Source: Trichobilharzia regenti (lineage: Eukaryota > Platyhelminthes > Trematoda > Strigeidida > Schistosomatidae). Taken from it: 64,000 nt of DNA. Each line of letters starts with the position of its first letter. The stretch's first letter is position 1. The translations under genes were made by a program, and so were the position numbers. Below are positions 1 through 64,000 of the stretch, piece after piece. A model generated the notes under the pieces. That model saw nothing but the letters and a program-made list of their open reading frames with translations. It was not told the DNA's origin and did no database searches. The DNA lies in assembly GCA_944472135.2 (NCBI GenBank), contig OX235267.1:19079452-19143451 (forward strand), given 5' to 3'.

Positions 1-301
1 TCATAACATATGAATAAATATGTTCATATCTTCTCTTGTCTCTTTTCTATACATTAAAGTCCGACAAATATGTGATAAGTCTGTCTGTCTGTCTGTATTG
101 CAGTCGACGTAGTTAAAATATGCAAGACCTCAGATGTCAACCTTTTTTATGTGAATGAAAGCCTCTTCTTAGAATTTCAGCATTGTTGAAACAGACCTTA
201 TATCCTCTGCCTATAGCATCCACTGCTATATCTGATTGTTTTCCGAGATTTTTTAATTCTTCTGATGTTTGATTCATAGCCTGTGTTCATTCACTCTTAT
301 T

Positions 302-1118
302 TTAACATTCTGAACACTTTTTCTTACACGGACAGCTGTTTTGTGTCATTTTGGGAAACATATCTTTGACATATATAAAAGCTTTTTCGAAAGAACTTGA
401 GGACTTAAAATAGACTTTAATATTATATGAACCAAAGAGTCTGTGAAGTTGTTCAGCTCTCTCCTTTTGATATGGATGGCTATCAAGGATAACCAAGAGC
501 TTTCTGTATTTTCTGCTGGGATTTTTTTTATTGATAATATTATTTAGAAGCTTTTTATGAAAGCCATTTCCAATCAGAATTGATTTAATATCGGAGATAT
601 TGTTCACCATATCATCATTAACTGATACAATGTTTCTAGGTCTGTTAACTGGTTGGAAATCCAAATATTTGTTTGAATGTGTCAGTTTCCATTTTATGGC
701 GAATTTTAGTTCCTCCTCAATTTGTCATTTTACAAGATAATCCAGAAAGTATAGAGTTCCTTCATCCGAGTCTACTTCATTAGTTGACTTTATACATTTT
801 AAAATAAGCTGATCTATGTTAAAAAGTCTTCTTTTCCAGCTTTCCCAATAATGATAAATGTGTCAAATACATATCCGTGCCATATTATATGACGACAACC
901 AAAACTTGTCAGTGCTTTTCTTTCTACAGCTTTGATATAAAGATTTGCTTTAAGTCAGGTGCTGGTGATCCCATTGCAACTTCATCTGTCTGACAGTATA
1001 GAATGTCTTTAAAGGTAAAAAAGGTAGATTCGAGACAAAGTTTTAAGCATCTCATAACATCTATTAATAATGAACATTTAGCTAATAATTTCTGATTGTT
1101 TTCAAGTTCATATTTCAT
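302..1118 (-). pseudogene. Penelope-like retroelement fragment (RT to linker)
   Basis: Broken reverse transcriptase of a PLE, read on the minus strand. Upstream part (924-1118): a peptide with FTFKDILYCQTDEVAMGSP, matching the PLE RT motif in which a Gln-Val-Asp-x-Val-Ala-Met-Gly-Ser-Pro core precedes the catalytic YxDD. Downstream part (302-664): a 120-residue stretch with SHPYQKERAEQLHRLFGSYN and a terminal CPCKKKCSEC, which resembles the linker between RT and the GIY-YIG endonuclease, including its Cys-rich end. The 260 bp between the two ORFs have frame breaks. The YxDD motif and the endonuclease are not readable. The family is clear; the exact element is not identified. Confidence 0.75.
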
Positions 1119-2034
1119 GATATCAAGTCAATAATATATAGGAATGGTAGTAAAGAGAGAAACCACATAGAAATTTTGCCTTCTTGAATAGTTATTTTCA
1201 TTACTTTTCTTTAAAACTTCTCGATATTTTTAATGTTTGAAGAAATACTGTGTTGTAGTGGTTCCAGTATTCTTGACGTGTGTTTTGATAAAGTGTATTA
1301 TGACCCCTTAACTGTATCAACTAACTCATAAGTTCTGTGCATAAGATGCATCTTTAATGTACTTCAAATTATCTTCATATCACTTTTAAGCTCTTAGTAA
1401 ATGGGAAAGTAACTTATATCGCTTAAGCATTGGGTTCATACTAATCTAAGTAATTCAGCTAAAAAAGGAAAGACAGCTGAATATAATTATTTTTTTATTT
1501 TAAAGTTATTCTTGTTAACTTTATTCCATTAAACAACATGCGGTTCTTTTGGTTTTCAGTAAAATTCAGATTATGATGAAATACAAGTGATATATACACT
1601 GGTGACACATCAATTTGAATTTTCGCACCTGCATGATTATTGATTGTTATTATTTTTTTAACGTGACATTGATTTTCCTAACTGTATAAATACAGAGCTT
1701 GGTTTAACATTTTCGACTGTTGTAGAGCCAGTAAAAGTTCTCATATCAACGTCCAGTCAGCCTTCTTTGTCTTGCATACCCGGTGGTAATATTGTTGCTG
1801 TTGTTGACGTGCGATTAGGACAGATTAGCCAGTGCTCATAGTCTACTAGGTCATAATATTCATACTTAACAATAAGAGATTTAGACACGTTCAAGTCATG
1901 ATGAAATGTGAATTTGACTACCAGAATCCAGTGGATTTTTATTAAATCTTACTGTAAATAAGTTAACTCCTCATGATTAATCTCAGTAGGACAACCTACT
2001 TAACTTCACTGCAACTTGTTTACCTGCACCAGTC

Positions 2035-3700
2035 CTCCCTTCATTGTTATTATTACTGTTCCCTTGGGTTCCGAGCGGGACACACGGCTACAACAACACA
2101 TCTCCACTTTCTTCTGTCTTCTGCCATCCTCTTCAGCTGAGTACACGATTGCCCAGACTATCTCATCTCTTCCCTGCTAAAATTTGCTCCATATCATCTT
2201 AGGACTACCCACTCGTTGCTTCCCATTCGGATTCCACTTGAGGGACGGCGTGCATTGTGCTGGATGTCATTCGTCGGCTCTTCGTCGGTTTGTTCCCAGA
2301 GTTACTTGTTACTAATTCTTTCTCGCCAGCCATTTGATATTCGGTATGGAATGAATGAAGGCAGCTGTTAATGAAAGTCTGCAACCTATTGTAAATGCTT
2401 TTTGTGACAGGCAGTATAAATTACTGACCCGTATAGAAGGACCGACTTAACATTGATGGTGAAAATGTGAATCTTGTTCCTTATGCTGAGTGCAGAAGAT
2501 TTTCAAACTGGTTTCAGGTTGATGAAGGCGTATCTTACCTCCAAGTAGAAGAACAATTTTTTTGTTCAGCGAAGAAATTTCTTTTCAACGACTTCATTTT
2601 CAAGCTGTAAAGTCGTATTTATATTACAGAAAAAAGTTATTAAGAGGAATTAAATAATCCCTCAGTCAATATATATATATATATGTGATAAAAATAACGA
2701 TAATTAAAATGTTATAAGGGGTAGAGTTGAAGTGGATAATTTACAAAATTATTGACATCTTCATCCGTTCCATTTTAGTTGAAACGACACTTCCTAGCTA
2801 AGTGAATGAGGTAACCTTTGTTAAATCTCCCTCAATGATGGTGATTGGTAATAGTTGTTTCTGTTGACAATGGTTGGTTATCTTTATTAACACCGTCTTC
2901 TCTATGTTCATCTGGAGTCAGTCGTGTCTTCTTTGCACTGCTTCTTCAGCCAGTTTGTTGGTTTTCTCCTGAAAGTCTTCGAGTTTATATGACATCAGAC
3001 ATATATTATCTGAGAAATGCAGATCTACTAGAGTCCTCTTATCGGTCCAGTTTAATCCTGTCTCCTCACTCCATGTGCACAGTCTGATTTATAACGCCGT
3101 CCACCACAGTTAGGAATATCATCAGTGATATTAAGAAGCAAGCTTGTTTTACTACTATATTCACTTTGAAGTCCTCACTGAGGTTTCCGTTGTGGATCAT
3201 TTGACACGTGGCACTGTCACATAGCCAGCTGTTGAATGAGGTTGATAAAGACTTGCGCACTGCGTGTTGTAGTGTTGAAGTAGTTTACAAATTACTTCCC
3301 CGTCAACACTGTCTGTCGAAGGCCTTTTCGAAGCCAATGAAGTTGAGGTAGACGTTTGACTGCCACTTTATACTTTAATCTTTGATGACGATGCGCAGAG
3401 TTGCAATTTGAACAGCATATGATTTGACTTTCCTGAATCCATCTTGCTCCGGGCTTGCCAAATTCTGCATCCATTTCTACTTTTACGCTTTCAAGAATCA
3501 TGCCACTTTGTATTTTACAAGGAGTGGAGTAGAGCGTAATTCCACGCCAGTTCTTGTAAAAGCCTAAGTCGCCATTCTTTGGCAGCTTGACGAGGCAACC
3601 ATCCTTTCTTTCAATCGGAAGGCACTTCTCCTTCTTTAGAAACATTTTGTGAAAATGGCGTCAGCTCGTTTGCGGTAGTCTCTTGGTCCGTTTTCAGTAT
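2035..3700 (-). pseudogene. RTE-type LINE relic (RT and 3' end)
   Basis: A decayed non-LTR retrotransposon on the minus strand. The peptide at 3292-3645 contains GDLGFYKNWRGIT, the RT motif written GDxxxxxNWRGITL in RTE elements. The peptide at 3066-3260 contains CQMIHNGNLSEDFKVN followed by a decayed form of the GVRQGCLLSPxLF motif. Further downstream (about 2040-2370) the sequence matches the extreme C-terminal part and 3' end of the better preserved copy at 31085-32172, ending in an ATT/TAATAA-type tail. Many stops and frameshifts; the catalytic FADD is not seen. Clearly non-functional. Confidence 0.75.
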
Positions 3701-3756
3701 ATCGGGGGAATTCGATCAGGTCCCGCTGCCATCCTGGCGAGACTTCAGTACATCCA

Positions 3757-4108
3757 AATCCTATTTCAATTCAAACATATTCTAACAAGCAGCTTATTAT
3801 GTCTGTAAAAAAACACTCGTCCTTTTTTCCCATCTAACTGCAATTGATCAACAACACTCGTACGATTATTTCTGAATGTACATTATCTCACATTGATTTT
3901 TAATCCAATATTTAATCGATTTTACACATGTATATAAATGAAAGAACAAAGTTGTGTGAGTAACTTGATATGATTATGAGCAATAGTTTGTGGTCGAAAC
4001 GTCATCAGTTCATATAACTGTAAACACTGTGTGATTTATCAAAATAAAATCTTATCTATAATGGAATTATACTCTACCACAGTGCCCAAGTTTTATACTT
4101 ATATCAAT
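3757..4108 (+). repeat. PLE-associated terminal repeat (R1), copy 1
   Basis: First of at least eight copies of an AT-rich dispersed repeat called R1 here. Landmarks: AACACTCGTCC near the left end, TTGTGCTCGAAACGTCATC (GTGGTCGAAACG in this copy) in the middle, and TACCACAGTGCCCAAG near the right end. R1 copies flank the PLE at 24.6-26.1 kb on both sides in the same orientation, so R1 is most likely the terminal repeat of that PLE family. No coding capacity. Confidence 0.7.
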
Positions 4109-5185
4109 AAACTCATGAGTTCTAAAAATAACAAATTTGTAGTTCAAGGACAGCATGTTGTTTAGTCGAATATAGTTTTTATCCCCTATTTCTATAGTCG
4201 GAAATGCTTGCCTTCAGCTACCTTTTGTGTTTCAAGTTTAGTACCGCATATTCATTATTCTAGTTGCTTAAGAGTTAAAAGTTACTTTTTCAAGTACCTA
4301 CAGCCTAATACAGAAATATGCCCAAGTAAGAGTTCATTTTAACCTACATCAAAGTCACATACCATGAACTGATTTCCGTTAGTTTATTGAGGCTGTTAAA
4401 CTGTTTGTGTTCTTCGATTCCCTTCATTCACATATGTCAACATTACCTTTTGCATCCTGTTAGACAAACTTCAATTCTTATTCTGCCTGAATATATTTCT
4501 CTTCAGAGCACATCTAAAATCAATAAAGCAATTTGATTTTGTCTACAATACACTTACGTAAGGCAAGCTACTAAAAGGATTACTGCTTGCGTGTGTTGGT
4601 TAAAATAAAAGTGGAGAGACGTTATGCCATAATAATAAATTTATTCTTTACAGATGGTTCGCACTCTTTGAAGTCGTAAATTTCATCTCTGAGGTTGTGA
4701 TCTAAATAGCGTAAAAAAAAATTGAATTGCATTTTTCTAGATGCTTTTGTATGACATACTGAGATACTTTGCAATACATCTGACCGGTCAGCGTGTCGTA
4801 GAGAATTAGGAGTCTGAACTAGCTTGGTTGGGACAAAATTAATTAAGAAGAGTGGATTACGAGTTGTTCTTACTGATTCTTTTGGAGATGTAACATGCTA
4901 CTAACGAATACTCATGATATCCTTTTACATTACAGCTCCTGATTTACTCATTTATATTGTTTCAATCATTCATTGAAAATCTCACTAGCATCCAACTCAA
5001 AACATAAACAGATTATAGGGGCTGAAAAACTAACCACTCACTAATATATTCACGGAATCTTGTTGACTTTTTGAGAACATTAAAAGCTAAAAATCTCTAT
5101 TCTAGTGGAGTAATAGACAACAAAATTTAACTGATTGAAAATGGCCATAAAATTTATCAAATTAATGGCCACTGAACAAACAGTA

Positions 5186-5740
5186 CTCTTTTCGATAGCT
5201 TCATCATCAGGTTCTACACTTATATATACATAATAGTGAATGAATTAGTGTTATTAGCAACATTAATGTTGTTTCAATAACATCCAATCAGTAATAGTAA
5301 TAGATTACAGTTCAATAGAATCAACATAACAATACACTGAATATCAGACAGCCAAATTAAGAAAGATAATAATACAAATTCATGAATTTATAGTCTCCAC
5401 TGAAGGCCGATCAGAGCAGTAGTAGTAGCTGGAATTGCTTCTTCTGCACACAGAGCACCGGTTGTTTAAGGTGAATCGCGATGGCTTCCGCCACCCGCAG
5501 TATGTGGCACCTAGATGCTTTTAACAATTTATTTGGTACCCTGCAGATGAAATAGAAGAATTCTTCAGTGCTGGCTTAGTGGCAGGTTTGGATCAAGTAA
5601 ACTAATATGTAACTGTCAATGGTTTTTACTAAACCTTTACTTCGCCACACTGCTAGATGTTCCTGAACAAGCACAAAACGAGTGTTTTAATAGTCATAAT
5701 AAATTTTTATGTTTTCTAACATAAAACACTCGTTGTATTT
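5186..5740 (-). pseudogene. PLE 3' end: endonuclease C-terminus, 3' UTR and terminal core
   Basis: This block is a diverged copy of 45042-45735. On the minus strand it starts with the last part of a PLE GIY-YIG endonuclease (about 5400-5740, by alignment to the other copy, where AEAIAIRLEQ and LCVQKK are readable), continues as an untranslated tail with AATAACAATACACTG-type sequence, and ends at 5186-5212 with CTGATGA followed ten bases later by GAAA. Frames are broken. It lacks the RT seen in the 45-47 kb copy. Confidence 0.65.
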
Positions 5741-6127
5741 CCCATCTGATTATAGTTGATCAATAATACTCGTATTATTGCCATCAGTCAAATCAGAATA
5801 TAATAAATAATCATAAAATTCTATTTCAATTCAAACATATTCTAACAAGCAGCTTATTATGTCTGTAAAAAAACACTCGTCCTTTTTTCCCATCTAACTG
5901 CAATTGATCAACAACACTCGTACGATTATTTCTGAATGTACATTATCTCACATTGAGTTTTAATCCAATATCTAATCCATTCCACACATGTATATAAATG
6001 AAAGAACAAAGTTGTGTGAGTAACTTGATATGATTATGAGCAATAGTTTGTGGTCGAAACGTCATCAGTTAATATAACTGTACAACACTGTGTGATTTAT
6101 CAAAATAAAATCTTATTTATAATGGAA
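5694..6127 (+). repeat. R1 terminal repeat, copy 2 (tandem start)
   Basis: Two overlapping R1 units. The first (5694-5800) carries only the left part with AACACTCGTTGTATTTCCC. The second (5814-6127) runs from TTCAATTCAAACATATTC to the AAATCTTATTTATAATGG end. It abuts the PLE 3' end at 5186-5740, again linking R1 with PLEs. Confidence 0.65.
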
Positions 6128-6129
6128 TT

Positions 6130-8005
6130 CATGAGTTTGATTAAAAAGTTTATTTAAAAAATTAGAAAATATGACAGTGTTACACTGATATTAATTAACA
6201 AACATTTCAAGTAAAATACTGTCTCTAAAGGTTCCTTATCATGTATTACTGAAATAAAGAAGGAAAAGATTGTTCTTAATATGACTCAATAACTGATAAC
6301 ATGTTAAAGGTTTTTGGTGGTAGGTAATGTATTGAGGTTTAAGAATATACCCAGTGTTTTTAATATTCATTTCGTTCTTTCTTTTTATGTACTATATATT
6401 GTTATTCTTAAAAACGAGGTGAAATATTTTTCGTACGTTTCAATCTTATAGTTTCACGTTAATAAAGTGTTCTCAAGAAGACACTGGATGACGTACATTT
6501 AGACTTAAGTGTCTGACAGTCAAATTGCAACCATTATGTGTTTTGATTCAGTCTTTACCTACGCACCATTGTGATGTCTTTATCATATTTTGCTTTCTTT
6601 TAGTTTTGAGGAAATGTGTGATTACGTGGTTGTTGTGACTGCTTGATTTTAGTGTTGACCAATTTAGTATTCTTTGCGAATACAGAATATCCAGGTCACC
6701 ATGGGAAGACCAAACTCAATCTTCTGTATGTAAGCAGATCATTAGCATGAATTACTATTGTGTGCTCTACATCTACATCTCATGTGTTGACTGACAGTTA
6801 AACAGAGAAGTACTGTGACTGCTAACCTCTCAACAGGAAACAAGTGCATATGTACGAAGCGGTATTTGTGCTATTACTTCATTTCATGGTAAGCCTAAAG
6901 TGCTACTTTTCAACATTTTGCTTGAATTGAATTCACTGTATTTGTCAGAGGTTTCTAAAGAAATGTCTAATTTCACAGAAATTATTTTGTTGAATATTTC
7001 ATGTAAAGAGCATACGCTGTAGACAGTGAAACAGTATTAGTCACCAGTAGTTCATACTATTTCAAAGACTTATATATCTAGTAAACAAATTAGCATAAAA
7101 TTGAGCAATTCCACAGTTTGCCAGTTTTACACGTAAAAAATTGAGAATATTTATATATATTCCAACCGAACAAAGAAAATAAAACATGTAAGGGAAGAAT
7201 ATAGCTTTCAATGGTAAGTTCCTTATATTCTAACAAACACAGATTTATAGATGAAATTTTAAATTAATGGCGGCGAACATGTGGATGAAATATCAGAGTC
7301 AAATGTTATAAATACTTTAGTAATAACAAATATTATTGTAACATCAGGAACAATGATTATGAGATCAATGATAACGAAAGCACAAACAGTTGACGCAGGG
7401 ACAATGAGTATAACTAGGGTAGTGTGATGACGTAGACATTTCAACAAATAAATTAGGTCGAAATCTCACAAGACTAAAAGCTACGAAATGTGGAGGATAC
7501 AGTCGACAGATAATCAGAGTTTAAATAGGTGTAATAAGTGCACCAAAAGTCATAAAGAATAAGAAAGGAATAATAAGTTTTACATTAGTTTATTAGATAC
7601 ACCTACGCCGTGATATCGCAGACTGGCTATCTAAACTCTTACAATTATTACAGTAGCAAGTGTATAATTTTATCCCGAAAGGCGTTTTTTAATTTGTTTC
7701 TAATTTAGATCATGTTTATGCAGATAGGAAGAAATTGTTCAGTGCCCCGTCACTATTTTCTAATGTGCCATTAGTGCAGACGGTGGACTAGGCAGCTTAA
7801 CGAATATACTACTGAGCATTTACTTTTATGGATGGTAAAAAGTAGAATAAAATCCACTTAAAGCTTGATTTAGTCCCATTTGATTTGTAGTGTTAAACAA
7901 GTGGTTAGCAAAGGCGCTTTTAAAGCTTTGTCACATCCTACTAGAAATTTTGAATGCAATCGGAACCTGTTTTCCATGGATAATAAAAATATAGAGCCTC
8001 AAAAG
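6130..8005. other. No recognised feature
   Basis: AT-rich sequence without a recognisable gene or repeat. ORFs here are short and low-complexity in composition. If the minus-strand micro-exon gene has a long 3' UTR or further exons they could lie here, but I found no convincing acceptor-exon-donor set. Confidence 0.4.
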
Positions 8006-8009
8006 TGAA

Positions 8010-8345
8010 TCTGTATTTCATCCTGTTCTTTTAAATCCTCTCTAGCTGGCTCCACAGCTGCCAATAAGCTCTCATCTTCCTATCATACGATCTCTACCAT
8101 GTAACAATCGGATGCCCAATAAGTCGTTCCCCATTCAGGTCCCACTCTAGGGACTGGTACGTGGTGGCACTAGACGGTCTCCTTATTGCATTTTTCCAAT
8201 CCATCTCCATTTCCTTCAGTATATTTTTGAGCAATAGATTCTTGATTAATTCTTTCCAGAGTTACTTGCTGCTAATTCTTTCTGGTCTCCTGACCTTCGC
8301 TATGAGACGAAGGTAGCCGTTGATGAAAGTCTACAGTCTGCTTGA
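8010..8345 (-). pseudogene. RTE LINE fragment
   Basis: On the minus strand this matches the C-terminal and 3' part of the RTE copy at 2040-2400 (shared landmarks: the complement of CTTTCCAGAGTTACTTGCTG and of GGTCCCACTCTAGGGAC). No open frame of useful length; a short, old fragment. Confidence 0.6.
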
Positions 8346-8774
8346 AATGAATACAGTGTTTGAAAAAACAAAAGAAGTTAATGCACACTAAAGTAGTTTC
8401 TACTGCCTATTTCTCTACCATGGCCTGAAAAAATCTAATAAACTAAAATTACTTACACCCATTGATTCTTCACGACTTTTGACACATTTATCATATTTAT
8501 TTAAATTCTGATTGTCTATCCACATCATTTTCAGTATTGCATAACTCCCTATTTTTATAAGACTTTAACCTATTCTTCCCAATAAATAAGTTTGATTCTC
8601 GTGTTATCTTCATTATTCTTATCGACACCTGTGTCAGTCAGTTGTGCTTCCTTATCACTGACCTTAATAATAATGTTATTATTCTAATATGAGTTAGTGG
8701 TGATATATTTGGAACATTCAACATACATTTAATCCACACATTCACCGTCACTGGTTAGATATTTTGTATGTATG

Positions 8775-8930
8775 CATGAACTTGATATGATTGTGAGTAA
8801 TAGTTTGTGCTCGAAACGTCATCAGTTAATATAACTGTACAACATTGTGTGATTTATCAAAATAAAATCTTATCCATAATGGAGTTATACTCTACCACAG
8901 TGCCCAAGTTTTATACTTATAACATTTTGT
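8775..8930 (+). repeat. R1 terminal repeat, copy 3 (right half)
   Basis: Contains the R1 central and right segments: TTGTGCTCGAAACGTCATC, the ACATTGTGTGATTTATC segment and TACCACAGTGCCCAAG. The short ORF that crosses it is repeat-derived. Confidence 0.65.
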
Positions 8931-9414
8931 ATGTTTTTTCTGCAAATCAAATATTCCTGTTACGGCGATTAGTGAACAGTGTTTATGCAAATAGATGTAA
9001 TTAAGTATGCTCATTGAAGTTATCCCTAATGGAAATATAATTCAAAAATGTATTGTTCACTTATATGTCTTTTATAATTTGAGATGTTTTATTCTTAGTA
9101 TAATAAATTTCCAAATTTATTGCAATAACTTACATCAAAACCTGTTTAATGAACATGTCGCATGTTTATTGACTTCATTTGGAAATTGGATGATAAATAA
9201 ATGAAGCTAAATATTACCACGTTCTTTTAACATACTATTGTATTCATTCGCATATGAGCAAATGTTTGGAAATTTGCACAATAAATCTGAGGATATACAC
9301 TTTACTTTGAAATGAGGAAGCGTATTCGCCGATAGAGGGAACAAATAGACCATAAGGAGAACATCATCAGTTCGGAATGTCAAACGTCAAGGGAATAATT
9401 GATTTTCATGCTGT

Positions 9415-9422
9415 TCAATAAT
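9415..9422 (-). CDS. Possible last exon of the minus-strand MEG
   Basis: A good acceptor (ACCGCATTTCTCAG on the minus strand) is followed by ATTATTGA. Joined in phase 1 to the T that ends the exon at 9564-9572 it gives Tyr-Tyr-stop, a counterpart to the Tyr-Glu-Ile-stop proposed for the plus gene at 57360. The intron would be about 141 nt. There is no AATAAA close downstream, so this is a weak call. Confidence 0.25.
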
Positions 9423-12400
9423 CTGAGAAATGCGGTATAATAACCTCAGCACTGTATCCTTTAAACCGGAACAAAATTTTAATTTTATTTACAAAAAGAC
9501 GAATTCTCTTCACACAAAGAATCCTTTAAGAATGTTTATCTAAGTTGATAAATTTTTACTTACAGTTTTTAACTAAATATAAAGTAGAATACAGGGAAGA
9601 GCATTAATATATATAAATTTGTTCTTTAAGGAATCAATTGTGTCAAACTAATCACTAAACATCGCACATCAGTGAGAATCTCTCTCATGCTTTTTAATGA
9701 TCAGTCACTAGAAATGTGTGGTTTTCAATGACGTGCATGTTTTATTGATTATCGATTAATCAATTTGGTGCATTTTGCGTGAATCAGATCGCTGTACGAT
9801 AACTTCCTAATGTTGAACTGACTTTCGCTGTATTATAGTATAAAGAAAGTGTTTATTTCATGATATAGAGTTTGTCATAGCTGCTTTTCAAAGACGATAT
9901 CAGCTTAACTGCATAAGGGTTGACAGTGTATGCATATAATTTCCATAGTTTTCAAAGATACGTTTTTCATTTTGGTTTAATCTATTTGTTGGTCATGGTA
10001 ATAAGTAGAACATACTTTCATATAAACAACTATTAAAAGGTGTCAGTGTAAAAAGAAACTAGATTCCGAAATTACCGTTTAACAGTCGGTAGAAAATAGA
10101 TCTGCCTTCAAACGGCATTTACATTTATCAAGAGAATAATAAGAACTATATAATCGAAAACATATAATCTTAGTATGAAAATTGAAGTGTCTCTGTTTTC
10201 ATCATTTATGAGAAATAAGTTCATTAGCATCACTAGTCATATTCATTCACATAAACTATTCCTTCAACAAAATATAGTTACCCATCCTCATGATCTTTTC
10301 CAGTAATGTGAACCTGATTTTCAAGTACTTATTTCTAATAACTTTATTTCGTATCTGTATGGAAGAAATGCCTATATTTCTTAAGATAATTACTAAGTTA
10401 GGTTACATTTCAAACTATCTTAGTAACTAATTAGATTACTTGATGTTAACGCCAAAGGGGAAATTGGCACACTACTGTATTCAAAATATTCCCTAAAGTC
10501 ACCATATTACTTACTGGTACGACCTTGATGATCAAAGTGAATTCATTAGAAAATATACATATTTACCTCACTAAGCATAGAAAATCAGCCTAACATAAAA
10601 CTGAGCATTCTTATCTAGGTTTAAAGTTGGTATATACAACTTTGGACCATAAAAAGATGAAATGCGATACGTTATAGTCAGTACGACATGGCCACATCTA
10701 AAAGCCCCTAAGAGATGTGTACTTTGCAGAAAATTCTAGTAAACAGAAGATAATTTGTTGGTGGTGGTTGAGCTAAGTCATGAACTGGTAGAAGTTAGAA
10801 TTCAAAGGCCATTGAATCGGGTCCCAGTGACTGAATGGTATACGAACTTGCCCTGTAACCGGAAGGTCCTGGGTTCGAACCCCAGTGGGTGCGTATTGCC
10901 GATCATTCTCAAACTAGGGTGAAACAGCTGTCCAGTACTCCCTTGTTTTTGATTGTTCTCTAACTGATATCATTCTGTGGTGAAACTCGTAAAAACATAA
11001 TTTGTATTAAATTTTTCTCCATGATAATAAGCAACGTGCAGCTTCAGTGAGTGGAATTGCTGCCGAAGTTGAAAGAAAGTTACATTATGACAGGTAGTCT
11101 AAACAAATCTTAACATTCGAAAATCAGTTAGATGTATTGGATTTGTCATCTTAGTGGGTACAGATGGTAGTCGATGGTTTATGATATCATGATCAAGCTT
11201 AGACATTATTCAGTCACACTAAGTATCAATTACTTGACGCTTTTAGCGGAACTTCGATTGAGAAATGCTACTTTTATTATACAGCTGTTATTTAACGACT
11301 CAGATAAATGTTATCTGAAAAACAATAAAAGTCAGGTGGTGAAGATTTAAATTCTACTTCGCCTTAATTCCATCTATATCAAGGTGAGTTGTTTACCACA
11401 AATTGCCACTGGTAATTCATAACTAGCATGAAGTGGTTTGCGATGAGAACTCATTGATCTAGGTTTTTTCTCTCACTGGTATCCGTCCAGGAGGCTTATA
11501 TGCAAACTTGGAAAAAGGATGTCTACTCTGACCAGTACCAAACAATGCGAACGTCAGAGACGCAACGGCTAAGCTGTTCTGCCCCTCCACAACACCCTGA
11601 TGGCTGTTCATTAAGGCATGAACAATGACATTTGTTTGACTACCATTGTTGACTGAATTCTGTTAGTCTATGTGCTCACCTCGTAACCGGAATATTCTAA
11701 ACCCAAAGGCTTACAGAATTGTTAAATTTCATTTGTGGCTCAGGAAGAAAATGTATTTTGTTATTATTTTTAAATATCACTTCAAAAGTCTAGTTTCTAT
11801 TTTTAACAAGTTAATATACAAAACACTTGTGGAATGCTTAAGATGAAATTTTTAATGGAAGATAGGTCAATTGCTGCATTTAACACTGTATATTTTTAGG
11901 GATATCTCACCTCTTTTACAGCCTATAAAATAACGCAAAACATTGGGCATTGGTGAACAACTTTTAAAATACTTGGCATCATAACTTAATATGAAATTAG
12001 GTGACAACATTTTGGAAAGACGAATCGAATACTATCACCTAGAGAATCCTGGACCACCTTCATTATTTGAATGCGGAGTGCGATTAGAATTCTCTGCTTT
12101 TTTTCATACCACCTACTTAAGTTGAGCGGTTCAGGTTTCAATCACTGGCTCACTCACTCTTTAACTTCATTCAGCTGATAGTAAGTCTGCTGAAGACTGA
12201 AGGCTAGGCGTGAGTTTGGTAACCTCACCATTTCTTCTGAAACTTCAAAACTCTACTTTGAAGCCCTATTTTCCACTCGGAACGCAAAAGATTAAAATAA
12301 CAAATTAAAAAAATTGATATAAACTCGCATGACTTAAAACACTATGGAGCATCATGTTTACAGAAACGAAACCGACTAATGCTTGATCATTATTACCAGT

Positions 12401-12678
12401 TTTTTTTTTATCACTTTATGATGTCCATTTGGGTTGTGATTTTCAGCATTTGGTACTGTCATAACAGAATTACAAACCTTTTGTAAATGTTATGTCCTTC
12501 TTGTATGACATCATGTGCAAGATACTGATTGAATTCAATGAATTCTAGTGAGATCAAATAAACTCTATATGATATATCTCAGTATTTGATAGTAGGTAGG
12601 GTCATTCTTTGCACTGACTTCAGAATGCAAGTACATATAGGCGTGCAAAAATTAAGAGATGTGTTATATTTCTTGTCT

Positions 12679-12709
<31 letters not shown>

Positions 12710-15700
12710 ACTTTATTCCAAAAACAGTACTTGTGACACAGAATGGAATTTTCAGCATTAATCAATATATTGCACCTAATTTCCTCAATTTATAAATAAA
12801 ATTAATCACACAGAAAATTTTCCACATTTACAGTAGAGGTAGTGTCAAAAACATGCAGCATATAAAATGGAAATAGCAATAATAATGATAACAGCTAGGG
12901 TAATAATAATAATAATAATACAAGTGAAAATTGCCGTTGGCTTGTGTCACACAGTATAGGCAATGTAGTATAGAAATCCTAACATGTTTAAAAATATTAA
13001 ATATAATGTTCTCTTTACATGATATGGTGAGGGGAAAAACAAAGATTACAGCAGTCATGGAGATAAGTTGGTGTTTGCAATTATGAGAGTAAAACAGAGA
13101 AGTATCAGGACCATAAATATAATAGAAGTAATAAAAGTAAAACTTCAAGGTATATAAGGATGGATGGAGGAAACTGTTTATTTACTAGATGAAAAAAGGT
13201 TAGTTATTTGTTGCCTGACACTATTTTCATCACATAAAATACGTGCCAACTATGGTATCATAGAATTTCTATACTTAGACGTGCGAGCATACAGTTTTCT
13301 GAAGTTACTCCTTGTTCTACCTGAGGAGATGCAAGGTGAAAGCTGAGCGTAAAGTGGGTGCTCCAAGTCAGACAAACCCCCTCTAGCAAATTTATTGCAC
13401 AAAGTCAAGTGCCTATCGATAACGACGTTAACTATGTGGTCCACTGGGACACCACTCACCCTACTGACAGTCTTCAGTATTCTACGAATTGTGACATAGT
13501 CCTTTTTAAGCAAACCAGGAAAGAATAAGGGTGAACAATAAAGAAAAATAGGTGGGATGCAAGAGTTGACAAACTGTAAGATGAGGGGTTGAGTTATACC
13601 CGAGTGTCTTAACTTCTTAATGTAAAATGTCAGGCGGAATATTTTACTGGAGATCGCTATGACATGGGAAGTCCAGGAGAGATCAGAAGATAGAAAGAGA
13701 TTCAAAAATATGTAGGTCAGGGTGAATATAATTAGGCATATAAATAAAGTTCATGTAAATAATGCACTTACACTCCCTAACAAAAGTGTCCGCTAATAAA
13801 ATATGTCATGAAAAGTGGTTACATCACACTTTAACTGATTTTAATGTTTAAAGATTGCGCAACAGAAATTGATTAATCAACTAATCTGCCTACAAGATTT
13901 AAACTACCATATTTCAGAAAATATATAAAATTAATTCCCCGTGTGGGATATTTAAGAAATCTATAACTTTCCTATTCCTATCCACTGGATAAGGGATTTT
14001 ATTTTTCATGAAGCAAGCTACGAATGCTGTGTGTTTGAAGAGGGATAGGGTAATACGGAGAGTTGCGCATGCCTTCAAAACTCTGGCTCCTTCTTTATCA
14101 TCTTTTATAATGTATTTGTGATGAGTGTTACAAAAGGAGTATTTATTTCGTGATCACACGATCAAATAAAACCTTAGTATCAAGGGACATTTGGACTACT
14201 GATAGTTATCAATATTTTTTTAAGAATTCACTTTAGTGTTCTTTAGTGTATTTTTAAGACGAAATTGTAATCATTTCTGTTATTTTTACTGAAATGACTA
14301 ACGTATTTAATTATTTGCAAAGGCCAATAACTTACTAATGTTGTTTACAGCATAACCTACATTTGAAACGGTATTTGCTGCCAGATATCTGTTGTGGAAA
14401 TTCGGGAATATTTTGTGCCAATGTACATTAAGATTTGACTTCATAGTCCCACAAACACTATGTAACGTCGTAAGAAAGGACATGTTTGAAATTTGAATTT
14501 TTTACTTTCCTTTATCTCCCTAAAGAATGTCGGTACAGAGTTCTGATTCAAATATGAGTGTCTCTGGCTTTTAACAAATATAACTTTTACATTTCACAAC
14601 ATTTGTACAAAAACTTCAGTGTTTCATGTGTCTACAAATTACTATGATATTCTAAATCTAAATATATCGATCACATGAAAACTTTACAAGAGTGCAGATC
14701 TTTAATATATCCCTTTGGACGAATAATTACGGAGTACTTCCTGAACGCATTCAATTTAATTGTACTTACTAGTCCTTAATAGCATCATTTTGTGTCCACT
14801 TCTACCACAATTATATCGCTTACTTGATTTCCTTCGTTCATCTGGTTATTCAAGTTTGTTTTTAATCATGAGGTTCGATTCTTCACGTACAGCTTTATAA
14901 AATCTCTTCCATTCACAGATTTGATTTGACGGAGAATGTAGCTTTCAAAATTATTCATACATGCATCGAAAATGCATTAAATGCACCCCTTTTCAGCGAG
15001 TAGGAATTTGCCACTGACGTATTTAAGTTTTTAGTTTATGTTTGATGAATTAGTTAATAAATATGATTCACTTACCAAACTCAGTGCAATATTCATAAAC
15101 GTCTGAAATTATATTATGGACGTGGATTATTTACTTTAATCGGAAAATTTTCCAAATATTGACCAATGTTCTATCTGGAATTAGAATGAGATCAATTTTC
15201 TGTTAATTCCTTCATTGCTATTTCATCAGGTATGCATACAACTGTGATTCAATATTTCTAGCAAAGTTCTAGTCATGAAAGGACTATGAATTTTTAACTT
15301 TCCACACCAGCATGAAAGCGATAATGAAATTCTATAAATGCTAACATTCTCAAGTTGGCAATATCAATGTAGACAGTGACGATTACATAAAGTATAAGAT
15401 TTAGGTTTTAGCAGTGATTTAATTCTGTCAGCAATATTCCTGTTTATTCAAAATAAAGTCTTCAAGACAGTAATTTCCTGGTATAAGAATGACCTGGAAA
15501 AGTAAGACGTGATTACTTGTAACTTTATTGTTCCATATAAACCTTTTGTTAATTCTGAACTCTGCAATCACAGTATGAAGATGTGTAAATTCATAAAAGT
15601 CGTCTTCCAAAATTTTCATTTAAAATTTTCATTCATACAGCTGATTCTAATTTGTTGATAGTAATCTTAGAATGTTGTATTTACTCTGCACTTTCATGGT

Positions 15701-18700
15701 ATGGTGAGGAAGTGATTCGCGTTTTTGTCTGTTTTATGCTTTTCAGTGAACTGTGAGAACTGCGAGTGTAATTGTTTGCGTACGGTGATTCTCAAAACAG
15801 ATTATTCTCATTTGCTATGATAAGTATCCTTTATCGAGAAGTTTCGAACCAGCAAATGGATTCAAGTGTTGGTTTGTAGGGATTTGATTGGTTTCAGGAT
15901 TTCATCATGAGTTGATATTAGTTAGAGAACCATTGGAAAACCTGGGAGTACTGGAGAGATGTTTCGTCCTAGTTTGGGACTCTTCAACAGGACGCATCCA
16001 CCAGGATTCGAACCGAGGACCTCTCGCTTACAAGGCAAGCTCAAGGACCATTTGATCGGGTCCAAGTGGCTTAATCGTATACGAGCTCGCCTTGTAACCG
16101 GAAGGCCCTGGGTTCGAATCCTGGTGGGTGCGTACTGCTGAAGAGTCCCAAACTAGGACAGAGGAAACAGTTGTTCAGTACTCCGAGGTTTTCCAATGGT
16201 TCTCTAACTAATGTCAGCTCATGATGAAATTCTGAAGCAAATGGATTATAATGATGACACATCTGACTTGATACTGATGAACACTCATTCGGTTCTCAGG
16301 AAGAATTACAGTGAAATGTGTTTATGTATAATACTAAAACAAATATGTGTATAGGCCCTTTTGAGGAAAATGTTATGTGACATAATTCAAAAAGAATGAA
16401 TCTCACTTTTGCAACTCTTCAAGTCATTTGTGTTCAAAAACTACTCCAAGTGTTATATATGTCCAAACTGATGTGTTACACATGATGTGTGTTTGTTTTT
16501 GTCAGTCTATTATATTTTGCTATGTGTATATGGATCGATATTTCATTATAACTGACATTATGCTTTTGTCTGTCCACTAACTAAATAAGCATGTATGACC
16601 TTGTTATCATATGACATTACAACCAATCATGGTAAGATGTTATCTTATTGGTTCATATGTATTAGCCATTTTCATATATACTTTTGTATCAGACTCTTAA
16701 TCACTTCTTGTTCATACATTTCGTACCATTCACTCACACACTTGTGTGACATTTATTTTTCTTATCTGGGAAATACAAGTATCATAGTAAACCTGGTGGT
16801 CTTCTGATTTCCGTCTTTCCGCGTCAGGACTATTTACTACTCAACGAGTACATAACACAAATCAAGTTCACTTTTCACAGTTTGAGAACATTCAGGGATT
16901 GGGTATATGATGTTCATTATAATAAACGTATTTTGTATTTTACAATGAATGAAATCCCAAACGATATTGCTTTTACTGGCATTCCGCTATTTTAATGCTA
17001 ATAGCCTTATCAACGTATTATTTAACCCGAATTTTTTGTCGAATTAGCCGACTTGACGAAAAAATGCCCCCAAGCTGGGGAACGATGATTATGTTGTCAC
17101 ATGTTAGTTGAGATTTTGAAAATTGTAGGTTAATATCCCTATTATTTAGAAGAATTTCAATTAACTCACTCTGAAGTATATATCCTAAGTGCGAAAACCA
17201 AGAGCAAGAATGTTCTCTTTCGTTTAGTGTGGTCGAAGCAAATTTCAGTGTTCTATTTGGTCGGAAATCATTTGAGGCTTAGCAGCTGTGTAATTATTAG
17301 TGCTTAGTGAAATATATCTTTTTCAACTAACAATGAAAAACATTGTTCATTCAAAACAAAGTCTTCAAGACAGTAATTTCCTGGTATAAGAATGACCTGG
17401 AAAAGTAAGACGTGATTACTTGTAACTTTATTGTTCCATATAAACCTTTTGTTAATTCTGAACTCTGCAAACACAGTATGAAGCTGTGTAAATTCATAAA
17501 AGTCGTCTTCCAAAACTTTCATTTAAATGTTTTCCATGAACGAATGTTTGTAGGTTAAATAATCAGTGATGAAATGATCAAATAATATTGTCATACTCAT
17601 TTTTATACTCTTTTCATTGATATGACAGTGACTGTGATGCAAGCTGAACTCGCAATGGTAATCTCAGTTACTTAACGATTACACATATATTTTAAGGATA
17701 ACTGCAGGCTCTGTCTAAACAACGAACACATCATTTCGTTCGGTTTTCATACAGGTGATTTTAATTTGTTGATAGTAATCTTAGAATGTTGTATTTACTC
17801 TGCACTTTCATGGTATGGTGAGGAAGTGATTCGCGTTTTTGTCTGTTTTATGCTTTTCAGTGAACTGTGAGAACTGCGAGTGTAATTGTTTGCGTACGGT
17901 GATTCTCAAACAGATTATTCTCATTTGCTATGATAAGTATCCTTTATCGAGAAGTTTCGAACCAGCAAATGGATTGTTATGATGACACCTCTGACTTGAT
18001 ACTGATGAACACTCATTCGGTTCTCAGGAAGAATTACAGTGAAATGTGTTTATGTATAATACTAAAACAAATATGTGTATAGGCCCTTTTGAGGAAAATG
18101 TTATGTGACATAATTCAAAAAGGAATGAATCTCACTTTTGCAACTCTTCAAGTCATTTGTGTTCAAAAACTACTCCAAGTGTTATATATGTCCAAACTGA
18201 TGTGTTACACATGATGTGTGTTTGTTTTTGTCAGTCTATTATATTTTGCTATGTGTATATGGATCGATATTTCATTATAACTGACATTATGCTTTTGTCT
18301 GTCCACTAACTAAATAAGCATGTATGACCTTGTTATCATATGACATTACAACCAATCATGGTAAGATGTTATCTTATTGGTTCATATGTATTAGCCATTT
18401 TCATATATACTTTTGTATCAGACTCTTAATCACTTCTTGTTCATACATTTCGTACCATTCACTCACACACTTGTGTGACATTTATTTTTCTTATCTGGGA
18501 AATACAAGTATCATAGTAAACCTGGTGGTCTTCTGATTTCCGTCTTTCCGCGTCAGGACTATTTACTACTCAACGAGTACATAACACAAATCAAGTTCAC
18601 TTTTCACAGTTTGAGAACATTCAGGGATTGGGTATATGATGTTCATTATAATAAACGTATTTTGTATTTTACAATGAATGAAATCCCAAACGATATTGCT

Positions 18701-21700
18701 TTTACTGGCATTCCGCTATTTTAATGCTAATAGCCTTATCAACGTATTATTTAACCCGAATTTTTTGTCGAATTAGCCGACTTGACGAAAAAATGCCCCC
18801 AAGCTGGGGAACGATGATTATGTTGTCACATGTTAGTTGAGATTTTGAAAATTGTAGGTTAATATCCCAATTATTTAGAAGAATTTCAATTAACTCACTC
18901 TGAAGTATATTTCCTAAGTGCGAAAACCAAGAGCAAGAATGTTCTCTTTCGTTTAGTGTGGTCGAAGCAAATTTCAGTGTTCTATTTGGTCGGAAATCAT
19001 TTGAGGCTTAGCAGCTGTGTAATTATTAGTGCTTAGTGAAATATATCTTTTCAACTAACAATGAAAAACATTGTTCATTCAAAACAAAGTCTTCAAGACA
19101 GTAATTTCCTGGTATAAGAATGACCTGGAAAAGTAAGACGTGATTACTTGTAACTTTATTGTTCCATATAAACCTTTTGTTAATTCTGAACTCTGCAAAC
19201 ACAGTATGAAGCTGTGTAAATTCATAAAAGTCGTCTTCCAAAACTTTCATTTAAATGTTTTCCATGAACGAATGTTTGTAGGTTAAATAATCAGTGATGA
19301 AATGATCAAATAATATTGTCATACTCATTTTTATACTCTTTTCATTGATATGACAGTGACTGTGATGCAAGCTGAACTCGCAATGGTAATCTCAGTTACT
19401 TTACGATTACACATATATTTTAAGGATAACTGCAGGCTCTGTCTAAACAACGAACACATCATTTCGTTCGGTTTTCATACAGGTGATTTTAATTTGTTGA
19501 TAGTAATCTTAGAATGTTGTATTTACTCTGCACTTTCATGGTATGGTGAGGAAGTGATTCGCGTTTTTGTCTGTTTTATGCTTTTCAGTGAACTGTGAGA
19601 ACTGCGAGTGTAATTGTTTGCGTACGGTGATTCTCAAAACAGATTATTCTCATTTGCTATGATAAGTATCCTTTATCGAGAAGTTTCGAACCAGCAAATG
19701 GATTGTTATGATGACACCTCTGACTTGATACTGATGAACACTCATTCGGTTCTCAGGAAGAATTACAGTGAAATGTGTTTATGTATAATACTAAAACAAA
19801 TATGTGTATAGGCCCTTTTGAGGAAAATGTTATGTGACATAATTCAAAAAGGAATGAATCTCACCTTCGGAAATCTCCATGTCGAAATATCCTTCAAAGT
19901 AATATACAAGATTCGATCAAACCTATCAAAGGGAGTAAAATCAAGACATCTGGGCATAGCCGAGGCGCTAGCTATGCAAAAGCTCAAACCCACGCTTTGT
20001 ATACAAAAGAAATATGTCCAACCCCTGTCCCTGCCATGGCCATCATATACAGGTAATTTTTAGTAATGACCATCCCATCGCCTTTCTTATCTAGACTTCC
20101 TGTTTATTCATGTTATTTTAAGTTTTTCCTAATCCCTGTTTACACTACCAAATTTCATACCCGAACTTAGTGTTTATTTGCCATTTTACTATTTCTACAC
20201 ATTTAATCCCTGATTGCATAAACAATTATTCATCACATTAGTTTTTGTCCAAACATCCCGTCTATTTTGTTATTTCTACATTTCTAACCCCTAATTGCAC
20301 AATGTCAATCTTCTTAGTTATTATGATGCTACTTTGTTTGTTTGTTTTATCCATCCCCCTGTTTATTATGGCATTCTAATTCCTAATTTTAATTTTTATT
20401 AATTTGACCTTTGACTGGATATTATTCTGGAACTTTCCCATCCATTTGATATAAATACACGAATGTACAGCCTAGTTGATGATGACTTCGTCGAAAAGAA
20501 AATTTTCTTCGCTGCAATTGTCTTCTTATTAACTTGTGAATGTGATTATAATATCATTGAAGTATAAATTTCAAAAAGAAAATCTCCGCCATGAAATCCC
20601 ACACTGGGTCAGTTTTATGAGAGCTGATAACTGGTGCGCTATAGTAGCCTCTGTCCAAAATATAAGGACAACGAATAAAGTGTGTCTGGAATGAAGAGCA
20701 TCCATGTGGTCTAGTACAGGCACCTTGTCATAGTGGCGCCTTTTTTAGCTTTTTTTTACAATTGTTATTGCTAATAAAATAAGTAATTCAGTGAGTAGTT
20801 TGTTTTTCGTGTGATTCCATTTACTTTATACGTACAGTCAGAAGCTCTTTAAGGAGTTGAAATGCTGAATTCCCCGTTGACTGTTGCCCTTTGTTCCCAA
20901 TAAACTCCTTTTCCAGAATGATACACAAAGTAAACATTAATTTGTCAAAGACAATACCCATTCTCCTTCCTTGAGCTACTTAAACTCTGGTTATCAAATA
21001 CAGAAACCTGAGTTCCGCATACAAAATGGAGTTCCCTAACTGCTGCTTCTCTCACATTATTGACGCCATTGTCTTTAAACAGTTCTAACCGTTCCATTTT
21101 TCCAAGTTCTTACTGAATATCATTTTCTCTTCGTTTGCTGTGCATGCTAGTAATTTATCCTAATACTTAACTCAGCCACTCCTACCCAACTTCTCCTGCG
21201 TAATGAATAATTTTAGCAACTTTTCTTATGACAATTCATCTCTTTCCCTAATTTCCTCTTTTTTGGAGCAAAAATAAACTGTATACAAGTGTGAGTGTGT
21301 GGCTGGATAAAATAATTTGTGACTAATCTTTAAGTTCATGTGAAGTGAAAAACTTTACATCAACAAATATAATGGTTAAGACAGTTATTCTGTGTTTTTA
21401 TTACTGCTCTTCTACAAGTATCAGACGCTAACATATCAGTATAGTAGTTATGACGATCAGAACTCAGGTAACTCACTGTTAACTACCGTTTAAAAAAGTA
21501 TGAAAATATCAAAGAAATGGCAAACGTCTTCAAACTGCGATAGAAATTCCAGTAAATTAGGTAAAGAAAAATAAATTTTATTCCATCACAGTACTGCCAT
21601 TTAAAATGAATACTGAGTGAACCGAAACGCCTGAATAACATACAATCCAGTTCGCAAAAACTGCTCCGTTAATCTCAGTTAAATGAATATCAACTGTTAA

Positions 21701-24700
21701 GAGGATCAAACAAGTGTGTCAAGCATTATCACTGAAATTATGCCTAGCCATGATGCATGTTACTAGGGGTAAGACATCACGCACTGAACTCAGATATTTC
21801 TTTTATTGAGATTTATTGAATTTCACCCTCTTAGAGACTTGTGAGGAAAAATCTACAGTTTAGTCCCTACACTCATCAAGTAAGCTGAACATGAGTGCGA
21901 TCACCTAATCGGCTGTCACATCACTGCTCATATTCGATTTGGAAAAAACGAAAATAAATAGATTTAACAGATCGGTTTTTGTAAATATACCCAAATTGTG
22001 ACACATCCTCACAAAACATTGCTTACCATACAAACGTCATGTACTTGTTTTTGCTTCTTTCAAAGATTTCAAATCTCCCCTATGCCAATATTTTCATTTT
22101 CATTGACGGTTTCAAGACACATTTAGGAGATTATGTCGGCTTTGACTTTTAATTAATAATCCCATGTTATCATGCAACTGATTGTTTGAATTTCATTTTG
22201 AACACTTACCCCAAGATCCTGCAAATTAATTCAGTAGAAAATAGGTCCGAAATCACGTGGTCTCATCTGTGGCGCAGCATATAAAGAGATTAGTTAGGAG
22301 CATTTTTGGAGCTTAGTGAGAAAAACGAACTTCCAGATTAAAAAATTTACCCTGGTTTACTCAGTTCTATTTTTTCAGAAATATTTCTACTGGCAACTGT
22401 GTCACAATAAAGCAATCAGAAACTTACTACAACCTGTAATTGGATAAAGAGAATACTCCGTTTCAAAAATTGTCAAATTATTTGCTAATTTATACAAAAT
22501 GACACTTGGAGATATTCATAGATCACATGATATCATAAGTGACAAGAATGAAGTAACAATTCACTTTCTGCATTATTATGGGTAACTACATTTATCATTT
22601 TCGCAAATTATAATACTATAAAGTTTCTAAATACTCAGTCATTGGTTCACTGTGTAATCCAGTCTAAACAAATAAATAAACAGTTGAAAAATAAAACAGT
22701 TTATAGACAATACATGTGAGTACGCTAGCCGCATATTGCATCACCTTCATAACTGCATGGTTCAGAATAACTGTTTCATAAGTGATGCAATATGCAATTG
22801 CCAGGTAATATAAGATTTATTCTTATCATACAGTCAGAAATAAGATTGGTGAAGTTTTCTGATTTCGAAATTGATTCAGATTTGGTGTTATTGAAAACGT
22901 CAAGAATAAATGTACTTACCGTAGTACCAAGAGACATCTGTGAAATAATTCAAAAAATTTGTCAACATATATATGATAGCTAATAAAAAAAATCAGCTTT
23001 AGGCTATTTTAATGAGTGCAACATATGGAATGAAAAGTAAATTTATTATATACCAATTTGTTAGCAAATGAAAATCAGTTTCCAGCATTGTGAACAACTT
23101 ACTAATGTTCTCAACTATTTTTGCTATTTTAAAAAGTATTTTAAACATAAATTTATGAAAATTCATATTATTATGGAGAATTCATTTTCAAATTCTATTC
23201 TGTAGGGTGTTGAAAAGAAGGAGTTAGTTAAGAAGCCAATAATGATTCTCCACAGATTTATGGAGCGTTCATGTATTCTGACAAAAGGTATAGTGTTTGG
23301 TTTTATTTTTAAAGGGTCTACGACTGTAATGTGTTTAAACATAATGAGCTTTATCTCATTGTATTCACTGATTTCAGTTCAGTGGACAACGGGCCATATC
23401 ATCCACACCATAGCCATAATACGCAAATGCAGACTTTAAACATCAGTAAAACGTTTGAGCATTGTGGATTAGATCAAATGTTAGAAAACATAAAAACTTA
23501 TTATGACTATTAAAACACTCGTTGTATTTCCCATCTGATTATAGTTGATCAATAACACTCGTATTATTGCCATCAGTCAAACCAGAAGAAGATAATAAAT
23601 AATCTTAAAATTCTATTTCAATTCAAACACATTCTAACAAGTAGCTTATTATGACTGTAAAAAAACACTCGTCCAATTTTCCCATCTAACTGCAATTGAT
23701 CAACAACACTCGTACTATTATTTCTGAATGTACATTATCTCACATTGATTTTTAATCCAATATTTAATCGATTTTACACATGTATATAAATGAAAGAACA
23801 AAGTTGTGTGAGTAACTTGATATGATTATGAGCAATAGTTTGTGCTCGAAACGTCATCAGTTCATATAACTGTACAACACTGTGTGATTTGTTAAAATAA
23901 AATCTTATCCATAATGGAGTTGTACTCTACCACAGTGCCCAAGTTTTATACTTATATCTATAATTATATTTCAATAGTTTACACACAATGATAAGTTTTG
24001 TTATTGGCAATATTTCGAGCAAAATACTGCCCATGTTCACACCACTGTTGGAATTGTTTTGACTTTAGACCATAAGCAATCGTTTTAGATAGCGATGTAA
24101 TAACATATAATGCTGAGCTGCAAGTGAGCAATCATAAACCACACTTCTTCCGTGAAAAAGATTATCAAAAGGATTATTAACTACATTTCGTCTCGAAAAA
24201 CCAAGAAGTAATTTATCTGGAAAGTATTGTATCGTTGTCCAACACCTTTCGAACATTCTGATGACACACACCTATACATATTTACGTATTTTCGGTAAAC
24301 TGTCATCAAACTTTATATTTACATAACGAAATATTAGTCATAGGCATTTGAATTAATGTGAATTATAAAATATAGAATCAGAGGTGTGAATTAATGGGTA
24401 ACAATCGGGGTGATCATAATAATAACAAGGATAAATTCATTCAAGTGTTTATATAAACTAGGTAACGAAGGTTGTTTAGGTAGAATGTGCATACTAGTAG
24501 GAGTAGAGGAGAAAATAACTATTGTTACATAGCGACTAGATAACATAATAATAATGCTAAGTAGTGAAACCAAGGATAAAATCTACAACTACACCTCACC
24601 ATGAAATAGCAAGATGGATGGCAGACATGCTTAAACCACTGTAGCTAAAAGTGGCTAAGTACAATTTGAAGGACATGTTTGGATTTATAGAGAAAGCAAG

Positions 24701-27700
24701 AGATGAGATCAATGATGGAAAAATGATCCCTATGTGTATCAACTCCCTGTTCAATAATGTCCCCTTATAAGAGACCATCGAATTTATCAGTAAATCTCTC
24801 ATAGATAGTGTTATGAACGTAAGTATACCACGTCTAACACTACGGGAACTGCTGCTCCAGTGTACGATAAATGCGCAGTTTCAGTTTAGCAGCGAATTTT
24901 ACCGTCAAGTGGAGGCCGCAGCAATGGGGTTCCCCCTAGGTCCTCTCTTAAGTGATATGTCTATGGCGAATTTAGAGAACCGTCCACTCAAAAACGTAAT
25001 CAACGAACTCTCGGTGTACTGCAGATATATGGACGATACTTTTATCTCGCATAATAATAAAATCGATGTCGAAGTGTTTCTCCAAAAGTCCAGTATGGCT
25101 CACCCACAAAATGTGTTCACATATGAAAACGAGGAAGACAACACCTCATCATCAGTTGATGTCCTGCTAACAAAAAACAAGAGGACAGTATTTTAAGGGG
25201 CATTATCTAGAAGGAGTCATGAGTTCGTCAATAAACCCGTGTCAAGTCATTTGTTCTTCTTGCATGCAAACAAAATCTTATCAGTATCTTGATGTATCGC
25301 GCACAAATGGCACTTTAAATGATGAAATAATGAAAGGTGAAGACATTTTATGTAAGAACGGATACCCTGAAACATTTTTAAAGCCTGAATGATGAGAACA
25401 GATAGAAAGAAATGCCTGCAAACTGTACAGAAGAAACACATATGCATGAGTTTTCCGTTGCCATAAAGATTTTTTGACCTAATCTTGGATTTTATTGAAT
25501 CTATAAAATAAGTTCGACGTTTTATTATGGATAAGTTTTTATTTTGATAAATCACGCAGTGTTTTACAGTAATATCTGATGACGCTTCAAGCACAAACTA
25601 TTGCGCATAATAAAATATGTGTAAAGTTGGCCACTATGGTAGTAAGTAATCCCATATTAGTTTTTTATTAGATGTATCACACAATAAAACAGTATTATTT
25701 ACTGGAGGAACAAATCTAGATTTTGCTAGGTTAAAACCCACAAACTCAATCAGAAACAAGCTTTGTCGGTAAAAGGATCCCGTGGAGCCTTTAAAACAAA
25801 ACCATTTTGGTTTATCTAAAATCCTGTCTGCAATGACTTTCAGGTCAAATACATAGATCAAAGTAGTGGAACAGGTGCAGTCAGACTAACCGAACATAGA
25901 AACCTGGCAAAAACTAGATTGGCTGACCCGAATAAGATAAAATATCTAGAGAATAGTTCAGCTACAGCATTACATGCAGTTACACACAACCACACAACAG
26001 GCTGGATGGGATAGGATGACAATTTTAAAATATGTGACAGGGTGAAGGGAGAGATTGATAACAGAAGCTTTGTTTATCGAATCAACTGTAAATACATGTA
26101 ATAGGAATGATTCGACACCTGTCCAAATATATGGAAAATTCTACTACCCCTAAGACAGAAAGCAGAAGACAGAGAAAACTATAAAACTCAAGTTTCAAAG
26201 TCGTGTGATTACAACTGATATCATTATGAACAATAAATTTTGATCGAAACGTCATCCAGTAAATAATACTGTTTCACTATGTGATACATCTAATAAACGA
26301 ACTAATATGGTATTGCTCATAATCATATCAAGTTACATAACTTTTCGCTTCATTTATATACATGAATGAAGTAAGGTAAGATAAGGCAACAAGTTACTTG
26401 TTTTTACTGTTAAAAGCATCTTATTTCCCGTCTCATTGTATTTCATTATTAAAACTAATATTATTTCTGAATATACTATATCTTATATTGATTTTATTCA
26501 AATATCTAATCAATTTCACTCATGTATATAAATGAAGCAAAAAGTTGTGTGAGTTACTTGATATGATTATTAGCAATAGTTTGTGCTCAAATCGTCATCA
26601 GATAATATTACTGTACAACACTGTGATTTGTCAAAATAAAATCTCATCCCTAATGGAATCACACCCTATCACACTGCCCACGTTTTATGCTTATATCAAG
26701 TTCGAAATTTGTCATTATTATTTGTTATTACTTTGAACCTGTTTTGGTAATCCAATTTTAAAACCTGGGTGTATTTATTTATTTTTTATTATATTTACGT
26801 CCCCAGTGGGACATAGGGCTTCAAGCTACGGGCTTGAAGTTTCTATAGCAGTGGTGTTTACTTTTACGGGATGGAGTTGCTAGCCTCATGCCCAACTTTA
26901 TCTCTTTGCCAGTCCTATTACTGGCTTAGTGAGGTAAAGGAATGCGCCGGCCTGGGATCGAACCCCAGACCACCTGCTTGGCTGGCGAGCATTCTACCAC
27001 TGTGCCATCGAGACACTGTGTTTATTTTACGCAGTAATATTTTCCTTTTCTCTCCTTTTTCTCTTGTCGCCACCATAGGACGGTGACCGGAAAACAATTT
27101 GACCTACATTAGTAAAATTTATATCTTTCACACCGTGTTTACTTTTGTATAAATAAGTACATTATCAATATTACTATGATTATCACTATTATCTGATCCA
27201 TAAAATCACCGTCACTGGTTTGAATTTTAATATAAAAATCTATGTAAATTAGAATGAAGCCTGAAGAAGATCTAATTGAAAACAATACTGTTTGCTTTAA
27301 TGTCTTTTTCTGACATAAATAAGTATATATTTTGTTGATGTAATCCTCACGATTTACAATAGCCATGCCTCATCCTTTAATTGTTAATTTGTCCAGATGA
27401 AGGGTCGGGCATAGCTATTATAAGTAAATATGACAAGCACCTTTGAGATCAAAATGTTCGGATGTTGCATGATGTTGTTTTATTGAAATTAAAAATGAAA
27501 ACTAATTGCTTTAAATTTACATTCTGTTTGTGTGAAAGAAACCAACTCTTTTACAAATAGTGGATAAATGCCGAATTAGTGGCCTTTATTTATAAATATA
27601 ATTAGAGTAATATTTCATAAGAAGTGATTCATTGCTTCTCACACAATTCTGTAAACTGCAATATTGAGTTCCTCAGTGACCTTTAGCCGTTTTATTATTC

Positions 27701-30535
27701 GAATATGATTTGTGTTACAGGCCGGTTTAGATTTGCTAACCTTGATGGAAATGTAAAGTTTTAAAGGAGGGTCATCAAATTCAGCTGAAAAGCACTTTTG
27801 TCGTTCCCAATGTGTATTTACATTGCTGATACATTCCATGTCATTACACTTTTTTAACTCACCGTCTAGTTGGCAGTTCTTCCCTAGTTATTGAAATTAA
27901 ACATGAAACTATATGAGTAAAATGGGACAACGTAAGGAGTTAAATAAATGTGGGATATTTACAGTAACAACGATACCATATATTAGAAGGAAGCATTCAT
28001 TGATGCAAGTGTATAACTTGGGTGCTGTGGTATCATACAGTGATGCAGTATTAACAATTAAATAACTTTTTAATCTTAAATTACTGCTCAGAATTACCAA
28101 AACTAGTTATTATGTGAGTAAAAAGGTGGACTCTACCGCAACTCCAACAAAATTCATGTCACTCCGGTTGAATAGAAGTAATAAAATCAACCATGCTTCT
28201 AGTTTCGTCAGTCTATTGCAATATTTTGTTCGCATGATTTACAGAATATATCACTTTCGTGAAATGCAACTAGTTCCGGTGTCATCAGAATATAGTTAGC
28301 GGAAGCCAGTCCTGTATTCATCGTTATTGACAACTATCCACTGAGTCTGTTAAATGCTTGTCTTTATTGTATTTTTCCGTTTTGGTTCCATTTCTTTAGC
28401 TGTATTCTAATTGTCATGTCACATTATATTACAATCGAGTATTTACAATTTTATGCTCCTAAATGAACTAAAGGATATTTGAAATGACATACTTTGTTGT
28501 ATGCAGTTGAGTATGAATAACAAATTTTATCAATTCATTTTGATAACAAGAATGTCTACTTGAGATTCCTGAATTCTTATGATTGGCAAACTGTTGTATT
28601 GTAATTAAAATGCTATATATAATAAAGTAGAGCCAGAGATAAGGATCTAATTAAAAAGTAAATATTTCTTCGCTCAATCTTTCTGTTTTCTAAATGTCTA
28701 AATAGAGATTTTTTCTATAATAGCAAACTACATGAAAACATTACATCCTTAACTTACCACTGTTTGCTTATTTAATAAAGGAAATAATCATAGGTATTTC
28801 AAGCTTCAGGTAGATTAAAACTGCAAATTCTTGGCTGGCAGAAAGATGAAAATTCCCCAGATTAATTTTTCCAAAGTATTTAATTATTTTGGAGATTCAC
28901 TAAAAGGGGATAAACAGAACATCACATCTTCTCCAAAGTAACTGAAGAGACCTGGACGCTTCATACATTAATCATTCGCTTAGCGTCTATTGAATGAAAA
29001 TCAGCATGATACATAGATCAATTTTAGCAGATAAAAAATAAGATTAGAAAGAAAAGACGAGATTGTACCTGGAAAAATATTTCAATGGCATTGATGCAGC
29101 CGAAAGATATTGATTGTAAACATACAGACAGATAAATAACGCTCATTGGAATGCACTAAAAAGACTAGAGAATATGTACATGCTGCTGCCAGTTACATAT
29201 TCTGCATAAATAAACCCATTGAAATCGAAGTGATAAGAAAACACTATAGAATTCATTCGTGTCAAAGTAAAGTATATGCAGTTCATTTAAAATAATTAAA
29301 GTTTCCAAAAAATGAAGTAAGATAAAGGCAGCAAATGTAATTTATTCACCCAATGAATTCAATAATTTGTTCTAACCCGCGGAAAACTCACTAAAACCCA
29401 ACGGAGGGAGGAACATTAATGCAAAAATATGCTGAGAAACTGTTTAGTGAGTTCATGTTTATCGATGAAAGATAACAACCTCCAAAATAAACAAATCATT
29501 ACCATCCAAATCCAGGAATCCTTTGCAAATCTTTGATAAGTGATATGATATGAAAAAGGTCATTGACTTGAAAAATATTCCTAGTAAAATCAGTGTGAAT
29601 AAGATTAGACTGGAAGCAAACAGGGCTGATTGCACCACAAATTGCTTTGAGAAAAGGACGAAGGTTCCAGAGTGCCATGGAACAAGAAAAACTTTTCATG
29701 ATTTCAGGGAAATTTAATGTTTAAAAAATAAGAAAAAAAGTGAAATGCACCAAGAGGCTACCATATCATTAAGATTACATTCAGTACATGAAAATCACGC
29801 GAATACAGTTACAACGAGTACGATTTTCAGCAAGTGAATTCATTTACGTTAGACAAAGAAACTGTGAATGCAAACTGAATCTCACTTGAAAATCGAATAA
29901 TGCTTTTATTAGTGCCGTGAGGTGGTAGTGTCAGACTGAAGTAGTGATTATTTAGAGAAACTGCTTATGGAACCGAAATGGGAAAAATATTAGCTGATAA
30001 GTTTCAAGTTTAAAGATAAACGATGAGGCAAGAACAGCATGACGAATCAAAAACCGTGGTACCTTTTCAATGAAACTAACCGATGAACAGATGGGTGGAA
30101 TAGCTGCAGAAACCAGGAATTTCTCAAAATTACACAAACTCCAATAAAATTGGTAATGACCACAAAAGCGGTGATACCAAGGCAATTCCTCAACATACGA
30201 ATCTTTAAGTGGTTCAGTAATACTTTAAGTAATTAAGAATACCAATGTGTGCCGCACAGTATCCTGTTTAGCATACAGGAAACTGGCACAAACAGTCATA
30301 CACCATTTGTGTTACACAACATTAATTTAACAGGTCGAGAGTGACATAAATTAAAATAAGGATCCTCCAAATGAGAGATTCAAAACCACATCGGATATAT
30401 AATTCTCACCAGAGCAGCGATCGGATACACGCCAGAAAATGTTTCACAAACTAAAACAGACAAACACTTACCATGAGACAAACACAAGACGATCAACACA
30501 CTAGTAGCCACAAAAACCAAGTTTAAAGCTTGCAT
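9415..30535 (-). CDS. Micro-exon gene, minus strand (gene span)
   Basis: Proposed schistosome micro-exon gene, transcribed leftward. Exon 1 (30472-30535) codes a 21-residue signal peptide; it is joined by candidate exons at 28758, 27863, 23103, 22920, 22210, 15076, 14824 and 9564, with optional ones at 30199 and 14336 and a possible end at 9415. All internal exons are multiples of three and phase 1, and no junction of the chain creates a stop. The product would be a small secreted protein with at least two Cys. MEG products are known to be secreted from larval and intramammalian gland cells, and alternative exon use is typical. A tandem array and a PLE lie in its largest intron. Function of this particular member unknown. 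Exon 1 is well supported; the rest is prediction. Confidence 0.6.
9564..9572 (-). CDS. MEG(-) candidate micro-exon, 9 nt
   Basis: Minus-strand TTAAAAACT lies between ACTTTATATTTAG and GTAAGTAAAA. In phase 1 it reads x-Lys-Asn with a final T carried over. The plus-gene exon at 56357-56365 is also 9 nt, also reads x-Lys-Asn and also ends in T, so the two look like the same exon in paralogous genes. Confidence 0.55.
9573..10800. other. Intronic sequence, nothing recognised
   Basis: AT-rich DNA with no gene or known repeat seen. It would lie inside an intron of the minus-strand micro-exon gene if the exon at 9564 is real. Confidence 0.4.
10808..10950 (+). repeat. tRNA-derived SINE (HHR-SINE), plus strand
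   Basis: Begins with a tRNA-like head: GACTGAATGGTATAC resembles box A and GGGTTCGAACCCC is a perfect box B. The head is followed by GGGTGCGTA and a decayed hammerhead-like core in which the CTGATGA motif has become TTGCCGATC, while GTGAAACAGCTGTCCAGTAC remains. The pol III boxes mark it as a tRNA-derived SINE of the type that carries hammerhead ribozymes in schistosomes (Sm-alpha). Not a functional tRNA: the 5' arm does not fold into a cloverleaf. Confidence 0.75.
10960..12680. other. Intronic/intergenic sequence with one possible old SINE
   Basis: No gene seen. Around 11660-11720 the run CACCTCGTAACCGGAA resembles the SINE region just before box B, suggesting a very old SINE copy. The rest is unassigned. 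Confidence 0.35.
12684..12922. repeat. TAA/ATA microsatellites
   Basis: Two trinucleotide runs, TAATAATAATAATAA-type, at about 12682-12709 and 12900-12921. They lie on the 3' side of the minus-strand CR1 relic and may come from its tail. Confidence 0.7.
13250..13720 (-). pseudogene. CR1/jockey-type LINE, C-terminal end of RT ORF
   Basis: A 151-residue minus-strand ORF that reads as the C-terminal end of a CR1-like LINE polyprotein: DLSWTSHVIAISSKIFRLTF, then a Tyr-Ile-Lys-Lys-Leu-Arg segment, CIPPIFLYCSPLFFPGLLKK, and a terminal SGRTRSNFRKLYARTSKYR. This is the typical sequence after the catalytic FADD (NLGVxxxxDLSW, LYCSP, RTRSNFR), well known from schistosome CR1 elements (SR1 group). The RT core and endonuclease are missing, so it is 5' truncated, as LINE insertions usually are. 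The frame is intact over the whole fragment, implying a fairly young insertion. Confidence 0.85.
14336..14356 (-). CDS. Alternative MEG(-) micro-exon candidate, 21 nt
   Basis: Minus strand: acceptor CCGTTTCAAATGTAG, a 21-nt open segment (GYAVNNI in phase 1), then GTAAGTTATT. It has the length of the plus-gene exon at 53020 but not its residues. It competes with 14824-14841 for the same slot; both may be used or either may be chance. Confidence 0.3.
14824..14841 (-). CDS. MEG(-) candidate micro-exon, 18 nt
   Basis: Minus-strand ATGAACGAAGGAAATCAA between GAATAACCAG and GTAAGCGATA. In phase 1 it codes DERRKS, charged like EEALREL of the plus gene at 53020-53040 in the same position of the chain. 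The acceptor has a poor pyrimidine tract, so confidence is moderate. Confidence 0.4.
15076..15102 (-). CDS. MEG(-) candidate micro-exon, 27 nt
   Basis: Minus strand: acceptor ATAATATAATTTCAG, 27 nt, donor GTAAGTGAAT. In phase 1 it codes DVYEYCTEF. The plus-gene exon at 52182-52208 is also 27 nt and codes xIKELCPYF: both have a Cys at the sixth position, an acidic fourth position (Glu) and a final Phe followed by a carried G. This is one of the best pieces of evidence that the two genes are paralogues. Confidence 0.75.
15863..16235. mobile_element. Foldback SINE insertion (two inverted SINEs) with 12-bp TSD
   Basis: A 373-bp insertion in array copy 1, bounded by the direct repeat AGCAAATGGATT (15851-15862 and 16236-16247); the other array copies have one AGCAAATGGATT and no insert. 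The left half is an HHR-SINE on the minus strand and the right half one on the plus strand, so both ends carry the SINE 3' tail as inverted repeats. Both halves keep a tRNA-like box B (GGTTCGAATCC and its partner). The hammerhead-like cores are mutated: CTGTTGA in the left half, CTGCTGA in the right. Confidence 0.8.
16490..16875 (+). repeat. LTR-like segment within the array unit
   Basis: The end of this segment (AACCTGGTGGTCTTCTGATT, then GCGTCAGGACTATTTA and CGAGTACATAACA) recurs at 18219-18604 in the next array copy and, diverged, at 43640-43830. Such a dispersed, non-coding block could be a solo LTR of a Ty3/gypsy element. No flanking target duplication was identified, so the LTR reading is a guess. 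Confidence 0.35.
19836..20500 (+). pseudogene. PLE 3' end: endonuclease C-terminus and 3' UTR
   Basis: From 19863 the frame reads GNLHVEISFKVIYKIRSNLS, then HLGIAEALAMQKLKPTLCIQ and KKYVQPLSLPWP, the C-terminal end of a PLE GIY-YIG endonuclease (compare the same region of the copy at 33602-34048, which has HIAEAVGMHIKKPNLCIPKK). Stop at 20061. A T-rich 3' UTR follows, ending with GTTGATGATGACTTCGTCGA and AAAG at 20474-20499, the same terminal core as in the other PLE copies. It is fused directly to the truncated third unit of the tandem array. Confidence 0.75.
20520..22200. other. Intronic sequence, nothing recognised
   Basis: No gene or repeat family recognised. It would be part of the intron between minus-gene exons at 22210 and 15076. 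Confidence 0.4.
22210..22218 (-). CDS. MEG(-) candidate micro-exon, 9 nt
   Basis: Minus-strand GATCTTGGG between CTGAATTAATTTGCAG and GTAAGTGTTC, both good splice sites. In phase 1 it codes Gly-Ser-Trp. The plus gene has a 9-nt exon in the same slot (44495-44503, x-Glu-Asn). Confidence 0.7.
22920..22937 (-). CDS. MEG(-) candidate micro-exon, 18 nt
   Basis: Minus-strand ATGTCTCTTGGTACTACG with a strong acceptor (TTGAATTATTTCACAG) and donor GTAAGTACAT. In phase 1 it codes x-Val-Ser-Trp-Tyr-Tyr. Ends in G, matching the first base needed by the next exon. Confidence 0.75.
23103..23114 (-). CDS. MEG(-) candidate micro-exon, 12 nt
   Basis: Minus-strand TTGAGAACATTA followed by GTAAGTTGTT and preceded by AGCAAAAATAG. 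In phase 1: Val-Glu-Asn-Ile. The donor is strong but the acceptor tract is A-rich. The plus gene has a 12-nt exon at 42569. Confidence 0.4.
23515..23960 (+). repeat. R1 terminal repeat, copy 4 (5' of a PLE)
   Basis: Nearly full R1: partial first unit (AACACTCGTTGTATTTCCC), then the complete unit ending TACCACAGTGCCCAAG. It lies 600 bp upstream of the PLE RT at 24.6 kb, in the same orientation as the copy at 26210-26700. Confidence 0.75.
23955..24110 (+). repeat. Half of the palindromic element seen at 58385-58680
   Basis: ATTTCAATAGTTTACACACA, then GGCAATATTTCGAGCA and GTTCACACCACTGTTGG match one arm of the palindromic element near 58.5 kb. Only one arm is present here. Confidence 0.55.
24590..26130 (+). 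pseudogene. Penelope-like element, RT and endonuclease remnants
   Basis: Plus-strand PLE. From about 24600 the frame reads INSLFNNVPL, with a stop, then ETIEFISKSL. The open part 24813-25196 carries FYRQVEAAAMGFPLGPLLSD and YCRYMDDTFISHN, i.e. the PLE RT motif (usual form QVDGVAMGSPLGP, here QVEAAAMGFPLGP) and an intact YMDD catalytic box. After about 25200 the frame breaks. At 25860-26060 the sequence TEHRNLAKTRLADPNK, ATALHAVTHNH and FVYRINCKYM matches the GIY-YIG endonuclease region. Flanked by R1 repeats in direct orientation. Several stops; not autonomous. Confidence 0.8.
25490..25615 (-). repeat. R1 terminal repeat, copy 5, inside the PLE
   Basis: Reverse-complement R1 core: GATGACGCTTCAAGCACAAA followed leftward by the ATAAGTTTTTATTTTGATAA segment. 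It lies between the RT and endonuclease parts of the PLE and in the opposite orientation to the flanking copies, so it probably inserted later. Confidence 0.6.
26155..26705 (+). repeat. R1 terminal repeat, copies 6 (3' of a PLE)
   Basis: Two diverged R1 units: one with GATCGAAACGTCATCCAG at about 26240, one with GTGCTCAAATCGTCATCAG at about 26582 ending TATCACACTGCCCACG. They follow the PLE endonuclease remnant directly. Confidence 0.65.
26800..27012 (-). repeat. tRNA-derived SINE, second family, minus strand
   Basis: On the minus strand: TCGATGGCACAGTGGTAGA (box A-like), then GGGGTTCGATCCCAGG (box B). The head looks like a tRNA with a GCCA-type anticodon arm but is followed by a long non-tRNA body ending near GTCCCACTGGGGACG. 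This family differs from the HHR-SINE. Confidence 0.75.
27863..27883 (-). CDS. MEG(-) candidate micro-exon, 21 nt
   Basis: Minus strand: acceptor TTTAATTTCAATAACTAG, 21 nt, donor GTGAGTTAAA. In phase 1 it codes x-Lys-Asn-Cys-Gln-Leu-Asp. The plus-gene exon at 40512-40535 (24 nt) codes ENENCDLF; both share the Asn-Cys-x-Leu core. Strong splice sites plus a paralogous match make this one of the best-supported exons. Confidence 0.75.
28758..28766 (-). CDS. MEG(-) candidate micro-exon, 9 nt
   Basis: Minus-strand CAAACAGTG between TTCCTTTATTAAATAAG and GTAAGTTAAG. In phase 1: Ala-Asn-Ser, if the previous exon ends in G. Same length and slot as the plus-gene exon at 39036-39044. Confidence 0.55.
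30199..30222 (-). CDS. Possible second exon of MEG(-), 24 nt
   Basis: Minus strand: acceptor CTTAATTACTTAAAG, 24 nt, donor GTATGTTGAG. Open in phase 1 (VLLNHLKI). It follows exon 1 by about 250 bp but does not resemble the DTLAG exon of the plus gene, so it may be chance. Confidence 0.3.
30472..30535 (-). CDS. MEG(-) exon 1: signal peptide
   Basis: Minus-strand ATG at 30535, 21 codons plus one base, then GTAAGTGTTT. The peptide starts MQALNLVFVAT and ends VLCLSH. It differs from the plus copy by two replacements (Ile to Ser at residue 12, Thr to Ser at residue 20). It is a typical cleavable signal sequence: short N-region, hydrophobic Leu/Val-rich core. Both substitutions keep the frame and the donor, so the copy looks under constraint and not a dead fragment. 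Confidence 0.8.
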
Positions 30536-30568
30536 TCTCAAATTATGTGAACAACTCAGGACCCGGGG

Positions 30569-30576
30569 TTTATATA
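30569..30576 (-). promoter_or_regulatory. TATA box of the minus MEG
   Basis: Minus-strand GTAGTATATAAACC. It lies about 34 bases upstream of the exon 1 ATG, so the 5' UTR must be very short. The same box and spacing occur in the inverted copy at 35761. Confidence 0.7.
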
Positions 30577-31084
30577 CTACAAATTCTTCATTGCCACGCC
30601 TTCATTACTTGAAGAGAATCAAGATCTGTTTACAAAAAACGCCAATTGATACAATAAATAATAAATGAACAATAACACACTCAACATGTCCACATTTGAC
30701 TTCTCACTGATTTAGAAAACAATAAGTGGATAAATAAACCAATGAAGAGATAAATCTTACTTAATTGTGGTCACAATAACAACTGAAATTATTAGAATGA
30801 CAGAATGCTTGAAACAAACAATTTTATTTTCAAAACAACCCTCAAAGGAGTAACAAATTAATAAACTCTGTGTAACCTACATGATAAAATGAAGGCAATG
30901 AAGCTGACATTGATAGCTTTTCTGCGATATAAAATACGGCTACCTTACCACCATTATTTTGCATCATGTACTTAGTCAATCATTATATTATCTGATTCAG
31001 TAATGATTTATTCATAGCTTGTGTAAATAGTAGGCTGTATTTTGATTCGACAGTGATGTTCTCCATTGTTGAAGAGGTTCAGAT

Positions 31085-32172
31085 TTCAGCTGTAAATCTG
31101 GAAGACGCCGAATATATTAGTAGGTGATAATATGTATCCAACAGTTGTACGACAGTGCTGAATGCCAAGTAATCCACAACGGGAAACTTACAGAAGCCTT
31201 TAAAGTGAGGACGGGAGTGCGACTAGGCTGTCTACTATCACCAATGATCTTCCTGATTGCAGTAGATTGGATAATGCGACAGACAACGGCAACCAACGAG
31301 GGAACAGGCATAAAATGGACTGACACAAAAGACTTGGAGGATCTGGATTTCGCCGGTGATATATGTCTGATTTCCCACAAACTGGAAGATATGCAAATGA
31401 AAAGCAACAAGCTGGCGGTAGAAGCATCCAGAGAGGATAGGCCTTCAGGTGAACAAAGATAAAACAGAGGTGATGAAGACTCCTGGTCAACACCAACAGC
31501 AACAACAACAGATAACAATCAGCCAGTATAAATGGGAGAAATCTGAAAGAAGCAACCTCCTTTACCTACCCATCTACCTGGGAAGCACCGTTTCAACTAC
31601 AGGTGGACGGAACTGATGAGGATATCAAGGCGAGGATCGGGAAAGCAAGACAAGCTTTTTCACTACTCTCAAGTCTGTGTGGAGGTCAACAGTACGCGGC
31701 ATGAGAAATAAGATCCGGATTTTCAACTCCAATGTGAAGTCAGTGCTAATATACGGATCAGAGACTTGGCGAGTCATGAAGAGCATCTCAAACAAACTTC
31801 AAACCTTCATTAACAGTTTCCTTCGCTCAATACTCAAGATCAGATGGCCAGAAAAGATCAGCAACAGAGATATCTGGGAGCGAACCAACCAGGAACCGAT
31901 TGTGAAACAAATAGGCAGGAAGAAATGGAGATGGATTGGCCATACTCTGTGGAAACAAACCATCAAGTGACATCACTAGACAAGCCTTCAAGTGGAACCC
32001 GGAAGGGAAGTGGCGAGTTGGTCTTCCAAGGGTGACTTGGAGGAGGTCATGTGAAGAGGAGATGAAAGCATGTGGGCAGACTTGGAGCAGGGTGAAAAAC
32101 TTGACAGAAAACCGAAGGCAATGAAGACGCGTAGCTGAAGCCCTCTGTTCCTCTAGGAATTAAAGGAAATAA
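31085..32172 (+). pseudogene. RTE-type LINE, 5'-truncated copy A
   Basis: Plus-strand fragment of an RTE LINE polyprotein. 31124-31462 carries CQVIHNGKLTEAFKV, then GVRLGCLLSPMIFLIAVDW (motif GVRQGCLLSP), and DLDFAGDICLIS, which is the catalytic FADD box with the first Asp replaced by Gly (FAGD). 31677-32124, in shifting frames, carries the C-terminal domain: NVKSVLIYGSETWRV, FLRSILKIRWPEKISN, DIWERTNQ, IGRKKWRWIGHTLW, PRVTWRRSCEEEMK. It ends with GAATTAAAGG and AATAATAATG, the RTE 3' signature. Frame breaks at about 31462 and 31970 and the FADD change make it inactive. Confidence 0.85.
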
Positions 32173-32329
32173 TAATAATGTAGATGAATAGGCAAAACTT
32201 CATGTCTTCGTCAAACAGAGGAAGGTGTTACAGATAAATCTCTACTGCAATTGCAATTACCTTTAATAAAGCCTTAGATAGCGCCCACTGTAAAGTAATT
32301 CAAAATGTGCTTTAAGGATATTGAGTGCA

Positions 32330-33292
32330 GCATACCCTTTTTAACCTCAGTCAACGACTGTTTACGGTTCCGATTTTGTAAGTGTGGAAATGCAAACAGC
32401 ACTGTTTTGAAAAAATAAACGTAGTATTTTAGAAAACGTATGTCTGCATAACACAGACATACTTTGAACGACTAAAAGCCACGCAAGATTTGAACTTCGC
32501 GGACGCTTCATTTCGGGTGTTATACAAACTCGGAAATATAGAAACGAAAACCGAAAAGCTGGTAAAAGAGGCAGCGAATAAAGGAATTCAATTGAATATA
32601 GAAAAGACAGATGTGATATAGATACCTTTTCAGCAACAACAATCACCAACCCCTATGAAAGGGAGAAATTTGAAGGATGTTACCTCCTTCACTAATGCAA
32701 GCCTCATCATTTCAGTTACAGGTGGTATGGATATGTTGAAGTAGGATCGGAAAGGCGGGACAGACCTTCATTACTGTAAAATCGGTCTGAGAATCTACTG
32801 CACTCAACATAAGAACAAGATTCAGATTCCCAACAATGATGTAAAGTCGGTTCCTCGAAACAGCTCACTGGCTTGGCTCATCACAGAAAGCACTTCAAAA
32901 GGAGGGGAAACTTTTTCAACAACTGCCTACGCTAGCGCTATACTGAGGCTCAGATGGCCAGAAAGGAAAAGTGATGGAGAATTCTGGCAGCGAGCTGACC
33001 AAGAAACTGTCGCCCAACAAATAGGCAGAAGAGCATGAAGACTGGCTGGACACACACTAAGGAGAATGTGAATGAATGTGGTGCGACAGGCAATGGGTTG
33101 ATTGGAACCGGAATGGAGAAAAACGAGTTGAGCGTCTCCTCGAGGGTGACGTGGATGAGATCTTGCGAAGATGGGATGAAAGCCTGTGTGCGATTGTTGA
33201 GTCAAATGAAGAGGACTGTAGGGGACAGGACAAAATAAATATGTACTGTTAAAGCCCGATATTCCACCCGGACGGAACCTAAGGGAATGATA
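32330..33292 (+). pseudogene. RTE-type LINE, decayed copy B
   Basis: Second RTE fragment directly after copy A, same strand, much more decayed. Landmarks: GATTTGAACTTCGCGGAC (the FAD region), then at 32940-33010 LRWPERKSDGEFWQRADQET (compare RWPEKISNRDIWERTNQEP in copy A) and at 33145-33190 RVTWMRSCEDGMKAC. Ends with CTAAGGGAATGATAATAATA. Two adjacent copies of unequal age suggest separate insertions. Confidence 0.75.
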
Positions 33293-33601
33293 ATAATAAG
33301 ACATGGCAAAAATATTCATTCAGACTTCTATAAAAAACGAAAAAATTGAGCAAATAATATACCTTCCGATAATTTTCCCCTAAGCATCTACAATTATGTA
33401 CATTTTTATGTACATACAATATTCTAAAATAGTAGTCAGAAACAATATTGTTATTTTTTAAAAATAATATCGATTTGTTTAGTAAGATCAAAGGAATTAC
33501 AGCTCACTAAAGATTCATAAATTATAAATAGGCATACAAATACAAAAGCAAATAGAATATCAAATAAAATTAAGGAAATTTCTACAAAAACTTGAGGAAC
33601 A

Positions 33602-34980
33602 TTAGAACCTTGATGGCCAAGATAAGGACAATGTCTGAACCAGCTTCTTTGGGATACATAAGTTAGGTTTCTTAATGTGCATCCCAACTGCCTCAGCAAT
33701 ATGTAGTAGACGAACTCTTAAGGTGAAGTTAAGATTAATTGGCATGCGATAAATGACTTTGAAAATAGCCTTTTTGACATCAATCTTATGTTCTGTATCA
33801 ACAAGATGATATACAACAGAACTCTGAATGGATTTTTTTTGTTCTTTACTTAACCACGTTATGTGAAATTCGTAAATACAATGAGAAACACGCCTAACTG
33901 TACGGCCTATGTAACTGGCTCCACAGGAGCAGTCTAACTGGTAGATACGCATAGAAGGGGAGAAATGAGGTAGTTTATCATTTACTCCCGAACGCAAGAT
34001 AGGGGTGATCTTGAAGACACAGCAGTACTGAATGCTCTTTTTTACCACATTTCTAGGGCTCTGTGTTATTATCTCGCTGATGTTGTACCCAAAAGACTGA
34101 AGTTGTAAGAATAAGGCGGTTTTCGGAAATGTTTGTACCTTGGGTTACCTCAATTTTTTATTCATATTCGTATCGATGAATTTTTCTGGATAACCGTTCG
34201 CACTCAGCAACTGTTTGATAATATTAAGTCCTGCATTAACACATTCCTCAGAGTATATTGCTCCTGCTCTATGGACCAAGCACTTTATCAGACTGCGTTT
34301 GTATTTCAAAGGAACGAAGCTGGAAAAGTGAGTATACTGACAGTTTGTTGATGTAGTTTTCTAATTACACTTCTTCTCATTGTACAGTCCTCTTTTCTGG
34401 TCATAAGAACGTATACGAATGAAATACTGGAGTCTTTTTCTGTCTCGATGGCACAATTTATTGCAGGATAGTCATCGTTAAATTTGACCGTGTGTTGGTG
34501 GCATGGCGGTTAGAACTCTCGCCGATCATGCACATGGTCCGGAGTTCGATCCTCTGCCGACGCACACCTGTTATCTATGGTCGGCCTGCAAAATTTGGAC
34601 TACCAATATCACAAAGTGAAAATTCCATACCTGTACCAAAAATACAGTGTAGAATCAAGCTGTAATCAAAAATAAAGAAAATTTCTCAGAATCAAAAATG
34701 TATCATCCATGTACCGACAGTAAAACGTTTTTCATCAATTACATCTTTAAAAGGCCGGATCTTTAGTTTCGCAAGGAAAGTATTGGCTAGAATGGCTCTT
34801 AGTGACGACATCATTACAACGCAATCAATTTGTCTTTATAGCTCCTTATTAAATGAAAAACGAACATACATTTTTCATTTCCAGAGAAGCTTTTTTATAA
34901 GTGATAGAGGAATGCCAACATCTATGTCTCGTCTTATGAGTGGACTATGCTTGACTGAGGCAGAGGTGTTCTAGTTTCCT
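33602..34980 (-). pseudogene. Penelope-like element with GIY-YIG endonuclease, split by a SINE
   Basis: Minus strand. From upstream: LRAILANTFLAKLKIRPFKD and FYCRYMDDTF-type sequence with an intact YMDD box, one frame shift inside (34690-34930); then after a SINE insertion (34490-34695) the RT C-terminus (FVPLKYKRSLIKCLVHRA, SANGYPEKFIDTN, 34150-34330); then the linker and endonuclease in one frame (33602-34048) with YQLDCSCGASYIGRTVRR, the GIY-YIG motif as Cys-x-Cys-x-x-x-Tyr-Ile-Gly-Arg, HLVDTEHKIDVKKA and a C-terminal HIAEAVGMHIKKPNLCIPKK. Inactivated by the SINE and stops. It lies in the spacer between the two MEG promoters. Confidence 0.85.
34490..34695 (+). repeat. tRNA-derived SINE, third family, nested in a PLE
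   Basis: GGCATGGCGGTTAGAACTC (box A-like) and GGAGTTCGATCCTCTGCC (box B) head, followed by a body with TATGGTCGGCCTGCAAAAT and AAAATTCCATACCTGTAC, ending in an AT-rich tail (CAAAAATAAAGAAAAT). The surrounding PLE continues on both sides, so this is a clean nested insertion. The same body recurs at 38190-38340. Confidence 0.75.
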
Positions 34981-35760
34981 GAAATTATGAAAATTTCAGG
35001 TGTTTCTGCAATTCGATTCTCGTATGCTAAGTATTGACTAATTTGTAATTTCGTCCAAGTTTATTCAGATAAAAAATTGACAATCACAGATTATTTACTG
35101 TAAAGCTTATGGGACAGTGTTTGTAACATGATATGTTGACAAATTTGTTGAATTTATTTCGTCATTCTCTAGCATGACCTTGCATCTGTATTAGTTTTGG
35201 AATTTGACAGAATGTAAGACACCACTTTCAACTAATCCTGAGAGTTATCCACCCAATCTACCGGAAACCAGGAAATACATTAGCCTCTGTTCAATTATTT
35301 CAGTAGGTGCAAATAGTTTACATATAAATGCAGTATATATACAATAGATGTTACCCATTTAATGCTGTCTAGATAAGGCTGATAAATTTGTTCGCTTCAC
35401 CTACTTAGACTGCACAAAAACTATCAATGTCAGCTTCATTGCCTTCATTTTATCTTGTAGTTTACACAGAGTTTATTAATTTGTTACTCCTTTGAGGGTT
35501 GTTTTGAAAATAAAATTGTTTGTTTCAAGCATTCTGTCATTCTAATAATTTCAGTTGTTATTGTGACCACAATTAAGTAAGATTTATCTCTTCATTGGTT
35601 TATTTATCCACTTATTGTTTTCTAAATCAGTGAGAAGTCAAATGTGGACATGTTGAGTGTGTTATTGTTCATTTATTATTTATTGTATCAATTGGCGTTT
35701 TTTGTAAACAGATCTTGATTCTCTTCAAGTAATGAAGGCGTGGCAATGAAGAATTTGTAG

Positions 35761-35768
35761 TATATAAA
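35761..35768 (+). promoter_or_regulatory. TATA box of the plus MEG
   Basis: TATATAAA in the context GTAGTATATAAACCCCGGGT, 34 bases before the ATG. With transcription normally starting 25-30 bases after a TATA box, the leader would be only about 5-15 nt. Confidence 0.7.
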
Positions 35769-35801
35769 CCCCGGGTCCTGAGTTGTTCACATAATTTGAG
35801 A

Positions 35802-35865
35802 ATGCAAGCTTTAAACTTGGTTTTTGTGGCTACTATTGTGTTGATCGTCTTGTGTTTGACTCATG
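35802..35865 (+). CDS. MEG(+) exon 1: signal peptide
   Basis: ATG at 35802, 21 codons plus one base, then the donor GTAAGTGTTA. The peptide runs MQALNLVFVATIV to VLCLTH, a cleavable signal peptide; with the carried G the next residue is Asp if joined to the exon at 36830. I chose this ATG because it is the first after the TATA box and is conserved in the inverted copy. Reading through the intron gives a 60-codon ORF that is not the real product. Confidence 0.85.
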
Positions 35866-38800
35866 GTAAGTGTTACCTTTTTGATTTTTCTTTGGTTATA
35901 ATAATAATGAAATTCTCCCGATGTTTTATATGTTTATTTATTTGTTTGAATTTTTGCTTGCATGTTCTTCACTTTTAGAAGCTTCGTTTTGGAGTTCTTA
36001 GTCTTTACTGTATCGGGAACTTTTGTGTATTATTCTACGGAATTTATTTTTCAACCAATATTTTATTCGAAACCATCGATTTTGGTAGAACGTTCTAAAA
36101 TTCACTGTTTGATCGAATGATCATTTTGAATATTGCTAATTTTCACTGGTAAGCCGATATTCAGCGTACAGTTCTTCTTCATATTTTGGATGAAGATGTT
36201 TCCAGAATCATTATGATTTTCACTTTATATTCAGAACTTATCTGTTCAGGCTACAATCTTGAATACTCTAAGTAATATTGCTACTCACGGAGGGGTAATT
36301 CCAAATTATGTCTTTATTTTCCTACTCAGATTCTGAATCTCAATTAACTGAAATGTACTATAGATAAGATTTTATTTTGATGAATCACACCGTGTTATAC
36401 AGTAATATTAACCGACCATGTTTCGAGCATAAACTATTGCTCAGAACCAAATCCAGTCACTCACACAACTTGATATGCTTATGAGCAATGGTTTGTGCTT
36501 GAAACGTCATCAGATAATATTACTGTACAACACTGTGTGATTTGTCAAAATAAAATCTCATCCATAATGGAGTCACACTCTATCACAGTCCCCAAGGTTT
36601 GTACTTAGGACTGAAATGCAGTCTTGAATTGTTGTTTACACATGCATGAGCAATTTGGCGTTTTTCATCTCAGCTAATTTAGTACTTATCATCCACATGG
36701 AGTTCTTGTACCCAGCTGATACCCCTTGTGTGTCACTACTTAACTAAAGTTAGGCCATGAGACATAACCTCTTCAATGCATGTTCTTCTACTCCATCTTA
36801 CCTTTAGTTATTATTTTCTTTATTTCAAGATACACTGGCTGGCGGTAAGTAAAAGTTAATCTGGTTGCACAAGTTCATCCTCGATGGTATTCCAAAGAAG
36901 TCAATGTTCTATCTGTTAGCATAAATTTTTTTCAAAAATGTTTTGCGTATTTGATGTTTTTCTTAGCAATGCACAGACGCGTTTGTATGAATATTTATAA
37001 GTGATGTGAATGTCTTATAAAATACCGAACAACACACTAATAGTGCATTTAAATTCCTGGGATCACAGAATATTGTAACGATGGATTTAGTAAATCATAA
37101 TATATAGTCTTGTAACTTGCGAAAGTGCCTCTGGTTTTATTTCCACTATTGTAGCTGGTAAGTGACAAAATAATTATTACTGCACTCTTCTGATAAGTGA
37201 ATATCTCATGATTTTGTAATTTATTCACATATGTCGTTTATTTTCCCAACTAATGCCTCATTCTAACAAACCGTGAAGCTTCAGAATAATTTACATATGG
37301 TGATGAAGCCTCTGTAGTGTGTCAAATGACAGATTTACAGCTGTTTACACAATCTCAAAATGCGAGTTCCCGAAATGAGTTTGCCCAGCCAAAACTGCAG
37401 TAATCCTTTCGTATTTGGCTAGCGGAATTGTGTAGATTTTGGGAAACTTCATAAGTCATTTTTGAACATCATCCAATTACTTCTTGGCAGAATAGAAGAA
37501 AGTTTTAACCATGAGATTTAAACCTGTACTCAGTAAATTGAGACTCTCTAATTGTTTAGTGTCAAGTCGTACCCAGAATAATTAAGGCACATATATCACA
37601 TTGAATCGTTTGTCAATACGCAGTCAAATATATATTTCCGGTTGTTGAGATTGGGCTTCAAACATCATCATATTTAGCTGCACACATACGAGACTTGAAT
37701 TACCACGTATATTCTCCTAACTCTCTAATTTGTTATTATTTAGGTTATGCAGACTCCCAGCTAAAGAGGTTATATTTGTTAACAGAAGTGATTTTAAATT
37801 CAGTACTCCCTTGAAACCTTCCTCTATACCTCTATATGGCTAAATTTAGTTGACTAGTTGTGATTAGTTTAATGGATATTAGCCTACTTTATGTCGCGGT
37901 CAATAGTATTTAATTCATTATTATACCAATCTACTAACTTTCACGTGTGAAATCTTTGAAATACCATTCTCCACGACCTGAGTCCAGCTGGGAACTTCAT
38001 TACTTAAGTGTCTGATAAACTACTGTTTTGCAATACAGTCGATAAGAAATAAAATAACGCCGATGTTTGCTTATTTTGTTACAACATGAAATTCTTTCCC
38101 ACTCTCAATATCTCTTCTTACCAACATGTTACATTTGCATCTACAGACATCGTGGTATGAACTACCCTCATTCACTGACAATTTCAAACGCTTAACACAG
38201 TTCGATTCCCTGCCGACAAACACCTGATATCTATGGTCGGCCTGCAAAATTTTGGCTATCGATATCACATGCTGAAAATTCCATACTTGTATGAAAAAAT
38301 ACGGTGTGGAATCAAGTTGAAATCAAAAAAATAAAAAATCTTACTGTTGTCTTCTGTTAAGTAAAAAATATGTTTAGCACCAGTTAATAGTATGCTTGAA
38401 TTCCAGTGCTTTCAGTGATCTCAGAAAAATGTGATAACTGTAAAAAACGAATCATGATTAACAGTCCTGTAACAGTTTCAGTAGCGTTTATTATTGCTTT
38501 CGGTTTTTTTAGGAACAAGTAACGAAACCCTATTAAATGAGTTATTTTTTCAAATTCTTTTCTATTAATTGTGTCAATTTTATCACTCTGGCTTATGATG
38601 ATTAGCAAAAAGAGACTCAGGTTTTCTTACTGAGTTCAAGAATGCATTTGATGGGAGATCGCAATATTACTCTGCTGCAAAGTATTATGAGAAAAACAAT
38701 AAAGTTTGCATTCCATACTGTTTTTATCTGATCACATTGAAGTAGGAAGTTATGTTGACTGATTCGTATCAGTCCACCACTGAAGTTTGCAATGAGATTG

Positions 38801-41800
38801 ACTGGGTCTAACGTTGACGTTTATTTATTCTATTATTGCAGAAGATTTTTCACTACTTTTAATATCAAATTTAGTCGGATACATTCATTTTTCATTTGTT
38901 CGGTGTGCTACAGTTTCTTCCGCAAAAGGTGCCATTTCATTCCTATCCAGCCACCTAAAATTCCACATATTCACCATCTTTGCAATTGACCTCACATCAC
39001 AGAATTAATCTATTCACATATTATTGTTCCCACAGAGCAGCCAGGTATGTGACACAAACCGCTTTGGTGTCAAATAACGTGGATATGTTATTTGTCACCA
39101 CAGCTTCTAAATCAGTAGTCACAACTGGACCATAATTTATTTTGACATTCGTATTTTATGCATTCCAATATAACATCATGTAACTTTAGCGCTTGAAATT
39201 TTAATTTGGCAAGATGACCGATATGAAGTATAGAATCAAACAATAAGATTTTATCTAAGTAATAAGATGGTAGTTAAGGCTGATGAACGATACCAACTAA
39301 TTTATTGCTCTTGACTTCTGTCTCGTTCTTGGTATGTCTTCAGTAAGTAAGGTGAAATTCAATGAAACAGAAGTAGGCTTATGCCTAAATACAAATTTGG
39401 ATATCTGATTAGGAAAAATGGGATACCCCAAAAACAGAACGCGTGCTAATTACCATTTTAGTGGAAAAATGAATATCGAATCATGCATCTTTAATATGTG
39501 TGTATACAAGTTTACCACGCATGTTATCAAGTTAGAATTCATTTCAAGTGGATAAATGATCAGATATTTTGTCATTTCTTTTCTGTCAAGTGCCCTCTAT
39601 GTATTTGTATTATTAGATTATTCAGCGTATTTCAGTGGTCCATCTGATTAAAGAATATCATCGAAGTGGTGCAAAATAAATCGTGATAAAAAATCTTATA
39701 AATGTCTTAAAAAGGTTTGTTATTTTCATTTTACCAATATAGAGCGTAAGCAAGGAATTAATGGTTATTTAACCACTTTGATACGCTATATTCACCTCTT
39801 GTGTAAACTTTACAGAACTGTCTTTCCAAAGACTTAACTGAAATTGAACAAACACCATTTGCAAGAGTTTAGCTTTAGCTTAGTTTATGAACTCAAGGAG
39901 CCTGTAACGGTAAAGGAACCGGACAAATTCCTGCCTTTTTCTGTCAAGCTTTCCGAAGTTGACACGGAGCCTAATTTATACTGAAACAATGCATCGATAA
40001 GCATGAGTATCCAAGACATTACTGGAAGAATCTCAACCAGAATCCAATTTACCTAATTCAAAGACACTAAAATGCCAAACTCTGAATCTCATCGATGCCA
40101 TCCGCTCACGCCTACCCGAACTTGAGAGAAACATATCACAAAGAACGCATGTTTTATATGAATTATCTGATGATGAACGACTAACGTTTCAGGGTTATGT
40201 ATTCAATTTCGGAATTCTTATCTACTGTGAAATTCGACATAATCCAGAATCACTTTGTGAAGTATTATAGATATGAATATATATTAAGCAGTTTATAAGC
40301 GCTTTAAATGCCAAGTGATGAAAAACAATACAACCGGAATGCGAACTGAAGCTCTCACAAATAACTTTCATAATTACTTAAACACGGAAAAGTGGTGTTT
40401 CCGAAGTATATATGAGTCAATTAATTCGACCGTATTTTGTGTTATTTTATCTAAAGCCAGTTAGTGGAGCACCAATTAATGGGCTCGTTTACTATTTATG
40501 TACACTTAAAGAGAATGAAAACTGCGATCTCTTCGGTAAGTAAAACAGACAGTTTCATTTAAAAGCACTAAACAAACAATACAGTGTGCTGCTGCTTTAA
40601 AGAAGCACAGTGAAAAATAGCCGACTGAGTTCAACCGGTTGAAGGCGCTATACTATTTAAGTGCATTATAAGTGAATCATGAATAATAACAGTAGGAAAA
40701 ATAACAAATTTAAAGAATCATGAAGAGATGCATGTAAGCATTTGACTTTGTCAGAAGAAAACAATGACTCCTATTAGAATGAGGTCATACATTCCTCAAC
40801 GACATTATATCTACTCCAGCATCGCTGAACTAACTTCTGGCCACATTTCTGCTTAGTATTATTTACTTCAAGTGATAATAAATTTTCTCCTTAAATATTG
40901 AGAAACGGTTAATTTCGTTAATTAAGACTCAGTTTGTTCTCTGTTGTGTACAATATTTGAAATTAAACAACTCCTTGTCATAATAGTATTTATTTATTGA
41001 AATTCACTTACAGAAGTTGTCTTCATAAGCACTTACAACAGTATCACTGCAATCGTAAAGAAGACTACTGCAGAGCTTTACTTTGATCAAATCTACTCAA
41101 TAGAATAATAGAAGAGCCACACATTAGTTTAAATTCCATAAATTAATCCAGTTAACTTAATTTGATGAATTATGCGTTAATTCTTCATAAATTTCTGCCA
41201 ACCTAATGTAAATAGTTAAGGTGACTGAAGGCAGTAACCCACATTCCTTGTCTAAACATGTGAAAGTCCATTCAGTCAATCACCTGTCAGTTACACTCCC
41301 AACATTTTGATCATTTTATTTCTAATGAAAAGAATAGTATTCTGCTGTAGTAATCACTACAGGTAATCTGTGGCTGGAGGAGAAAGATAGGAGTGCAATA
41401 ATATTTATGTAAGGTAACTGAATGTAACCTCAATTTTGAATAAACTTGTCAGTGTCAGGTGACAGTGATAGTAACAAACAAAGTTTCCTTGGAAATTATT
41501 TTTAACGAAGGGACAGTTCGTGACAGTGCATGTAAGTCATAAATGTTGCCTTATGTAATAGCCTTATCCTATTGGTAGACTGTTAAGAGTTACCATTTAT
41601 CGACAGTAATTTTCCCGTTTCTGATGAAGGAATAGTGATCATTTCACTGAACGCTTCATAATTTGTTTCCCATTGTGACTGATACCAGTCATATCCGCTG
41701 AATCACTACGAATGCTGAAAGATTCAAACAACCTTTGTCTTTTAGAAGTAAAACAAATTAAATTATACACTAAGTACTCTTTAACAATGACGAGTTGCAG

Positions 41801-44800
41801 ACCCTAATATTTCAGTAAATGCCAACTCTACTAAATAAAGTTATCTTTCATCCATACAGTACAATTTGGGCAAACAAGTGAGTCGGTGTCCATTCGGCTA
41901 TTTTTCCTCATTTTGCTTCCTGGTATAATTTACTGCACAGTCTCTTATAGATAACGATGTCTAAGTGGAATTTGTCTTTTCAATAACTGAGGTATAAGTT
42001 GTGATTCGATTTATACAAGTTTCCCTTTTGCTACGAAACGATATCTTCTATAAAATATAGAAGAAGATAAGCTTAATTTATGGAATGAATCGTTATGGTA
42101 AAGTATTGTGCAGGCTTCAGCGGAATGAATAATGCACTATCGAAAGATTCATATGTGTTTTAGGAGGTGTCATGCATTTACTGTGAGGGAGTTTATTTGT
42201 ATTGATCGTACCACTATAAATCAGAAGCAGTACCGCTAATTCAGCTTACACCTAATCTCAGTGTAACAAAACATTTGCATAAAGCTTTACTTAAAGGTCT
42301 TTGTTTCACTCAAAATCGCCCGAAAAATGATGATAAACGAAAGTTCAGAAGAAATATAATAGTTCCTAAGACTTAAAGTGGTAGAGATTGTTAAACGAAC
42401 ATCCTTATATCCTCTGTTAATAACTGATGGATAATTTATTCTAAGCTGATTAACTAAATTTAACTTTTTTTCACATATTGTTTTACCGCGTACACTACTA
42501 ATGTTAACTTTTAGGATGCATTCATTACTAGTCTTCAGTCAAAGAGTATCATATCTGGTTGATTACAGTTTGCGGACCAAGTAAGCCTTTTCTTTCATAT
42601 GGCTTTTATTACACAACATATTTTCACTGCACTGTGTTGGCTGATCTGTTATTTCTGATGAGATGTACTTAAATAACTGAAGGTATCTACGACTTATGGT
42701 TTTGTCCGTAAATTGGTGTAGGCAGTCAGTGTGCCTTTAAAGTACTGTAATCAAACCGACAAGCAGTAATTTCAAAATAATTTGAGATATTCTAGGAGAT
42801 GGTGTGAGTACATGATGATCAACAATAATGGCTTAAAGAAGAATGTAGTTAACACTGTCATAACTAAAACCTAATTATTTCGATCCGAACGCAAGAGACC
42901 GATTGACCTATCCTCTTGTATAACTTGCCAAACTTCCGCGACTGACCTGCAGTACAAACTTATACTCCAAAAGTATCAGAAGACCTTTGAGAATAACAGA
43001 ATCTGTGGTACTACTCAGCATCGATAAGTTTTATCAAAAATACAAAACAATGTCAACAATGTCTTCTGCCAGGTATATGGTCCAGTGGTGTGTCAGGTAC
43101 ACAAATACGCACTGTATGACAAAATCAGTTGAATAGACATAATTCTAAGCTACCTTAGAAGAATGCTCTTATCAAGATGGGATCACAGTTCTGTCTGCAA
43201 CGAATCGAACAAAACAAACACTTTCCCCTCCGACCGTTGAAGATCAATCATTTACTCTGCTAGGTAACCATGACTTCCCTCGAACGGAATCTCCTTCGTG
43301 AAACAACATACTAAAAATGAGCAACAGCACACAACTAGATGACAAGGTAGTAGACGTTTGGGTAAATCAAAAAGACAGACAAATAATAAGGTCTGTGATA
43401 TGTATCCACATATATATATTTGTGTGTGTATGGTTGTCTCTCTTTCTGTTTGCTCTCTTAGTCTGTGACCATTTCACTTGTATGAACTTGTCACCTTAAC
43501 AATGTATATTCTCCTTATATTATATATAATATAGTATGAGTGTTTGTTGACAGTCCGTTGCTTAGTGACATATATCCATATATGGTGGTTGTTTGACATG
43601 TCCGCTATATTTTGATATATATATATATATATTTCGTTCTCACAATATTGTGTGACTGACTTACACTTACTTACCACTTTTGGTGTGATACCACTTATTG
43701 CTTCTCCTTGTGTTTGGAAAATAGAAGTATCGTCGCAAACCTAGTGGTCTTCTGATTTCCGCCTTCTTGCGTCAGGACTATTAAATTCTCGACCAGTACA
43801 TAGCAATAATTTAGCGACGAGTACATAACAGACTGATTGAAAATGTCAGTGTGTGTACAAGAAGGAAGACTGATATTTCGGAAAAAACTTGTAGTTGAAT
43901 CTTAATTGTTTTACATTTCAAGACAGATCTTACGACTTAAACTGTAGCATACTTAATAGCTGGTAGTATTGTAACAACAGAGACAATGGCCAGGCAAGAA
44001 ATAATTCATTTAGGAAATCAACATGTATTTATATATTTTCATGTACATTATTATAGCTTATTCATGCAAACAAACACAGTCTTCTGATTGGTTTTTTCTC
44101 ACAGAAAGTTAACCTTGCATCTCTTTGAACGCCGTTTCGTGAATGTCAGATCATCTGTATGTTAACTGCATCCGCCTACGCAAAGTGTGCCGTCGTCGTT
44201 TGTTGAATCAGACTTTGTTCATATTTTCTCACGACCAATATTTGGGACATTCGCATTGACGTAAAATACTGTCTACCACTTTTGGCTAGCAGCCAGCTCT
44301 CACCACAGTATCACATCTTTAATTAAATATACATTATTCCTTGACTTCATGGTATTTGCGACGTCCACAACTTAATCACTTTATCGAGCACTATCCTTCA
44401 AGAAATCTAAAACAGAGCTGATTTACGTCGAAATTTTGCCAAACTCTCGCTAGGCTGTTAGAGTATTTTATTATCTTCACTTTTATTTTGGAAGGCGAGA
44501 ATCGTAAGTTTCCACTTCATATAATTAGTAAAGCCATGATGAGACAACTTTTATACTGCAAGATGTCCTACGTATTTTTTTGTATGGAATACCATTTTTA
44601 GTAACCATTTAGTTTAGAAATGAGATAGGTATGCTGTTTAATTGTCAGAGAAGCCTTAAAGTTAGTTGGCATCTGATCCCAGTCGAAATTCTTTGCCTTC
44701 ACATCTGAGTTGACTGGAAACTGGAATACAAAGTATTTCTGAGGGATTCTGAAAGTCATGAAATGCTGATTGAAGGGATTAATGATAAGCTAACATATTG

Positions 44801-47800
44801 ACGGTATCTTGACTGTTATTGAAAACACACATTGTCTGACAGACTTTGAATTATTTAACCACTTTTCGGATATAATAATTTGTCGTACAAATATTCGGTT
44901 TCTCCAAAATTATTTGAAGAACTTAAAAGGCAATTACTTTGTTTTAGACTGACTAAGAATCAGTCAAACTTTACGTGATTTAAACTGATTGAAGATTCCT
45001 AATAAAAATTTTCAAAAGATTGTTTACTAAACAAGGAATACTCTTTTCGACAAATTCATCATCAGGTCCTACAGCTATACATGCATAGTAGTGAATGAAT
45101 TACTGTTATTAGCAACATTAATGTCGTTTCAATAACATTGAATCAGTAATACTAGTAGGTTACAGTTCAATAGCATCAATATAACAATACACTGAATATC
45201 AGACAGGCAAATTAAGAAAGATAATAATACAAATTCATGAATTGGTTACAGGATTTCATTATGAGCTGACATTAGTTAGAGAACCATAGGAAAACCTGGG
45301 AGTACTGGACAGCTGTTTCGTCCTAGTTTGGGACTCTTCATCAGTACGCACCCCCAGGGCTCGAGTCCCGGTGTCAGTTCATGAAGAAATCCCGTAACCA
45401 ACCAACCAAATCCCTACAAACCAATACTTGAATACAAATTCATGAATTTATAGTCTCCACTGAAGGCCGGTCAGAGCAGTAGTGGTAGCTGGAATTGCTT
45501 CTTCTGCACACAGAGCACCAGTTGTTCAAGGCGAATCGCGATGGCTTCCGCCGCTTGCAGTGTGGGACACCTGGAAGCTTTTAGCAATTTATTTGGTACC
45601 CGGCAGACGAAAGAGAAGAATTCTTCAGTGCTGGCTTAGTGGCAGGTTTGGATCAAGTAAACTAATGTGTAACTGTCAGTGGTTTTCTTAACCTTTACTT
45701 CGCCACACTCGTAGATGTTCCTGAACAAGGACAAAACATCAAGTTCCTACAGCAACGACCAATATAACCCGCTTCATAAGCGCAGTTGAATTGGTACATT
45801 CAATTAGAAGTGGCAAGTCTAGGTGCCTCATCTTTCAGTCGAGGAATCACCATCAGTCGTTTTGAAATAGTGGCTTATAGTTTACGAGCACCAAAAGTTG
45901 TTTGAATAGATTTCCTTAACTTGTTAGTGATTATCTCACTGGGTGTATCACCTATTATTACAGTCGTATATATTAAGGATTCTTATTTACAGATGGAGAG
46001 TAGTCATTTTCCACTTTCTCGGTCATGTCTTTCCTGATGATCTTTACTGGGTAGCTAATTTCAATCGAAATATCATATACGATCCTCAGTTCATCTTCAC
46101 TCACCTCTTCTGAACATATAGCTCTGACACTGTGGCTGAGGATTATTACTAAATTTCTTTTATACTGAAGAGGAATGAAGCTATGAAAATGTGCATATTG
46201 TCGTGTCCATATGATTTTCCTCTTTATACCACCATCTGATTTTCTAGTATGCAGGACATCCAGGAAGGCAATTCTGGTTTGAGATTCCTCTTTGTACGTG
46301 AATTTCATAGCCGAATGTACTTCATTAAGTTCAGTTATCATCGTACTCCCATCCGAATCATTATCACAAAGAATGAAGATGTCATACATATACCGGCAAT
46401 AAAATGAGAACTTTCTGATAAGGTTGTTCAAAGGTCCATTTTTTAGTTTACTTCGAAAGAAATCAGCCCAAATGGAACCCAATGGGGAGCCCATCGCCAC
46501 CCTGTCCACTTGTCTATAAAGTGTGCCGTCAAATTTGAAATTTACATCCATGGTACACCTCAATAACAATTCTTTTAGGATTTTCGTACGGATGCCAATG
46601 TTTATCGACTGGTTATACACTTGTTCTCAAATTTAGTTAGCCACTTCTACTAGAGGTTCATTTGTGAATAAAGATGTCATGTCCGGAGATATCATGATCT
46701 TGTCCTGGATATTAATATCTTTGGTTTTGTCTACGAATTCAAATACATCTTTGATGTCTGGTTAATTCATTCTCTATTTTGTTATTGAAATCTTTCTTCT
46801 CCTCATGTTTTGAAACTTCTGAGTGTCCTTAAATGTATCATTCACCTTTTTAATATAGTCACTTTTATCAAGAAGGACTACTCCTGATCCTTTATCAGGA
46901 TTTGTGATGATCAGTCTCCTATCATTAATTAGTTTCTTCAGTTCTTCGCTGTGCCCCTTTGTCGAGAAACCTTTACTATCGTATTTGATGTTTTTTACTG
47001 ATAACAACAATCCACTAGATTAGATTTGAAGTGTTCTAGTTCCAGGGTGGATGATGGAATTAGATCCTTTGTTTGACTTAATAGCTTTTCAAACTCAATG
47101 TCATTATCTTAGTGAATGACTTATTACCGTCTGACGCAGGATATAAGGCCAAAGGAAAGTACCTTGAGTTGCACCTTATTTCACTCAACATCATTATAAT
47201 TGTAGAGATTGGTTGTAGGGCCTGTCAGAAATTCACCAGCCTCTGGCTTCCTTTCAACTTCGTTCATATGCTCTAACTGCTTATCAGTGTTCTTCGTTCA
47301 CTAACTTGATTAATGTACTGATGATGATGAAGTTATCAAAAACAGCATTCTTTTTTCAGTAACCATTCTTTGAAAATTTAACATGATCTGTATATATATA
47401 ACATTTTGTTCATTAGGACCTTAGTTACCTGTTCAATTTAGTTTAAAAATGTTTAAACAAGTGTTCCATAATTATTTATCTATCGGAATTATTATCCAGT
47501 GAAAAAGTTTCACTCAATGGATAATGTTATGGAGGTGATTCATTGTTCATAATCAATCACTTGTAACTTTACAGCTTTGTGACTCGATTTTTATAGTTCT
47601 TGTTTTTCCTTACCATTTTCATCAAAGAGGCAGATTCTTCTATACCTCCAGAACACAATAATAATACCCTTATTCTAGACAGTATTAATTTAATGCACAG
47701 AATTTTCAGTGAAGTTTATTGTATGATATTTTCTCTTCGTCCAGTATCTCAAAATAAAATATTAATTGACAGAAGATGAAGCGATATAATGCTGTATGAC

Positions 47801-50800
47801 CTCTTTTTAGCCCTCCAGGATTGCACGATTTCTGACTGAAAGTCAATTAGAAAAGGTCTAGTAGTTCAGTTCGAGTCCCAAAGATATAACTCAGAAAGAT
47901 TTACCTCCCATATTGAGCAAAAGTTTAGAAACTTGCAAATCTTCAGGTTATAAAGATTTTAAATACTCCCTAGAGCAAATAGTAGCATTGTAGGTCATAT
48001 TAATTGGTAAAAACAAGGCGAGGAAGAGAAATTATGTATAATATAGAAGTGAGGCAAATTTTTAAGCAGGCCTCCAATTAAAAGGGCGCTGATTCATTTT
48101 TAATACTCGCTTGGTCACAGTTTATATGATTATGGAGTGTTTGAATCGTCATTCACCAAATAATACTGTTTTGCCTTGTAAGGTACATCAAATGAACCAA
48201 AAATATGGAATTTCACACTACTACAGTGTCCACGCTTTTCACACTTATTATAAATATTCATTGAAAATTAATTTGATGACTGTTTGAAATGTCGTGAAAT
48301 ACCTCAAGGACGTGTAACTGTTTTCTCTAAACTCAAGAATCCAAAACAGCGAACTTTAATGTGTAAATAAGATGAAATTTACGTTTTTCATATGCAGAAA
48401 ACAGCATATTACTCAAGATAAAATGCATCAAAGTAATTGCAAACAAATAACTCATTTATTTGTCTCATGATTCTGAAATTTAGTCTCTGAATGGTATTGA
48501 TCTATTTTTAAGCCATTTTAGTGGTTGAACTTTATACAAAATATTTCCTAAAGATTTTTATGTTTCTGCGCTCTAGAACTTCCTTTGATAAACCTTATAT
48601 ACATTATGCAGATTTACTACATCACATAGTCCATTCACTTGTTTCATGACTTGTTTCTGACCTTCTTATTTAGTATCAGTCCCTAATAGTGAATCAAAAT
48701 GAATATCTCCATTCTACAATATACACATTTTTCCATAATTGTACACATCACTGAGAACTACGTTTTGCATATATAAAAGCGCTTCAATTTTTGGTTGAAA
48801 TACTGGGTGTTTTTACATTAATACTTTCATTCCACTAACCCGTATTTTATTCCTGTTATTCCCTTGAATTTCGAGTGGAATGTAATGCTGCAGAAATACA
48901 TCTCCATTGTATTATGATCTCTGCAGTGTTTTCTAGTTGGTTCCATGACTCTCTTTAGTCTCTCATTTACTGCTCACAAGATCACCTCCATATCACCCTC
49001 AGATTCACTAAAGATATTTTGCTGTCGAAAAGTGAGAGTGCTGAATTCTGAATCATTCACGTCTGCTTTCATTACGTAAAAACACACACAAATCTGCATG
49101 ATACTGATCTATCTTTTCCATCCAGCATTTTAATTTTAATTTTTCGGGTAACATGTTACCTCAAAATTCAATATCATGGCACTCTTACAACTTAATTAGT
49201 TTATTCACGTGTACATTAAATCATTCGAATTGTGTAAAAAGCATGGATAAGTATTATTAGGAATTACAGCCGATTTTGATTTCCTAGGACACAGTGAGGT
49301 CTTTATTATAGGATGAAGGAGCGACAGCAACAAAAAAGTAACTGGACTGAACTTCAGTCTTCCACTTGGTTAGCAGGAGCTACTTGTTGACACTATAGGT
49401 CTCTAGATTTCCATGGCAATATAACTTTATGGTACTGTGCTGCTTTGTTTGATATTTCGACTTTCATCTACGATATCAGGTTAATCATATATTCTGATTT
49501 AAATATTTCATGACTTCTGAAAGAAATCCTGCAGTTTTCAAATGACAATTCTGTTATAATGAAATGCTTATAATGACGAAATGTTACTTTCACAACCAAA
49601 AATTTACAATTCATAGGGAGGGTGTGTAAGTGGTGATTTGCTCTGATTTTAACAACTTCCTAAACGTGTTTAATCAGTTTGTGCATTACTTATCTCGGAA
49701 GTGAATACAGAATACACTTCATCGTAATTTTCACAATGTACAGGTAATCATGAGTTCTGCATTCATTATTAAATAACCCTGACCATTCTAAAGTAACGAC
49801 AAGTGGTGTATTCAGCGCATACTTATGAAGACAGACTGAATGTCATTTAGATATATATGGCTGAGATAATATACCTGCCACACAATATGCTGTCTACTGT
49901 TTACACTAAAATGGTCGACTGAACATCAGTGGTAATGAAAGCCAGAAGCAAATATCAGCGAAAGTATGCAGTTTAATGAATCAGTTGATATAATAGAAGA
50001 AAAATTTGGCGACACAGAACTAGGCATGGATAACACAGGAAAAAGCCAAACACATATAAGCAATTGTAACTAGTTTTCGAATTTGAAGCAAAATGGAAAT
50101 ATTTGTAGACATCAGAACATTTACTTATTTTTCCAATTTTCACTTTAAAATACTCTCTGAGGTAGCGTTATTTATGCATAACGTTTCTGCAATACAATAG
50201 TGGAACTATGTAAGTGATGATTCTGTAAATTTATTTAACATTTCAATGCTGCCTAAATCATTATCTGCAATAAAAGTAATATACGGTTAACATCAGCTTT
50301 ATTCTTCGGAAATAAAATAAGTTTAAATAATTCAGTGTGAAGCCACCAGTCATTATGTATGAGTACACATTTGCTAATGACAGTAAATAATGTCATATTT
50401 ATTTCCACCTGTTTCAGAGATAATTGATATCAGAATGAATGTGTTATATTCCAAATTCCTAAAACAATAAACTTAATAAGTGAGTAAAGCTGCTAGTGCA
50501 AAGTATTGATGATTACTGAATATTTTATAATACCTTTACCTGCTGCCTAGACGATAAATATAGTCGTACGTTTGCTTTAACTATTATTCCATATTTATTC
50601 GAAAGACATTAATTTATATGTTAAATAAAGTCTTCATAATACTTTATTGACTATTATTATAAACCTATTCAGGGTGAAGACTCCCTAGAGGGGAACTTCA
50701 ATCCAGTACTCCTTGTTTTAAATTTTTTTTGTAACTCATTTCAGTCCATGATCTAATGTACTTCTTTCAAACATTGGAAACTGTGAATAATGCGACGAAA

Positions 50801-53800
50801 CTGTTGATGTTCACAGGAAAACAAAATAAATAAAACTCACATTTTTAAGTCCACTACAAAGCAGTGAAGAAAAACATATAAATTAGGGGTCATTGCAGCA
50901 GGCATGAAGTCAATAATCAATAATCACCTTACCTTCAATATTCATTCCCCCTGAACGATATTTGTTGAATTTGAGAGACTTTGAGGCAAAGTTAAACTTT
51001 CGACACCACTAACAACCAATCAGCAAATGACCTCGAACAGACCAATCACATTAAAGAGGCATATATGATGAATGGAAATGTATATTTATAGAAAAAAGCA
51101 TAAAATAGATAATAAAAAAGGTTACATGGGATATCTTTCTCGAACATGTGAGAGAAAAATCTCCCAGTTTAGCATGGGACTGTCAATGGAGAAGTTACAC
51201 CATATCCTGTACATATATTCATCCAAATGACTATAAATGAGATCCTTTTGAGATACATTTAAAGCCCTTATCCTATTTTCCAACCTGCCCCTAAATCCTT
51301 CATTAGAATTTGTATGTGTCCCCGTAACGGAATCCACAAAATCACTTGAATGGTTGTCTCTACGATGAATATATCCCAGAGATGACAGCGAATTGTAGCC
51401 TTTCCGTGTGCATAATTGACCCCCGCTTAACAATTCTGGTAACAATAGGTATAAGAGTAGTTGCTTTTCTATCTGCTATCCTTAGGGAGAGAAGCGACCT
51501 AGCGAAAAAAGTTCCTACGAAATAATAAAATTATCAGCATACCCACTCTAGTGTTAGTAGGCTTCAAACATATAGCACAACGATGAACAAACCCATCAGT
51601 TGATTTGGTTTAGCTTTTTAAAGTCATGATACCACCACACAATCAAATTCGTTCTTTCCGAAGCAACTGAAGTCTAGGAAATACTGGGAAACACTAACCT
51701 CCTCGAATTGCAACAACAGCCTTGTGAGGTCACGCATTAGAAATGAATCAGGCACTATACAACACTGAACTGCGTTCGTGAACCTCATTGGATAATTCGA
51801 CATCGTTCGTGAATCTCATTGGATAATTCGCTGATTGGTAGTTAGTGGTGTCGAAAGTTTAACTTCGCCGACTTTGATTTTTACCTCAACGCGATAGTCA
51901 GGTGGGTCCTCATCAATATTTTGAAGTATCTGTTGGTCTACTAATGGGAACTTCTCAACGATGTATTATGGCATAATTTAAATATCACAAGAAAAACTGC
52001 CTGGTTATGAATAAAACAGATTTATACATAAACTTATCAATATTTGATTGAGTAATTCTATAAACATATTTGTGTAGATCTCACCGAAGTTTAAATAATT
52101 AATCACCAAGTTTCTTTCAGTAAAATAGTACAAACATCTACCGTGAAATTATCAAAACTAAAAGATCCTTCTGTATTTCAGAAATAAAGGAGTTATGTCC
52201 ATATTTCGGTGAGTTCAAATTAAATTCTAAAAACTATAGCTCGAATGCGATATGCATTATTTGTTACAAACCTACTAAAAAAACTTGCAAAAATCTTTAT
52301 CTAGACTAAAAGGTACTTGGAGTCAGCAGACGCGTGTATCTAAAACGTTTATTCAAAGAAAAGTGTCATTTTATGTTCATGAAACAACTACGAATATTCT
52401 ACAACTAACAATGAGTTCTTTCTAGAGAAAATGATTGAAGCTTCGAGTTTAAAGGATGCTGCTGTTTCAGTGGGCATACCTCACAAAGGATTATTGTTAT
52501 ATTATCTGAAACCCCATATAATCAGTATAATTATCAAAATAAACATTTCAGTTCCTTGTCTTAATTGTGTTTGGAAACCATCCCAGTAACAGGATAATAA
52601 TTCAATATTATTATTAATATTTTTTACTATACAAATTGGCTACCATTCCAATGATACAATTGGACAGAAGTGCATTGCAATCCTAATTCCAAACTTTTCC
52701 TGACAGCAAACTGTTTCTCCAAATCTGAACTTAACATGCTAGACTACCACGCTTATATACTGCTGCTGTTGTTTTACGATGATTTTTTTATTTTAAGGTA
52801 TTATAACTTCCTGTCGCTAAAATGTAACAAGACATCAGTAAACAAGTGGCATGATATTTTAACCGATGTCTTCTTTGAAATAATTTGCTTCATATCTTCG
52901 TATATATTTCACGTGGTATTAATGAAAAGGATGACGCAGTATCCATCTGAAGTATTCTACCGAAATTGAACAGCTTCTTCAAATCCTGCTTTATTAAAAT
53001 TGTGTTGCTTGTCTTACAGAAGAAGCGCTTCGCGAACTACGTAAGTAGTCAGTCACAGATTAGCTATAATTAATCCAAGTAGGCAAATAGAACTTGCACA
53101 AAAAAATACGCATACATGTATTTATCAGTTTAAGGTATAGCCAAAAAAGTAAACCTCTCGATTTTGCTTATCATGTCAAACTTCGGAAGCACAGTGATAA
53201 CTGGTTAGTTATTTCAACATAGCGAAGTAGTGATAGCATTTTTCACTGATCAGTTGTCTAATGTAATGGTAAAGCAGTTTGTCACGTAAAGCTGATGATA
53301 TCACAGAATTTGTTAGACAGTTTGTGGTATGGCTTCATTAAGTGATTCGAAATATCTTTCATTAGTCCAAAAAAGGTCCAATTTTTGGTTCAACGCCAAA
53401 TGGAATTAAATTATAAAATATAAAATTCATTATTTCTTATTACGACTTATCAACGTCTTCAACTCAAGTTACTCGGACGAAAAAAGCTTACTAAAAGAAT
53501 GAGTGGAATTAGAATTAGTGATTTTAAACAAAATGAATGTGAATATTATACAATCTCTGAATGTCAAAATGTTAGCATGGAGAACATGTTATTGTTGGCA
53601 TTAGCTTAATAAAATAGAGTCCATTTATTAAGACATAATATTTATCCTTATGTCTAATTCCTAACTGCTATATTTATGACTTTTATGATGCTTAGTCTAA
53701 TTTCGTTTTTTTGTATATAGTACATATTAGCCTTTTTTAAACTTATTTACTGGAAGCCTGAAAATAGTTCACTTGAATTACCAATAACAATAATACATGA

Positions 53801-56800
53801 TAAACCCTCAAATTCTTGAATATTAGAAGACAAATTTTTCACAGACTGTGAGTTAGTTATACCCATGCATTACTGTTGTACCAATGTAGTAAATTAAATT
53901 AGGCTCAACAAATTCTATATTCTTGATTCATTAATACATTTGTTGTTCTATAGTAACGTAAAAAGTGCTATTAAAAACGTGCATTCTACATACTAGAGGC
54001 TAGTAAAGTTATAAACAGTAAATAATGAAACATATGATGAGTTGATTAACTACCCAAAGAGATCTACTTCCTTTCAGTCTATGCCTCGCCTTTCTGGCAA
54101 ATTAAATGAAAGCTTCAGTTTCTATGCAGTTTGCACAACCATCAATTCTCACATTTCTTTGTTCTCAGTACATTAATATGACGGAATTACCTGGTTTCTT
54201 TCAAGGCTGCAGGGGTTAGTTTGTACCTTTAGCTATTAAAATGTTTATAAAAGTGATTTGAATGTACTAAAAATCAGCACAAGCATGAGCTTCATCAAAT
54301 TTTCATCATGGTGATATACCAAGAAGTGGAGTTTGTCATTTCCGTACTAAATAATTTCCCATGTCAGAAAAATGTTCAGTTAAATGGATGAACACTTGAT
54401 TCACAGACAACGTTTTAACCAAAAACATTATTAAAGTACTTTCGAAGAATCTGCAGCTTGCGCTACTGACAGGAATTTAAAAGTAGCACGTTGCATGAAG
54501 TCTTCTGGAAAAATATCGGATAGCAAAGCGAGGGATTAAGGTGCGAAGAGGAGGAATGCAAGATCTTTGTAAAGCAGTTTATAAAGCATGAAAGGAAGAC
54601 AAAGTAGGGAAGAAGGAATGGAAAGAACTTGTGTAAACGTTAATTCCAGTGTGAGGTCTCTGTATTTTGCTATCGCTGTATATTATTTTTCCAACAAATA
54701 ACTTTGCTACAAAATATTACTGTGTCCTACCGCTAAAATCGGATGTGAGACTGCTTATTTTATATCTTATTTTTTCACTGAAATGTTAATCGTTGTTAGG
54801 CATTTTTAATGGCCCTTAATTGGTACAACACGTATCATTACCCATGGGTACTGCATAAAACTAAAGGGTAATGTGAAATGCGGTTACTTATGTGAAAAAT
54901 CAGGCGTCCAAATGTAGGGTGTTTCTTTCATTTTACTTATATCTTATCTAATGAAACAGAGATGTCTACATATTTCCAGTTACACTGTACACTGTTGGCG
55001 ATATCCATCTGATAGTCACGAACTAGTAGGCCGGTGACAATGTTTTGTGTGATAAATAAGAGTGCATTGAGGCGCTTATAGTTCCTGATATCCTGGAATT
55101 ATTCGAATGGTTGATTCCTGTTAGGCGGACAGTTACATTTTCACCCATCTACATAATAGAGGGTCATTTTTTCTTGAGACTTTAGTGGAAAGGTGATTTG
55201 GTCAATACCTGGTTTTAGATGGGGAAGCTTCAGGTCATTAATCTTGAGGCCATTATTTCTTATAATGTTACGACTTAGAAACTGTGCAATATTATTTATG
55301 TCAAGTGAAATCTAGGTCCTTCTTGTGGAATGAAGTTTAATTTTTTCATAAAGTGTTTGTCCATTTTGTTGCCTTATCTTTCAAAACACAATATATTTCT
55401 CTGTTTAACGTTAAATCTGAAATTATTCGTTGTTACAGTGATTTGAACACTGTTTGGCATGCCATAGAGAATTCATAGATTTTAAATTAATATTATATAG
55501 CCTCTTAATGAAACTATGAATAGTTACAGTGATTCTGAAAATGGCTATAAATTCTGTCGACTTCACACTAAAATGAAACTGTTGTATTAGGCTTTATTAA
55601 GATTTATGTTTACTTTTAAATTTCCATTGGTTGCATGTACGTATTTGTTAAGTGAACATGACAGATGTGATTTGGTTTCATTTAGATGCAAATGGAATAA
55701 GTAGAACAAATACTCACATAGTTAGGAGGAGAACAACTTTTGAATCACTGAACATTTCTCAAGAAATAAACGTTGAACTACTTTTCATAACTAAATAACC
55801 ACACTTCGTTCAAATTGTTCTTAACTTCTTTGATGGTTTCCATTCATCCATCACAAATAAAAACTATGTCCTCAAAACTGAATAATCCACACATTCCGTT
55901 GGTTCCTGAAATAGTTCATCTGTCGCATGTGTTTGAATTTATAACCAAGTAAAATAGATGTTATCAAATTCTTATGACAGCAGTCTCTTTCCTGCTAGCT
56001 ATTTTGTAGCACAAAACCGAATCTACATCCTTAACAGCATGCAACAATTGGATTTTGAGATTCTCATTAACCTGATCTTGCCAAAAAATTCGCGATATCC
56101 ACTATCTGGATATTTAAAAAATACCTTAGATAGTTAGTGGCGTAAGCGAATTAGAGAAACAAGTAATCATCTGTCTAAAATAGCACTTCATTTTCTATGT
56201 GGAATTCACTACACTTTATAATTTTTAATAAAAACTGTTTTCCTCCCCCTCTAAAGTGAATTATATCTGACTGAGTAAACATTGAGTACTTTCTTCAATA
56301 ATAACATAAATGTAAAGATTAATCGCACACTATTTTTCGTTTAATTTCCTTTCCAGGCAAAAATTGTAAGCATTATTTCTCTTTATGAAATACTGTTAGT
56401 GAATGACTGAGGATAAAAATCTCAAAATTATGAATATGGAGCGATGAAACAAATATTTAGAGCCGGGGTTTTTGAGATGCCATGGATAGATATTTGATAA
56501 AAGTGAAAAATAGTACTTCTGCAGTGAATTATGTCATCTACTTCACCATCATCCCTATTAAAGAAGGTAAAACCCAAAAATAAAATAGACTAACTGACTG
56601 TACAAAGTTTTATACAAAATGGGCAAATACATATCATATATGTGAATCACACGCAGGTGGAAAATGTGAGTTTCTGATGACTACTTTTTATTAGGAAAGT
56701 GTATCATATAACAAGCACTAGATATTCACATATATTCAGACATATTGTTTTCGAATGCAAACACTTGACAGTTTGTTAAAGAGCAATGGAAACTTAAACA

Positions 56801-57370
56801 TTTGTACCGTTGATAAAACTAATTACTCGCTATTAAAACAGAGGCCACTAGAACATTTTTATAGCAAATTGGTCGTAACTGGTCACCTCCCCTCAAACAC
56901 CTCTACATGATTACATGCATGGCGATGTCTTGCGTCTGCAAACGGTAGAAGTGGAGAGGTGTGTAATGAATCATAAGAGTAAATAGTCTGAATGTTAGAA
57001 AACAACCATAAAGGTTTTCTCTCTCGCAATAATTTCTAAGAAATAAACATTTTAGGCATATTTGTATGTGTTCATTTTACTCGCAATGTACGGAGGTTAG
57101 GTTCAGCGTTTGCTTACTAAATTACTTTTCCAACTGTTCACCTCATCCGTATTCTGCTCAGTTGCCTTGAAATACAATTTCTCCATATTATATTATATTT
57201 TTCGACATATGATCACATTGAATTACTTAATGAGTATTTTAATATGACATTCATGTTTATGAGGTGGTTATTTTAAGTAACTAAATAGTTCTAAAAATAA
57301 TGTTGCAATCTATTCACTATGAATAATGATAAACACTTTTTTCCTGTAGATGAAATCTAATCCACCTATA
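35802..57370 (+). CDS. Micro-exon gene, plus strand (gene span)
   Basis: Proposed schistosome micro-exon gene of about 21.5 kb. Exon 1 codes a signal peptide. Candidate internal exons: 36830 (15 nt), 39036 (9), 40512 (24), 41860 (18), 42569 (12), 44495 (9), 52182 (27), 53020 (21), 56357 (9), possible last exon at 57360. All are multiples of three and phase 1, so any subset can be skipped without a frame change except where the carried base makes a stop. Joined in order they give no stop before the last exon. The product would be roughly 65-70 residues, secreted, acidic, with three Cys. This layout is diagnostic of schistosome MEGs, known to be expressed in gland cells at the host interface. 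I do not recognise the family number. A PLE with a SINE, and a Merlin element, lie in its introns. Confidence 0.7.
36362..36608. repeat. R1 terminal repeat, copy 7, inverted pair in MEG(+) intron 1
   Basis: Left half (36362-36470) is R1 on the minus strand, right half (36471-36608) R1 on the plus strand ending ATCACAGTCCCCAAGG. The two share ACACTGTGTGATTTGTC-type sequence and could form a long hairpin in the pre-mRNA close upstream of the first micro-exon. Confidence 0.7.
36830..36844 (+). CDS. MEG(+) candidate micro-exon, 15 nt
   Basis: ATACACTGGCTGGCG between TTTTCTTTATTTCAAG and GTAAGTAAAA. With the G from exon 1 it codes Asp-Thr-Leu-Ala-Gly, just after the expected signal peptidase site, and ends in G. 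Both splice sites are near consensus. Confidence 0.75.
36967..36984 (+). CDS. Optional MEG(+) micro-exon, 18 nt
   Basis: CAATGCACAGACGCGTTT with a strong acceptor (TTGATGTTTTTCTTAG) and donor GTATGAATAT. In phase 1: AMHRRV. It ends in T, and both following exons start with AG, which would create TAG. It can only be used if the 3-nt candidate at 37155 is included or as a truncating exon. Confidence 0.35.
38190..38340 (+). repeat. SINE (third family) body fragment
   Basis: CTATGGTCGGCCTGCAAAAT, AAAATTCCATACTTGTATG and the AT-rich tail match 34560-34695. The tRNA-like head is lost. Confidence 0.65.
39036..39044 (+). CDS. MEG(+) candidate micro-exon, 9 nt
   Basis: AGCAGCCAG between TATTATTGTTCCCACAG and GTATGTGACA. 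In phase 1: Glu-Gln-Pro, ending in G. Counterpart of the 9-nt minus exon at 28758. Confidence 0.6.
40512..40535 (+). CDS. MEG(+) candidate micro-exon, 24 nt
   Basis: Acceptor TTTATGTACACTTAAAG, 24 nt, donor GTAAGTAAAA. In phase 1 it codes ENENCDLF. Paralogous to the minus exon at 27863 (shared Asn-Cys-x-Leu). The acceptor tract is moderate, the donor strong. Confidence 0.7.
41351..41362 (+). CDS. Optional MEG(+) micro-exon, 12 nt
   Basis: TAATCACTACAG between AGTATTCTGCTGTAG and GTAATCTGTG. Codes VITT in phase 1 and starts and ends compatibly with its neighbours. The donor is weaker than in the core set. Confidence 0.35.
41517..41531 (+). CDS. Optional MEG(+) micro-exon, 15 nt
   Basis: TTCGTGACAGTGCAT before a perfect GTAAGTCATA donor; the acceptor (ACGAAGGGACAG) is purine-rich and poor. 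Codes VRDSA in phase 1. Confidence 0.25.
41860..41877 (+). CDS. MEG(+) candidate micro-exon, 18 nt
   Basis: TACAATTTGGGCAAACAA with a strong acceptor (TCTTTCATCCATACAG) and donor GTGAGTCGGT. In phase 1: VQFGQT, ending in A. Confidence 0.75.
42569..42580 (+). CDS. MEG(+) candidate micro-exon, 12 nt
   Basis: TTTGCGGACCAA between ATCTGGTTGATTACAG and GTAAGCCTTT. With the A from the exon before: Ile-Cys-Gly-Pro. Second Cys of the product. Confidence 0.75.
43310..43835 (+). repeat. LTR-like dispersed repeat
   Basis: Diverged relative of the segment in the 15-20 kb array: shared CTAGTGGTCTTCTGATTTCC, GCGTCAGGACTATTAAA and CGAGTACATAACAG. Contains an (AT)n run near 43615. Probably a solo LTR or other non-coding transposon end; no coding part adjacent. 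Confidence 0.45.
44495..44503 (+). CDS. MEG(+) candidate micro-exon, 9 nt
   Basis: GCGAGAATC between CTTTTATTTTGGAAG and GTAAGTTTCC. With the A from 42580: Ser-Glu-Asn, ending in C. Confidence 0.65.
45244..45430. mobile_element. Foldback SINE inside the PLE 3' UTR, 18-bp TSD
   Basis: 187-bp insertion flanked by AATACAAATTCATGAATT at 45226-45243 and 45431-45448; the related PLE end at 5.2-5.7 kb has the empty site. Left part: HHR-SINE on the minus strand from its tail to box B. Right part: only the SINE 3' tail on the plus strand. The ends therefore form an inverted repeat (GGTTACAGGATTTCAT against its complement). The minus-strand hammerhead-like core is the best preserved in the window: CTGATGA, GTCC/GGAC stem, GAAAC. 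Confidence 0.85.
45312..45349 (-). ncRNA. Hammerhead-like core in SINE
   Basis: Minus strand: GTACTGATGAAGAGTCCCAA followed by ACTAGGACGAAACAGCTGTC. It has CTGATGA, a GTCC-GGAC stem II with a CAAACTA loop, GAAAC, and a self-complementary ACAGCTGT stem III ending in GUC, the usual cleavage triplet. Against activity: three extra bases (AGA) between CTGATGA and stem II, and no loop in stem III unless two molecules pair. Confidence 0.5.
47319..47347 (+). other. PLE-type terminal core, mutated
   Basis: CTGATGATGATGAAGTTATC followed by AAAAACAGC: the same core as at the 3' ends of the other PLE copies, but GAAA is CAAA and there is one extra TGA. Probably the end of another PLE relic abutting the minus-strand PLE. 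Confidence 0.4.
48105..48245 (+). repeat. R1 terminal repeat, copy 8, old
   Basis: TTATATGATTATGGAGTG, GAATCGTCATTCACC and CTACAGTGTCCACGC mark a heavily decayed R1. Confidence 0.5.
48850..49035 (-). pseudogene. RTE LINE 3'-end fragment
   Basis: Complement of the RTE 3' end: TTATTCCCTTGAATTTCGAG corresponds to TTACTGTTCCCTTGGGTTCC at 2050, and the following 150 bp align to the C-terminal coding part. A candidate splice segment at 49000 lies within it and was therefore rejected. Confidence 0.6.
49617..50209 (+). other. Two optional micro-exon-like segments (9 nt each)
   Basis: GGAGGGTGT at 49617-49625 (acceptor TTTACAATTCATAG, donor GTAAGTGGTG) and TGGAACTAT at 50201-50209 (acceptor CTGCAATACAATAG, donor GTAAGTGATG). 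Splice sites look usable, but each ends in T, and joining to the exon at 52182 (starts AA) would make TAA. They could only be truncating alternative exons, or are chance. Confidence 0.25.
50418..50471 (+). other. Possible alternative terminal exon
   Basis: A strong acceptor (TTTCCACCTGTTTCAG) is followed by 17 open codons in phase 1 (EIIDIRMNVLYSKFLKQ if preceded by G) and a stop at 50468 that overlaps AATAAA (50466-50471). It could be an alternative short 3' end of the plus MEG. If preceded by the C that ends 44503 the first residue is Gln. Confidence 0.3.
50640..50745 (+). repeat. HHR-SINE 3' fragment, old
   Basis: GGGTGAAGACTCCCTAGAGG, then CCAGTACTCCTTGTTTTAAA and TCAGTCCATGATC resemble the SINE part from stem II to the tail. 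Confidence 0.45.
50985..51869 (-). mobile_element. Merlin-type DNA transposon, deleted copy, with TIRs and 8-bp TSD
   Basis: 885-bp element. Left end GGCAAAGTTAAACTTTCGAC, right end (complement) GGCGAAGTTAAACTTTCGAC; the inverted repeats continue through CACCACTAAC and CCAATCAGC for about 45 bp. Flanked by the direct repeat GACTTTGA (50977-50984 and 51870-51877). Minus-strand ORF 51122-51445 contains DFVDSVTGTHTNSNEGFRGR, then SQKDLIYSHLDEYMYRIW: the C-terminal catalytic part of an ISXO2/Merlin DDE transposase (THTNxxEGFxGxLK and LxxYLDEYMWR). Merlin is known in schistosomes and makes 8-9-bp duplications. The N-terminal half of the transposase is missing or broken, so it is non-autonomous. 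Confidence 0.9.
51122..51445 (-). pseudogene. Merlin transposase C-terminal fragment
   Basis: 107 residues in one frame. The stretch VTGTHTNSNEGFRGRLENRI includes the last catalytic region of the DDE domain (His-Thr-x-x-x-Glu), followed by HLDEYMYRIW. Upstream sequence on the minus strand (51446-51700) still looks transposase-derived but has stops. Ends inside the left TIR-proximal region. Confidence 0.85.
52182..52208 (+). CDS. MEG(+) candidate micro-exon, 27 nt
   Basis: Acceptor GATCCTTCTGTATTTCAG, 27 nt, donor GTGAGTTCAA. With the C from 44503 it codes Gln then IKELCPYF, ending in G. Same length as the minus exon at 15076 with Glu, Cys and Phe in matching positions. Strongest internal exon of the plus gene together with 53020. 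Confidence 0.8.
53020..53040 (+). CDS. MEG(+) candidate micro-exon, 21 nt
   Basis: Acceptor GTGTTGCTTGTCTTACAG, 21 nt, donor GTAAGTAGTC. In phase 1: EEALREL, amphipathic and charged. It is clearly richer in G and C than the surrounding intron, as expected for coding sequence. Confidence 0.8.
56357..56365 (+). CDS. MEG(+) candidate micro-exon, 9 nt
   Basis: GCAAAAATT between TTTAATTTCCTTTCCAG and GTAAGCATTA. With the C from 53040: Arg-Lys-Asn. Paralogous to the minus exon at 9564. Confidence 0.7.
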
Positions 57371-57498
57371 ACAAAATGGAAAACTGTCTTCTTCAAATAC
57401 CATTTTGTGAAAATAGTGAGGTAAACTGACTGTTTGGTAAAATAATTCTGATGTTTATTTCAAAATAGTTGACATTTCTTAAAGCTTTAAAAATTAAA
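57360..57498 (+). CDS. Possible last exon and 3' UTR of MEG(+)
   Basis: Acceptor CACTTTTTTCCTGTAG, then ATGAAATCTAA: with the carried T it reads Tyr-Glu-Ile-stop (stop 57368-57370). A variant poly(A) signal ATTAAA lies at 57493. The acceptor is strong but a three-residue end cannot be checked by comparison. Confidence 0.35.
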
Positions 57499-57584
57499 CT
57501 AATCTGTTACCGTAAAATGACTTCTCATTTTACATGCACAAATGTTAAGATGAAGCTAAAATGTGATTCTGACTCCAAGTAGCA

Positions 57585-57795
57585 TCATGAATTGACATCA
57601 GTTGCAGGACCGCTGAGAAGAAGGGAGGATCGAACAGCTATTTTACCCCGATCTAAGACTCATCAGGAGTGCGGACTCACACCACCACCAATGATGGGAC
57701 TTCGGACATCCAGATCGCCAGGCTAGCTCGTTGAGCATTAAGCCACTGTAATGGAAGCCAGTGGCCCATGATATCAATGCGGAATTTGTAACGCC
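57585..57795 (-). repeat. HHR-SINE, minus strand, variant
   Basis: Minus strand: AGTGGCTTAATGCTCAACGA (box A-like), a decayed box B region, then TGTGAGTCCGCACTCCTGAT, GAGTCTTAGATCGGGGTAAA and the tail AACTGATGTCAATTC. The core has CTGATGAGTC with no AGA insertion, unlike the other copies here. Confidence 0.65.
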
Positions 57796-58384
57796 ACCGA
57801 CACTGGAATCTGTCTGATTGTAACAAGACGTTTCGGGAAATCGAGGTTGATTTTTCCGATGGGTCAACGATGTCAGATGAAAATAAAATCAGAAGTACGC
57901 TCTACGTTATCTAAATACAACAGAATATGGAAAAGAGAAGAGGTTGATTGCCAGTATTCGTCAATTGTCTAGAATATATAACGTAATTCTTGTCATAATA
58001 ATTACTTCTCATTTGCCTGAATATACAGACTTGACTTCAAAGTCACGTGAAAACTCAGTCCCAGCCGCTATCGAAAAATGGCGTAGTGATGCTTTCTGTA
58101 ATTGATATACGTATGCTATTCTTTCTAAGTGCTTCTATAATTACGAAGGACCGATCTTGTAGGTATTCACATCTCACCTGTATGGTAGATTTGTATTTTG
58201 AACAGAACTAGACGACCAACTAACTGATTCATCTAGGAGTTATAATTTTCATTATGAATGTTTTTGAATCCATATGAAAGCATTCAGACACACCCAGTTT
58301 CTTTATGAATCTCTTGTTCTTGTTTTCTCTAAAACACTCTAAGACATCAATGTCAGTAAAAAGTTTGGGCACTGTGGAATAGAT

Positions 58385-58682
58385 CAAATAAACTATAACT
58401 TTATTTCAATAGTTTACATGATAGGTTTCAGTTTTTTGGTGATTTTTCAAGCAAAATCACTTCTTTTGATCACTCTGTCTGCTGGATTGTTTTTTATTGT
58501 TTTTAATGACATTAATTCTGCTGACAGTCTTCCCATTAAAAGACTAACCGACATAAGGAATTAAAAAATAATTCCGACAGTTGGTGTGATCATGGGTGGT
58601 AATTGTGCTGGAAATATTGCCACAAAAAACCTATCATTGTGTGTAAACTACTGAAATATAATTATAATTTGTTTACTCTAAG
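58385..58682. mobile_element. Palindromic (foldback/MITE-like) element
   Basis: Left arm TATTTCAATAGTTTACATGA and right arm (complement) TATTTCAGTAGTTTACACAC run inverted for about 130 bp, sharing GATAGGTTT, a TTTTTCAAGCA/ATATTTCCAGCA segment and the GATCACACC-type inner part. No coding sequence. A single arm occurs at 23955-24110. Confidence 0.65.
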
Positions 58683-58859
58683 AAATCAACAGGAATACTT
58701 GAGACAAGCCACTACCACAGGAAATTCTCACATACACTCAGTAGATGTACATTCGTCTGCCTTTAGTTGAGGTTCAACCTCCTAATTCGATGGATGTTGT
58801 TGACAGTCACTCAAGTCCCTTTTTTATGTAAGGAATAAGATTAAACGCAGTTTATTCCT

Positions 58860-59840
58860 AGTAGAAACCATTGTGGAAAAGATAGGATCAAGTGAAACTT
58901 TCCCTGAACCAAATGTCTTGAAAAAGTTAAGCGCTTCTTGGGGATGTTCAGTTTTCTATCAAAGATTTACTCTTTTAAATGACTCAGTCTTGCGGCGTTT
59001 AGCAGATCTTCTCTAGGGAAAATTAAAAACATTTCACTTTGATTCGGAAGCAAGAGAAAGGCTAATAAAAGCTAAGAATGTACTTTTGCAAGTAGTTTTG
59101 ATATCCCATATCAGTACAAAATCATCTCACATATTTTGTACAATTACATCTTACGTGGAAGTAAGGACAGTGTTACAGGAAAAGATGACTAGTCAAGTTA
59201 CTCTTCTTGCCTTCTTTTAAAAAAAGCCTGAGCATGCTCAGACCTGCTATAGTATTTCTGGCAAATGACTGTTAGCCACATTCTTCGCAGTCCAACATTT
59301 CAGTTGTTAGTGATAAGATTGCGATTTCAATATGTCCACGGACCAAAAACCACTTTATTATGTCTTTACTGCTTCCCTAGATAGACAGTCTCCAAAACAG
59401 GAAAGGTAGCTAGATTATCTTTCACAATTCACCATAGATATCTGATTCACTTTTTCGCAGCAAAATAAATCAGCTTATATCACACACAGACAGCAACTTC
59501 GACTGTATGGCCGATCTGCAACACAATTATGCAGAACACTTAGCCATCAAAAAGAAGTTTTCACTCGAGCTGAAAGACATACAGATTCCCTGTTCTGATG
59601 CAATGATAGTTTTTGATATATTTATAAACTGTTTGCTTCCCAAGTTTGTTGGAGAACTTCGTTAGAACATTTGCACCCGTTGTCTTATCACGAAAGCATA
59701 ACTTCATAATGATGAAAATTCTGAGAATTCAGACCAGGGCAACTCATACGCCAATTCTGACAATTTCTCATTATGAACTAAGGGTTACCATAACTGATCA
59801 ATCATATGTGTTCTTTCTTGTTGTCTTTTTCAAAATGTTA
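58860..59840 (+). pseudogene. Ty3/gypsy LTR retrotransposon pol relic
   Basis: Broken plus-strand pol. Around 58925 the frame reads KRFLGMFSFLSKIYSF, the end of the RT domain (usual KRFLGMxxFYRRF). Around 59285-59420: AVQHFSC, then STDQKPLYYVF and SLDRQSPKQER followed by LDYLSQFTIDI, the RNase H region (TDHKPL, SPRQERQLDYISQFT). Near 59560-59620: LKDIQIPCSDAMIVFDI resembles the start of the integrase region. Many stops and frameshifts; LTRs not identified. Schistosome gypsy elements (Boudicca/Saci type) are the natural comparison. Confidence 0.7.
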
Positions 59841-59844
59841 CTGA

Positions 59845-62800
59845 CATTTTGACAAGTACTTTATACCGCACTGGCTTGTTCCAACCGGATAATTTTTAAC
59901 TATTTGAACAATGGCAGTGATTTCAGCATCTTATTAAGGCATTATTTAGTAGGAAGGAGATTCTGTTGTCATGAGATCAGATGATTCATGTCAGGGGTTC
60001 ATCGCTTCTAAGTATAATACCATTGGTTGAAAACATAGTTTCAGGGATTTCGCTCAAATGTTTACTGAATTTTTTACTTCATTAGGACCATTAGGGCTGG
60101 GCGGCATTATTGTCACAGTATTCAAGCTCATAATAATATAACAGGAATTTTGTTGGTAATTCGACCATCATATGGTTATTTGACTGTTGATAATGTTCAG
60201 TTTGTAGTCTGCAAACATGAACCACAATAGAAGCGCCTAAGGTAGACGTTGGTTATCCAACCGGTTTTAGGGGAAGCTCTTGTATAGTTCTATGAAATCC
60301 GCTGAAGTATTCTCCTCTAACAGAGAAGGCATTACTGTCATGTCATTTGGGTTCAGAATAGTATCTGTAAGTGAGTTTAGTCTGGATGAAATCAATTCTC
60401 CTCGGGTGTGACCGGTATGTAGAATATCTTCTATTCAGAAACCTAAGAAATAAACCTGGGTAAGGGTCCTAAGAGGGTTTCGCTCTTATTTAGTTGGGCT
60501 GAAAAATATTTAATGATGATATAAAGTGGGAGGTCTGTATAGTGATCGATTTATAATGAAAACTTATCTGGAGTATAGGCCTGATATATAAAGGATATAA
60601 CCGCGATTGCTAATATCTGGAAATGACTGAAAATATTCTCCAGAGAATCTTTTCGGTAGTTGACAATGAATTACTTTATTCGAAAGATTTAGGGTTGTAA
60701 GGTCACGATTGACTGTGTTTAGTTTAAAACACTAAGTGAAGTACTGTTAATTCCTTTCTTATCAACTTGTTCTTTCTTTATTGTTTTTTATACTACTTAC
60801 AATATTGTAAGTAGAACGAGTACATTTCGTCACATTTTTGTAATTATTTATTCCATATGCATTATTCACATGACATTCTCTGTTGAACCATGTTTATTCA
60901 ACTTCTTTTTTCCCTCTCTGGTATTCGCACACTGTTTAATCTGATCATGGATCTCATTTGACAGAGCTTTGCTGTTTTTCCTATCGACGCGCACTCACTG
61001 TACATTTGACGATATTCAGCCACAGACCCTTTAGTATTTCAACCAAGTCGTCTTTGCTTCTTGTGCCTCAAGGCTTATCTTGTGCATTTCAAGCCGTCAA
61101 AATGTTTACAGTAAATTCGTAGTGTTCAAATTAGTTCTCAGCACTAACACTGGTTCTAATATATGATTTTAGTTCAGTTCTAGTACAATCAAAACAACTG
61201 ATCGTGCGAGATATATCTACAAACTTGTCATGTTCAGCTGGACATAAAAGCATAAGTATCGTTTGTAATCACACAGCTTTTAGAGATAAGAATGTTATAA
61301 AGTATTACAATCGTTCACTGATTTTGATGCAGATGTAAACTGGAAACATGGTGATGAACCATTGTGTTTCTTTGCCACGATAATTGTAGAGGTACTATGA
61401 TTGAAGACACGGTAACCTCTTTATTATATTGTTATTCCTTCTTGATGTTCCCAGTGGGACATTCGTTAATAGAGGCACATTTGCATTGTACTCGGTTGTT
61501 TACCATCATTTTCATCTACGTGCACGACTTACAAAAACCATTCATTTTCTTTCATGGTATTCTCCAAGTCTTAAGCGTAGTCTTGTTCTTCACTTCTTAT
61601 TTTGGTCCCAATTTTGAACCTGGTATGACTCTATGAGGAATGAAGTACTACTGAGATAGCGGGATTCACTAAAGCCTTACCAACATATCTCTATAAATCC
61701 ATAATTTTATTCTGATAGAGGTTAATGCAGCTCTCATTCTTTAACCAGTACATGATTCCACCTGAATATCAAAGCACTCGGAAGGTTTTGACGTTTTATC
61801 AACGAACCAATCAACTCTCCATTTTTTTCTTTTTCAGCCACAAAATTGGCACGAATTTAGAACTGCTGATACGTGGAATGCATACGAATCACGTCTCACC
61901 TTCAAGCATCTATGCAGATAGAATAGCAGCACATTTTGTTTATGGTGTCAGTCTTTACACTATTTTTGAAACAGTGATCAGGAGAGACTGAAAATACCCT
62001 GAAATAATAGAAAAGAGAGAGAAATATAACCCAGTTGAATGAACCACTACGCTCCTCAGTCATCCTGAATGTATTTGACCTATACATGTGGGAATTCATT
62101 ATGCCAAACGAAACCATCTGTAGACGAATTTTACATTAAAGAACCGGAATGAATCCGTATGTCTGCATGATTCCCATGACAATCCTGGTTACCATTAATT
62201 AATTCGGAATCCAGGATACGCATTTTACCTTATTTAGGACTCGTTAAGTGAATGTACCTGACTTCCCTAGTGAGTGATAGTGATCCCACGGAGACTCAAA
62301 CCAATTACTCATCGTTTGGAAGGCCAAAGAGTTAACATCAATAGATGCAAATTGAGAGATGTTTCTTGATTTTCAACTAGTTCATTTTTTCAGATTTCAT
62401 CTGTAGTGTGTATTTTGAAAAGTGCGCATACATAAATCAATGAAATACTTGCTGAATTTACTATTTCCGTGGATTGTTATCTAGAGAAAAGGAGCCCCCA
62501 TCTTGTTGAAGGTTGATTACACGCAACAAGCAAAAAAGACAACGACGTTTAATAATAGTGATGATTCACAACATTCTTATGTAATCCGATATTATGAAAT
62601 TATGCTAATCTCTTTTTAAACACTTCATATATCATTTTATAAAAACAAAAAACATAAAAATACCCATCAGGTAGTTCACTGTAATCAAGCCTAGAGAACT
62701 ATGTGTAAGGAATATCACACAGAAGCTTTTCCTTTCAAGTCATGTGAGTAAAATGCAGATGACATAAACAGTTGTAAAAGTAATCCAATTAATGAATACT

Positions 62801-62860
62801 TTTCAACCGGCAACCACCAAAATGTATTGCAAATAAAACAAACACATGTACAAAGGTTTA
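59845..62860. other. No recognised gene
   Basis: About 3 kb without a supported gene. Contains short ORFs (61364-61636, 61725-61991) without recognisable motifs and a possible very old SINE around 62270-62350. The strong acceptor TTTTTTTCTTTTTCAG at 61844 has no good partner. Confidence 0.4.
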
Positions 62861-62865
62861 TTTCA

Positions 62866-63050
62866 TTGAGCTGACATCAATTAGAGAACCACTGGAAAAC
62901 CATCAAGGAGCACTAGACAGCTGTTTCCTCCTAGTTTAGGACTCTTCATCAGTACGTACCCACCACCAGGGTTCGAACCCAGCACCTTCTGATTACAAGG
63001 AGAGCTGGTAGACCATTAAGCCACTGGGACCGGATCCAGTGGCCTATGAA
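62866..63050 (-). repeat. HHR-SINE, minus strand, nearly complete
   Basis: Minus strand: CAGTGGCTTAATGGTCTACC (box A), GCTGGGTTCGAACCCTGG (box B), then GTACTGATGAAGAGTCCTAA and ACTAGGAGGAAACAGCTGTC (hammerhead-like core with a GGAG instead of GGAC stem strand), then the tail to GATGTCAGCTC. The most complete head-to-tail single SINE in the window. Confidence 0.8.
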
Positions 63051-63245
63051 TTACAACTTCTGCCAATTCACGACACAGAGCGACCACTTTTCAAGGTCTC
63101 CTTCGATGAGTTACTGCCTAACCTTCAACCCGATGTATGTTACTGGTCACGGCTTCCCACTAGAGCCCTAGGTAACTGCGTGAATAGGACCAGTTTCTAG
63201 TGAGCATCAGATCAGTTTTCAATTATTGGTTTTTGGGATTTAGTT

Positions 63246-63472
63246 TGATTGGTTGGAGGATTACATCATGAGTTGGCATCAGTTATAGAGCCACTGGAAA
63301 ACTCGGTAGTACTGAAAAGATGTTTCGTCCTGGTTTAGGACTCTTGGAACCCCGTTGGGTGCGTACTGTGAAGAGTCCAAAACTCGGACGAAACAGATGT
63401 TCAGTACTCTCTGTTGGTTTCCAGTGGTTCTCTAACTGACGTCAGCTCATGACGAAATCCTCCAACCAATCA
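63246..63472. mobile_element. Foldback SINE with perfect 17-bp terminal inverted repeat
   Basis: Ends TGATTGGTTGGAGGATT and its exact complement at 63456-63472. Left half is HHR-SINE minus strand, right half plus strand, joined near 63352; the centre has lost most of the tRNA-like heads (GGAACCCCGTTGGGTGCG remains). Hammerhead-like cores are damaged: the right one reads CTGTGA. Same architecture as 15863-16235 and 45244-45430. Confidence 0.8.
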
Positions 63473-64000
63473 GTTGGTATGTCTCACTTGATTGACCACT
63501 GTCATCCATTATTCCAACTATGAATGAATTTCTTCTATGTTCTACTGAAATGCACAATGAATACAATACAATTATAAGTAAACACTTCAATTCTCTGATC
63601 CTATGGATAACGTGGCAGTAATACGTGAAATATGTGTGCAATTTTCCAATTTCTGCTGAATTTTTAGAATATTAATACACTGAAGATCAGATTAATTTCG
63701 TCGAAATACAAGTACGAAATGAGTCAGTGATTTTCAGCAGTAGAAACATATTAGTTCACCTGTAAGTCGTATCAGATGTGATCATAGTATAGCACAAAGT
63801 AAAAGAGAATCATTCCCTGCATAAAGTACCGAACAGAATTTATTTCTCAAAATCACATTATTTCATACCTTAGACGAACTGATTAATTTAGTTCTAGTTC
63901 ATCTCATCTGTTCACAATACAACTACTAGAAATATCTAGATATCATAATCGCCAGTGTAATTTTTGGCATTGTATTTGATAGAAGAAGCCTTGACCATCA

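Follow-up and report, generated by a model that had tools for sequence, protein, structure and literature searches.

Proteins encoded by micro-exon genes (MEGs) face the host and change fast, and the growth of the MEG family is only partly known; the founding paper of the class is reportedly that of DeMarco et al. 2010. A 64,000-nucleotide stretch of the Trichobilharzia regenti genome (contig OX235267.1, hereafter the window) raises the question of how such genes multiply, as a first-pass annotation had read it as a head-to-head MEG pair born from one inverted duplication. Our analysis supports a divergent pair of genes with MEG layout at this blood fluke locus, facing outward, with gene A on the minus strand (30535 to ~9415) and gene B on the plus strand (35802-57360). 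The pair itself is upheld, through a protein map for B and through an excess of candidate exons and likeness to B for A, and its proposed outer limits were close, with 9415 unchanged for A and the stop codon of B ending at 57360 instead of 57370.

The exon chain of gene B

A protein search with the exon 1 peptide found UniRef A0AA85IUU5 (P0001 in Table 1), a 107-residue T. regenti protein named "uncharacterized", which maps to 35802-57360 at 100% identity as 21 exons when intron phase is left free. With neighbours fixed, none of the 19 internal exons can be placed in more than one way, and all 19 are 3-27 nt long, multiples of three and in phase 1, with introns of 291-5113 nt (median 732). Gene B is real, and the splicing of its 21 exons is confirmed by this independent record, which is identical to their translation and carries no family name. 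The match also points to a bird schistosome, T. regenti or a nearly indistinguishable species, rather than to Schistosoma. Exons of 9-27 nt, in multiples of three and all in phase 1, had been predicted; frame and upper limit stand, while the lower limit gives way to three exons of 3, 6 and 3 nt. The 20 donors read GTAAGT (9), GTGAGT (4), GTAAGC (3) or otherwise (4). Near-consensus splice sites had also been claimed, but the acceptors at 40512, 50201 and 56657 are weak and score 1.3, 1.2 and 2.7, respectively. A stop arises at 9 of the 210 ordered exon-to-exon junctions in B. The B protein had no other match with E up to 10 in a search that reaches only relatives with exact 5-residue words in common, and Pfam and PDB searches with P0001, together with a literature text search using four short B sequence strings, gave no match.

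In the part of PMC10526429 consulted, MEGs have about 10-20 very short exons and introns of ~100 to almost 5000 bp; B has 19 internal exons, and its largest intron (5113) slightly exceeds the quoted range. All 19 also fall within the description of MEG internal exons as mostly 3-81 bp and multiples of three, which A matches with candidate exons. According to the consulted sections of PMC10526429 and PMC4350168, schistosome MEGs resemble this locus in their leader exon, many tiny exons mostly in multiples of three, long introns, clustering and nearby hammerhead-ribozyme SINEs. In contrast, P0001 has no tryptophan and, by reading, none of the S. mansoni MEG clade motifs listed in that part of PMC10526429, namely the post-leader hydrophobic motif F-L-phi-phi-F-X6-W-p-basic or the red-clade motifs, and therefore we place B in no numbered MEG family. 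Counterparts of MEG-4, MEG-8/9 and MEG-26 are known from T. regenti (PMC5825161, consulted in part) and are set beside B here by species and class rather than by sequence. B is a MEG by gene structure, which we regard as defining the class, and a "MEG-structured gene" if the motif is taken as defining. The unusual feature, which sets A and B apart from schistosome MEGs as a class, is a near-identical 5' module in an inverted head-to-head pair.

Candidate exons of gene A

Both strands were scanned for segments of 6-27 nt, a multiple of three, with stop-free complete codons in phase 1 and splice scores, under a matrix of our own, that sum to 11 or more; non-overlapping candidates were counted against 300 dinucleotide shuffles. 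The A strand holds 17 candidates and the B strand 15, each against a shuffle mean of 4.6, and 0 of 300 shuffles reach either count, whereas the opposite strands of the A and B spans hold 5 and 6, within chance (reached by 117/300 and 79/300 shuffles). A tandem duplication that doubles one 15-nt and one 24-nt candidate exon accounts for two of the 17 in A; the count of 15 without these copies is also above the highest shuffle (11). An earlier scan (lengths 6-45, 40 shuffles) is in agreement; at its strictest threshold B stands out little, with 5 candidates on its strand, 3 opposite and a shuffle maximum of 2, and at threshold 11 the flank at 1-8999 holds 4 candidates per strand. Checked on B, the rule returns 16 candidates of 6-27 nt with overlaps kept, 12 of them true, where the class holds 17 true exons; about one quarter of the A candidates are expected to be false. 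Because B has no true internal exon above 27 nt, and none of the 10 candidates that it yields at 28-81 nt is true, that larger class was left out for A.

The micro-exons of A are statistically supported by this excess and by their likeness to B. The exons at 53020 and 15076, named in the first-pass annotation, were both recovered, and its claim that the listed exons are spliced together is borne out for B by the protein; for A, statistics and likeness to B suggest that the gene may be transcribed and spliced. That likeness lies in exon order, where the real score was reached by 3 of 4000 order shuffles for all 19 A candidates, by 4/4000 for the 17 stronger ones and by 2/4000 without the tandem copies, and by 0/400 residue shuffles in each of the three sets. 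This comparison was run after a weaker version that included junction codons (order p 0.013 of 5000). Exon-length order alone gave no signal between A and B (1455/4000 shuffles), and when the B body was aligned to A with free splicing, the score did not rise above shuffles (reached by 12/50 exon-order and 9/30 residue shuffles). Spliced models of A built on the whole B protein with free gaps were set aside because their exons swapped with penalty changes and shuffles were not beaten. We read gene A as a probable paralog of B, old and diverged.

A protein search with the shared leader (length 46-147) found no record for A comparable to that of B, which favours A being a decaying pseudogene, a MEG relic in which some exons have dropped out of splicing. 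We consider this improbable, as the 17 candidates carry splice signals and frame, with a stop at 0 of 210 ordered exon-to-exon junctions of the model; exon 1, TATA box and donor are also intact, but this is weak evidence if the 5' end was recently copied. A protein search with pieces of A gave no candidate, a negative that carries little weight because the same search also missed P0001, which has seven 5-residue words in common with the query. Alternatives to the last exon of A lie nearby (e.g. 10354), at acceptors that lead into a short reading frame closed by a stop codon.

Table 1. Features of the locus. Positions are those of the window; "map" is the spliced map of P0001 with unique placement, and "sum" the summed splice score.
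Feature	Position	Strand	Evidence
A 5' module (promoter, 5' UTR, exon 1, initial 9 bases of intron 1)	30463-30925	-	alignment with 35412-35874
B 5' module, inverted copy of A module	35412-35874	+	alignment with 30463-30925
A TATA box, TATATAAA	30569-30576	-	sequence
B TATA box, TATATAAA	35761-35768	+	sequence
A exon 1, 64 nt from ATG (30535), leader peptide, ends phase 1	30472-30535	-	sequence
A candidate, 21 nt, resembles B exon 7	27863-27883	-	scan, exon comparison
A candidate, 18 nt, moderate sites (sum 11.4)	25928-25945	-	scan
A candidate, 21 nt, moderate sites (sum 11.3)	23103-23123	-	scan
A candidate, 18 nt, strong splice sites	22920-22937	-	scan
A candidate, 6 nt	22428-22433	-	scan
A candidate, 9 nt, strong splice sites	22210-22218	-	scan
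A candidate, 27 nt, at tandem repeat edge	19865-19891	-	scan
A candidate, 15 nt, tandem copy 2	18899-18913	-	scan
A candidate, 24 nt, tandem copy 2	18471-18494	-	scan
A candidate, 15 nt, tandem copy 1	17170-17184	-	scan
A candidate, 24 nt, tandem copy 1	16742-16765	-	scan
A candidate, 24 nt, moderate sites (sum 11.4)	15308-15331	-	scan
A candidate, 27 nt, resembles B exon 15	15076-15102	-	scan, exon comparison
A candidate, 21 nt, weaker sites (sum 10.4), position of B exon 16	14336-14356	-	scan, exon comparison
A candidate, 21 nt, resembles B exon 17	13772-13792	-	scan, exon comparison
A candidate, 12 nt, weak donor, no partner in B	13309-13320	-	scan, exon comparison
A candidate, 12 nt, resembles B exon 18	11911-11922	-	scan, exon comparison
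A candidate, 9 nt (sum 10.9), resembles B exon 19	10515-10523	-	scan, exon comparison
A candidate, 9 nt	9564-9572	-	scan
A candidate terminal exon, 8 nt, includes stop	9415-9422	-	sequence
Recent tandem duplication, period ~1.73 kb	16236-19883	.	alignment of 1921 bases at 99.2%
B exon 1, 64 nt from ATG (35802), leader peptide, ends phase 1	35802-35865	+	identical to P0001 start
B exon 2, 15 nt	36830-36844	+	map
B exon 3, 3 nt	37155-37157	+	map
B exon 4, 6 nt	38513-38518	+	map
B exon 5, 9 nt	39036-39044	+	map
B exon 6, 3 nt	39743-39745	+	map
B exon 7, 24 nt, weak acceptor	40512-40535	+	map
B exon 8, 21 nt	41511-41531	+	map
B exon 9, 18 nt	41860-41877	+	map
B exon 10, 12 nt	42569-42580	+	map
B exon 11, 9 nt	44495-44503	+	map
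B exon 12, 9 nt	49617-49625	+	map
B exon 13, 9 nt, weak acceptor	50201-50209	+	map
B exon 14, 15 nt	50551-50565	+	map
B exon 15, 27 nt	52182-52208	+	map
B exon 16, 21 nt	53020-53040	+	map
B exon 17, 21 nt	53827-53847	+	map
B exon 18, 9 nt	54206-54214	+	map
B exon 19, 9 nt	56357-56365	+	map
B exon 20, 9 nt, weak acceptor	56657-56665	+	map
B last coding exon with stop	57350-57360	+	spliced map of P0001

The shared 5' module and the origin of the pair

The two inverted, outward-facing blocks of promoter and leader that had been proposed are present, each with a TATA box, an ATG, a leader that is hydrophobic as judged by eye and a GGTAAGT donor leaving phase 1. They differ at 6 of 463 aligned bases. 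Four of these differences lie within the 50 bases farthest upstream and two in exon 1, at 30501 and 30478 of A; the 374 bases that separate the two groups are identical. Promoter activity of the module and secretion via the leader are predicted from these elements. MEGs as a class carry an N-terminal signal peptide and are transcribed into isoforms with skipped exons; here the leader is a putative signal peptide, and one protein record fits B. A plasmid search with the 463-bp module gave no match, as expected. Blocks that are inverted and so nearly identical might contain an assembly error.

Copies that are inverted, face outward and have exon 1 in common are what a whole MEG, recently duplicated in one simple inverted step, would leave, but the likeness across the gene bodies that it predicts is missing, as identity ends 9 bases past the exon 1 donor and the introns do not align, save for a few short, mostly repeat-like stretches. 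Outside the module, comparison of the A and B strands at E below 1e-5 yields eight short stretches in the gene spans, none touching a B exon, six in or adjoining repeat families found elsewhere in the window and two unclassified. Birth of the pair in this single event is thus very improbable and, given that only 463 bp are near-identical while the exon peptides look like those of old paralogs, the history would comprise at least two steps. The block stops after the ninth base of intron 1 on one side and ~390 bases before the ATG on the other, with differing flanks beyond. These limits are also consistent with its inverted duplication beside a micro-exon array that already existed, with a start of its own or none, so that one gene would have gained a new 5' end. 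We regard such promoter capture as rather unlikely, as the A exons resemble those of B in order, although two other likeness tests failed; by this likeness, A was probably a paralog beforehand and offered conversion a homologous 5' end to act on.

We therefore lean, with moderate confidence, toward two divergently transcribed MEGs with old paralog bodies and a 5' module that was recently copied, most likely by gene conversion between inverted copies. An old duplication would first have given the paralogous bodies, and promoter and exon 1 would later have been transferred from one gene to the other. The combination of old bodies and a young common 5' module argues for recent gene conversion or cassette copying over a single simple inverted duplication, conversion being suggested by the identity of the two copies themselves rather than by comparison with an outgroup. 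Each gene would start at its TATA promoter and 64-nt leader exon and then join many short symmetric exons, 3-27 nt in multiples of three and all in phase 1, over long introns. Nearly every one of these could be skipped with the frame kept, so that exon skipping may generate isoforms in which the secreted peptide varies behind a fixed leader. With its 5' block copied or converted, the pair would retain a common switch and secretory address while the bodies diverge.

The bodies of A and B appear very different, and their promoter and secretion signal almost identical. The locus thereby separates processes that are usually blurred, setting a constant 5' control-and-secretion module against a diverging body; it also makes recent tandem copying of a candidate micro-exon pair visible inside A, and offers in A a candidate gene with no record found. 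More tentatively, and short of an even chance in our judgement, the MEG 5' module may be transferable in general, with repeated conversion of inverted copies keeping promoter and leader exon identical in divergent neighbours while micro-exon bodies diversify freely. If so, several variable secreted proteins would be held under one switch and one address.

The shared 5′ module and gene B

Self-comparison of the window returned one inverted pair fitting the two outward-facing promoter and signal-peptide blocks proposed in the first-pass annotation, 30463-30925 (gene A, minus strand) and 35412-35874 (gene B, plus strand), with 6 differing positions in 463 aligned bases. Both copies of this 5′ module carry TATATAAA (TATA box), an ATG 41 bases past the box's first base, and a 21-codon hydrophobic leader followed by the donor GGTAAGT, which leaves phase 1; the two ATGs lie 5.27 kb apart. 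Four of the differences lie at the upstream edge of the module, within its outermost 50 bases, and the other two in exon 1 (35802-35865 versus 30472-30535); a 374-base identical run separates the two groups. The exon 1 pair, both of which alter leader amino acids, are the sole differences in the module's last 413 bases.

When 5.8 billion proteins were searched with the B leader peptide, X-padded to 84 residues, a single protein was returned, UniRef A0AA85IUU5 (P0001), an unnamed T. regenti protein of 107 residues (E = 2.3e-4). Spliced alignment to the window, with zero mismatches permitted and intron phase unrestricted, placed all of P0001 on the plus strand as exon 1, 19 internal exons (15, 3, 6, 9, 3, 24, 21, 18, 12, 9, 9, 9, 15, 27, 21, 21, 9, 9 and 9 nt) and a last exon with its stop at 57360. 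Every internal exon is a multiple of three and of phase 1, and none has an alternative AG-exon-GT placement of equal length and peptide with its neighbours fixed. Introns span 291-5113 bases (median 732), and ATTAAA lies at 57493, 133 bases past the stop. The earlier proposal that tiny symmetric exons behind the plus-strand block are spliced together is therefore matched throughout, over all 21 exons; of the proposed 9-27 nt range the upper bound stands, but internal exons of 3 and 6 nt also occur. The database record probably rests on RNA, as ab initio prediction is unlikely to yield a model with two 3-nt exons, and within what database evidence can establish, gene B is proven.

On the basis of its structure, B is classed as a micro-exon gene (MEG). 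No other protein was found for it at E up to 10 in a search that gave 2 candidates and reaches only relatives sharing exact 5-residue words, and P0001 matched no Pfam family and no PDB entry. P0001 lacks every post-leader motif that PMC10526429 lists for the S. mansoni MEG clades. T. regenti is itself reported to have counterparts of MEG-4, MEG-8/9 and MEG-26 (PMC5825161).

Gene A as a predicted gene

An identical candidate rule was applied to both genes, on both strands of each. The A strand holds 17 non-overlapping candidates against a dinucleotide-shuffle mean of 4.6 (0/300 reach 17; maximum 11; opposite strand 5), and the B strand 15 against 4.6 (0/300; opposite strand 6). At thresholds of 11 and of 13, an earlier run with lengths of 6-45 nt agreed. 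The background is uneven: at threshold 15 in that run (A 5, opposite 1; B 5, opposite 3) the strand opposite B holds more candidates than any of 40 shuffles (maximum 2), and on the flank 1-8999 each strand carries 4 candidates at threshold 11. Checked against the known exons of B, the 6-27 nt class yields 16 candidates before overlap removal, of which 12 are true, and misses 5 of 17 true exons, so that about a quarter of the A list is expected to be false and some A exons to be absent from it. As a predicted gene, A is supported by these statistics and its resemblance to B. Its last exon is uncertain: 9422-9415 fits as a candidate, with the nearest poly-A-like signal at 9170, and other acceptors with a short frame and stop exist (for example 10354).

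Gene A also contains a tandem duplication of 1.73-kb period, with 15 differences over a 1921-base alignment, 9 of them at its two ends. Clean identity starts near the donor of the 27-nt candidate at 19891-19865; an older partial copy lies at 15441-15862. The unit includes one 15-nt and one 24-nt candidate exon, each therefore present twice. One of three substitutions in the core of about 1.87 kb falls inside the 15-nt candidate (17170-17184 / 18899-18913, minus strand) and changes an amino acid.

The B-leader search of 5.8 billion proteins, able to reveal an A protein of 46-147 residues with this leader, returned nothing besides P0001. A query of X-separated gene A pieces gave no candidate; this negative carries little weight because P0001 was also missed, despite seven 5-residue leader words in the query, and X-padded piece queries can miss true relatives.

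Probable paralogy and proposed origin of the pair

Paralogy was assessed by comparing the ordered exon lists. A first version, with junction codons, gave an order p of 0.013 (real score 64 against a mean of 47.9 in 5000 shuffles), and 0/400 residue shuffles reached the real score; its pairings concentrate mainly at the 3′ end (see table). A second version, run afterwards with complete codons within each exon only, scored 69 versus 44.6 when every A candidate with a summed splice score of at least 10 was included (19 in all; 3/4000 order shuffles), with 4/4000 for the 17 stronger candidates, 2/4000 without tandem copies, and 0/400 residue shuffles in each set. Free spliced alignment of B to A was no better than shuffles (12/50 and 9/30 reach the real score), and exon lengths by themselves gave no signal (1455/4000). 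A is likely, though not certainly, a paralog of B.

When the A and B strands were compared at high sensitivity outside the block, eight short alike stretches emerged within both gene spans (E below 1e-5), none overlapping B exons. Of these, six are part of repeat families recurring in the window or lie next to one; the two without repeat assignment are 25700-25610 / 48158-48251 and 26238-26177 / 47538-47598. Introns have diverged beyond recognition and exon peptides almost so, while the 374 mostly non-coding promoter bases are identical, which is difficult to reconcile with a single date and speaks against the suggested birth of the pair from one inverted duplication. The simplest account is that an inverted duplication took place long ago and that the 5′ block was recently converted or, alternatively, was recently copied onto a paralog already in place (promoter capture). 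Conversion is favoured because the A body already resembles that of B. We consider the overall account, a divergent MEG pair with old paralogous bodies and a recently copied 5′ module, moderately probable, our confidence being slightly lowered by the limited information in the negative protein search for A and by the uneven candidate background. Among the matches listed in the open-access literature, no prior report of such an arrangement was seen.

Repeats and proposed working

Between the two promoters, an ORF at 33602-34144 (minus strand) has a GIY-YIG-like domain by eye, a pattern we take to be Penelope-like, and no Pfam match. Two of eight ORFs scanned, 24771-25196 (plus) and 45973-46626 (minus), gave weak reverse-transcriptase matches under the curated cut-off. 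The window has four Rfam matches, all type I hammerhead ribozymes; the two in the gene A span lie on opposite strands. Three of the four fall within the two gene spans, in keeping with the excess of hammerhead-bearing SINEs at MEGs reported in PMC4350168.

Coordinates of hammerhead ribozymes and of gene A candidate exons paired with gene B exons
Feature	Position	Strand	Remark
Type I hammerhead ribozyme	15948-15993	-	Rfam; gene A span, SINE-like repeat
Type I hammerhead ribozyme	16132-16181	+	Rfam; gene A span, SINE-like repeat
Type I hammerhead ribozyme	45302-45347	-	Rfam; SINE-like repeat
Type I hammerhead ribozyme	62910-62955	-	Rfam; SINE-like repeat
A candidate exon	27883-27863	-	B exon 7
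A candidate exon	25945-25928	-	B exon 14
A candidate exon	15102-15076	-	B exon 15
A candidate exon	14356-14336	-	B exon 16, weakly
A candidate exon	13792-13772	-	B exon 17
A candidate exon	11922-11911	-	B exon 18
A candidate exon	10523-10515	-	B exon 19

Most MEG isoforms reportedly arise by alternative splicing of central exons (PMC10526429). Stop-creating junctions number 9 of 210 ordered exon pairs in B and 0 of 210 in the A model. The fixed leader exon would direct the product to secretion, and the symmetric exons would let splicing keep or drop pieces with the frame preserved. As their promoters are near-identical, A and B may be on in the same cells.
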